Of a stretch of DNA of 64,000 nt, positions 1 to 64,000 are shown one piece after another; position 1 is the stretch's first letter, and each line of letters starts with the position of its first letter. Under the pieces are notes generated by a model that was not told the DNA's origin, did not search any database, and saw nothing but the letters and a program-made list of their open reading frames with translations. The position numbers and the translations under genes were made by a program. This DNA comes from Membranipora membranacea (lineage: Eukaryota; Bryozoa; Gymnolaemata; Cheilostomatida; Membraniporidae). Location: assembly GCA_914767715.1 (NCBI GenBank), contig OU612068.1:28830001-28894000 (forward strand), in the 5' to 3' direction.

Positions 1-368
1 CCGTATACAGAGAGTTTAGATGACACTTTTTACTGTAAAAACCCCTGGTTTCAGCAATTTCCGTATCTGGAAAACAAAAATTTACATTATTATAGAAATA
101 ATTAACTGAAAAGCTGTATTTCTATTAAAATTCAAACTTCTGTCCGTAGCAGCAAGCTATGGCCTTCATGTAATGTAGCGTTGTAGTTTCTGATAGGCTG
201 TCAGTAGTAATTGTGAAGCGAGGTCTTAGAAAGAGCATTGTTTACCAAATTAAAAAGGAGATAATGGGCTGTGCCAAAGTTATTTTGGCATTTCTAGTAT
301 GCTACTAGGGACGGAGAATAATCTGATAAGGGAAAACACAAATAAGTTGCTTATTTTCGTTTTTGTAG

Positions 369-424
369 TATGAGAGATCGACATCTTCAGACAGTAAAGA
401 ACAGGATTTTATTCTGTCAACAAA
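369..424 (+). other. Possible short exon of the left-hand gene
   Basis: A 56-nt segment lies between a pyrimidine-rich acceptor (TTTTTGTAG) and a strong donor (AAA|GTAAGT). It is open in two of three frames. Its splice phase does not match the exon at 1306 without an intermediate exon, so it is only a candidate. Confidence 0.25.
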
Positions 425-1305
425 GTAAGTCCCCTCAACGTTACCTTACCTGCCACAACCTTACCTCAGCTGCTACAACCTTACCTAACCCAACATTCAC
501 TAGGTGAAAAAGTGCTTAGTAGATCTCAGGGCTCGGACTATATTTTTCTATATCAGGTTCCCACAACTTTGTGGTCATTCCCTGATTGTGCTTTTTTTTG
601 CGGTGTAGTTTCTCATATTTGGTCAGCTCAAAGTAGGTTAGATTGAAGAAGATGATATATAGGACTATTATAACATGTTCAGCAGTTAGATGATTTTATG
701 ATCATGATTTTGTTCTAGACCAAAGTTATGTTACATACTGGAGACTACAATGTATGTGATGATGTCACAAGTTGGCCTGTTTCTTCGATCTACCAATTAC
801 AATGCACATGATATGACAAGGATAAAAAGGGAAATAAGCTCAGAAATGGTAAGTATGAGGCCTTCTGATTGATACAAATAGGAAACCTTCAACATGCCTG
901 CTGCATATTTCTGTCTGCCTAGCATTGCAGGTAACCAAGTAACTGAGATGAACGGAGAGAGCAAATTAAAAAAATATACTAACAACCCTGATATTACTGA
1001 GTAGGCATCTCACTGTATCAAATCATTTATTGAAAATAAGCAGCTATATATCATCATGTCAACAAATAATGGATTCAAATTATTATTGTGAGATTTAACA
1101 TACATATATAATATTACGCCATGTCAGTCAATCAACCAGTCAGGGGTAAAAGCAATTAAACAATCTGGTGCTTATATAATCTGTGTCAATAATAATTAAG
1201 GATTTATATATTTATGGGGACATGAAAATATAGAGATATTATATATAATAGAATTTTTCCAAAACCCAACTTTGTTTATACTATTTATTCAATCACTTAT
1301 TTTAG

Positions 1306-1524
1306 AATATCTGCCTCACTGGCATCGATCGATATAATCGAAGGAAAAATCCAGATAGTCCCTTGGCAAGAGGTTCAGTTACACCAGCTGCTAATCGAGT
1401 AGGACCAATGTTTTCCACATCTGCAATGTCTAGAAGTATGAGCAGTCCTGGTTCGACAGCAAATCTACCAGAAGTTGGACTATTTAACCTGGCTGAACAA
1501 TTTGTGAAACGAGTTCTGAAATGA
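1306..1524 (+). CDS. Last coding exon of an unrecognised gene (5' part not resolved)
   Basis: After a good acceptor (TTATTTTAG, ending at 1305) an open frame gives 72 residues and stops at TGA 1522-1524. The product is rich in Ser, Pro and Arg in its first half and ends in an amphipathic stretch, LFNLAEQFVKRVLK. Composition and acceptor suggest a genuine C-terminal exon of a plus-strand gene running in from the left. A possible upstream exon is 369-424, between TTTTTGTAG and GTAAGTCC; it is open in two frames, but neither joins this exon in phase directly, so at least one exon is missing. A polyadenylation signal AATAAA lies at 1939-1944. I do not recognise the family and assign no function. 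Confidence 0.4.
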   Translation, partial: NICLTGIDRYNRRKNPDSPLARGSVTPAANRVGPMFSTSAMSRSMSSPGSTANLPEVGLFNLAEQFVKRVLK

Positions 1525-1938
1525 TTGCACGATGGACAGATTTTACATAAATGTTTGGAGACCTTGAAAATGAATAGCAATAATTTTAAAGTCATATATT
1601 TTGACATTAGAACATAATGTATCCTGGTATCAGAGTCAGCCTCTTAGCTGAGATATAAATATGCAGAACATATATTACCTATTCACTACCAATTAATATA
1701 GACACTTTCCCTGCCAGCTAGTAAAGATGTGAACCTTCACAAACACTGACCGCTACCATAGAATGTATGTACAAAGCAGACACAATAATATGGCATTTCA
1801 CATTGGTTCAGTATTGATTATAAATATACTTATTGACACATAAGGACACTTGAATCTTATATCAGTTAAGGTTTGTATATACTGTAGTAAGGTACATGGT
1901 AAGCCATATAGTGACTTAAATGAAAGTTTATTATACAC

Positions 1939-1944
1939 AATAAA
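1939..1944 (+). promoter_or_regulatory. Candidate polyadenylation signal of the left-hand gene
   Basis: AATAAA about 415 nt past the stop codon at 1524 and in the same orientation. Position and motif only. Confidence 0.3.
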
Positions 1945-2344
1945 TTTATATCACAACCCAACAGTGCTGATACACAAGTTCTAGCCAATCTAAATATACA
2001 TGTACTTAGGAAATCAGTTGATAAACAGCAAAAATGCTAAGGCTACCATGTTATATAATGTGACGCTACAAGCAACAAATTCACTGTAAGTGTAGAAGTA
2101 AATTATTGTTAACTCTTAATGACAAATATATTCATCAGTCTCGCACTACTCCTAATACGTGATGCTGCACCATAACATAACATCTCTCAGCAAACAGTGG
2201 AATTCACTTCTTCCCATTGGTGAAAGGGAGATAAAACCTAGAAAATAAAAGAATGCTATTAATAGCAAAGTTAATTTCTAATACACCTACCCTCTCTCTG
2301 TTGCACAATGTTATTAGATATAAGGACACTGTTGATGCATATTG

Positions 2345-2530
2345 AGATCTCATCTAAAGACCCTGCTGAGTGTCATATTGCTCCGTTTGTTCCATAGATC
2401 CTGGACATAGGCAGCTGCTGGCTCTGTACATGATATCCTTCTCTTCTGTTGTCCACCTCCGCAACCCACTGAACAAACTCCCAGAAGTTCCACAAACCCA
2501 AGCCTCGTCAACTGAAACAACAACATTTGA
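2345..2530 (-). pseudogene. Decayed thrombospondin type-1 repeat fragment
   Basis: Read on the minus strand, one frame gives CSVGCGGGQQKRRISC, the core of a thrombospondin type-1 repeat (CSxxCGGGxQxRxRxC). The tryptophan-rich start expected before it appears only in a different frame (LWNFWEF), so a frameshift separates the two halves. No donor or neighbouring repeat was found. It is most likely a relic of an extracellular TSP1 gene or a captured exon. A real exon with unusual sequence before the Cys core cannot be excluded, since an acceptor-like TTTCAG precedes it. Confidence 0.4.
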
Positions 2531-2629
2531 GCAGATAGCTTCCTTATCATGGTCTGTATGTGCAACGGAAGTAGTATATGAATGAGTAAAATGACAGAGA
2601 GGCCAAGGTGGCATTTTAATCAAATTAGA

Positions 2630-4040
2630 TTATAGGTGTGGCAAAGAAATTACATGGCAAACTGGGTCATCTTTATATCATAAAGAATATATTTTTGTAT
2701 ACCAACTTTTGCCGTAATTTATTTGGCACATTGTAGAAAACATCTGTCCAGGATGATATTGTCTGCCAAATAAAATAGTGTATAAACATACTAAACAAAC
2801 TTATAAATAAAACAATCCTTGGATTATACATTGGGATGCCGAAACGGGCTTGTGACTTAATATCACAGAAATCATTGTCTTCTGATATGCTGTTACCTAG
2901 GATACTACTGTGCTATGCCGTCACCTATTCGCGCTGACTCTTCCCTGGACACATGAGGTGATCATTACATGCTCTTGTCTCATTAGATACACCATGACAG
3001 GTTTTACGGCCATGACTTGGAGCTGGTAAATCACAGGCTCTGCTTCTGGTTTGTAAAGCTCTTACACGACTAGAGCGGCACAATGACCATTCCATCCATA
3101 CGCTCCAGCCTCCATTTACTGCTCAGATACAAATGTACTCAACTTTGTCATCTATAGGCTGAACGATGTTTGAACAAAATTAAAGAGATAGTTCGTTTCA
3201 TTCAGTTGATGAAGCTTGATGAGCAACTTGTAGCTCTAAGTGTACCGTAGGAAAGTTGACGTGCACAAAAAACACATACCAACCCACCATCTGATACTCC
3301 GATACTGTAATGTAGTGAAGGTGAGGAGGTGTGTGCAGCTTTATTGAGTGGGGCTAAACGATAGCCTTTTTTCTGTTACCTGCAAGCGAGGGGTTTGGCG
3401 TGATCAATTTGAGGCCTAACCCAAATAATACAGTGCTTGATTTCTGACTATATGGTGAATTATGCATATTGTACTCTTATGCTTAATTGCCAAAAAAACC
3501 ACACCTTAGGTAAGTTATGAATGTCAGGCTTGGGCTATGTTTGTGTGGTTACCACGTAGTACTCTAGCACCTAGGTACCCTGTACCAATTTAATAAGGAT
3601 ATGGAAAGACAAAATGAATCAAATTTGCAAGCATTTTATGGGAATCTTAAAACGGGGGATAACTTGTGGAAAATGATGAGAAGGTTTGTCATGTTCTTGT
3701 TTCTCTAGGTAACTCAATATATGAGCTATATATGAGCTATATTGTTGTAAGTTAGTATGCATAATAGGTATTATTTATCAACAGAAAAATTTGAAAGGTT
3801 TTTGATCCAACACTTAAAATCTGTTACTAATCAACGGTTAAAATTGATGCATTATTCTCATTATACAGATTATGAGGCGGCATCAACATTACTACACCAC
3901 CGGGAAAGGATATATATTATCTTTACTCCGTGAATATATATTATTCTAAGACAAAATATTTGTTGAACTCATATTGTAACATTAGCTAATTTGAGTGGAT
4001 ATAATCCATCTCTCATATAGAGTATAGAAGTGGCATTTGA
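2630..4040. other. Intergenic, no gene seen
   Basis: AT-rich sequence without a convincing open frame or splice pair. A small direct repeat of TATATGAGCTATA lies near 3719-3745. Nothing else can be supported. Confidence 0.4.
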
Positions 4041-4061
4041 GCAGGAGGTCTGTTATGATTT

Positions 4062-4235
4062 ATGTGTTTCCGGATATCCTCCAAATCTTATGAATGCTTT
4101 CAAATTTACATACTCTCCACCAATGAAGAGGGAGTTCAGTTCATTGTCTCCACAGTAGAAGGAATTTTCTTTTTCACAATTTTGTCAAATCGAGGGTCCA
4201 TAAAGGCCGTGCATCCAAGCACATACTTCATCTCG
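4062..4235 (-). pseudogene. hAT-family transposase C-terminal relic
   Basis: On the minus strand, 4231 to 4136 reads MKYVLGCTAFMDPRFDKI and on to a stop. The MDPRF string matches the conserved (A)LDPRFK motif of hAT transposases before the dimerisation domain. Just beyond, in a shifted frame, comes LPLHWWRVCKFESIHKIW, which matches the hAT dimerisation motif PLxWWxxxxxxFxxL. The stop and frameshift make this a dead fragment. The DDE core and zinc finger were not found upstream on this strand. Confidence 0.55.
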
Positions 4236-4785
4236 TTAGCAAATCAAACAGACATACACGATCACTTCGTAGCAACTGTGCAATAATTAAACCCTCATTT
4301 AGATCAAACCTAGGCAAATCAGCCTTTTTAAATATTTTTCATACATTTGAAACTAAATCAACCAAGCCTCATGAATCATTATCATTTAATCCTACCTAAT
4401 GTTGTTAACTTGTATTTTTGTTTGCCACTCTCTGTTTCTTCTTTTCTTTTTTCATCTTATTCATGCAATTTATGATACCATGCTTTCATTATCCTACACA
4501 CTATATAGTGATACACTTGAAATGGTGCACTTTGGGGTGTACACTAACAACTAGTTTATGGCAGATGCTCAATTCATATAAATATACAACTCACCGAATT
4601 ACACTATTCTACCTCTGAATCGACAACCATCAAAGTAATTTAATCCTGATCGACTTGTCCTGTTACGGTGATATCGAACCTAGAGATAGACAAAAACATG
4701 GGTGAGAGACAATGTCATGATAGAAAACATATACAAATATAAACAGAACAAGATATTAACTTGCAAGCACAATCACGCAATCATG

Positions 4786-4876
4786 TTGTTGTTGTTTGTT
4801 GTTGTTTGTTGTTGTTTGTTGTTGTTTGTTGTTGTTTGTTGTTGTTTGTTGTTGTTTGTTGTTGTTTGTTGTTGAT
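4786..4876. repeat. Microsatellite with a 10-bp unit, GTTGTTTGTT
   Basis: About nine perfect or near-perfect copies of GTTGTTTGTT in tandem, degenerating at the right end. Reading it on the minus strand makes an artificial Asn/Gln/Thr-rich open frame. Confidence 0.9.
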
Positions 4877-5144
4877 TGTTGTTGTTTTTGTTGTTATTTT
4901 CTGGTGGTTTTATAATACTATCTAATACTGAATATGTGGCTAGATATCTGGGTCCTGCTGCCACATATTTCAGCTCCAATTAATATTTTTGTTGTGCTCA
5001 GCTCTCTCGGTGGATCAAGAGTCCTCGAGCTAAACTCTTTACTTGCTATTAATACCTCACTCACTCTCCCTAATCATCCATGTTCATTCATGTATGAACT
5101 AGGGCTTCTCATTCATACTGTTAAACTTATTTGTGATACTTTGT

Positions 5145-5178
5145 AGTTGTCTTCTCTTGAACACGAGAAGGCAACTAG
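5145..5178. repeat. Imperfect hairpin of the AGTTGTC type
   Basis: AGTTGTCTTCTC and GAGAAGGCAACT form an inverted repeat with one mismatch around an 8-nt loop. Similar hairpins occur at 29586-29620 and 58732-58765. Confidence 0.5.
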
Positions 5179-5280
5179 CAAATGTAATACATAAAATTCC
5201 TCATACTCACAATCTCTACTAGGATTCACATTACGCGTAACCACATTCATCTAAACTCGTTCACAACAATAGTATGTAAC

Positions 5281-5291
5281 CATTCTCCCTG
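5281..5291. mobile_element. Mini-palindrome insertion, copy 1 (11 bp, half unit)
   Basis: CATTCTCCCTG lies between two perfect copies of ATGTAAC (5274-5280 and 5292-5298). The insert is one terminal C plus the right half of the family palindrome, so the left half is nearly gone. The 7-bp direct repeat is read as a target-site duplication. Confidence 0.65.
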
Positions 5292-5804
5292 ATGTAACAC
5301 CCTACCACTTATATCTTTTTATTCAAGTCATTTTTTGTATCTATGTTAATGTGTATGAGGTCAACAAGTTATTTTTAATTTGCTTTAATTATAAACTTTT
5401 AGAAAACCTCAATAAATAAATAAATAAATAAAAATTAACACTGTGGCGGGAGGTCTGAGTTATCCCACCCAAACAAGGAGGTAGGCAACTCCTACTTGTT
5501 TACATGATATTGTACCAATCAGGAGGCCCAGAATTTTCTCATTGGTGAGTCAGAGTCACATGACTTATCTTTTACAAGTTAAACCAATCAAAATGGCTTT
5601 CTTATTATCATTTGGGAATTCCGGTTACATTTGCGACAGTATTACCCTTTTTGGCAGATGTTAAACACCACAAAATTTAAAAACCTGAATTGTGTTATTT
5701 GTAGAAATTGGCTGAAAATTGCATAAATACCTACCAAGGAAAGCATAGTTACACCACATAAAAATTCAGAGAGGAAGACATCCATGTAAAACATCTCTAT
5801 GACT

Positions 5805-8800
5805 ATGGCTGACTCAATGCAGATGATTGTTGTCTTAGTTTCAGAGGGTAAGAACAGTGAACAACAAAATATATGTATTGGATCAATTATTAATAATTTA
5901 ATTAAATGGTATAAATTCCAAATACAGTAACAATGCAATGTGTGTTCTTTGCGTCAACTGACACCAAGTTAGCCTGTCTTGGCAATCTTTCACAAGACAG
6001 GGTATCACTATCATGGGCTCAAAGGCAGGCCTCAATTATTAGACAAGGATTAAGTTAACAACAAGCATCATTTTTCCAGTATTATAATATTATTATATTA
6101 ATATATTATTATACCATCCAATCGTCATCATCATGGCAGGGCAATTGGGCCCAGAACATGTACCATTATTTGACCAATCCATCAGAAATAAGGAAGTACG
6201 TCAATGACTAGGCTATGATATTAGTTATTATGTACTGCGCTTCTTTCACTACGGACTGTAGATAGATTTAACACGGTTAGTATGTGCTTTTGCCACAGGG
6301 CGAAGTTTTCCTAGACGTAAATCATATGAGCTGGTGTTTGAGGCAAGATTTGATGGTGAACTCTTAACTACTGATGGAGTTACACATTCAGAGAATCCGG
6401 AGATAACTCAGGAGCTGGCATGGCAAATCAGTAAGAAGAGCCTACAACAGCACAAGCTGCAGAGAACTCCTATCAAGATACTATGTTACGCTGTGGATAC
6501 TCGGTCATCAGTTAAAGAACAGATTGGTTATATTATACTCGACCTCAGATCCGCTCCTGAGAAACCGGTAGGGCCTACTATTATATATATATATATATAT
6601 ATTCCATATTTATTCTGGAGCGGATAAAGTTATCCTGAAACAATATAATGTTTGAATTGTCATGAAGGCCTATTATGATACTCTGCTCCCTTCATATGAG
6701 CAGGATAGGCCTATTGTGTTAATAGCATTCAGATAAGAGGAAAAGGAGATATGAAGTTGAGAAGTGAGTCACATTATTGTCCATGTTTTTCATACATTAT
6801 TATTTACCAGAAACTCTTTTTTTTTCTCTGTAGGTGAAGAAATGGTACCAAGTCTTGAATACAAAGTACAAAAAGTCCAAGCCTCATCTGAAGGTAGCAC
6901 TCTACCTGGAGCCTCTTAGTGATCCAGCATGGAACGATCAGATGTCTAAAATTAGTGACAGAAGTAAGTAATTACTGTGACTAACTCTACTGGTACACAT
7001 TACAATGTCACTGAGGAGTCCTTGTTAGTCATGCTCTCTGATCAGAGTTACTGAACTCACTCACCATCACAATATATATGATATGCCAGATATTTTGGCT
7101 ATCCTTAGTCCACGCGAGTCAAATATTCTAAAGTTGCTGCATAAGCGCTGCATTTTCTTAGTCTCGCCTTACACACATTCATCATGTCCAGTAACACCTA
7201 GCGATGATCCTGTTTTTGTCTGTAATTGGTGCAGGTAGAGGTAATGATGTATCTCTCATAGATATATCTCAGCTAAAACCAGAACTAAACGATACAGACG
7301 GAGTATTTCAGCTGGGACCTGTAGACAGGTGTAAAGATATATATGTCATGTCTGTCACTGTGGCGTTCGCTTCTAATCTAACCAGTGTAAGTTTGATCCT
7401 GTTATTTGAAGCCTGTCTCTAGACAGCCTTTCAATGTTGTCACGTCGTAATTTCTCTTCTCATGTTTTGCATATCAAGGGATATAACTCTAAACTACTAG
7501 CGAGACTGTACAAAATCGATGAATTGGAAATGTGCTTCAAACAATGAGATCTCCAGTAACATTCGCATAGAGTTGAGTATATTATTTATGATTCTCAGTT
7601 GTCGATTATTGAGTCAGTCTTTAGAATGCCATCTTACTGGTGTGTGATTATAATACTATATATTTTGTATTATACATTTCTTTTAGCTCCTGCCAAATAG
7701 TAACCGCAATATAACGATAGATAACGAAGGATTTTACTTCTTCTACACATTACTGAACAATGAGGTGATCACTGAGAAGTTTTTAGATATATTAGATCCT
7801 AATCTGACAGCTGAGAGAGTATCCATCAGAATAAGTACAAGTTTATCTGTACTCAGGCATTATCTAACAACTCTACCAGCCCTACAGGTAAAGATTTTAT
7901 AACGTACATGTTTATATCTGCTTGTGCTAATCAGACAAACTCATCATTAGATTACTATATTGTGGGGAGGATCAATACTGTATGTTGGCAAATGAAAAGT
8001 AATTTCCATGCACGATCCGCTTTCATACGTCGATCGGTGATGTATTTTATAGATAAATGGCGACCCTCCACCAAACCAAGTCATCACAAAATTGATATGT
8101 GATGCGTTTGTATATTGTTTATTTTAGGTACACTTGTGTACAGGGAATACATCATTAGGTCACGCTGAGATCAGTCTTAGCTCACTCCTAACACAAGTGG
8201 ATGAGCTGATTAACCCGTCTCTAATGGAGGGCGCTTTTCAGGTAATTCTACCATTATATCTAGTGATCTGTGATATAGTCATCTTGTTTCAGCACCTGTG
8301 TCTCAGAGGAGGGAACATGGGAACTTTGGCATCCTTTGGAATGCCTCTGAATATTTTCCTACTGTATATTCTAATTTTAAAGTGAATAATATTAACCTCT
8401 CATTCTCTCAATGTAGTAGAATGTTCCTCACTATCAGTCACTGTATATATTATGCTTAGTCTGGAGTGTCTAATTTATCTGCTACTTCACTGACATCACA
8501 AACATCTCCTGGCTCGTTTCACTTTTAATAACCCTATGTTAATAAACTGAGCAGCAACCATAGCTCTGGGTCATCAGCATTATCTGATGGATGACTATTA
8601 CGTACATGTTTTGTGGTTTGCATTCATCAGCTCTTTTTTTCTCTTATTTCAGTTGCACGCACCCGCAAGAGCCAAGATGGATGACCATAGGTCCCCAGCA
8701 GCCAATGAGGAAAAACCTGTGGTGGGTGTGTCCATCAATCTTAGAAGAGAGACTCCGCCCACTGTACAAGCAGCGGCTGTAGATAGTGGGGCGTGTGTGA

Positions 8801-11800
8801 CTGAGCCCAATAAACAAGTCGGCCACTCAGCTGATCCTAAGTCTAATCAAAAGACTGCGGACACTGATGATGATTATAGTAATACATTTGAGACAGAACA
8901 AAGCTCAACACACAGCCCTCCACCAAAAACTCACAAACGAGGTAATAGGTACTCTCTTTTTGTTCATCATGTAGCGAGGCAAACTCTGACATAATGAAGG
9001 CTCTCAACCAAGTTTACCATAACACAGCTACAGAGCTACATATAGATCATGTTTTAGCTCAAAAATGTCAGATTCTGATGTGTTATGTTCAAAAAATGCA
9101 ACAACGGTTGGTCGTTTGAAAACTCTGTCTCCCATTACACATATCTGTTATAAATTTATGTTGTGTACTTATCAGGCATCAAAGGGTAGCCTATGATATA
9201 TATAAGATATTATGACTGAGTCTATTGAGTGCTTGTATTTTAGAGCGATCTGCAGGACAAGATAAGAAAATATTGAGCCCCAATAAAAGAGCAGCCAGTC
9301 CCTCTAGTCTGAGTGTAACAACAGAACATACACAAAACAGCAGTGTACAACCTCATCATTATGAGTTTACTCTACAACTCAAAACTATCTCTAATATCAA
9401 CACAGATCACCATATATCTATATATCTCAGGTACTGTAATAATATTACATGTAAGTGTATGATAGTCTCACCCAACAAAAACTTTGTCCACACTGATAGC
9501 ATTTTTGCTCTAATATCTTGACGAGAGTGAGATGATTAGACATCTGTGGTGTATGACCTACAAAGAAATTCTGAAGTTGGGTGTTGTCATGTAATTTATT
9601 ATCTATCCAGGTACAGATATACAGAGTTTGGAAGTGCTGCGCCCTTCACCACACACCCAGCTATAGAAGTAAGGAGAGATTGTGAATACAAGCTCTCTAA
9701 TTCATTATGTACCATGGATTTCTCTATGTCTATGACTGCGCTGAAGAACACTATATCACAGTGAGTGCACAGTGTCTACTACCCTATTAATTTGGAAGAT
9801 CATTGTTCACATATTGTCACATAGGCCAACAAGGTTGAAGAATCTGCCTGCTTAATTTAATCTGACCAAATAAGTATTTATAATATGCAATAAGGTAGAG
9901 CTGATATATCCATAGAGCTTCCAACTTGTCCAAACTACATATTTTTTTGCCAAAGATGCCTAGCCAATTGGTCAAATCCTAGCTGGCTCATATCCTGCCT
10001 GTTTATATAGTTAAAGGGACAGTGGAAGTCTTTGGCTTAGTAAACTTTGCTATAGGGCTATTTGTACATTGAGAGGGGTATTCGTGCCACATTTCGGTGA
10101 ATGACGTGATAACATATATCACTATAACTAATCGATTAAACAAGAACAGATAACCGTTATGATTGTTGAATCGAGTAACATCATGTCTTTACTCAGGAAG
10201 CCATTTGAAGTTGAACTATGGCAGTATGATACCATGGCTGGTAATAAGCTACTGGGTAGTGCTGTAATACCTCTGGCTGAGTTATTCACATCTAACTACA
10301 CCAATATACAGGTAAATATAATCACTAAGAGTCGACACTGTCAACTCACCGCTTTAAGTCACTGGTTTGAGTCAATACTAAGTAACATACACCCGTAGGG
10401 TGTTGTTGTAAGCGGAATGCCAGTCAAAGTATCTACACCTGTTTCTCACTCAATTCAGTTATTTTTATACTATTGAGGGTTTTTCTCTTGCAAAAGAAGA
10501 TGGGAAGACCTGCTCCCCAGTCTCTGGAACTCTTACTAAAATCATCACCTGAGTGTTCAATACAGACCACCAAGTGTTGTGATTCTGGTTTTGCTGTATA
10601 TACATGATTATGCCGTGGTGATGTTGTATCTTAATTTTCCTTCTTTGTTCAAAGTTACATGGAAAACAAGCTGCTCAGCTGAATAAAACATTATCTGTAC
10701 CAGTCCGGGATAGAGACAGCAGGTAGGGCACTACTCTCATACATTCTGCGCATGCTCAGCTCTGGGTATGAGCTGATCTCTGCAAAATTGAGTCTCGGAA
10801 TTCCGAAGCCATCTGATTGGCTACCTGCTATGGTGACATATTCCCCAAAGCGTGCGGATTTGTTATTAATAGTTATCCTCTCTTGTCAATATTAGCTGAT
10901 TTTGATTGACAGTTCATGCAGGGGATATCCCATTTCCCCTTTCCAAAGTTGCAATCAGAACCCAAACTAAACTCATTGTTCTTGCACATGTGCAAATTCC
11001 AGTCACGCATGATGCATACTTAGCCTTACCTGCTTTGTGGTTATGATAGCCTAGTTTATCAGTGATCTACATGCCCAGTCAGATCACGAGAGTCAGTATG
11101 ACTCTCATATAACATATATGCGTGTGTTTACGTGTGCGTGTGGTTATATGCAGTCAGCCAGTTCACTATGAGCCTATCAGTAATAACTTGTTATGATTAA
11201 TAACTGGTAAGAGTTTAAGTTGTCAATGTAACTCTCTAATTCCACTGTGGCTCGGCTTGATTAAAATGATAACATAAAACATTCACCTTTTGTATTGAGA
11301 GCTGATATAAATCTTTCGAGTTCAAAGGGCCAGACTACTTTACAAGTGTTTTGCATCTATCTCAACAAATGTATGTTAAGTTATGATGAATGCATATATT
11401 GTATGTTGACAGTCACATAGCAGTTCTGACATCACATCTGTCGCTGTCAGACTTCGGTGAAGTGCCAGCTAATCTAGTAGTGGAGAGACAGACTACATCT
11501 CAGTCTAATTCTACTGACCATGTAGTAAGGGGGCCATCATCCCCTCCTGACCACACAGCTGAATACAAAGCTGCTCTTGAGCTAGAATTATGGAAAGATG
11601 CTCAAGAAACACTATTTGAGAAGCAGGTGAGTATATGGTAGATGCAAGATGAAGTTACTGTCATGTGTCTCTCGATTATAAGCAGTATGGTCTGTGAGGA
11701 TACACAAAAGTTATTATGTGTACTTTACATTAACAACAGAATATGTACACGACATGTATCTCGTTAACAGGGGTACCACCATAGACTTAAAAACTATTAT

Positions 11801-14800
11801 GTCTATAGTGATACTATCCTGGGTTTTCTGATGTTAAATCAATCTAATAATTCATGCCTGCTTTGTGATTTGCAGACCTAATTGCTTTTTTTTACCTTAG
11901 TTTGCCTTCCTAGACCTTGTATCTAATATCTTGATGTTATGCACTCACAACAGGGAGTAGGTGACAAATTTTCTGCTGACAATATTAATGACTTTGAAGT
12001 TGTTCCCTCTCTGACATTGAAGTACTGAGATCGGACAACTTCCATTATACACTTAGCAGTAGCTCTATGATCAGTGTTTATACTTTTCAGCGTAATCCAG
12101 TGTGGATACCAAAATATATGCTGTACCAGGTATAAATAACAAAGGGTTGTTGTTACACAATTTAAGAATACTTGTGTTAATGTTATGTGTTTGGTATATT
12201 TGGACTGTACCTTCGTACAATAACTTCTGCCTTTGACTAAAGTTCAAGCAGGAGTGTCCAGCCATATGTCAAATGTTAATGAGCCCATTTTATTTCCACA
12301 GTGGAAGGAGAAAGAGGTTAGATTGATAGCCAAACTAACCGACGATTATAAGAGGCGTGATATGGATAGAGAGATTCTCTGTAAGAAGAAAATCTCTGAA
12401 AATAACAACATGCAGCAGGAACTACAGAAGATGATAAATCAGCTCAACAAAAGAGAAAAATCCATCGCTAAAAAAGAGCATGAGGTATAATCTGCAGATA
12501 ATCACAATGCTCTCTTTTTCTCTATATATCGTAATATAGTATACATGGCATGTGTATAGATGGCTGATAGGGACACATAGATCAACGATTAAATGCACAA
12601 TGACTAATAATGATAAAAAGCCATAGATTATCACTCGATGGCTTGCTTGTACAGGATAACTATTTTATATCCAATCCATGTACTCATAACAGTGTAAACT
12701 TATTTTTTGCACTATGGTCATGTAGTAAGTATGTATCAATATTTTAGTTGTCACTCGCCGAGGCTGAACAGAAACACTCATACGATAGAAAACTTCTGGA
12801 TCTGAAGGAAGGTTCTCGTAGATTGGAGCAAGAGTGTGAGCACAGACTAAATCTAGCTCGGTAGGCTCATCATAATACACGAAAACATGCCATCAACGTA
12901 CATTATTACGTTAAATACACCTCATATCAAGATTCAATATGTTTTCTGTGTCTATAATTTGTCGAGCCTTTTCTTACCTCAAACTGACAGTGATATAGTA
13001 TATTTGTTTGCATTTTGTAGTATTCTTTAGATATTGATATGTTAGACCAAACTTTGAGTCTTAGTTAGCACCTGAAGTTTGTGTGTTTGATTACAGGTCT
13101 AGGAACTCAGACTATGAGCAGCAGGTTACACTACTAAAGCAGAAGGTAAAACTAGTCATTCAACATTCAGTCATCTTATTAATTACTTTCTTCATCTAGG
13201 ATGATCCTGTCATTAGCGAATATGGTTAAAACTTCTTTGAATTTTGTTTTATGGGACAAGATTATTGTCATTAAACATTATTAATGTTCTTAACTGTGAT
13301 AGAAGAGGATTAGATGGTCACATAAATGGTGTCAATGTTGTCTTTAGCAGATCCGCACACCCCATAAATTACACACGAAAAGGGCAAAATTTGGTTTTTG
13401 TTAGTAGACGGTTTGTCACATGGCAATTTTAGTAAGCGCCCTGTGCATTAAAAGTGACAAATATAACAACTTCACCCACCCGTCTATAGCAAACACTCAG
13501 AGAACATATTATTCAATCATTGATTGGAGCATTGTCCCCTGTTAAAAGTCATGTCTGTTTTTACGGCCACTGTTTATGACGTCATAGTGTTAAGTGGTAG
13601 TCATCTGCTCTTTGATTATGTATAGATGACTCTATCATATTTTTTCTGAGGTAGGCTGTATATGCGTTTGTCATGTTTGCAGTTAGATGAAGCAGCAGTG
13701 AAATACACTGGCTTAGAGAGAGAATTCAGTCATTACAAGCAACAACAGCATGATAAACCAGAAGTCAAACTGCAGTCAGAAATTAACCTGCTTACTTTGG
13801 AAAAGGTATGTGAGGACAACTCCCATTGTAACTTATATGACACCAAGTACACATAATATATACTTGCCTGAATCAGAGGCATATCCAATCCTTGAAGTGA
13901 CCTTTGATAACCTCTTCACAGGTTATGTTAGCAAATCATTTATTTAAAAGGAATCTATACAAAATAGTATATTTCTATTTACAATTGTACAGCTAGTCAT
14001 AATTTACAATTTTGTACATTGCACTTCACGCTTTGCAGTATCAGATTGATTGTCATTACACTGGCATGTGCAATGTGTGGTCCATATTGTGCTCTCACTC
14101 CTATGCCCACGCTCATCATCGTCTCTCTGATATACAGGCGTGTCTATCACCCCTCCCTGATTCTTAACTCTCTGCACCTGCTGGTCTACAACCACACACA
14201 TTTCTGAGCTATCATTGATGGTCAATGATAAAGCAGCCAAATTGTCACACATAACCTGAGGTGTATTGTCCTTGACAGAGTCAGCGATCTCTTTCCTCTT
14301 CTTTCCCTTATTTCTTTCATGTGTGAGATCAAAGCGAACTCTGTTAGGAGAAGCTGACCTTGACGGGCTCTTCAGTGAGGAGCAGCGCGGTCTGTTCATA
14401 AGCTGATGACGTGTAGGTACAGTAAGCGTGTACACACGAGGACGCGGTGCCACCTCCTCCTCCTCTGCCTTCTCCTCTGACCCCTCTGCTGCTGATGTGT
14501 CAATTATATCTGAATCTGAGATTGTGTCACTCAATGATGAGCTTTTCACTTCACCATTTCTCTCGCTTGTATGCATGTCGATACTTATAGTTTCTTCAGT
14601 CTGTGCTATCACATCTATGTTAATATAGCTTACACAGTAATAATCTTCTTCGACGTTTCTGTTTCCCTCTGGTGATTCACTCAAACTGCCATTTATATTT
14701 AAATCTGGATGAGATTGTTGTTCTATTGATTTGTTTGTATAGAGAGGGTATGTGTTTGTTATAGCACCTGGAATCACTCTGTCGTTGTTTGAGCTTCCAT

Positions 14801-17800
14801 TGCTATTATCCGCTGATATATATTCCGCAGGCTGCTGAGTAGATGCTGTAATACCATTCTCATGAGATGTCTGAAACTATGAGTTTTATGATATAGAATA
14901 TGTACTGAGGTTAATCTCTTTCATGTAGTAGGCATAGTCAAGTCATCAAGAAGCAACACATTGTGTCACTTGTAATTATTTATTCATTTTATGGCATCGA
15001 ATGTCCTGTTGTGCATTAATGACAATGCAATATCTACTGTCAAATCTTACTCTCATTTACCCACTCAAAGATGACACTCAAAGATGACTCAAAGAAAATA
15101 TAATCACAAAAATACTACAACGTACCTTTTGAAGGCCGCCGCTGCTACTAGTTCGTCTGAGTGTGTAAGCACGTGAGAACTCTAAATTATCCCTCCTACT
15201 TTTTCTCTGCCTACCAATGTTTTTGAACACTCTCCTACCATATATGAGAGCATCTACTATGGAGTGTAACATCAGTAGAGTGTCCGCTGTGTATCCGATC
15301 AGTGAGGCTTGTAAGTGAGTCAGAGTGGATAGGAAGTCTGGTCTTATAACTGATATAATATTCATAGCAAGTGTCGGTAACCAGAGAAGAAGAAAGCTGG
15401 TAAATATAAAGAGAGTCGTCCTCACAGCATTTATCTCATTTTTAAGACCTCCAGCCTGTTTGTTAAGTTTACTATTCGATCGTCGGATTGAGCGGATCTT
15501 GTATAGTATGTATGAATACATGGTTGTCATTGTGAGAAGAGAGACAAAGCTTAATGAGTTAGACAGTAACATGGTGATCGATGATCTCAGCTTCTCCTCT
15601 GTATTACCTCGCGTCAGGATGAATGTCTCACGTACAGCGTCAGCGTAGGAGAGATCAGCTGTCGTTCTCGATGCTGCCACTATAAAATCCCCGGCACCAG
15701 CAATAACACTACTCACCCACACCACGATTATAAACATGGTAATAGATCTCTGTGTGGCTATCTCCTTATAGTGAAGAGGCCAGCGTAACGCTATAAAACA
15801 GTCAGCAGCCAAACCGACTAAGTTCAGTATTGTCACATTACCCAGACCCACTATGATAGACCAGATTATCTTATGTACAATTACGTGTATGCTATAGTCC
15901 AGTTGGTCAGCTATATGTTGCATCATAAACGCTGCCCAGCTTGTTGCTGCGACAATAATATCACACATATTCAAGTTCAAAACAAGAGCCATGGATGGCT
16001 TAGTTGCGGACAATCGACGAGTCCAGCGGAAACAGATAACGTTTCCCACAAGAGCGCAGACAGCTAGTAATGACATCACTGTGCCAAATACAGCAAATAT
16101 AGTAACTGTCAGGGTGTCATGATTCCGATCTGACATAGTTTGGTGTTGAGGAATCTATCATTGAAATTCATGAGTAATTTAGTAAATTCACACTGTTAGT
16201 AAAAGATGGTGTGATCGCATAACTTTGTTGCCGATCGCCTAAATATTATTTTTCCCGGCGAGCTGATCGTGTAAAGGTCCAGATTGTTGTCGTTATGATT
16301 GTGAGTGTGCTGATTGTTATTCGGTGGACGATTGTCAGTTGCTGGTTACTGATTGTATAATAGTGTAATGAGTAGTTTAAGCTGACGCTGTCTGGTTCAT
16401 GTTAACACAGTGTTTGTTGTTTATCACTCTCCCGTTTATCTCCTCTCCTATATTAGTCGTCGCGTCATCGGTCCCTTATTATCTGTCTGTAACTCCCATG
16501 TGTAAAAATAAACCTCTGAATAAGTGCTCTCCACTTCTATTCTGAAAATAACAGTAATATTTACAGTCTACTAATTGATCATATGTAGTCTTATATAAAA
16601 TTAACATAATACATCAGTGCTGAAACTGAAAGTAAATACACACAAACCAATGCACTCTGTTTGTCCTTTTCCCAAATGGCATATAATTAATTGTAACAAA
16701 CCATTCTCTCAACAATGAACAGCACCTCCTGAATGCAGTATCTTATGTTCGCAGATTCACGTTAGAAAAGTAGGCTTGTTATTGAGACAATCACTGGAAA
16801 CTGGTTGTTGTATAGTCTTTGATGAGTGCGATGATTTCAGTGTCAGTACTTAAGAGGAGGCGCATGCAATGTTAATTTCCTGGTCTGTCACATATACTAG
16901 AATTTGACCTGTCAGATTTATATGTATGTGACATTGGTTGTAATTAATGTGTAGCTTGGAGAGCACAGATTATCTAGAAGTCATTGGTGTTATTGATAAA
17001 GATACTGTCTGACTTGATGATTCACATCAATGGTAAGTGAGGCACACTGGTGAAGTGGTGTGTTAAATACCCCTTGAATATACCTGCACAGAATAATTAG
17101 GCATGTACGTAATATTTCTATCTGTCTGAGAATTTGAATGGCTGTCATGAAAAGCATGGGTAGTCAAAACAGGCTATTATTAAATTTTGTAGCTCTGATA
17201 TATGTATTTTTGTTTTATTTCGTGGTTGAAACTTAACTCAGATTTCTATAACAAAGACAGTCATGGCTGTTCCCCTCTGCTGACCTCCCCTTGGGTTTTT
17301 TTTAGTTATCGGCTTATAGTGACAGACAAACATGGGATTGTTCAGATGAACATTCAAATATACTGTAAACATGGGACTTATATTTTACATCTATGAGGGA
17401 TTATAATTTGCTGAAAACTGACTGAAATTCTGCCAATGTTCCCAAATGATTTGTGCAGAGAAATTGTGTTTATATTGTTACGAAATAATTAATAATAATT
17501 TAACAGGCTGTGAGCAGGGAACTTTTGGAAATGATTTAAAGGAATTTGCAAATTTCACTTGATGTTTTCCCACAGTGACAACAATCTTAAACCGATTTGC
17601 AAACACATTGCACAAACACATAAGCTCCAGAATATGAAAGGCAAGGCAGATTGGATAGGCAGTGGGTTGTAATGTCCTTCATTGAATCGCATTTCAAACA
17701 GGAGGGAAGTGAAAAAAATTATCTCAGGATCATGTTTGTACAGAAGGACACCTGGTTTGACTGACCTATTTAATTTCTATCTGTTGATGACTCTTCATTC

Positions 17801-20322
17801 CTATTAGTCGGATCAACTAATTTTTCAAGAGGAGGCATGAGGGCCTCATGCCTCCTCTTGAAAAATGAGGGCCAAGGTGGTGTGATTCTGAGAAATTTGC
17901 AGTAAATTTTGATAGTTACTAGTCACATGTCCTATCGTGGAACAGACACAGAGGAGCTCTGCGAACAATCCATCTAGAAATGCAGTCCGTTGTTGTACAA
18001 CTCTTGATTCATCCAAGGAGTATTGATTCATCACCTATCAACATATCGCCCTAAATAAACATCCTACCTTTGGACTGATCTATCCATAGTTTGATATTTA
18101 TAGATATATTTTATCGACAGGTGGAGCTTGAGAGAAGGTTAGAGTCATGTAATAAATCTAAAGCTCACTATAAACAGCAGTGGGGACGAGCTCTCAAGGA
18201 GAACGCTAAACTAAAGGATGCTTCTGATGAAGAGGCTAAGAGTTTCGCCCAGAGACAAATTCAGGTAAGCTTGATGTGTAACAGACTCACACTCGCTGAA
18301 GGAGGAGTGTCCCGACGGGGGGCAGGTAACTCATACCCTAAAGGAGGAGTGTCCCGATAGGGGGCAGGTAACTCACACCCTGAAGGTGGAGTGTCCCGAT
18401 GGGGGGCAGGTAACTCACACCCTAAAGGAGGAGTGTCCTGATGGGGGGGGGCAGGTTACTCACACCCTGAAGGAGGAGTGTCCCGATGGGGGCCAGGTGA
18501 AACTTACCAGTCTGTGTGTATATTATATGGGTACTTCTATCTCCTGCTCGCTTGATCTACGCTCCTTCTCTAACTCTCACTGTTTTTAGAAGGATGAGTT
18601 TCAGTGTACTTTATTCTTTGCTACGCCTCACTAATCTTAACTTTCAGCTTACTATAATAATCAGACTAATGAGGTTTGAGATGTCATGTCACCAACTGTT
18701 TTGTAATCTGGGGTTTGACAGTTACAGGTTGTGCGTGATTAATCCTTGTTTGCCTGTCATGTGTATTGTAGTGGTGTTGTCGTGTTACACATGTATTCTA
18801 TTTATAGTTGGGATTAGTATTGTGTCTGAAGTATTTCAGCTCACATTATTGTACAGCTCTGGTAGTTCTTTAGCCCTCTGAATATTGTAGCAGAGTATAT
18901 TAAACTCTGTAATCACTCACTTCATTACTAATTCATTAAGTAAAAACAATAGACATTATTCATAGCTAAGTATTTGATTATGATCAGAAGGAGATGTTGT
19001 CTGAAGTAGTGACATCACACTGAGAGACCTCACATTGCGCCCCCACTGTTGCTGCCGTAGAGTCATTGTATATAATAACTCTATGGTTGCTGCCTTAATC
19101 AAAGCTCACAGCATACAAAAACCTTCGAAGACCTAAGCCGTTATAGATCGCTTTTTAGTTCAGTGCCCTTATTGTGGTATTTTATTGCCATGAAATACTA
19201 AAATAAACAATAATTTAGACTGGTTGGTAACTACTAAATTATGTTCTGTATATGATATTATAACGGGTGATCTTTTTTGTTCACAGGAGCTTGAGTTGTT
19301 GAAACAGCGACTATTTGCTGCGGAGGAAAGAGAAATTATAAAATCTGAGAAAACTCAACTTGCTGACATCAAGGAAGAGTTATCAAGGTAATTATTCTGT
19401 ATATTTTTTGACATACAAGCAATAATAATAAGAAAATATACAAATTAAAGTATATCGTGAAATTGAACCTGACTTTCCAATATAACATTTGGAACGAATA
19501 CTTTTCCACAACATAGGTGAACTTAGTTAGTTATCTTATCTTAATCCCGCAGTAATCCTTGATGATTCACCTACTCTTATTATCTTTCTGAGCTAACAAA
19601 TAAATCCAGACGACACAAATGGCGCCAACAATTTGATAATTGAAATATATCCACTGCAAATTGAGTGAAATTGGTAATTTCTGTCCCTTTTCCTGTACAT
19701 GACCATAAGGCTTGCATAAATACATGAGAGCAATATTTTGATGCTGATATTTGATCCAGATTACAAATCACAAGTTACTCTCAAGTTTGAAAATGGCACA
19801 CTTCAGTTCATTTCCAACTAGGTTTACAAAATATCGACTGTTTTTTTGAAGCAATGGTCATGTAAAAAGTGCCAGAATCTACAATTTCCATATCAATATA
19901 TTTGCAAAGTGTGGAGAATCTTGTTACTGTGATAAAATAGGTCTCGTTATTGAAGCAACAATGAAGGATCAGTATTAAAAATCCAATAAATGAGAGCCTA
20001 AAGCATGGTTTTTCTGTGATGTATAATATTTTGATTTCTTGCTGCCAGACAGCAGAAGGAGAAACAGAGGGAAGATAATCAGGAGGATAATAGTCCTTTG
20101 CCTTCATCTCCCCACAAATCTCGACCTGTCACAGTGCCGGTAAACCAGGCTCTGGTAAACCCGGCTCTAGAAGAACAGCTGAGAAGATTACAGAGTGAGA
20201 GAGATAATCTCCTCCGTACTGGAGTATTTAATACTGATGATGAGATGATACTAGAGTTAGAGAGAAGAATTAGAGCCATCATACACAGCATGGATAACAC
20301 TACTGACGGAGGCCTTGTGTGA
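5805..20322 (+). CDS. CEP120: CEP120, centrosomal protein of 120 kDa
   Basis: Coding exons: 5805-5847, 6299-6567, 6834-6963, 7235-7386, 7687-7887, 8128-8241, 8653-8941, 9244-9430, 9611-9760, 10197-10311, 10655-10722, 11413-11626, 12302-12484, 12748-12860, 13097-13145, 13683-13805, 18121-18264, 19287-19387, 20049-20322. All join in frame to 972 aa, close to the human protein (986 aa). CEP120 acts in centriole elongation and ciliogenesis. The N-terminal C2 domain shows [23 protein letters not shown] and [13 protein letters not shown] further C2-like block has [17 protein letters not shown] and [12 protein letters not shown]. From exon 12 the chain is coiled coil ([28 protein letters not shown]), and it ends with the family tail LLRTGVFN and [10 protein letters not shown]. 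The start at ATG 5805 is chosen because its 14 codons ([14 protein letters not shown]) supply the first C2 strand and splice in phase. The 4.3-kb intron 16 hosts an antisense GPCR gene. Confidence 0.93.
6581..6600. repeat. TA microsatellite
   Basis: About ten TA units just inside CEP120 intron 2. Similar tracts lie at 25704-25722 and 33194-33211, each near an exon edge. Confidence 0.85.
13939..13944 (-). promoter_or_regulatory. Polyadenylation signal of the nested GPCR
   Basis: AATAAA on the minus strand about 60 nt after the GPCR stop codon, inside CEP120 intron 16. Confidence 0.5.
14004..16136 (-). CDS. Rhodopsin-class GPCR nested in a CEP120 intron
   Basis: Two coding exons, 16136-15126 and 14870-14004, join in phase to 625 aa. 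Exon 1 holds all seven membrane helices: GNVICF in TM1, LNLNMCD in TM2, FLLLWLP in TM6 (the FxxxWxP motif). The DRY site after TM3 is DCF ([14 protein letters not shown]), and the TM7 NPxxY site is VDALIY. The usual TM3 cysteine for the extracellular disulfide is not seen. Exon 2 encodes a cytoplasmic tail of about 290 residues, acidic and Ser/Thr-rich ([17 protein letters not shown]), likely unstructured. The gene lies wholly within CEP120 intron 16 on the opposite strand. An AATAAA on the minus strand (13944-13939) follows the stop closely. The ligand cannot be inferred; the altered DRY and NPxxY may change G-protein coupling. Confidence 0.85.
17821..17873. repeat. 45-bp palindrome (22-1-22) followed by an 8-bp direct repeat
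   Basis: 17821-17842 and 17844-17865 are perfect reverse complements separated by a single G. TGAGGGCC at 17838-17845 recurs at 17866-17873, directly after the right arm. It lies in CEP120 intron 16, about 1.7 kb upstream of the GPCR start. Confidence 0.9.
18301..18500. repeat. 42-bp minisatellite, five copies, in CEP120 intron 17
   Basis: Copies start at 18301, 18343, 18385, 18427 and 18472 (the fourth is 45 bp because of extra G). Each contains GGAGGAGTGTCC or a close variant and a G-run followed by CAGGTAACTC or a variant, a good 5' splice-site match. It begins 36 nt after the true exon 17 donor (18264|18265). Confidence 0.85.
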
Positions 20323-20480
20323 CATCACTACAGGCTCCACCAATCACATTTCTACTTCTCCACTCGTAGCTTATTTGTATTTATTGTCAATTCTGTGATA
20401 TTTTGTGAGATTGTGAACCTTTATAGCTTTGCCTTTATAACCATCACTTTACTATGATATAATATATATAAACATCTCCT

Positions 20481-20486
20481 AATAAA
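20481..20486 (+). promoter_or_regulatory. Polyadenylation signal of CEP120
   Basis: AATAAA about 160 nt after the CEP120 stop codon, on the same strand. Confidence 0.55.
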
Positions 20487-20519
20487 GTTGAGATACTTTA
20501 ATGATTTCATTTGGTCAAC

Positions 20520-21780
20520 TTCTGGAATTATTCTCTTTTCTTGTTTGTGAATCTATAAATATTACGATACAAGATTAAAAACTTATTTGCCTCTGTTTTA
20601 CTGATTAGTCGATGAGAAATGCTGCATGATGAGAAAATAATTCCTCGAACTTTCACATCAAAGTGGAAATGTACTTTTTGTTTGACCACATGGATGCGGA
20701 GCAAGCCTGAAGTTAGTGTGACTTGATAGGCTTTGCTGGTTGGGGAGGCTAGCGCAAAGTCTGCCTGAGTCCTGGTTATACTGTAATCAGTAATACAAAT
20801 CAGACTCTGACCTGACAACCCCTTTCTCTGTTGAGATAGCTTGATTATTATTCTAGGTCTTAGTGGATGAATTCTTAGGTGGGGCATGTCCCTAACTCCC
20901 TTTCAAAAACTCAGTATTAAAAACTATAAAATTGCTGGGGTCCTTCCCAAGTATCCTTTCCTGATCATAGAAGCTAAATTTTACGAAGTTTTATAATAGG
21001 GTCAGTGTCAGCATATCTAAAAACCAATTCAACTACTATGGTCTGAAAAGGAGATGGTTTCTACTTCCTTGCCACTTCATGTAGGATGAATACTGCTGAG
21101 CAACCTATTTTCGCAGAGCAGGCTCACTACAGATCCGGTGATCTAGATTTGCTGTTATTTGCATCATAGTAAAACTATTAAATTCCATTCGTAGCATAGG
21201 GAAAAGAAAATTCCCACTTCACAAACAATGTGGAGTTAACACAATTTTATGCATATGTAACATACATGAACTTACTCGGTGACTATTGACTCTTTACTCG
21301 GACAGCTGGTGTTTCACTGAATTTCTTGGTTCATATGCAAGGATCATAGATACACGGCCCACACTGCTTGCAAATCGACTCTGTGATACGAATCTCTCTG
21401 CACCGTAGCGACAGTGCCACAAACTGGCTCACTTGACCTTTTTACATTTATTCTATGGAAGCTAACTTCTACCAAGTGAGAGTGGGATGGCATTTCAGTT
21501 TGGGAACTCAAGCACACTTGGGTTAATCTAAACGCTATGGTGCAAATACAACCAACCTGAACTGATCGGTTGCACATGCACAAAGTGTATAAGGCCCCTA
21601 GTCTAAGTGCTCAGACGGTTGCAATGCGAGTTGGTGCTGGTGGCAATACATTGTCAGACACTCACTTTCGTGGCTATGGCCCCCGGTAAGTTCACAAGGA
21701 GCAACCTTCACAAAAAATGTGTTTCATACATAAACATATAAAATAAATAAATAAAGTGCTTATATGTTTATGGTTTTATA
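20520..21780. other. Intergenic, no gene seen
   Basis: No open frame, splice pair or repeat of note between CEP120 and the LINE relic. Confidence 0.4.
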
Positions 21781-21783
21781 TGT

Positions 21784-22600
21784 ATGCTGTCATCTTGCAA
21801 GTACCCAAACCAGTGGCAACAAGCTCACGTCACACCAGTACCCAATACAGCTTTACCATCATCTTTCATGGAATATAGACCAATCTTCCTCATATTTCAT
21901 CTTGGGAAGCTAGCTGAGCAGGAGATAATAACAAGATGCAGAGCAGCAGCAGTGTGCCTATCAGTTAGCTGCCAGCACCACAGTTGCTATTCTCCATCTA
22001 ACCGATGACTGGACTATAAGATATTAGATTAGGATAAATCAGTCAAGTATATACGGAAAACATTTTTAGATTTTTCAAAATTAGCTTTTGACAGGTTACA
22101 GCACAATGTATTATTATCTAAAATTACCAATTACTTCCACATTGAGAATTTTGACTAAGCACAAGATGTGGATGACACAACTATTTATAAAGATGTGTGA
22201 AATTTTAATGATAATGTTGCTTATTATGGTAAACATCAAGCTATGGAATGCTCTGGAGCCAACAACAACAACAAAAATGCCATAACTGTGATTTTAAATG
22301 TGGCTTTTTCTGAGATAGATGGAATTGATCAACCATTACAAAGTAATAATGAAAATATTTTAACATCCAAGTGTGCCAATTTTTTAGGAGTTACTGTTGA
22401 CGGAACAACGTGTCACGCAACCAAATTTTAATTAAATGCAACACTAGACTTTTCCTTATGAAACAACTTAAACAGATGGGCATGAACTCTTCTTGACTTT
22501 TATCTTTTTACCAAACTAGTCTGAAACCCGTCTTTTCTTACGCCTGTCTAGCATGGTACACTTTTTTAGCTGGCAAAGTCAAAAATGTGGCAAAAGACAG
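21784..22600 (+). pseudogene. LINE reverse transcriptase relic A
   Basis: In three shifting frames the plus strand shows non-LTR reverse transcriptase landmarks in the right order. First comes NQWQQAHVTPVPN followed by YRPIFLI and LAEQEIITR; then FLDFSKLAFDRLQHNVLLSK (the DFSKAFDxVxH block); then VDDTTIYK at the catalytic YADD position; then NFLGVTVDG and finally KQLKQMG and SLKPVFSYACLAWY. Stops and frameshifts separate the blocks, and the Tyr-Ala of YADD is lost. The order resembles Jockey/CR1/L2-type elements. No endonuclease or 3' tail was identified. Confidence 0.75.
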
Positions 22601-22609
22601 CCACTATTA

Positions 22610-24590
22610 TTAATACTATGAAGAGCGATTAGCACTTTTGTAAAATTTCTACAGGCTTGACTAAGATCAAAGTGTCACTGCCAATGGCCGGTTAGTGCCA
22701 GTCCAGTTTTGGCAGCTCGCTGCACACCCATGATTAGGAGGTCTTCTATGGCCTCACCTCTAGGATGCATTCTAGTTTTCTAGGATGTATCACCTTCTCA
22801 GTATGATGATTTAAGGCACCTTGCATCCCTCTTTAGGGGCAGCCCAATCTTCTGTTTCTTACTAAACATCAAGAGCGTTTAGCACTTTTGAGCATGACTA
22901 CTGTCATAAATGTTTATTTTCTATGTCAGAGAATTGTTTTAGTAAGATTAGCAGCAACCCGATGAGCCATCAACTTTTTTGTTGTGTAAGATTCAATACT
23001 AAAAATAACCCTTGCAGATCTGTGATTTTTAGAGCCGGAAAGTGAAAAGTGAAAGTGAACTGAGAAAGAAGAGCATTTTTCTTTTTTGTGCGTAACAAGC
23101 CTCATGTTATGTTATGTTGTTATTGCAATGATAGATGATTTTAATACACATGTATGCATACATCCACACCGAATCTCGCTTGAGCTGTCCTGGTGGCCAA
23201 GTGGTTATGGCATTGGCCTTGAAATAAAATGGTGAGCCCTGCTCAGGATCGGATCCTGTCCAAGACGCAACGGCTTTTATTGTCTCTAGATCATATTAAA
23301 TATGTTGTCAGTGCAAGTAATTGCATACAATGACTTCTACACACAACTTGCAACAAATTGAGCATAATTCAGAATATGGAAGCTTAGCTTGAGTGCAGTG
23401 GAAAATATTTTATTGTATTTATATGGAGATAATTATTTCACCCCACATGGTAATTATCTAATGATCACTAAAAGCTCTTTTTTTGAAGAAACAATCAACT
23501 TCCAGATATGCTAAGTGGTATTTCTGTAAACCAACCAGAAAAATAAGATAAGATATCCGAATACGCGTGATATTCTTATATTTTGTAGATTTACCTCCAT
23601 GTTCAGGCTTTGCAGTTGTATTCTTGTAATTGTATAAGTTCAAATCCCTGAGCATTATAACAATAGTTCTGTAATAACTGCCACAATCTTAGAAAGCGAA
23701 CAAACGGTAGAAATGTGGCACAAGCACTGCAAGTATGCAGCAGGCAAACTGTTTCTCACTGGTCACTTGCTCATTGAGCAAGGATGTGGTGTGTTGTAAG
23801 AGAATTTACCTATTTTAGTCCAGTCTAGTTATTTTATATGTTTACTTTATCGTAGCATTACACTTTATTCATTAAAAAGTACAAATTGATATATTAATGT
23901 ACTGTAGCTGAAAAATATGGAATGTAGAATAAAAAAGCTGCATAGCAGACTGCAGTAAATAAGATATGAACACTGCAAATAGGTAAGTAAAAACATTACA
24001 CAGGCCACAATGATATAAATGACCTTATTAGGACATAATGAGAGAGATTTGATGGGACCAAAAAAATAATTAAATCAGGATAACAATGTATCATTTGATA
24101 TAAATGTATAGATTTATATAAATTTATTATTTGATACAATAGTGTTTACCGTACCATGTGCAGAGATGAGGCTCTACATAGCACTTACATTCCTCCAGCA
24201 GACATAGCAAAAAGTATATCACTGGTAAAATTTACAAAGAATTCTACCATCCACTATTCACAGTTGTGGTTTAAGTTTGTTTGGTATAATTTACTGTGGT
24301 ATATCTCAGAATTTATATAGGGGCCTATTTATTTTCTATTCAGGCTCATAAAGGGTCGAAACTAATTATATACATGTAATATAAGCGGGACAGTTGGAAC
24401 AATGCTGTTAGGAATGTTTCTGTGTGGAATGTTCAGCGAGATAAAGTCTACATTTAGAAATAAATGTTTTCAACGAACAGGCAGTATGATAAGATAGCAA
24501 TGCCTAAGCGGAAATCACTGTACACTAATAAAAGTAATTCAGATGGCATGGTTGATTAGGCTCCAACATTGATGAGGTGATTTGTTGCCT
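22610..24590. other. Intergenic, only the tRNA-Ser relic seen
   Basis: AT-rich sequence between LINE relic A and the Ly6 gene. No coding feature was found. Confidence 0.4.
23187..23267 (+). pseudogene. tRNA-Ser-like relic (pseudo-tRNA or SINE head)
   Basis: GTCCTGG at the start pairs with CCAAGAC at the end with one mismatch. The A-box TGGCCAAGTGG, an anticodon-loop string TTGAAAT (TGA, serine), a long variable arm and a degenerate B-box (GGATCGGATCC) are in order, as in tRNA-Ser. The anticodon stem does not pair well, so it is probably not functional. Confidence 0.5.
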
Positions 24591-24595
24591 TCTTT

Positions 24596-27500
24596 TCACC
24601 GGGAAAATACTTGGTAGATTGAAAGCACTGCAGCAGATAATAGTATCAGTAGTTGTGGTTTCAAACTGCTTGCAGCCAACTAAACAAATAAAATAGTTTG
24701 TTATTATAATCAGGTACATACATTCAACAAAACCACAGAGTAATTTAGAGGATACACATACTCTGTGGACTTGTGCGATCACATTATGAGAGCAGATAAT
24801 TAACATAAATATACATGCAGGGCGTAACAACAACTGGGTATGTTATTTCCTGGGTGGTTAGATTAGTATGTCAATTGGTACTCCCTAAATTCATGTAATG
24901 GAACAAGCTAAGAACCGACACAATAATAAAACAGAAACTTAGTTTGCCTAATCATTCAATGATGCAACAGAATATTCAGAGTGGCTTCCCATGTAGGCCT
25001 CAGCAGTGAAACAAGAGACCAAATAGGGAATTGTAACATGTCACAAGTGAGCCTGACCTCTTAATGAAATTCAAATTCGAAATCAAAGCATCTCAAATCT
25101 AACAATGTTACCAACTTTTATCAGAAAATGAGCACCAACAGCTACTAAATTGCTAAGTCGTTTTACACGCATTCCTAATAGCCTGCAATTGACCACTCTC
25201 AAAACTAGACTGTTGTCAATTCTTTCTTGACAACAAAAGAGCACCAGGCACTTTAAATTAGGCTCAGAAAGTTAGTGAGTTAGAAAATTGTGCAGATTCT
25301 GACCGGAGCAATTGCAAGAAATAAGCTAATGACCGATCAAATTGTATTCAGTATTATATTATATTATATGGCTTCTATCTTCAGCTTTCTTGATTTCTTT
25401 TGACGGATGACGTCGATAGAGAAATTATGTTATATATTATAATGTTAAAATAATTTACATATGAACGGTTACATTTTTAGTATTGTGTACTTACCGTCAC
25501 ATAATAGTTACACTTAGAGCCGTTACAGCAGTCATAACAAGTCCAGTCATTCCACCAGTCTCTCTTACAGTGAAGCTTATTTGTGTTCCTCTTACGCTGA
25601 CAGTCAGCATTTGTATCACATCCTTTAGTTATATAATGTATCCTCACACCACCGGGTGTCCAATAAGGTGGAACTGTAATACATCAACATACATCCATAT
25701 GATTTATATATATATATATATAATACAATATCGCAACAAAAATATGAAATAGCTTTAATATCTAATCTATAATGTTTGTTCAATCTTAAATACCAGGGAT
25801 TAAACCAGTCAGTCTACGATTGGATGAACAATTTGCAGGAGTCTCAATTATAGACTTGTCTAGATCAAGGGGACGAAGCTGACATCAGGGATGCTACTGT
25901 ATGCACATAACATGCAGGTATGGTGCATCATTTCAGCCCCTCAATATATCTAACCATTGAGTGAAACAATCAGTAAAATAATGAATCAACATTGCTCAAG
26001 TCTCCATAAAGTAAGGAATGACTATACAGGTGATACCTGTAAATACAATACAGTATTCTGTGCCTGTAGGCACAAGAACAAAATGTGACTGTAAGACAGG
26101 TCAAAGCTAGATAAACTCACATCTCCATTCCACTCTGGTCATACAAACAGACTGATCTTCTAAACAAGTGTTGACAGTTTTAATACATTTATCATCATTG
26201 TGTTCCTGTCCTGTACATATGTAGCACTCTATACCATGGGCTGAAAATAAAAACAAATCAAAATTAAATGATTGATCATCACGGCCAGTAAATATCGAGA
26301 ATTTTTTAAATAATAGATTATATACCAGAATCACAGTATCATGATTCATCCCCCAATATATTGGATGTATTGAGTGACAGAGACTAAGCACTTCAAATTC
26401 ACTCATCTGGCACAAATAAATAAAAACAACTCAAATCCACTGTTTGTATTTATTGCACAATAATAGTGTGACATTAATTATGCTTTAGTTGAAATTCTGT
26501 TGTAAAAGATTCCGAAAATTTGCTAATGGGAAATTCACCAAACTTCTATCGTATCTATTATGGGAATTGCTATACCATCAACGAGAACATTTGTTAGGAT
26601 CTTTAAATTACCAAATACACAAAATACATGATAAAAAACTTGTAGGTTATATATAACTTTTCTATCATATATCTGTGTGACAATGGCCATGATCAGATCA
26701 TTGAGGTGATTACTTTGCCTGCATAGCATATCCCCCATACTATCATTCATTGTGAAGTTGAAAAATCATTCATTGTGCTTAGCTTAGAAGTTACTTAGTC
26801 CAGTATACTTGGATATGTAGTAAGAATTGGAATTTAATAGGTCAAGTCGAGACATGACTATGATCAAGATCTAGCCTGTCCTAGCCTAGCCTAGATCTGC
26901 CAAAACCCATCTTACGTGACCCTCTCTCTCCTGTGCACTTGACTAGTCAATGATGGCCAAATACAGTAAATATGACGTGTAATTATAAAATGAATTTTTA
27001 AGTCGGCCTGATATTTAGCATGGAGTGGATGTGACAAATTTCTGACATTTACCAGGGGAGTCTTACACATAAAAGCAGCCAAAATCGCAATCTGATCGTT
27101 CACTCACTGAGTGGGTGATACCTGTAGGGTCTCGCTCAGAAATCGCTCACTCATAGTCATTGATGGAACTGTACACTCATTCCGAGTGTGTGATTTGGGA
27201 GCGAAATACCAAGTGAGTGATAATTTTTAGCGATGTGCTAGTGATAATTTACTTGAGTAAAGTTTCGCTAATTCTAATTGAAAGACCGCCTGGCAGTAAT
27301 CTCCTCGCAATTACAACAATCCGTAACAAGAGACATATGGATATGGTGCAAAGTTGTATTATTTAAGATGTTAACAAAGAACAATCTTCTGAATGAATTA
27401 AACTAACTCAATATTATACATTAAGAGTGGTGTCAGACATCACTGCTTGTAACATTCTGAATTTGAGTGATTTGTTTGTTTGTGTGCACACTACTCTCAA

Positions 27501-27773
27501 ATAAATAACTCACTACTCAGAGCAATGAAGGGAGCAATGAGAGGGGTTCCTTAAAGTCACAGCTGGAGAGGCTGGAGTTTGGAACCTGCACACATGCAGG
27601 TAGACATGCTCAGAGCCTTGGGGGGGGGGGGTTAGTGTTCTGTCCTTGGTTCTGTTAGTGTTTATTAATGAAAGGAGTTACAGTTAAAAGTAGGAGCAGT
27701 GGAGTATACTACAGTACTTACCATAATGAATACAAGCCACGAACAACATGCACAAAATAAGCGTAGTATTCAT
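24596..27773 (-). CDS. Ly6/uPAR three-finger protein, probably GPI-anchored
   Basis: Four exons, 27773-27722, 26240-26121, 25673-25495 and 24679-24596, join in phase to 144 aa. Exon 1 is a signal peptide (MNTTLILCMLFVACIHYG). The mature chain starts IECYICTG, the LxCYxC opening of Ly6/uPAR domains. It carries further cysteines (CIKT, CLED, CMTR, GCDTNADC) and closes with CYDCCNGSKCN, the typical CCxxxxCN end. The last exon is a short spacer and a hydrophobic tail (LLILLSAAVLSIY), as expected for GPI attachment at the outer membrane. Such proteins act as adhesion molecules, receptors or channel modulators; the partner here is unknown. Confidence 0.85.
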
Positions 27774-27781
27774 GGTAGATA

Positions 27782-28205
27782 TTGGCATGCTATCTCTCAT
27801 TAGTAGGCTAATTCTTTTGTGAAATCCACTCCTTGTCCTGCCTCACATCAAGTTTTCCTCTCCATCAGCTCTACTGCACTTAGATAAGATTTGGAGATAT
27901 TTGAGAGTGGAGAAACCTACTTTCAACAGGAAATTGAGTGTTGCTTTGTGGGTGTTTACGCATGCGCACATTGCTGATCCATTGGGCTGAAAGAGTCTTG
28001 AGACTTCTCCCTCTAGTACTCATTTCTCACATTATCACTGGAAATTCTTCCTTTGACCTCTTGCTGCATTGACACTCAATACATTTTGATGGTATACTGC
28101 AGCCATAGTCAGTCAAAGTTATCTAACTAACACCAAAAGTGCACGAAAAGGTCCAACTGCACTAACATCACAGAGTTTTTGGATTTCCCCACACAAATAT
28201 TGGTT
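27782..28205. other. Short intergenic gap, divergent promoters expected
   Basis: The Ly6 gene (minus) and the NABP gene (plus) start about 440 bp apart in opposite directions, so this gap probably holds both promoters. No TATA box or other element can be assigned with confidence. Confidence 0.4.
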
Positions 28206-28216
28206 TTCCCAGCAAT

Positions 28217-31809
<3,593 letters not shown>

Positions 31810-31814
31810 AACAT

Positions 31815-32640
31815 AAAGGAGCCCCCCCCCCTTACTCCCTCCCTCCCTCCCATTGTATGATAACTTGTATACATGTATGTTTGTATCATAAACGTGATGA
31901 ATGGTGCTGACTAATGCTTTGGTAAAATGTATAAACTTGACCTCAAAGTTTGGCCCTATCCAGGTTTTAACAACTAGGTGACTACCTCAAGCAATCTGAG
32001 ATAGTCACAGTATTGCTGGTAAGTGAGGTAATGTTTGCTTCGCACAACTTTCAGTAAGTCACCACAAGATATGTTTGTACAATGTGTGACATTGTGTGAC
32101 ATTATCCACATTACCGCTATAAGACATCTCTATTCAGTTATTTTATTCCATCCCAATATTTAATAGTTGGAGACGAGTTTAGTCAAAGTGTGACATTTAT
32201 TGAGCGTTGTTCGTTCAGAAAAAGAAGCATTATTTTTACTGCAACAAGGTCTCATCCCAACGAGGAGTGGCTGAAAAAGCTGAGCAAAACAGTATGGAAG
32301 TTTTAAACTGGACAGAACACTACCAAGTAGTTTAAATTCAAGCAAACATTTGCCGATATCTGATTGATACATGAACACATACATAATATATATTTGCTTG
32401 TATATGGAATGGATCTGGAGTCATTACATGCATAGATAAAAATAAAGATAATATAAATGTATTCCTAATCCAAATCTATAAAATAGTCACTGTGTTCATA
32501 TCAGTATGCATTTCTAGCTGATACTATCTTACCAGCTGTCGATGTTACTGGCTGGTGACAAGCAAATTTGTCTCAATCTAAATGACTAAATCATCATTAG
32601 TTCCACCCTGTGTTGGTTATTAGTTGGTATCGTGGATAAT
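31815..32640. other. Intergenic between NABP and the C17orf98-like gene
   Basis: The convergent 3' ends of the two genes. A C-run and CCCT-rich tract at about 31826-31850 follow the NABP stop. Nothing else was recognised. Confidence 0.4.
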
Positions 32641-32649
32641 GTATCTCTC

Positions 32650-34182
32650 TCAATGTGTTGGTGATCTGCTAGCTGTGCCAAAAGGGGATGGCTCATTTCT
32701 CAGCCATGGTGTATTCCTCCTAAATCCGAAATCACCATTAGGTCCTACGATGGGCTTAATTCCCTGCATAAACTGTGAATGTCCATCTACATCCCCTCTG
32801 GAGTGACCTGTAGAAAAAAAACAATACTCTTTTTTTTTGCTCTTTGGAGAGAGACAAATGTTGCTTCTGCACGAGTGGTGCATCACAAATCATTAACAAG
32901 TCAAGTAGAGATGCAATGTAAACTCCAAAGATATATTGCTGGCATAAATATGGAAGTACTGCTCTTGAATGGCCCTCCCATCGGTCAACCAGTAACCGTA
33001 CACATATACTTTATAATGTACTGCACTATACTAGTACATGATTAAACTTTGTATGAATTCTCAAACAATATACTAATACTAATGTAGTACACTTTGTTTA
33101 TATCAAAACTAATAATTACATATTCAGTACTGTCTGGCTGTATCCTTACTGTTGGCTGCTGGTGCAGGGGCTAATGAGCAATACTCCTACGGCATATATA
33201 TATATATATATTTACCTGCGCCGTGTTGATTCCTCAGACTAAGATACTGGTGTCCAGCTCCCTTCTCGTGGAATCTATCCATAACTGGTCCTTCTATTGA
33301 GTCTCCCATACCCTTATTCTGTCCATCAAAAAAGGAATAAAAATGAGTAAATGCTGAAGGATTGTTGTCAGAATCACATAAGCCTAAACGGACAACATAC
33401 CAGGTAGTGTATGAATGAAGTCTTGAACCCATGTCTTAGACAGCTTTTCTTATTTAGGGTCACCAAGGTTGATTTTTTTTCCAAAGAGAGCCACTGTGTA
33501 ATCCTGCCGCTAAACGGAAGCTTTCACTACACAGATTGGTCACTTCAACACAGAAGACTATCTTATTTGAAACAAATGAATGAAATTTTCACAATGCGTT
33601 ACTTTGGACTGAGCATAACAAGTTAATGGTGATGTACGATGCGTGTCGAGGTGCCTTCTAAGGGGTGGCAACCCTAAACTGTAGCCCTCTGTTACAGGCT
33701 ACATACTTTATTGAGGCAGAGAGGAAGTTTCTACCGTGTTATAACCAAGTAGACCTGTATTCCGTTTACGCACAGACTCGGCATGACGATTTTTGTCGAA
33801 CGACAAACTTCTACCACCCTGATCCTAGTCAGTGTTGGGAATGGGATGCGATACATACATGCAGTAGTTAATGGCTTTGTGCAATGGTAAATCATTATGA
33901 TTCTCAACTTGTACATACCTGCTCATAAAAGGCCAAGGATTGAGGAACACTGATAAATTTATAGTAGGCTTTGGTGTGTTTATCTTTCTGCCCGTTATAT
34001 GGAGCTGTGACTGGTCCCAGTTTGGGGTTAGCTTTACTATAATCTGTACTGATACTGGAAGCTGCCTGGCAATCGAGCACGAAGTCCTTCTCCATCTTCA
34101 TTGTATTCTCCGGAGGTGGGGTGGGAGGGGTTCTGTACAATTTATTATGTCTGCCCTTAGCTGCTTTATCTCTCTCTGTCAT
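32650..34182 (-). CDS. C17orf98: C17orf98-like protein
   Basis: Three exons, 34182-33919, 33318-33216 and 32807-32650, join in phase to 174 aa. The sequence has no enzyme motif. From memory of the human protein C17orf98 (about 154 aa), the same blocks appear in the same order: MEKDFVLDCQAASS, NPKLGPVTAPYNGQKD with HTKAYY, HQYLSLRNQHGAG and the strongest, KPIVGPNGDFGFRRNTPWLR. The N terminus is basic followed by Pro/Thr-rich (RTPPTPPPE). Human C17orf98 is poorly characterised; an axonemal or ciliary role is plausible from the small, aromatic, Gly/Pro-rich type of protein but is inference. A TA microsatellite lies right after the exon 2 donor, at 33194-33211. Confidence 0.75.
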
Positions 34183-34199
34183 GGTGACTGATGATGAGT

Positions 34200-36240
34200 G
34201 TATATAGAAGTGAAGGGGAAGGTGGTAGCTCTGTGTGGTGACTTACTAAGATCTGCTCTCTACTGCAGCTCTGAGTTGCGGTGATGTTATCAGTGCGTTA
34301 CTAAGGCTGTCACTAAGCACATTATAATCTTTAATACTGTTATACAATGATTTCTATTCACCAGTATTTATACAGTAAGGTATCGATATCCATATCCAAT
34401 AATGATATACAAAATAAACAGTATAAAATTACCAGCACAATGTTATGTGTTCATTAAATCTGAAACCAGCAGTGTAAATGAGGATAAATGGACTTCTATG
34501 ACCATATAGTTATTGATCTAACAATGGACCCGAGGATCATTTCAAAGTACCGAGAGCAGTAAATTGGGACCTGAACTATTTTATTATGCCTCATTATTTT
34601 GTGTTTTCACTGGAACTTGAGCCGCTTTTTGTTTTGATCGCAACATGAAAAATAACCCATTGCCAGTTAAGTGGTAATTGGAAAACAAGGCAATCAGAGT
34701 CATTTGAAACCTTTATATTGCTAATAAATTTGGGATTCAACGTTCAAATAGTGGGTCAAGAGAAACGTCTAAGCACAGTAAAACAAAAAGCTATTTATTG
34801 CGAAAATCATGCACTGCTAGCACTTGTTTTAATTCTCAATCAAAGCAGACCTTTGAATAACCTTACCTCATTGAGAATGATCAGATCTGATGTAAAATCA
34901 GTTTGTTAAATTGTCATGAGGATGTCCAACAAACTGAACAAAAGTTTATAAAGGAGCTCCTGCTCACCCACTTTTAAAAAAAATGAATCTAACATCTGGC
35001 ATTGATTGAATGTAACGAGAATAGGACATGTATTGTCGAAATACCTTCAGAAATAAGTATTTGTATATATTGTTGCTGTTGGACAAGGATAATTTTTTTA
35101 AATTGTCATTCTCACACTGAAAAATATTGAAATTAATCAAATGGTGGTCTGAGCACCCCAGACCTTTGCGCCCCCACCTCCCCCTGCCCGACGGCCCCCT
35201 GGTGAGGGAAATGGCCTGGATAAGATTTTTTGCTACCTGTCTTAAAACGCATATTTAGATCCAGATTGGAAACTCAATACAATTCAGGCATTAGACACAA
35301 ACCTTGTTGTATCTGGCAAAAATAGTGGATGTATTTGCATGGTAGTGTATAGGAAAAGATGTCGTGCCAAACACACAGCAGAATGATGCCTTTATTTCCA
35401 CATTGCTCCCTGTGTCATTTTTGATATTGGCACAAACCACAAAGTGAGAAGAAGGAAGGAAGCCAGTTACCAATTCCATGTCATAGCTAAAATTACCTAA
35501 TTACTATCATGGTTATTAAGCTAGCAGGAAGATCTCTTTATCACCTTCAATAAATTCATCAGTCCTTACATTAGGCACGTTTTCTGGAAATCAATAACAC
35601 GGTTTGACAGGTTTACCTCTTTAAACTAGGGTGATTTTTTGAAAATTAAAACTTGGCCAAATAATTGCAAATTATTCATCGCTGAGCTGAATGAGACTTG
35701 CTAGTAGTGGTCTTTCTCATTCTTAGAAGAAAAATTTAATTGCTCTTACTTCTAAGTAATGATTTGAAAACGAAAACGAAGCCGGCACAAAACTGTCACA
35801 AATTTTCAATACAGCAAAATGACAATCACTAAGTACATCAACCGTCAACCCTCCCTAAATATATACATTGTTAAAGCAGTTAAACCAATAACCCCTTCTC
35901 CCGAGGAGAACGAGTTCATCGTTCAAACGCAAGATGTTCACTTTTCAAGAGTTGTGCTCCCACTTTAGGAAGGATAGGACAACTCTATTCATTGAGTAAA
36001 ATGTGAAAAGTTGACTCATTACTGGGGTTGTTTCCCAATAATGAACCACAAGAACCATCATCATCCAGTCCTACCGACCAGTAGGAACACAATCCATGGT
36101 CAAACCAAGAAACTTTGCCCCCACTAGTGATCAATCCATTATACCCCTGTTAGAGAGAGGAGGGAATTTCAAATGATGCAGTGGATATGTAGGTCATTGG
36201 TCAATGATGGTTATTTTTCCCAATAAAAATAAATCTAATC
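34200..36240. other. Gene-free stretch
   Basis: No coding feature was recognised. GTTGTGCTCC and GGACAACTC near 35948-35985 look like a decayed AGTTGTC-type hairpin. Confidence 0.4.
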
Positions 36241-36275
36241 TAAAAATATTGTTGTTAAATGAAAATTGATCAAAT

Positions 36276-36292
36276 CGAATCGATTCTCCCTG
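36276..36292. mobile_element. Mini-palindrome insertion, copy 3 (17 bp, left end shortened)
   Basis: CGAATCGATTCTCCCTG lies between perfect repeats ATCAAAT (36269-36275 and 36293-36299). The inner GAATCGATTC is palindromic. The left end keeps only the first C of CAGGGA, as in copy 1. Confidence 0.65.
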
Positions 36293-36463
36293 ATCAAATT
36301 GAAACCACCCCCTCAGAAAAGGCCTGGGAGATAAACATTAATATGGCTGTATCTGGAGTGACAAGCAGGTAGACTTGCCAATGTCCATGATCAACCAACC
36401 AAGGAGTCCCTCTAACTCCTTGAACCAACCCCTCCTCCCAAAAATAGTAGAGAGTGTTGCGAC

Positions 36464-36477
36464 CAGGGAGAGTCCTG
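36464..36477. mobile_element. Mini-palindrome insertion, copy 4 (14 bp)
   Basis: CAGGGAGAGTCCTG lies between TTGCGAC (36457-36463) and TTGTGAC (36478-36484), which match at 6 of 7 positions. Confidence 0.5.
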
Positions 36478-36575
36478 TTGTGACGACCAAGTTTCCATTC
36501 CCGTACATCTATTAATTATATGATTATCTATCTATGCTACACCTTGTTTACTTGAGTCTTCATCAGTAGAACAAT

Positions 36576-36591
36576 CCCCCCCCCCCCCCCC
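36576..36591. repeat. Poly-C run
   Basis: Sixteen consecutive C on the plus strand. A G-run of 12 lies at 27620-27631. Confidence 0.9.
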
Positions 36592-36680
36592 ACAATATTC
36601 ACACCTCTGGCCTGGGACCTTCAAACAGCGTGTAGGCCTACATCCAGTCCTCAAGTACGCGCCTCGCATGTCACTGGAAC

Positions 36681-36709
36681 CAGGGAGAATGGAATTCCAT
36701 TCTCCCCTG
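36681..36709. mobile_element. Mini-palindrome insertion, copy 5 (29 bp, longest)
   Basis: The insert begins CAGGGAGAATGGAA and ends with its reverse complement, with one extra C in the right arm. It lies between perfect repeats CTGGAAC (36674-36680 and 36710-36716). It gives the longest view of the family terminus, 14 bp. Confidence 0.75.
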
Positions 36710-37302
36710 CTGGAACCTGCTCAGGTAGAAGCAGTGGAACAAATATCTTCTGGGATGGCATTAAGTATCCCACGTAACAGCAGACCTGCTTAAACTTGAG
36801 ACTGAATTGTAGTCTCTTAAGAATCGACATCACTGCAGATGCCTGTAGATGCTTTGTAGACACCACTGTAGACGATATGCACTACCAATAGATTAAGACG
36901 CATATATCTGAATTTGTGGCACAATCTGACTGTCATACAAGTACTTGCAGACATAGCCTCCATACAGACTCGAGCATCATAAGACCAAAGATCATAAATG
37001 TCCACATTGTTCAGCGTATGCACCAGTAAATCATGGAATCCACTAGACCCCGAAGCATGACTACTCTGTCTCACTGACTAGCCAACTCTGATTTTGACCA
37101 TGGTACAACTGGTATGCTGAACCTGGAACCGATTACGGACAGAGTGCCACATTACCTATGCCTTCAGATCTATGAAGCGGTGATCATGTCGGCAAATACC
37201 ATGTAAGGACCATGAAATCAAAGGTTAAGGGTCATTTAAAATAAGGAAACTGTTTTTAATAGACACTGAAAACAGGCTCTGGTGATGGGTGCTGTAAGAC
37301 AT

Positions 37303-37417
37303 GTGGCAGGTGCTGTATGGACATGTCCTACAGCACTCAGGGCCTATACAGCAGTGTTGTGGGTGCAGTAGGGGCAGCATGAGTGCTGTAAGATATGTCC
37401 CATATAGCACCTGCCAC
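37303..37417. repeat. Imperfect hairpin with about 37-bp arms
   Basis: 37303-37338 and 37381-37417 are reverse complements apart from a few differences and small indels, around a 42-nt loop. The arms begin and end with GTGGCAGGTGCT and AGCACCTGCCAC. Confidence 0.75.
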
Positions 37418-37779
37418 CAGTTTTACAACACCCGTTGCCAGCAACTTGTAAATTGTAATGGGTGATCTGCTCTCCTCACCCTTCTCAACTAATTTAGGAG
37501 TTTGCAAGCACACTTGCGCCTGTGCTGACCCATATTTCAAATAGCTTTGTACTTCTTTGCGGTACCCAATTACTGGGGGAAAAGCATGGATCTACTCTGT
37601 GAGACCGAGTAAGTGAGCTTACCACCCATCTCTTCACCAGCTTCTAGGTAAAGGACACGAAGAAGACGCTTGCTTACAAACTGGGTACAAGACAACAGGA
37701 TGTCTACATGCAAACCATCACCACAAAGGAGTGACCAAACACAATAGTAAATGAAAGCAAGAATGCGACAACTTCCCAT

Positions 37780-38330
37780 CAAGAAGATGGCTATTCACAG
37801 ATGATATTGCAATCTACAACAGTGCAATCAACAGTAGCGCCCTACAAAAGGTGCTTGAGAAATTGAACATGGAATTCAACACTTCATCTAAAGTTCATTT
37901 GCATATGACAGAACATCGACAATAGCCACTCTAACCTCCTCAATGCAAAGATGTCATCAGTGACGGTAGTTGAGAGCCTCAACAACAAACTACAAAGCAG
38001 CAGGCTGTATCTCTGGAAAAATCTTTTTGGTATGTAGGTTAAGTTACATTAGAGAAACAATATCTCTAAGCCTCAGAGAAAAAAATCGAAAAGAATTAGC
38101 ACATCCCATCATAGAGTACTCGTGCTCACTGTGGGATGGCAGGCTACCAAAAACACAGCCCTAGGCCTAGAAGCTGGAAGCATAGCTGAATGGAAATGTT
38201 CTCATATTGGAGAATGTAATGTGAACCGTCTTCTAAACATGGTTAATGCCATGCACTTTGATGAGGTAGCCACTAGCATTGACCACTATATTCCTACTCA
38301 ATCACCCCCCTCCAAATGGACAGTTTTCTG
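37780..38330 (+). pseudogene. LINE reverse transcriptase relic B
   Basis: The plus strand shows LFTDDIAIYNSAIN (position of the catalytic FADDT motif), then about 270 bp later HPIIEYSCSLWDGRLPK (the LEYASxVWDP block near the end of LINE reverse transcriptases). A tail with CNVNRLLNMVNAMHF follows. Frames change and stops intervene. It is a separate insertion from relic A. Confidence 0.65.
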
Positions 38331-38728
38331 AGCTCTAATTTAAGTCTCTATTCGGATCTGTCATCTCTCCTATTTGGTACTTTTTACCCATGCTCCCTGC
38401 TGCAACATAGGAAAAAGGAGCTTAAATTTTGAAAGCCGCATATAATCGGATAAAAATTGTTTTTGATTCAGAATCTGCGCCATTGAAAACTCATAGGGAC
38501 ACAGTTTGGGAAATAATTCTGGTATTTGGATAGTCATTTGAATCAATTTCTGCCTGTTTTATTGACAAATGTAATGGAATTTTTCATGAATTTTGTCACT
38601 AAAGGTGAGATTTATCTGCTTTCAAGCCCTCAATGATTTGGAAACCCTGTCCCTATATCGTGTTCATTGTTTGTCTGAAACAACTGATTACTTTTCGTTA
38701 TAGTAGCTGCCTGTCAGGGAGAGAGGAA

Positions 38729-41700
38729 ATGAAAAGCCCAGGTTCTACATCTGGGTCAGACAGTGAGGATGAACCCTTAGCTAAGGTGCGTTGCTATTAT
38801 TATATGTTTCCGTTTCTGTTATATACTCTTACGATTTTGTGCTTGATGTACTAAAAGACAGCTTCTGCAAAATACCACAGAATGTATCTCAACTCTAACT
38901 CACTGTTTTATTTCAATAATTTCTGGCACATTTGGCTCCTTACAAAAGTCCTCCTGTCAAAAGAAATTGTGACTTTATCCCGAGGAAGTATAATCGATAG
39001 TAAGTGCTGATTATTTCAGATGGTGAGGAGATCAAATGGTCAACAATCCCAATCTAGTGATGGGAGTAACCAAACTCAAACTCAGTCAGCCTCTGGTGTC
39101 AAGTGAGTATAAAGATGGACTCACGCTCACGGCATGTCTAGTTGTCTAATCTACTGAATTAGTCTGATAATCCAGAAAATATACTGAGACAATCCTGTAG
39201 TGTCACTGTCTCTTTTACTTCACCTGTTAGAATGTTAGATTAAAATCACAGAATTGTCTTTGATGACACCCTCCATTGAATAATCCTTCCATAGATATTT
39301 GACCAGTATCTAGAAGTTCTCAACATCTGATAGGTGATAAGATTCCATTGAGTTTTGTTTTGCACCACCGTTTGATCGTCCGTTACAATCAAACATTTAT
39401 CGGAGAAAATACTTTGCCTGCTTTGAAACCTATTAGCCCATTTCTATTTTTTCTGGTTTCTGTCATCCAGGAGCTTTTCACAACAGAATAAGGGATCATT
39501 ATATTTATAGTTATATATTTTTCTATCGTTACCCGCAAAGCAATATACTACAATTTAAGTACTGATTTGTACTCATTGCTCATTTCTCACTGATATGCCC
39601 ATTGTGTCATTTTCCCTTCCAGGTCACTGACAGCCTATGCTCATTTCTTTCATGACACGCAGCAGTCTATTAGAAATAAGAATGCTTCTGCCACATTCGA
39701 CCAAGTTTCTGCAATAGTGATGTCTATGTGGGAAAGTCTTGATGCAAATAGTAAATTAGTAAGTTAATTTATCTATCTATATGTGGTGGTATATATAGTA
39801 TTTAATGATGTCTTTGGGAAAATCATGTCTTAGATCTCTACAACTCCGCCTACACTAATGAAGAGATCATATAGATAATGATATCAGCTCTATATTATCA
39901 GATATATCAGAAACGTCAGGAGGAGGGAAAGGCAAAATTGGAGCAGAGTTTAGATGAGGTACTACCGGAGATGCTCAATTCTATGGGGCAGTCTGGTGAT
40001 ACCAGCCCGCCCCAGGGTGATGCCAGCCCGCCACAGGGAGACACCAGTCCTCAACAGGAAACCTCTGCAGACTCACAGTCACTTTCTCATCCGTATGCCG
40101 ATTCCGATGATGTGTCATTCTCAGATCCTCAGGTAATATCTGTAAAATGTTTTGATTTTGATTTTTGAGCTGGAATAGACGCAGTGGTGTCTGAGCATTT
40201 GAAGCGTTCTGCAATGTTACATGCACTTAGTGTCAGTGGTTTTTGTTTTTTATGATCAGATAATGGATACTGATACGAGTGTGAGACCAGCCAGTGAACA
40301 GAATACTACAAACGTACATGTAGACTCACTAACTGGCTCAGCCAATCAGCAGGCACCTCATACTTCTGTTAATACCGCCTCTCATAGCGGTCTGATGGCT
40401 GAGAGATCAAACTCAGCACATAGTATAATAAAACCTTCTCTTATACAGCTGACAAACACTAACAAGCCTATAATAGTACCTGTCATATCTCACCAAACTC
40501 CTCATACAACACAAAGTCGTCTCCCCTGTAAGGTCAGTGTAATCTACACACACTCAATATTATCATGTACATTTGTTTGTTCGTCTGTCGCTACATCCTT
40601 CTGTACGTCCGGATGTCTACATGCTTCATTATAGATGGAGAATATAACTCCAGTTCTCATCAGGGAGTTTCCAACTAACTCCCTGCTCTCATTACAAATA
40701 ATAATGATAATAAATCTGTCTGACTAGAGTTTTCTGTTTATGAATGAAGGTACTATACCTCTCCATCAATCCGTTTTTATTAGCAGGGAGTTTAGGATAT
40801 ATGTCGTATGTCCCAACCTCTTTGGTTTGTGTAGCCCCCAATATTATTGCACAGTTATACTATGATTAACAGGTGATTTCATTGGATGCTTCTAATAAAA
40901 TCAAAGTGATAACGACAGCACCAGATAATAGCTCTACTCCCTCTTCTAATATTGTGAACAAGAGAGGATTGACTATAGTGAACAATAAAGCTACAATTAT
41001 ATCACAACCAGTTACTGGGCTAACTCAGTCTGCTGCAGGAGTATCACAGAGTAACCCCTCTACTCGCGCCCCTGTCAAATTCATCATCACCACTGATCAG
41101 GTAAGCAAGGAAAATGAAAATCAGAAGCCAAAGCTGAGCTAGACTGAAAGCTTCCGTTGTATAATGAGTGTAAGATAGGTGTTGACGTGTTACACAGCAG
41201 TATAAGCTCGTCGATCTTTTTTGAGCCTAAGCTTATGATTTCTGATTTGGTATGATTGATACTTACAGGCAGTAAAGTCAGATACAGCTCAGGATACGTC
41301 TAACCCATCTTCAGTTAAAGTTATCACATTGGTCAGCTCTAATCAGAATAAAGCTGGGATAGCCTCAGCTGCAGGCTCAGACTCTCTATCACCACAGCCC
41401 ATAATAAACACAACAAATACACAACAGCAGATTTCCCCTGATTATCTGACTGCTACATCTAATAAACCTCAACTAGTAGTAACCTCAGCACTTATAACAG
41501 ACATAGAACAACCATCTCCAGCTGCAACTACTCCCCAATCTCATATAATAGAGCCGGAGAAACCGACTCACAGAGCAAGTGAATCTCCATCACCTATTGA
41601 ACAGGTAAAATGTTACCTCCTATTGAATAAATTGTCTATGTGAGGACTTTCATTAAGTGGATGTATTGCATTGCTTTGCAAATGTCTTGAAACAGAACCA

Positions 41701-42796
41701 AGTTAAAATTATTATTGTTTTTATAGGGTAAGAAATGTACTCTTAGCGGCTGCAGTAACCCACCAATCAAACACAAGAAGTGGGACGAAGATTTTTGCTC
41801 CTCAAAATGTGTGGTTGAGCACACCAGGTGAGTTAGTTACCTCACTACAAACAATTTCCAACTGCTCTCCTGTAGTTGTACTCTCTCCACTGGGGTACTT
41901 TTTATTATTTATTCTATGTGTTAAACCAGGGTGAATGTAACATTCTCCCTGGTTTAACACACAAAACGCGGCGTAAGAAGAAAGTGGCAAAATGGCTTAT
42001 CTGGTATCTACTGTATGTAATAAAAATCTTGCAGATTCAGCATCCCCATTGCATGACTTTTTGAACCCCCATTTAACTTTTCTGCTGAAAGTAACACATG
42101 TTCCATGGTTATCATAATGAGAGCAACAATTTTGAAAAGAAAGGAAATTACACACAAAACTTATAAAATATGGTATTTCTCGAACTCTCAATAATTTGTT
42201 TACAATACGTGCAGAAATTGCTATCAATGACTATTCAAATATCAAATTTCCCAAACCATGTCCCCACGAGTTTTCAATTGCGTAAATAGATGCTGAATCT
42301 GAAAGAATTTATAGCATATGGGTAGACAGTTCCCAAAATTAAGTTATTTAGAAGCCATTTTCAATAGCTTGTGCAGAACCCAAACAGAGAGATATCAACT
42401 TCCGTAGAGCAGTTAGGAAAACAGCCTATGAGATTATAGTCAGTAGTTTTTAAATACTATCGTATCATGTTGTATTTTCAGAATACATCTAGATGCCTTT
42501 CATAACCTCGAAAATATGCAACATGACCATCATTATCACATTAACGTCACAATCATGAAAATAATTCACTCTCTAATGTGAATTTTCCATTTATTTAAAT
42601 CTTGGCAATTTTTCTTTGGGTCAAAACATAAAAAATGCCAGTTGAATTATTAAAAATACACTAGTGCATAATCATTTGAGCAAACTAGGGTAATGTGATG
42701 TCAGCAGCTCATCAGTTGTCATCAAGTGTTATATACTTTTGCAGGCAATCCTTTCAAGCGTGGGTGGCGAGACGAAAAGGCCAGACTTTATCTTAG
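38729..42796 (+). CDS. TOX4: TOX4-like HMG-box protein
   Basis: Nine exons, 38729-38785, 39020-39102, 39623-39758, 39902-40132, 40260-40532, 40873-41100, 41269-41604, 41727-41827 and 42745-42796, join in frame to 498 aa. Residues about 47-113 form a TOX-type HMG box (SLTAYAHFFHDTQQSIRNKN, ATFDQVSAIVMSMWESL, YQKRQEEGKAKLEQSL). A long Ser/Thr/Gln/Pro-rich middle follows, with three SPPQGD-like repeats at its start. The C terminus has C452, C457, C472, C476 and H480 (KCTLSGCSNPPIKHKKWD, then FCSSKC), ending FQAWVARRKG. This matches the C-terminal zinc-binding end specific to TOX4 among TOX proteins. TOX4 is a nuclear chromatin factor found in PNUTS-PP1 complexes. The basic stretch normally before the box is absent here. 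The start ATG is uncertain: its exon is open to its 5' edge, so an upstream exon may exist. Confidence 0.87.
40661..40685. mobile_element. Mini-palindrome insertion, copy 6 (25 bp)
   Basis: CAGGGAGTT and AACTCCCTG flank a 7-nt loop. The insert lies between TTCTCAT (40654-40660) and CTCTCAT (40686-40692), 6 of 7 matching. It is in a TOX4 intron. Confidence 0.6.
41927..41951. mobile_element. Mini-palindrome insertion, copy 7 (25 bp)
   Basis: CAGGGTGAATGT and ACATTCTCCCTG are reverse complements with one mismatch around a single A. The flanks GTTAAAC (41920-41926) and GTTTAAC (41952-41958) match at 6 of 7 positions and are also inverted relative to each other, so the whole palindrome reads as 45 bp (41917-41961). 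It is in the last TOX4 intron. Confidence 0.6.
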
Positions 42797-43141
42797 CTCA
42801 AGATGAGGGACCTGATATATCATCTGTTAATAGGCTAGATTTCTGTTATGTAAAAATGTCAAGTTTATTGTAGTGTATTTTTTACTTTTTCTATAATACA
42901 GTGCATTTACCATGTTGATTATGTACATATTCTCAATTTACTATACCAATGTTCTAAAACATAAAAATTCAAATACAATGCGTCTAACTACAGCAAACTA
43001 AGCATATGGTTTTCGGATGCACTTTAAGCAGTAAGGCATGAGGTTGACCACTCCGGTTGATAATCCTTCCAGCTGTTGAGATCTGAGAACTCTCCATAAC
43101 ACACTCAATAGTTATAGACTGCTCCGAGATTTGATGTGATA

Positions 43142-44016
43142 TCACACAGCTGTGCCTTCGTCTTCTGATGCAGGTTGACTAGCTTCTGCGGCTCTCAATC
43201 TGTTCCTTCTAGCATTGATCTCAGTCATCGGATGTAACGGGTAAAATCCATTCAAACCTACAGTGTTAAGATAAATACTGAAATAACGTGTTATGAAGTT
43301 TATGTGTAATCGGGTTACAGACAGGATGGCTTGTTACTAACAAGGCAGTCCACTCACCGTTGAGCACAGAATACAAGAACCTAATGTGATCTCCTCACAT
43401 GGTCACAGATCAAATCAAGGTAAAGTCAGTCCATACAATAAGTTTAGGGTAGACTAGTTTTTTGAACGGAGTAGACAACTCTCAAATACACGCATAACAA
43501 CAAACACAAAAATCTAATGATACGAATACTCCACACCACAGGTAATGCGGAAAGTGACATCAATTACTTGAGAACCAAGGTCTACTATTCGATAAGAACA
43601 CCATACATGAGCTTGAGTTGCTTGCCCTGATCCATGAGGGAAACAATCGAGTCAAAGAAAATAAAGAACACTCGGGTCAACAGATACCATTTTTTTTCAT
43701 GTAACATGTTTGTGTAAAAATAAGCCAGCTCTGCTCAGTCATATCTCACCTAACAACGTGGCGACATGTTTGCTTGGCTGAGCTCCTTTCTTTATCCACT
43801 GATGAAGTTTTTCAAAGTTTATGCTGATCATTTTTTCATTGTGAGCGTTTGGCATTGGATCATATGTTCCTATTTGTGCAATCGGAGTAGCGTCCCTAGC
43901 ACGGTATGCCCTATTCACAACAATATGATAGAAGGGTCTGTTGGTGCATCCATGAAGCGACAATCTGATCATCAAAGACTGATTAGCGAATCTTGCCGAT
44001 CTGCCTCCCATCTCAA
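43142..44016 (-). CDS. MRPS16: Mitochondrial ribosomal protein S16
   Basis: Two coding exons, 44016-43750 (ATG at 44011-44009) and 43257-43142, join in phase to 125 aa. The protein is the bS16 family small-subunit component of the mitochondrial ribosome: MIRLSLHGCTNRPFYHIVV, IGTYDPMPNAHNEKMISINF, LHQWIKKGAQPS and, in exon 2, GFYPLHPMTE. Length and block order match animal MRPS16 (human 137 aa). The acceptor TTCTAG sits five bases before the ATG, so an untranslated first exon should lie further right; it was not located. The gene is tail to tail with TOX4, with stops about 345 bp apart. Confidence 0.9.
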
Positions 44017-44019
44017 CTA

Positions 44020-45470
44020 GAAGAAAAAAAAACAATATAGTTTGAACAATTACAGCATGCAGCAATGCATGCTTGCATAATAAATGTCACCTACCAAGAA
44101 ATTTCAATACACCCTGAAGTCCCTAATAATAATTGTTCACGCACACACACCATCACGCTTTACCATGAGCAATCACACCATTGGCATCTATGCCTTATTG
44201 TTGATTGTTAGGCATGACTTCGCGCTAACAAGATGCTTGTTAGTTTTTCACTGTGGATTCTGTTTGGAAAATTCAATTTAATCTGAAATTCAAATGACAA
44301 ACAAAGCCAAAAAATGTAAAAGAGTAGCAAAGGAACCTTTGGGACATATGTACTACACATATTCTGTTCCGAAAGGCAGAACAACTGGATTATTCATTAA
44401 CTGGTTAACTTGCAACAAGTTGACTAACTGTGTAAAAGATGCAACTGCCAACTTATAAAGGATTCAACTCCCGCCGAGGATACAAAACATTATCTATCAG
44501 AGGCAAATACAGAGATAATGTACAACGGATTCACAGATGAAGATTTAAAAGCAAGACATCAAAGTAAGTCTGTATCTGAATCAGATATTTCATCTATCAG
44601 AACTGAAGTGTTCAAAAAATATAATATATGGATGGATGGATACATACGTATGTAAAACCATCCACTTCAAGTGAGGGAACAGAAAAGTTTGAAGCAATCC
44701 TTCAAGGACAATCTTGCCAAATATTATAACCTTCCTGATGGAGAAACAGCTGCATGATGACTCTTTTTCACGGCGATTCAAAAGCTTCCAAAATAGAATA
44801 TCAGATCTTGAGAATTCTATATCAAATATATGTTCAAGTTAGATAACACTACCTTTGCTAGTAAATTAGAATGCTCACAACATTCCGTTCATGACAACAT
44901 TAAGACATTGAGGGAATAATTTGTTCCATTCTATTCGCAAAAAAACAGCGAAATCTTCCTCTTCTATTGATATGCCTTATACTACTGCCTAGAGACGGCG
45001 TCCGGATCTTAACAAACAACCACAACAACCATAAACTCCCAAACAACAATACAAACCCTCAAATGTGTCCAACCAACCCAAGCAACAACCAAAACATGCA
45101 ACTGAATTTAAACCAAAGCGGAATGTAGTCATCAGTATAGAGGAGAAGAACTCGCAAATACACACAAATTTTGATGCAGATGTCATAAGAAGAGAAATTA
45201 ACTCCACTTTATCGCCCAACCATCAGAGAGAAAATATCACCATACAACTTCAGCAAAAACAATCCCTGAATTACGGTACAGTTACATAATGATGACGCTG
45301 CACAGAAGATGGCCCTCAACTGGAAAGAATCCACATTCGGTAAGTCTTCAGCAAGGCTAACCATATCACCTGAAAAGAACGAGAACACTGCGATGCTAAA
45401 AGGAGTGTCACTAGACTGCAACTAGGGGTATGTCATGAGTTCCATCACAAATGAGTACCCTGAATGCTCA
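44020..45470. other. Intergenic, unrecognised possible element remains
   Basis: The MRPS16 5' exon and promoter should be here but cannot be placed. At 45065-45289 an open frame rich in Gln and Asn (NQPKQQPKHATEFKPKRN) with VIRREINSTLS resembles neither a known host gene nor a retroelement ORF clearly enough to name. Confidence 0.3.
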
Positions 45471-45528
45471 TTGTCACATGGCTACTTTTGTTTTGTTTTT
45501 GTTTTGGAAAAAAGTAGCCATGTGACAA
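45471..45528. repeat. Perfect 19-bp inverted repeat
   Basis: TTGTCACATGGCTACTTTT (45471-45489) is the exact reverse complement of 45510-45528, around a 20-nt T/G-rich loop. Confidence 0.9.
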
Positions 45529-46549
45529 AGCTATGATTATTTACGTAGTGGTTGTCAGATCTTGTGTCCAGCGCTCCACTAACTGAGCTGTCCTTCCCTG
45601 GCAACCAATCTTTACTCAACCTGCAAATCTTGTGAGGACACCGCATGCTTTGCTAAGATTGCTAGTGAAGTTAGTTGGCCTAAGGAGTTAACCAAACTCA
45701 TCTATTGGATGGCTCATAACCAATAAATCTAGACCATATATAGAGGTGAAAACATATGCGCTACAACTACTAAGGCACTGTAAATTACGCTTTGAGCGCC
45801 CTAATAGTAGTAGATGTTAATATAGTACTAAGTATATTTTCTTACCACATCCACTGCCAACCCCCCTTCCCCTCTCCCACACAAACTGAGGGAAAACCCC
45901 TATACCTGCCAGGTCACAACTACCACAGTGTAGCGTGCAGAATGATTTACCACTTCATTTTCCGTTACACCCCTGACTGCAGCAGTATGGTTAGTTTTTC
46001 ACTTAACTTTCATTACAAAATAAACTACAGTTGTGAAATACTCTTTACCAGTGGTTCCTACATATCGTAGCAGCAGGTGGATTGTGTATACCCACAAATG
46101 AGTGTAGCGAAAGTAGAGAGCTGAGCCTAACATACACGCGCCCCAGCATGCAATCACATGAATCCAACATGCATTCAGACAAGCACACTTTGCCTGCCAT
46201 TGTACTCCTTTGTTCACCAAACAAAAGGCCTTTTGTTACACAACTTTCATAGGCGCATTGGGGCATATCTCCCTGACATCGACCCCCAGGGCCTATCCAA
46301 CAGGGTCTTTTAGAACTGTACTTTATTTTGTAATGTTGTGGCACCGATTTAATAGTAGAGGACAGAGGTATGAATCAGTATCAGCAAAGTAGTTAGAGAC
46401 TCTAACTCCTAGTCCTTGGCCACGGACAAACAGTGGATGGAGTGAGAATAGGGTGTTCATAGGACTGCCGCAGTTCTATGAGGGTGTTGGTTGCTAGAGA
46501 GAGAGTGGGCAATTGAATGATTAATAGTGACTCTTGGAACATTGAACAC

Positions 46550-46558
46550 TAAGTCTAC
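46550..46558. repeat. Left 9-bp target-site duplication
   Basis: TAAGTCTAC, identical to 61509-61517, directly outside the left terminal inverted repeat. Confidence 0.75.
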
Positions 46559-48240
46559 GGGGTTTGTGAATTTGCGTAATTGCCGTATTACGCGTAATAA
46601 TTTGCGTAATTATATTAGTTTAGAATTTGCGTAATTTTAGGAGTTGTCTTCTATTGTTATGGGTATAGAGTGTACTGAAAAGGAAAAGCAACTCCTTATC
46701 AAGGTCAAAGGGAGGCCATTTCCAAATAGCTTGTGTTTTATCATCCAATAAGTAAGTGAAATGTTGGGGTCATACTGCAGAGTCCTTCTTCATTCCAAAG
46801 TAAACTGAGCTAAATAGGCAAAAGAAAAGGTCAATTTTTCCGTACACCAACTCAAAGACAAATGAGGTGGAAAGAGAGGGAGAGAGCCACATCACTCTAC
46901 TCAGGGAGAATTCTCCCTGCTCTACTGAGACACTCCTTCTACAGGACAGCTCAAACTCAAGATGAATGTGTGTCCATTTACACTGACAGATTTAAGAGAT
47001 TAAGTTATCAAAAATACAGGGAAAATACTGACTTGTTGTTATTGGTAGGTTATTATTATTGCTCACCCAGTTGAGTTCTGTATATAAATATGTATACAGG
47101 CTAGTGTTTTTTTTTGGAATATTGATGTGAAGTGTAGGCTCAGGTACTGAAGTATTATCTCATATATCTGGCTGTGTGGTTATGTGCTTCTTATGTGCTC
47201 TTACCACCCACTGTCTCCCCAAAACATTCACACATAATAATCCAGTCAATAATTCATAGTGACAGTGACTGTTAGTGTAGTGTTACTGTTAGTAAGTATA
47301 GCCTGAGTAGGCCTATTTTCTACCTGAGTCCTAGCTGGCTTGTTCGTACCGGGTGTTACATAGACTGGAATTTGGAAGCACCTGTGCATACTTTAGAGGT
47401 ATGTTTATGATTTTGGATCGCCTTTTAGGACCTAGAAATAACTTGTCAATCTGCGGTACATTCCAAGACCTATCAAGACTCAAGAAGTAGCCTACACTAT
47501 GTAATTTAGCTCAAAAAGTCTATCTACTAGTGCGCAAACCGAGCTGCTCACATACTATTGATTAGACGAGTTGTTTCATATTCTCCCTTGGGAAGAGTGG
47601 AAAGCTAGATCTAATTTTTTCTGTACAGAACGCAGTTCACCTCATACCATGGACGTCATTGATTTCAGCTGTTATTAATCAGGCTGTCATCATTGATATC
47701 TGCGGAAAACAAAGAATTCCAATTATATGCGTCAAATTGAGAGTGTTATGAACAATAATGTACGCTTTGGATTAGTCATAATTTATTGCTTTAGCCATCT
47801 GGAGTTTTGAATCTGTCATAAGTATTGAATCCGCCATAGGCTACTCCGTTTGGAATACATCATAATCAATGAATTCACCCAAGCTCACAATCTTCTTATA
47901 TCTTTGTTCACTTTCAACCCAACCTGGTTGTGTCATCATTTATTGATAGAGAGCGCTTACCTTAGACGAGTAAATATAATCTATAGTTAGTTTTGATGGT
48001 TTGGAGGTGAGTCAATATTTTTAGCTGGCGTGGTAGTTAATGTTATGTTAAGTTATGAGGTAGGGTAAATGTGGGCTAGCCATAAACGACGATACGAAAT
48101 GATAACCTTTCCTCCTGAGTATTTTTTACTCCTCTGGGGAGTTTCATACCATTGGTGTCAAGGAATGCAGCTCACCCGTGTGTCAGATTCTTATCTTGAA
48201 CATATGTGGCAAACAGGGCTTTTCATCTTCCGTCCTCGAT
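46559..48240 (+). repeat. Left terminal inverted repeat
   Basis: Matches the reverse complement of about 59845-61508 with small indels and substitutions; over the stretches I aligned by eye most bases agree. The outer 85 bp carry three TTTGCGTAATT-type motifs and the palindrome ATTACGCGTAAT. It contains mini-palindrome copy 8 at 46902, absent from the right arm. Confidence 0.85.
46902..46919. mobile_element. Mini-palindrome insertion, copy 8 (18 bp) with empty-site partner
   Basis: CAGGGAGAATTCTCCCTG lies between perfect repeats CTCTACT (46895-46901 and 46920-46926). The matching place in the right arm (61147-61153, AGTAGAG on the plus strand) has one copy of the 7-mer and no insert. This is direct evidence that 18 bp plus a 7-bp duplication were gained, or precisely lost, as a unit. 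Confidence 0.85.
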
Positions 48241-48249
48241 GTATATCTG

Positions 48250-49400
48250 TTCAGTGATCCAAAGTGCCGATTATTATATTCCATGGATGTCATTGATTGC
48301 TGTTGTCATTTTGTAAAATTACCTGCTCATTATGATCGACATTGTTTGAAGTGAAAATCCCTGTTCGCTTTTTCATTCTAAAGAGACTATGCCGTAACGC
48401 CAGGAGAATACCCAAGTTTTTATTACCAATAGTTGTCGGAGATATATTTACGTTTTCAGAAAGGCTGCGGGCGCTTCATCAGTCATACAGTGTATGGGAC
48501 TAAGCATGTATGTCAAGCTCCTGCAGCAAAGATCACAAGATTTCTAGACGTATCGAACAAATTATCAGCTCAGGTTCACAGAACTTTTCTTGTCATGAAA
48601 ACAAACTTGTGGGAGGGTGTAGCATAGCTGCGTGAACTGATATACTATATCAAACAAATTTAAATAAGCAATGCATTGTGATATGACAATATCAAGGTTG
48701 CGATTACTTTTACGCTTCGCATTTTGTTTTAGGGATGACCCACATATTGTACCAGGCCATATATTCATGAAAGAGTCTGTCGCCTTGCTGCTTTACAGTC
48801 ATTCTTAGCCGTTGCAAAGAGGACTTTTAAATTAATTCTTCGATAACTTTGAGGATGCAAAACAGTTGAAATACTTTCATTGCCTCTTACTCTGCAAATG
48901 GTCAGATATCATCATACGTCTCTCATAACAGCTGATCAAGATTACTATTGTGTCTAAGGAGTTGCCCCCTTTTAAAGTAAGTGAAGACAACTAACCAACT
49001 TGTTGGTTTTCTGTTATTCAGTGCAGGGTGGGTGGGAGGGTGGTGCAGGGAGTCCCAAACTGTTCAGTGTTAACACACAAATTTTGTTTCAACGAATTGT
49101 TAAACTCTTCCGGTTGTTCTATTTGCATTGATGCGACTGAAATATATATCCATTTCTTGTGTTTGGATTTGGAATTTTCAGTCTATTTTACTGAAACCAA
49201 GTACAAGAATGTATTAAAGCGTAAAAAGTTGAATATGCTGTACGGCTTTCTTAATTGTAAAGTATTTAAAAAATGTTTCAACTTATTTTCTAATTGTCCA
49301 AGAAACAAATTGATATGTCAGACTATAAAACAGATCTTTCATATAACACTTCATATGTATGAGGTAGCTTAGTTGGTTAGAGCCTAACATAACGAAACAA
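48250..49400. other. Interior of the 15-kb element, nothing recognised
   Basis: An open frame of 114 codons at 49028-49372 (plus) is Cys/Phe/Leu-rich without a known motif and is probably chance. A tRNA A-box-like string TAGCTTAGTTGGTTAGAGC near 49364 has no B-box after it. Confidence 0.35.
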
Positions 49401-49417
49401 ACAAGTGTGATAAGCGC

Positions 49418-50280
49418 TATATTTCATCATAATCTTAGGTTTAGATGATACAAGATGAGCCTGAAGTGACTTTTTTTTACGTCATGTCATAATGTGTGTG
49501 ATTTTTGTAAAATTTGATGATACAATGTGAAATTTCATGCAACAATATGAGACAGATCAAATTAGTAATTTCCTCTAGAGTAATGTGTAATTGAAGCACA
49601 ACCTAATTTTCAGCAATATACAGCTAATGTATCAAGATCAGCACAGACCATCAAAGGTATACATTTGGCGTTATTTCTCCATGACGCCAACTATGCTGTC
49701 AAAAGGATCATAACTATGGCAACACAATTTTATTTGTAAATTCTCACATACGAAGCCGCATCGATTAAGCATCATACATACAGGAAATGCCAACAGACTT
49801 TGGCACAGCGTAGCAGGTTTTCCTGAATTGCGCACCACAGAATGCTCAAAAACAACTTAAAAATCGAGGAAAACTGGTACTGTATGTACTATGTACTATG
49901 CTTCATGAAAGCGGCTTCGCATGTGAGAACTTCCAAAAACGAGTTGTGTGGCCACAGTAATGGTCCTTCCAACAGCATGTTTGATGTCATGTAATGTTTA
50001 CGGAAAACAATCTGCCTTTGATGGTTTGTGGTGATCATGATACATTAGCTATACTTTTCAAAGATGGTTTGTGTGCCATTTAGAGGTCACTCCAGAGGAA
50101 ACTAGCTAAAATTTTGACTCAAACATTTAACTGTCTTGAATGGTTGCTTGAAATTTCAAATTATATCCTCAAATTTAAAATATCACTCACATTATGCCGT
50201 TACTAATGGAGCCACTTTAGGCTCACCACCATATGTAATTTTAAACCAAAAGTTGTGATGAGCTATATCACTAAGAATAA
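49418..50280. repeat. Old foldback: two roughly 420-bp inverted arms
   Basis: 49418-49840 and 49860-50280 are imperfect reverse complements around a short centre near 49850. Clear anchors: AGCTAATGTATCAAGATCA at 49623 against AGCTAATGTATCATGATCA read back from 50054, ACCATCAAAGG on both sides, and TCTCACATACGAAGCCGC against TCTCACATGCGAAGCCGC. Identity falls outward. No target duplication was found. It looks like a decayed foldback or MITE-like element. Confidence 0.75.
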
Positions 50281-50304
50281 ATATTACCTTTTTTTAAATT
50301 TAAA

Positions 50305-51249
50305 TTGGCTCAGTCATCATATTTGCTAAAAACAGTTTTTTTGGCCTCATTTTCTTTTCTGCATGAAAGAAACTCAAGTATGGATGCCAACTCAACCCAA
50401 CAACAACATGTAAAGCCACCCACAAGCAACATGACAACTGATACTAGCCTACCAGACTCAGGTTCCAGCACAATATATCTATGTGGTACATGTAAGCATC
50501 CAGTCAAGTGGGAACAAAAGGGAGTGATGTGTGAGGACTGCAGCACTTGGTTTCACATCTGCTGCCAGTACATACACTCTGATGCATACTCACAGCTAGA
50601 CCACTCCAGCGTTATATGGACCTGCTCAGCCTGTAAAAGTGGGAACCTTTCCACAACGTCACCAATGCTTCTATTTGACCAACCTGAAGACGACCCGCTC
50701 TCCCAGATGACTGATACAAGTATTGATTCATTGGACTCCCAGTGCAAACCTGTGCACTTCTCCTCACCATCGAAATTCAAACCACCAACTGCTCAGGGAC
50801 GCCCTCTAAGAATCATCAATGTTAATTGCCAATCCATTACCAACAAGAAAAGTGCATGGATCAACCTACTCGAGACCACAAAACCTGACATCGTGATAGC
50901 CACTGAGACCTGGCTCAATAATACCATAGCTGATTCAGAACTGGAAAGCGACTCATACACAATATACAGAAAGGATAGGACAACTGGGAGTGGAGGAGGG
51001 GTACTAGTTGCCATCAACTCATCGATCACTAGCACCTCTGTGAGTATTAAGACAAAGGCTGAGATACTCTTGGTAAAAGTCAATTGTTTACGCCACCGTG
51101 ACATCTATATTGCGACTTGTTATAGACCCAACATAGCAGACAAAACATTCACTGAGAACCTCAGAGAATCCCTAACCCGGTTATCTAAGAAGAAACGCCC
51201 TAACGCCTATACCATTGCCGGTGACTTCAACCTCCCTGGCTTTGACTGA
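50305..51249 (+). CDS. Non-LTR retrotransposon ORF: PHD finger plus start of AP-type endonuclease
   Basis: 314 codons from ATG 50305; a likelier initiator is the internal Met at residue 26 (MDANSTQQQ). Residues 60-110 form a PHD finger, C4HC3 (C60, C63, C76, C79, H84, C87, C107, C110; core CEDCSTWFHICC). From about residue 168 an exonuclease-endonuclease-phosphatase domain starts: IINVNCQSI, IVIATETWL and DFNLPGFD, the last ending at an in-frame stop TGA. PHD-endonuclease ORFs are known from CR1/L2/Jockey-like LINEs. A one-base shift after GFD puts the rest of the endonuclease in the next frame (51215-52153), so the gene is broken. Confidence 0.8.
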   Translation: MAQSSYLLKTVFLASFSFLHERNSSMDANSTQQQHVKPPTSNMTTDTSLPDSGSSTIYLCGTCKHPVKWEQKGVMCEDCSTWFHICCQYIHSDAYSQLDHSSVIWTCSACKSGNLSTTSPMLLFDQPEDDPLSQMTDTSIDSLDSQCKPVHFSSPSKFKPPTAQGRPLRIINVNCQSITNKKSAWINLLETTKPDIVIATETWLNNTIADSELESDSYTIYRKDRTTGSGGGVLVAINSSITSTSVSIKTKAEILLVKVNCLRHRDIYIATCYRPNIADKTFTENLRESLTRLSKKKRPNAYTIAGDFNLPGFD

Positions 51250-52110
51250 TATCTCACTGAAAGGCGGAACTAAACATACCTCCCTCCACCACGAATTCAG
51301 TGACCTGTTGGATGACTTCGGTCTGACACAGCACATCACTGAACCAACAAGAACCCACTACTCAAAAGACAAAGAAACCAACAAAAACATTCTCGATCTC
51401 ATAGCCACCAATATGCCTGAGCAGGTGAACCGAGTAAAGGTGATCCCCGGCATAAGTGACCACGCCATAGCCTACCTTGAGCTGGCCATATCCCCAGTCA
51501 ACAAAACTCAACCTCGTCGACGTGTATGGCTGTTCAACAAAGCTGATTGGACAGCTATGTCCGATTATCTTGAACCGAGACTAGGACTGATCGAGAAGGC
51601 TTACATACCATCCCCTGATGACCATTGGCTGCTGATCAAAGATGAGATAACCACAGCAATGGAATACTTTATACCAAGAAGACGTACAAGGAAGAAGGAC
51701 TCATGTCCCTGGATCAACAGAGATCTACACAAACTGATCAAGACGAGAAACAGGTTGTACAAGAGATGTAAAAGGAGAGGCACACCACGTCTAGAACAAA
51801 GATATCTTATGTGCAAACAACTAGTGAAGACCCAACTCCGCAGGCAACACTCAGCCTACGTACACAACTTGTTCACTGACGAAAATAAGACTAAAGAGGA
51901 GCTATCCAAGCGTTTCTGGACCTATGTTAAACATGGAAGGTTGCCAGCTTCAGCAAGCATCGGAGCACTCAAAGATGGTCACCACCTAGTATCATCAGCA
52001 AAAGAACGCGCAGAGCTGCTGAATACCCAGTTCACGTCTGTATTCTCAACTCCGACAGAGAAAGCTGACTACACCAGTGCCACACTGTCACCAAAGATGG
52101 ACGAGATTCG
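51250..52110 (+). pseudogene. Same LINE, shifted frame: end of endonuclease and linker, cut before the reverse transcriptase
   Basis: The downstream frame resumes the endonuclease (LLDDFGLTQHITEPTR, LDLIATN, then ISDHAIAYLELAI, the SDH block with the catalytic His). The usual linker follows (YFIPRRRTRKKDSCPWINRD, RQHSAYVHNLF, FWTYVKHGR, LLNTQFTSVF). LINE-like coding ends at about 52110 (KMDEIRV), just before reverse transcriptase would start. The remaining residues to 52153 do not fit. The break may be an insertion boundary. Confidence 0.75.
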
Positions 52111-52159
52111 TGTATGTAGGAACGGTGTCTATAAAGTTATCTATGAACTTTAGCTGTTT

Positions 52160-53055
52160 GGGTTAGGTGTAGAACTCTTATAACTAGAATTATCTAGACA
52201 AAGTTCACTGAACTACGATTTCTTTATTTTGTCTGTTATCCATAATATTTGATATTCCATTTAAAGTCCGTGAAACCTGTAATTGTTTAAAAAACATGAG
52301 TAACACTAATCAAATTATGATCAAATTATCAAATACGAAATTAAAATGGTTTTTCCAAGAATATTCATTTACAATGTAGTTATAAAACAATAAGCTTCAA
52401 ATTATGTATACCATTGAAAAATTACAGTTTAAATCAGAATTAAAAGTTAAAATTGACATACCTCTGGTGTATTCCTAGTTAATATTGGTTTTCACATCTT
52501 GACTCTATGGTTTTCTACACATAACTGAATCGATAGAGCCAGATGACGTTCACTTGATCTTTTATGTTTTGATGTTTTGAATACTAAGTGGTAAAAAAAT
52601 GACCGTAATCCTGTTGTGTTAGGTGCAGGTTGACCTGTAAACCCCATTAATTTTGGTCCATATTTAGAGGCAGAAGTTCAGCGAGAGTTCAGATTAGAAA
52701 TTTGTGAGTGCTAAGTTGGGTTTTTAATTACGTTTGCAGCAGCATGATAGATTTTTTGGAAGCCATAAACGAGAATCGCAGTTTAGGTATTTTTTTTACA
52801 TAATTGTCAAGCGTATAATTTGATAATAACATACTAGGTGCTACTTTGTTGTGGATTCTTACATTCTCCCACTTTAATTTTTTCTTATAAAAAATTCAAA
52901 CATAAAGTTTATATAGATTATGACATGACATGATTAAAAAAGATGTCGATGATATCCGTTATACATGTAAATTCTAAATACTAAAGCTCTGAATAACTAT
53001 GTAATTACAACCTTGTAATAATAGCTGATGTGGTGTAATTATTAATAAATGTAAG
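52160..53055. other. Non-coding, AT-rich; possible BEL/Pao LTR region
   Basis: It lies between the LINE cut and the 3' end of the minus-strand BEL/Pao ORF, where a 3' LTR would be expected. No matching second LTR was found right of the ORF, so it cannot be called one. Confidence 0.3.
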
Positions 53056-53059
53056 GTTC

Positions 53060-56000
53060 TTACTTTGTCAGGAGAAGTATCAGCTTCTGCACTGGTCTTG
53101 TTCTCAATATAGGGTTACCCTTCCTCTTACCAGCCTCAGTTATTTGACATGGGCTAGAAATCCTCACTGTAGCTGACCTCACTAGGTTATCTGTTCCAAC
53201 TTTGGTTGTGTCAACCACTCCCATTGTCCATTGTCCTCGATCAGCATTTTCGTCTACAACTGCCACCACATCTCCCACCTTCAGGTTTGCGCAAGGAGAG
53301 GTCCACTTTTGTCGAGTTTCAACTTTTGCTAGGTAGTCCTTCCAATGGCTCCAAAACTCTTCCGCGAACTGTTGAGTTTTCTTGTACATGTTTCTTCCGT
53401 AGACTTCTTGATTGGTAATTTCGCCTTCTGATTTGTGGTTTGCCATGTTTGATTTCATGGTAAGAAGGTGGTTTGGAGTTATAATTCCTTCGTCCGGGTC
53501 GCTGAGGCTTGTGCATGTCAGAGGCTTACCGTTTAGAATGCTGGAGACCTCAAACATAGAGGTTCTGAGTGCCGCTGTATCCATTCTACCTGAGAACCTA
53601 CCTTTCATTTTGTTGAACACATTGCGTATTGTTCTGATTCCCCTCTCCCAAACCCCACCTTGGTGACTAGCGCCTGGAGGGTTCGTCTTGAATGTAATCC
53701 TTCGCTCAAGAACGTGTTTTGCTCCCATGAAGTTAGTTCCGTTGTCTGAGAAGATTGTTGCGACCGGGCCTCTGATACTCTCTAAACACCTCAAAGCCTG
53801 GATAAAGCTCTCTGTTGATAAATCGTTCACCACATCGATGTGAATTGCTCTTGAGTAGAAGCACGTAAAAATGACACTCCACCGTTTCAGTTCTGTGCGT
53901 CGCTCCTTCACCATGAAGTGACCAAATGTATCTATTCCGATGTGAGTAAACGGCGGGCTAGGTTGAATTCTTTCCTTTGGCAACAAACCCATCTGCTGCT
54001 GCAATGGCATGCCTCTCAGCCGCTTGCAGGTGATACACGATCTTATTTGTGACTTGATCAGACTCTGGGCATTTATGACATAAAAGCCAGCTTGTCTCAG
54101 TGCGGATTGAGTAAAAATCCTCCCCTGGTGCTTCACTGTGTCGTGGTAGTGTCTGATGAGTAAGGTAGCCAGGTGACTTGCCTTGCTCACCAATGCTGGT
54201 CTTAACTCCTTCTCTGTAAGAGCTGATGTGGGGCGCGCTCTACTGCCTACTCTTAATATCCCTCTGTCATCAAGATAGGGTGACAGTTGACGTATTTTGC
54301 TGTCCTTACTAATGTGGCGACCAGCTTGAATAGAGTCTATTTCCGACTCAAAGTGTTTTCTCTGATCGAGTTTGATGAGTAGTTCCTCTGTCTCCTGCAA
54401 ATCTTGGCCTGATAACGGTTGAAGTTTCCATATAGGTTTCTGTTTATCCTTCGCTCTTTTGCTGATCAGACGTAGCTGGGTAACGCCTTTGATGATACTG
54501 CTCCACTTTGAAAAATTTTCCATTTTGATGCCTTGGTTGACTTGGGTAGCATTCACGGTGACGGTCTTGCGCAACTCTGGATGGGTTGATGGGATATCAA
54601 AACTGTTGGGTTGCTGTGTTAGCTCATCTTTTAGATCTACTTTCCATAAGAACTCGGGGCCAGTGAACCACCTGGAGTCACCCAGTTGGTGAACTGTGCT
54701 ACCTCTTGAGGCTATGTCGGCAGGATTAGTAGTACCGGCTATGTGGTTCCATTGTTGAGGTTCTGTCGACTTCCTGATCTGAGTTACTCTGTTTGTCACA
54801 TAGGGCGAGAATTTAGTAGTTTCGTTCTTGATATATCCTAGCACAATGGTGCTGTCAGACCAGAAGTAAGTGGCATCGATCTCAATGTCTAGTTCTTCCT
54901 TCAGTTTCATGTGAAGTTTGGTAGCTACGACAGCGCCTTGAAGCTCCATCCTTGGTATAGTCGGGGGCTCTATTGGTGCTACCCTAGCCTTTGATAAAAT
55001 CAATGAGCAGTGTACCTTATCAGCAGCATCAACGAACCTGATATACGAGCATGCTCCATATCCATCCTCGCTGGCGTCACTGAAGTGATGCAGTTCTGCT
55101 CGTTTGATATTTCCAAAATAATTTGGCTTTATACAGCGGTCGACACGAATACTATCAATAGTCTCCAATTGCTGAATCCAGTTTTTCCATCTTGTGGTCA
55201 GCTGTGTGTTGATAGGGTCGTCCCAGTCGAGGCCTAGTCTGCAAGTTTCCTGTAGGATATTTTTTCCCAGCAGTGTGAAGGGTGACACAAGTCCTATGGG
55301 GTCGTACACCTGTGCCACGGTTGAGAGAATTCCTCGTCTTGTGAATGGTTTGATATTGATGTTGCTGGTGAAGCACAGTTGATCTGTTTTCAGGCACCAG
55401 CTCACTCCCAGTGTCCTTTGAGTTGGTACTATGCTGTTAAACGAACTTGCTTCAGCTTCTTTCTCAGAATCTGGTAAGTCGGCAAGCACCTCTGCTTTGT
55501 TACTGACGAACTTGTGTAACCTCAGATTTCCTTTGCTGCACATCTCTCGAGTTGTGCTGATTAGGTCTCTTGCAGACTGAACATTTTCAGTACTGATTAT
55601 TCCGTCGTCCACATAAAAGTTGTCGTTCAAGAAGCTAGCTGCTTCCCTGGACAGAGCTATGTTGTCTTGAGCTAATTTTCTTAGACCGAAAGTAGCTACC
55701 CCTGGTGAAGAGGTAGCTCCGAAAATATGTACTTTCATGCGGTATGTCTTGATAGTTGTCAGGTCGTCGTCGTACCATAGAAATCTGAGAAAATCTCTGT
55801 GCTCTGGGGTAACTCTAAAATTGTAAAACATGGACTCTACATCACATGTAACTGCTACCTTTCCAGTACGAAAACGGCAGAGAATTCCTAGCAGGTTGTT
55901 GAGTTGATCAGGTCCGGTCAGCAAAAGGTTGTTCAGACAGGTGTTGGCATATTTGGCGCTTCCATCAAACACGACTCGCAGTTTACGCTTTTTAGGGTGA

Positions 56001-56668
56001 AGAACGCCAAAATGTGGGATGTACCAACATTTACCATCTCCGGGCACATCTGTTCCTGGAATTTCTTCTGCAAATCCTTTGTCCAGCAGCATGCTCATGA
56101 ATGCCCTATAATCTTGTTGATAGGTTTGGTCCTTTTGCAGCTTATTTTTCAGCAGCTTTAGTCTCTGTTCTGCCTGATGTCGGTTGTTTGGTAGGATTGG
56201 TGTTGATTTAAAAGGCAGCGGCATCACATAACTTCCGTCGTCGTCCTGAAATATCCCGTCATTAAGAATTTCTAGAAACTTCAAATCTTGTTGAGACATT
56301 GGTTTGCCTCCAGGGTCTTCGAAGTCTTGTTCTACTATTGGGAACAGTTTTCCGTCGGTCTTGTAGCTTGACACCAACTTGTTCCTTAGCTTTCCGCCAC
56401 AGAGTGTCCAGCCAAACTTTGTTTTACAAGCTGTTGTTTCTCCAGGCTCTCCACGCATTGTGAGTATAGGTGTAATGATCTCTGGGCTGTCTTTGCCAAT
56501 CATGAGACCAAAAGGGATATCTAGTTGTGGGGGAAGGTGATTAGCAATAGATCTCAGGTGAGAAATTTTGCTGCATAAAATAAACATAATACAAATTTCA
56601 CTATATTGAGGGAAGCCCACTTTTATGTTGATAACAAAAATATGATAGACTGTTATTTTAACCTGCAT
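53060..56668 (-). CDS. BEL/Pao LTR-retrotransposon pol polyprotein (5'-truncated)
   Basis: 1202 codons, uninterrupted. Residues 45-95 keep the end of the aspartic protease (PPQLDIPFGLMIGKD, then FGWTLCGG). Reverse transcriptase spans about 180-360: RVVFDGS, CDVESMF, and the catalytic YVDD at 352-355. The Pao-type RNase H has D531 (FSDAS), E575 (RMELQGA), D605 (WSDST) and D651. The integrase has an HHCC finger (RHYHDTVKH, then CITCK), D913, D975 (FSDNGTNF) and E1008 (HQGGVWERG), then the C-terminal DUF5641-like domain (ADRGQWTMGVV). The D975-E1008 gap of 33 is shorter than I expect for BEL/Pao, suggesting an internal deletion. Gag and the protease active site are missing; residues 1-35 read as intergenic sequence, so the annotated start is not the natural one. 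Confidence 0.88.
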   Translation of the reverse strand: MQVKITVYHIFVINIKVGFPQYSEICIMFILCSKISHLRSIANHLPPQLDIPFGLMIGKDSPEIITPILTMRGEPGETTACKTKFGWTLCGGKLRNKLVSSYKTDGKLFPIVEQDFEDPGGKPMSQQDLKFLEILNDGIFQDDDGSYVMPLPFKSTPILPNNRHQAEQRLKLLKNKLQKDQTYQQDYRAFMSMLLDKGFAEEIPGTDVPGDGKCWYIPHFGVLHPKKRKLRVVFDGSAKYANTCLNNLLLTGPDQLNNLLGILCRFRTGKVAVTCDVESMFYNFRVTPEHRDFLRFLWYDDDLTTIKTYRMKVHIFGATSSPGVATFGLRKLAQDNIALSREAASFLNDNFYVDDGIISTENVQSARDLISTTREMCSKGNLRLHKFVSNKAEVLADLPDSEKEAEASSFNSIVPTQRTLGVSWCLKTDQLCFTSNINIKPFTRRGILSTVAQVYDPIGLVSPFTLLGKNILQETCRLGLDWDDPINTQLTTRWKNWIQQLETIDSIRVDRCIKPNYFGNIKRAELHHFSDASEDGYGACSYIRFVDAADKVHCSLILSKARVAPIEPPTIPRMELQGAVVATKLHMKLKEELDIEIDATYFWSDSTIVLGYIKNETTKFSPYVTNRVTQIRKSTEPQQWNHIAGTTNPADIASRGSTVHQLGDSRWFTGPEFLWKVDLKDELTQQPNSFDIPSTHPELRKTVTVNATQVNQGIKMENFSKWSSIIKGVTQLRLISKRAKDKQKPIWKLQPLSGQDLQETEELLIKLDQRKHFESEIDSIQAGRHISKDSKIRQLSPYLDDRGILRVGSRARPTSALTEKELRPALVSKASHLATLLIRHYHDTVKHQGRIFTQSALRQAGFYVINAQSLIKSQIRSCITCKRLRGMPLQQQMGLLPKERIQPSPPFTHIGIDTFGHFMVKERRTELKRWSVIFTCFYSRAIHIDVVNDLSTESFIQALRCLESIRGPVATIFSDNGTNFMGAKHVLERRITFKTNPPGASHQGGVWERGIRTIRNVFNKMKGRFSGRMDTAALRTSMFEVSSILNGKPLTCTSLSDPDEGIITPNHLLTMKSNMANHKSEGEITNQEVYGRNMYKKTQQFAEEFWSHWKDYLAKVETRQKWTSPCANLKVGDVVAVVDENADRGQWTMGVVDTTKVGTDNLVRSATVRISSPCQITEAGKRKGNPILRTRPVQKLILLLTK

Positions 56669-56721
56669 TCACCTTCCCGAAATAATTCTTGGGTTATGCC
56701 AAAGACACATGAGCGTCAGAA

Positions 56722-56752
56722 GGGGTGCTCAGGGTGTTCAAGTGAGCACCCC
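56722..56752. repeat. Perfect 10-bp hairpin
   Basis: GGGGTGCTCA and TGAGCACCCC form a perfect stem around 11 nt, just right of the BEL/Pao ORF. No run of T follows and no function is assigned. Confidence 0.7.
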
Positions 56753-56759
56753 TTGGGAG

Positions 56760-59700
56760 GTTTAAAAATTTTTTATTAACAATTGGAGTTTTTTATCCTT
56801 GTCAGTGTCAGAGGAACTCCTTGTAGCCAATAACAGGGCCAATTATTTTGCCCTGTTGTTGTTGTTGCCCAATCAACATAAATTCTTAATATTTCATCTG
56901 ATCAATTATCTACATGTATAAAACTTTTATAAAAAAAAAAGTTGTGTGAGAGAAGAAGATGTGTGAGCATAGTGTAGTTACTGGCGCTAAATAACTATCT
57001 CAGGCGAACACAGACATCCCAAAGGCTCGATTCTCTGGCCCTCATTAACATCCACTGCTCTGATGAGGTAGACGTGGGCCAGGTAATCGATTCCTTTTTC
57101 AGGCTACACAGCAGAAAACTGGAGCTGGGTACGATTGTACCATTCTGCAACGCCAATGACTAATAATCAATCAAATAAGGCCTAATAAAAAATGGTCTTG
57201 CAGGTGCAAGAATGCTGTATGTATTTACTGGTAGTTCACTAAGTACCCTTTGGTCTGTTTTTAATCCAACCATTTTTTTAATTTGTTCACGAATAAACTA
57301 TCTAACTAGGCTACTACCAGGGAACTTAGTGTCTTCTTTTATCACTAGAACTTTCAATCGGGCCCCGGGCAAGAGGCTGTTGCTGTTAAATATTTCCGGT
57401 ATCATGCTTGGTGTTGCTCATCCATAAAAGTTGGCTGGTATGTACCAGAATGTCTCTTTTTGGGTCTCGAATTTCAAAAAGTTTCTGTCGACGGGAGGCC
57501 GCTTGGGCGCCCCTCCCGCACCCTCCCCGCTTACACATGCCACTAACTACTCCACAGCTAAAAGGACCACCCCATGGTAAATCCTTCTGACGCCCATGCA
57601 AAGACACAGACGATGGCGAAAAGGATATGTGCTTCTTACTCTGAGCAGAGGCCAAGATTACAGATTACATACCACATCATTTTTATATAACCCTAGGAAT
57701 TGTACCCATCCAAATGTTGTTTGAATTTTGAAGTTCTCTGAAAAATAAAATCCTATTAAAACATTTCTTACTGAGTTGGAGTTGGAATCTAAAACCCTTT
57801 ACAACACTCAAAATGATGATTGGGAAGTCAAATAAGTGGCCAGCAACAATTGGGCTGTAACTGTGCAATTCATAAGGGAAGTTGGATGTTTTTTAATGAT
57901 TGCGTTCACTCAAGCCTGATTTCATCTCTGTGGAAATACCGGTGCTATATTTCTTTGCTGGTGTGCAGTGCATTTGACCTGTAATCTTTATAGTTGGTCA
58001 GTGTACACTCTAACCACAGCCTGTACGAAAACCCCTTAGCTTATTATATATTTCTATTGCATTCAACCTACATGTAATTCATATTTTTATGCTTTTCTTT
58101 ATTTCAATTGTAATTAATCTATGTAGTAGTTGTTAGAAATAAAACTCTCTGCTCTTCAACGTTACGAATATCATATATGTATTCGTCTTTTTAAAGAGAC
58201 AGTGATAAGAAAAACAAATTAGGCTTATGGTATTTGGTTGATAAATTTAAGCAAAGAAAAATTTCAGAAAAAATATCATGACACTAGGAAGCATAATGCT
58301 TTTATACAGAGTTTGTTAGGGGAGAACACAAACCGGGCTGCAAGCTTTGAAACTAGATGAGAATAGTCGGCGGAAACAATCTCATAAAGTCGATCAAGAT
58401 TTGTAAAATTACTCATAACGAAGTAAACCTCATATTGAAATGAGCTGAGCTCTTATGAGAAGGTCGAACATTATGGGTCGAAATCACATTTAAGCAGATT
58501 TTAGAGGTATACCGTGTATAAAAGTTTAGAGTAAGTGTGGTAGAGGTATTTTGACCTCCAAGCCCTTGTGAGTTGGACCAATTACTTGGCCATCTAAAAC
58601 TTGAAAATATTTGACACTTTTTCAATCTATACAGAATATCACATCAATGTACTTTGGTTTAGTTCATTGATCACATTTATGTATGTAGGCTTATTGGTCA
58701 TTGTAACAGAGGAATACAAAAGCGGGGGAGTTGTCTTCTCTTGCTTTTAGACGAGACAACTTTTAGTTTCCTTGGTAATGTCTATTGAAACTGAAGAGAC
58801 GTAACGTAAGTCAAGCTCTCCCTATTGCCACTACTATAGAAAGTTCTCAGCTTCAGTGTTCTAATCTACAACCTTGATCGATCAATTCCAAAATCTTAAC
58901 TTGTGTGGATCTATACGGACTCCATTGGAACTGTACGTCGTGTTGAGAAGAAATGATATATAATGCCATTAAAAAGTATCCAAAAGAAAACATGTAAGCA
59001 CTCACAAAGCTGATGTCTTAGAGCAATTCGATGAATCGTGTATTGGTAAAACTAGTCTGCAAGAGCAAGACAAGCATCTTTAGTCACTGGTATGTATCAT
59101 GCCCTGTAGGAACGATGTCCAGCTCTCAGCCTAGGTGAGAACACTAATTATACAAGGTGGCTCAATTTCAACTGTTGAAAAAATAAACGTGATTTTACTG
59201 GATTTTTTTCAGTCTGCTGGTTTCTCTGGCTATCGTTTATTAATCACCATTTGAAACCCAGGCTAGAGGACACCTCCGTATTTAGTGGTTACATGTCTAT
59301 CCACAGCTTTATTTTTCTTCCAATGATCACTTAAGTCACCCTATTAATGTTTATTCAGCAGACGTAAGGGTGTGGTCACTTTAGCATTGAGCCAATAAAC
59401 AGAAAATTTTGCTTCAATCAACCATGTTCGTTGAATAAAAATAGCATGTAACAACCATCAACAACCTAATATGTGGTGCACCTGGCATTGCTACACCAAT
59501 GCTTTTGAGCAGTTCACTAAACAATATGACAACTTACAGTAATCAATGACATCACTATCATACAACAAAAGCGAGGAGGATCACCAGAATGAGATTTGAC
59601 CATCACAATAATTATGATAGCAGTAATACAGTACCATGAAGAATCAACAATCGGCAATTTGTAGCACTGAAAAGAAATTTTGCCATTTCCATAATGATGA

Positions 59701-59840
59701 TAGCAGTAATAATAACAAGGCCGCGATCATTCCCCATCTTTATTACTATCAATAAAATTTGATACTCACAATGTTCAATTCCATTACCAACTTCTACACT
59801 AAAACGCCGGCAACAGCATATTTTTATATTACCACTTGCC
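56760..59840. other. Interior of the 15-kb element, nothing recognised
   Basis: No coding feature. 57490-57540 is locally GC-rich with a GGGAGG/CCTCCC pairing. 58732-58765 carries an imperfect AGTTGTC-type hairpin (AGTTGTC and GACAACT around about 20 nt). Confidence 0.35.
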
Positions 59841-59844
59841 CCAA

Positions 59845-61508
59845 ACATATAACAAGAACGAAGATGAAGAACCCTGTTTATCACAGATGTTCAAGATGAG
59901 AACAAGTCAAAAGGAGAGCTGCACTCCTTGTCACACATGGTATGAAACTCCCCCAGAGGAGTATAAAATACTCATGAGGAAAGGTTTTCATTAAGCATCG
60001 TCGTTTATGGCTAGCCAACATTTACCCTACCTCATAAGTATACCTTAACTCACGTCGGCTAGAAATATTGAGGCACCTCCAAACCATCAAAACTAACTGC
60101 TCTCTATCAATAAATGATGGAACAATCAGGTGGGTTGAAAGTGATCATAGTGAGAAAGAAGATCGTGAGCTTGGGTGAATTCATTAATCATGATGTACTC
60201 CAAGCTCAGTATGGCGGACTCAATACTTATGACAGATTCCAAACTCCAGATGGCAAATTCAATATTATGACTTATTCAAAACTATTGTCATTCATAACAC
60301 TCTCAATTTGACGCATGTAATTGGGATTCTTTGTTTCCGCAGATATCTATGATGACAGCCTGATTAATGACAGCTGAAATCAATGATGTCCATGGTATGA
60401 GGTGAACTGTGTGGTACAGAAAAAATTATATCTACATCTTTAAATAACTTAATTCAGTTTCTAGCTTTCCAATTATCAAGCGAGAATATGAAACAACTCG
60501 TGTAACTAATAGTATGTGAGCAGCTCGGTTTGCGCACTAACAGACAAACTTCTTGTGCTGAATTACAGAGTGTAAGCTACTGCTTGAGTTTTGATAGGTG
60601 TTGGAACGTACCGCAGATTGACCAGTTATTTCTAGGTCCTGGAAGGCGATCCAAAATCATATACCTGCCTCGAAAGTATGCACAAGGTCCTTCCAAATTC
60701 CAGTCTATATAACTAGCTAGCTAGGACTCAGGTTGAAAAAAGGCCTACAGAGGTTATACTAACACTAACAGTCACTATGAATTATAAGTTGATCCTGGAT
60801 TAGGTGTGAATGTTTTGGGAGACAGTGGTTAGCAAAGGAGTCTTTTACTCCTTGGTTAGAGTACATAAGAAGCACATAACCACACAGCCAGATATATGAG
60901 GTATACTTCAGTACCTGAACCTACACTTCACATCAATATTCCAACAATAAAATACTAGCCTGTATACATATTTATGTACAGAACTGGGTCAGAAATAACA
61001 ATAACCTAGTTAGTACCAGCACCAATAAGAATAACAAGTCAGAATTTTCCCTGTATTACCTGTTTTTTTGATAACTTTATCTCTTAATTCTGTCAGTGCA
61101 AATGGACACACATTCATCTTGAGCTGTCCTGTACAAGGAGTGTCTCAGTAGAGTGATGTGGCTCTCTCTCTTCACTCTCTCTCTCTCTCTCTTTCCACCT
61201 CATCTATCTTTGAGTTTGTGTATGGATAAAATTTACCTTTTCTTTTGCTTATTTAAATCAGTTTACTTTGGAATGAAGAAGGACTCTGCAGTATCACCCC
61301 AACATTTCACTCACTTATTAGATGATAAAACACAAGCTATTTGGAAATGGCCTCCCTTTGACCTTGACAAGGAATTGCTTTTCCTTTTCAGTATACTCTA
61401 ATCACCATAACAATAGAAGACAACTCCTAAAATTACGCAAATTCTAAACTAACATAATTACGCAAATTATTACGCGTAATACGGCAATTACGCAAATTCA
61501 CAAACCCG
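59845..61508 (-). repeat. Right terminal inverted repeat
   Basis: Reverse complement of the left arm. It keeps the empty site for mini-palindrome copy 8 at 61147-61153. Confidence 0.85.
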
Positions 61509-61517
61509 TAAGTCTAC
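61509..61517. repeat. Right 9-bp target-site duplication
   Basis: TAAGTCTAC, identical to 46550-46558. Confidence 0.75.
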
Positions 61518-61583
61518 TGTCCCTGTTCTGTATCTCAAAGGCCTTTTGCTTATTGCACAAACTGCAGAAGACATGTGAGTGCT

Positions 61584-61617
61584 TAGCCTGTATTGACAAG
61601 CTTGTCAAGACAGGCTA
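61584..61617. repeat. 34-bp palindrome between 9-bp direct repeats
   Basis: The centre TTGACAAGCTTGTCAA and arms TAGCCTGT/ACAGGCTA are palindromic with one mismatched pair. GTGAGTGCT flanks both sides (61575-61583 and 61618-61626). It looks like an insertion with a target duplication, of a different family from the CAGGGA copies. Confidence 0.8.
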
Positions 61618-61629
61618 GTGAGTGCTATA

Positions 61630-62680
61630 CTTACTATATTAGTATAGAAAGCCTGGCGAAAGAAAATGTGCTTGGACTCGGGTGCATAATATATAGATTA
61701 TGAATAAGGTCAAGGTTAGGCATGTGGATTTAAAGGTAAAGTGAAAGCGCAACTGCATATACACATGTAACGGTTTCACTTTGACACGATTGCTATTTTG
61801 AGATTGCAGTGTATATTTAAGGTAATAATATTGTGGATAATGAGGGGGGTACACGGGGATTAATCATAATTAGTCATTTCTGGTGACAAGCAAGACCATT
61901 GGCTGATCAGTGCAATTAGAGGCTGAGAATGGCATTGGTCTCAGCCTCTTACAGCCAGTCCACGTTGCGTTCTCAAGTGGTCAAGTGTGTTATATAAGAA
62001 ATTGTGATTGCAGACACCCATAAATAAAGTTGAATAGAATCCTATGATATAGCTATTGTTATGTTGGATCATCACACTTGGTATTATAGGATTTAATTAC
62101 AATGTTCAATTTCAATCTTGACAACGGTATCTAGGCAACCTCTGAAACCATAAATCATAACGTCAAAATCGACCAATGAGAGCTTGTATAATTTGAAGCG
62201 GATGAGTTGAAATCATTGTAACTGGGAGTTTTTGGATGACATCAGATGTATTTTCACCACTTTCCGATGCAATTTTTGGAAGGACAATCTATTGGGCATG
62301 TTTATCACACAATTACGCATCAGCACATCTGATTCCTATTAAAGAAAACTCACTACTGCTCCTCTTATTTCCAAAAAAAACAGGAGGAATTTGAATGCTG
62401 CTAACCTCATTTGAATTTGATATGGCTGGGTGATCGCTTTACATTGACTGGCCGTTATATACCGGTCGAGCCACTTTAAGGAGTATGCTTGGTGTAATTG
62501 CTTGTAATATTGTGTTGTATGGTGAACATTCAGCATCAGTCACATATAACTAACTGAAAGATGTGATAGATGTGATAGATGTGATAGATGTTGTAGAGAA
62601 ACATAACATTCAAAAAACTATGTTACAGGCAGCACCCTCTCTGCAAGCAGCTATAAGTATAAAAAAACATAAAGTCACAG
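61630..62680. other. Intergenic before the satellite
   Basis: AT-rich; a short GATGTGATA triplication lies at 62560-62590. No gene was recognised. Confidence 0.4.
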
Positions 62681-62682
62681 TG

Positions 62683-64000
62683 GATTCGAGTCGGGGGAGG
62701 CTGAACGCGCGAGGAGTGCCCCAGCGCTCCGCAGCGTGGCCCAGATTCGAGTCGGGGGAGGCTGAACGCGCGAGGAGTGCCCCAGCGCTCCGCAGCGTGG
62801 CCCAGATTCGAGTCGGGGGAGGCTGAACGCGCGAGGAGTGCCCCAGCGCTCCGCAGCGTGGCCCAGATTCGAGTCGGGGGAGGCTGAACGCGCGAGGAGT
62901 GCCCCAGCGCTCCGCAGCGTGGCCCAGATTCGAGTCGGGGGAGGCTGAACGCGCGAGGAGTGCCCCAGCGCTCCGCAGCGTGGCCCAGATTCGAGTCGGG
63001 GGAGGCTGAACGCGCGAGGAGTGCCCCAGCGCTCCGCAGCGTGGCCCAGATTCGAGTCGGGGGAGGCTGAACGCGCGAGGAGTGCCCCAGCGCTCCGCAG
63101 CGTGGCCCAGATTCGAGTCGGGGGAGGCTGAACGCGCGAGGAGTGCCCCAGCGCTCCGCAGCGTGGCCCAGATTCGAGTCGGGGGAGGCTGAACGCGCGA
63201 GGAGTGCCCCAGCGCTCCGCAGCGTGGCCCAGATTCGAGTCGGGGGAGGCTGAACGCGCGAGGAGTGCCCCAGCGCTCCGCAGCGTGGCCCAGATTCGAG
63301 TCGGGGGAGGCTGAACGCGCGAGGAGTGCCCCAGCGCTCCGCAGCGTGGCCCAGATTCGAGTCGGGGGAGGCTGAACGCGCGAGGAGTGCCCCAGCGCTC
63401 CGCAGCGTGGCCCAGATTCGAGTCGGGGGAGGCTGAACGCGCGAGGAGTGCCCCAGCGCTCCGCAGCGTGGCCCAGATTCGAGTCGGGGGAGGCTGAACG
63501 CGCGAGGAGTGCCCCAGCGCTCCGCAGCGTGGCCCAGATTCGAGTCGGGGGAGGCTGAACGCGCGAGGAGTGCCCCAGCGCTCCGCAGCGTGGCCCAGAT
63601 TCGAGTCGGGGGAGGCTGAACGCGCGAGGAGTGCCCCAGCGCTCCGCAGCGTGGCCCAGATTCGAGTCGGGGGAGGCTGAACGCGCGAGGAGTGCCCCAG
63701 CGCTCCGCAGCGTGGCCCAGATTCGAGTCGGGGGAGGCTGAACGCGCGAGGAGTGCCCCAGCGCTCCGCAGCGTGGCCCAGATTCGAGTCGGGGGAGGCT
63801 GAACGCGCGAGGAGTGCCCCAGCGCTCCGCAGCGTGGCCCAGATTCGAGTCGGGGGAGGCTGAACGCGCGAGGAGTGCCCCAGCGCTCCGCAGCGTGGCC
63901 CAGATTCGAGTCGGGGGAGGCTGAACGCGCGAGGAGTGCCCCAGCGCTCCGCAGCGTGGCCCAGATTCGAGTCGGGGGAGGCTGAACGCGCGAGGAGTGC
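62683..64000. repeat. 61-bp GC-rich satellite, at least 21.6 copies, open at the window end
   Basis: The unit starts GATTCGAGTCGGGGGAGGC and repeats every 61 bp (for example at 62684 and 62745) with no difference I can see between copies. By hand count 44 of 61 bases are G or C, and each unit has 8 CpG, in an otherwise AT-rich window. 61 is not a multiple of 3, so open frames through it are artefacts. Each unit contains a TTCGAGTC string like a pol III B-box core. The array start is sharp, within an ordinary AT-rich flank. Confidence 0.95.

Follow-up and report, generated by a model that had tools for sequence, protein, structure and literature searches.

Short palindromic inserts flanked by direct repeats were analysed in a 64,000-nucleotide stretch of the Membranipora membranacea genome (the window) and in the assembly that contains it (339,339,785 bp in 18 contigs). 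The inserts are real and occur far beyond chance. Very probably they are footprints left by the excision of cut-and-paste DNA transposons, and the most likely source is the P-element superfamily. The genome carries hundreds or more of these scars, which far outnumber the surviving transposons. The mechanism is already known; the scale is unusual, and the genome-wide record is the point of interest.

Inserts in the window

An earlier sequence-only reading had described eight inserts in the window, each between 7-bp repeats. All eight were located, with perfect repeats in five cases and repeats matching at six of seven positions in three. Further families had been overlooked in that reading, with ends CAATGAACT.., CATAGRACTGC.., CAATAACAGGGC.. 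and CAAGGAGT..; these were found by a word search or by a motif-free scan of the window. The sites are as follows (strand is given where assigned).

4121..4146, footprint of the CAATGAACT family; duplication TCTCCAC (motif-free scan)
5281..5291, minus strand, one-sided footprint, the 11-mer CAGGGAGAATG; duplication ATGTAAC; equals the predicted 2-nt (CA/TG) joint
21729, AT-rich 44-bp insert, doubtful (motif-free scan)
28415..28432, 18-mer footprint CAGGGAGAATTCTCCCTG; duplication GGTGAGG; equals the predicted AT joint
36276..36292, minus strand, footprint of 17 bp that combines one 10-nt end (CAGGGAGAAT) with a palindromic extension; duplication ATCAAAT
36400..36422, footprint of the CAAGGAGT family; duplication AACCAAC (word search; overlooked earlier)
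36464..36477, plus strand, 14-bp footprint; duplication TTGCGAC/TTGTGAC (6/7)
36681..36709, 29-bp footprint with 14 nt and 15 nt of the terminal inverted repeat (TIR), one extra C; duplication CTGGAAC
40661..40685, 25-bp footprint of the CAGGGAGTT subfamily; duplication 6/7
41927..41951, 25-bp footprint; duplication GTTAAAC/GTTTAAC (6/7), the flanks themselves near-palindromic
46458..46480, footprint of the CATAG family, CATAGRACTGC..; 8-bp duplication AGGGTGTT (motif-free scan)
46902..46919, 18-mer footprint; duplication CTCTACT; empty in the duplicate copy
56828..56861, 34-bp footprint-like insert, CAATAACAGGGC..; duplication 6/7 (motif-free scan)
58645..58669, footprint of the CAATGAACT family; duplication ATCACAT (motif-free scan)
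60833..60854, CAAGGAGT-type insert; imperfect flank repeat of 5–6 bp
61137..61153, minus strand, empty site CTCTACTGAGACACTCC in the inverted duplicate; single CTCTACT, no insert

The motif-free scan accepted any terminal dinucleotide, repeats of 5–10 bp and inserts of 10–120 bp, with tandem repeats masked and one mismatch allowed in repeats of at least 7 bp. It yielded seven CA..TG inserts with 7-bp repeats and two with 8-bp repeats, against means of 0.08 and 0.03 in 60 Markov shuffles of the window, in which both together never exceeded one. For terminal dinucleotides other than CA..TG, inserts with 7-bp repeats numbered 5 in the window and 1.23 in the shuffles. This masked scan took the place of an unmasked anchor test, which failed to single out CAGGGA (5 perfect inserts; 9 of 1330 control 6-mers scored above and one equal). 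Across stretches fetched from elsewhere in the assembly (192,092 bp) the same scan found 31 CA..TG inserts with 7-bp repeats, 20 of them anchors used for fetching and 11 independent. A further 7 had 8-bp repeats, and neither kind appeared in three shuffles. Other classes were also elevated in the fetched stretches (e.g. TA with 7 bp, 8; TC with 9 bp, 16; TT with 10 bp, 8). The palindromicity summed across 11 window sites was non-significant (0.123), and Rfam at the gathering threshold gave no match over the window.

The window contains an inverted duplication (46560–48176 versus 59913–61507), in which 1390 of 1513 aligned bases are identical. At the insert at 46902–46919 the two copies differ by an indel of exactly 25 bp, that is, one 7-bp duplication plus 18 bp, and the second copy retains a single CTCTACT. 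This is one empty site, and it comes from a duplicate within the assembly rather than from another individual. The CAAGGAGT-type insert at 60833..60854 is present in the second duplicate copy only and missing from the other (adjoining 47205).

Abundance in the genome

The exact 18-mer CAGGGAGAATTCTCCCTG occurs 320 times in the genome, whereas its reversed control occurs 0 times. The sequence-only reading had proposed that mobility would be refuted if copies showed no excess of 7-bp flanking repeats; the excess was found in the 24 of the 320 copies that were fetched, among which 17 carry perfect duplications, 3 have one mismatch and 4 have two or more. There are 636 two-sided sites with 8-nt ends at 16–46 bp (reversed control 3) and 25 at 47–76 bp (control 0). 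Among the 50 sites listed first, 26 are 18 bp long, 47 do not exceed 34 bp and the range of 39–46 bp is empty. In a sample of 254,652 bp (the window plus L121–L144), 4 of the 11 occurrences of CAGGGAGAATG are exact 11-mer scars flanked by perfect duplications; scaled naively from these non-random stretches, the genome would hold a few thousand of them. No genome-wide record of P-type footprints was announced in the titles or abstract openings of the papers listed by searches of open-licence literature.

Parent elements

The sequence-only reading had suggested that the inserts could have been left by the excision of a larger transposon with the TIR CAGGGAGAATGGAA.., and this is borne out by elements in the genome in which the TIR runs on as GGGGGAGGAGC. 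The parents have the TIR CAGGGAGAATGGAAGGGGGAGGAG and lengths of 749–787 bp; the short form of their end is CAGGGAGAATGG.., and CAGGGAGA serves as the family tag. The following elements with ends CAGGGAGAATGGAAGGGGGA were read.

L175, 749 bp, 7-bp duplication 7/7
L176, 786 bp, 7-bp duplication 6/7
L177, 786 bp, 7-bp duplication 7/7
L178, 364 bp, 7-bp duplication 7/7

The end common to all four is at least 20 nt, and L175, L176 and L177 are 93–98% identical to each other. Judged by their size, these elements are presumably non-autonomous. The exact 14-nt end CAGGGAGAATGGAA was found 558 times genome-wide (reversed control 5) and the exact 24-nt end 56 times, which is expected if most ends stop within the TIR; divergence widens the gap too. 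The 24-nt ends form nine pairs spaced 749–787 bp, two of which were read (L175 and L177) and seven defined by coordinates only. Together with L176 this makes about 10 parents with such ends versus 636 short two-sided sites, diverged ends being missed by both counts.

A span of 3569 bp between two ends (C1:3582157-3585725) was considered as an autonomous element and rejected, as its flanks mismatch and one of the two ends belongs to a separate footprint. No transposase family was recognised in the 6 of 15 listed open frames of the fetched stretches that were scanned. Within the window no full-length element was recognised; pairs flanked by 7-bp repeats numbered 3, against 2–9 in four shuffles. 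Repeat-flanked pairs at 4, 6 and 8 bp are in excess in the window, mostly from the inverted duplication.

Anatomy of the footprints and proposed mechanism

The anatomy was determined from 55 flanked inserts with a CAGGGAGA end, taken from the window and from L121–L184. Loci outside the window had been fetched by the 18-mer (24 loci) or by the 14-nt end (40 loci), and insert frequencies in this set are therefore biased. In three of the 55 (L125, L152 and L155) the repeat used sits past the obvious right end, and the boundaries are uncertain. At most 17 nt of the TIR is kept per side in 50 of the 55, many of which were selected with an anchor in which each side is set at 10 nt. The five exceptions, of 43, 51, 82, 114 and 115 bp, retain over 17 nt on a side, for which interrupted gap repair or internal deletion must be invoked. 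The one-sided products are the 11-mer CAGGGAGAATG, seen five times and always between perfect duplications, and one case each of 16 nt and 17 nt. Few one-sided products underlie the exact tail length of 17 nt, which counts against the model.

These observations suggest the following course. A transposon with the TIR CAGGGAGAATGGAAGGGGGAGGAG.. would insert and create a 7-bp target duplication, as is seen. Upon excision the transposase would cut one strand at the end of the transposon and the second strand some 17 nt further in, which would leave both flanks with an identical 3' tail, CAGGGAGAATGGAAGGG; both steps are modelled on the footprint anatomy and on the Drosophila P element. The P transposase is described as cutting 17 nt inside the TIR (PMC7776569). 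The identical tails would then be joined by microhomology-mediated end joining, where the junctions are observed and the repair enzyme is presumed. Pairing of AT with AT would yield the 18-mer and pairing of the internal TG with the terminal TG the 11-mer, while the remaining joins would be blunt, use 1 nt or contain filler, part of it copied from the TIR. The resulting scars would be inert. Several other CA..TG families of the genome appear to leave the same type of scar.

When the 17-nt tail was compared with its own reverse complement, only two joints of at least 2 nt were obtained, the 18-mer (AT) and the 11-mer (CA/TG), and these are the two commonest products seen. A 23-mer was found twice (L145 and L148) and a 27-mer twice (L160 and L165), with joints that use 1 nt or none. 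Filler was assessed in 12 inserts, one of which had none; the match to TIR words beats 95% of shuffles in 6 of the other 11 and is no better than shuffles in 5.

A second family is represented by an element with the TIR CATAGACTTAATAATAAACC..:

L128:2973-3987, CATAGAC-family element, 1015 bp, 8-bp duplication 7/8

Here the tail model is less selective and allows 17 joints. The best of these, TTAA, predicts CATAGACTTAAGTCTATG, which occurs 6 times genome-wide, including L139 (control 0); that there are only 6 copies is a point against the joint model.

Probable assignment to the P superfamily

The target duplications of parents and footprints are 7 or 8 bp, as in the P superfamily, and the TIR starts with CA and ends with TG, in agreement with the ends described for P and Pdre2 (PMC2895639, PMC10983969). 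The 44 perfect sites share a target motif, TNA[STBNVAS]TNA, that is significant position-specifically, with T at duplication position 2 or A at position 6 in 73 of 88 half-sites. For comparison, the target motif reported for P and 1360 is ANAGT..ACTNT and the Galileo duplication is GTANTAC (PMC4168063). The genome has 78 matches to PF12017 (Tnp_P_element) at E 0.001 or better, some in frames of 553–762 codons; 14 control genomes, undescribed and perhaps without animals, gave 0. Membership of the CAGGGAGA family in the P superfamily is thus strongly suggested by its sequence features, and falls short of proof because no PF12017 transposase is linked to the CAGGGAGA TIRs: among the 56 exact 24-nt ends, to which the search was confined and which exclude diverged ends, the nearest match is 12.5 kb off. 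One match at C1:25231775, 2.7 kb from an end, was considered as a linked transposase and rejected; that end belongs to a 39-bp footprint (L184).

Alternative explanations

The sequence-only reading had also raised the possibility that a transposase mobilises bare termini, so that the 11–29-bp units themselves would be moved and spread as mini-transposons. The 320 identical 18-mers, with unrelated 7-bp duplications around those sampled, do resemble one dispersed unit. However, the inserts are heterogeneous and include one-sided ones, the two most frequent forms are the sole joints of at least 2 nt between the parental tails, and the short scars have a TIR identical to that of parents in which it is longer. 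Moreover, the transposase binding sites of P elements are described as internal to the TIRs (PMC7776569), and 11–29 bp leave no room for such sites. This reading is not supported, and we consider it very unlikely. In principle, the inserts could also be internal-deletion derivatives made via interrupted gap repair instead of direct end joining, which was the source of most wild-type-fly products in the Drosophila P{wa} assay as reported in PMC2895639. The forms of 43, 51, 82, 114 and 115 bp, which exceed 17 nt on at least one side, speak for this route, but it leaves both the fall-off beyond about 38 bp and the two commonest joints unexplained. As a general explanation it is improbable, and it likely accounts for a minority of long forms only.

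The footprints could stem from a non-P superfamily, such as an unrecognised family that makes 7-bp duplications and likewise cuts far inside its TIR. No transposase is tied to these TIRs, as judged from the exact 24-nt ends, and the CAGGG ends are reminiscent of hAT elements. hAT elements make 8-bp duplications and leave letters of the flank rather than of the TIR, whereas the CAGGGAGA family has 7-bp duplications; in addition, the 7/8-bp duplications, the CA ends, the target motif and the 78 PF12017 matches all fit P. We give a non-P origin a rather low probability. That the inserts are chance palindromes, terminators or regulatory sites could be argued from the identical motif at 72 prokaryote loci (CAGGGAGAAT N0-30 ATTCTCCCTG), yet none of the 72 has a 7-bp flank repeat, even at 6/7, and the shuffles and the empty site likewise speak against it; this has practically no chance of being correct. 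The test for duplications covered these 72 of the gapped-pattern matches in public collections, with 3 + 45 more outside it, and the 18-mer had no match in the viral contigs of these collections. Overall, the combination of a target duplication, partial TIRs and a parent with the same TIR in the genome points to excision footprints.

Comparison with known systems

The junctions of P{wa} in Drosophila, as reported in PMC2895639, have the same build, with the duplication, no more than 17 nt from either TIR, a junction with microhomology or inserted letters, and the duplication again. Table 1 of that work gives a 2-nt AT joint in 14 isolates and a CAT-to-terminal-CATG joint in 3. The Drosophila P element differs in its 8-bp duplication and its TIR, and the P{wa} events were obtained in the laboratory in spn-A mutant flies (PMC2895639), whereas the present scars are a standing genome-wide record. 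Within the P superfamily, Galileo is alike in its 7- or 8-bp duplications and palindromic target motif (PMC4168063); the outermost letter of the motif for Galileo and 1360 is A, and that of the present family is T. Galileo has long TIRs, as does the CATAGAC element in L128, while the TIRs of the 0.75–0.79-kb parents are short. The zebrafish element Pdre2/THAP9 shares the CA..TG ends and a short TIR; it has an 8-bp duplication and another TIR, and its assayed excision deleted flanking donor DNA (PMC10983969). MITEs are likewise palindromic and dispersed with a duplicated target, and are homogeneous internally deleted elements; the present inserts are mostly 11–38 bp long, without room for binding sites, and their variable junctions are dictated by the joint. 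MITE-like members are nevertheless found here, namely the 786-bp parents and hairpins of 75 and 104 bp.

Implications

On a broader and tentative reading, which we rate a little below even, breaks left by P-type excision in the germ line of this lineage would be mended mostly by microhomology end joining and not by copying back the element, so that scars exceed surviving elements. The scars of several P families would then outnumber the survivors by tens to one and form dispersed ultra-short palindromic repeats, perhaps thousands, including scars inside scars, as a natural in vivo record of end-joining choice across evolutionary time.

P-element footprints are known from laboratory flies, and here a genome-wide record is legible at the level of single letters. 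Each family amounts to a repair assay in which the substrate is known (two identical tails) and the outcomes can be counted, so that the spectrum of germ-line repair in a non-model animal can be measured. The scars also allow the old insertion sites of vanished transposons to be mapped, and ultra-short palindromes elsewhere can be re-examined as scars rather than as regulatory sites or minimal transposons. From insert length and microhomology rules, the transposase cut can be deduced from sequence alone.

Matches to the P-type transposase domain (PF12017, Tnp_P_element) were located at 78 places in the 339-Mb genome. Because the copies are this numerous, and several of them have equal scores together with long open frames, the sequences suggest that a P-type transposase was active recently in this genome.

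The short palindromic inserts between target duplications, which we read as excision scars of transposons, most probably P-type, cluster at one place and are nested at another. Four scars lie within 434 bp of the window (36276-36709), a density that hints at a hot spot or at local hopping. At L135:5645-5687, in a stretch fetched from elsewhere in the genome, a CAGGGAGA scar is nested in a CAATTG..CATTG insert, and scar and enclosing insert each have a perfect 7-bp duplication of their own.

The interval 61575-61626 contains a 34-bp palindrome (TAGCCTGTATTGACAAG|CTTGTCAAGACAGGCTA) together with a perfect 9-bp duplication. Its word TAGCCTGTCTTGACAAG was found again in the fetched stretch L167, immediately inside an end of F1, the CAGGGA-ended transposon family; the palindrome is therefore a member of a repeated family of a kind other than the scars.

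Longer elements were also observed in the fetched stretches. One, foldback-like and 1015 bp in length (L128:2973-3987), carries TIRs (CATAGACTTAATAATAAACC..) that are very long; its 8-bp duplication matches at 7/8 positions, and a CAGGGAGTTTAGG.. element is apparently nested within it.

Hairpin MITEs with CA..TG ends and a perfect 8-bp duplication.
L131:2552-2626, 75 bp
L135:6024-6127, 104 bp

Other features of the window

An inverted duplication of ~92% identity (46560-48176 versus 59913-61507) encloses LINE-like frames and a BEL/Pao-type frame; its two copies may be the termini of one large element, or the whole may be a palindromic duplication. A rhodopsin-type GPCR is encoded at 15078-16154; the protein search returned only 11 proteins, one identical to the query and the remaining 10 from ena and lgn sources. 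A tandem array of a 61-bp unit (62683-64000; 21.6 copies, 100% match) runs to the window end.
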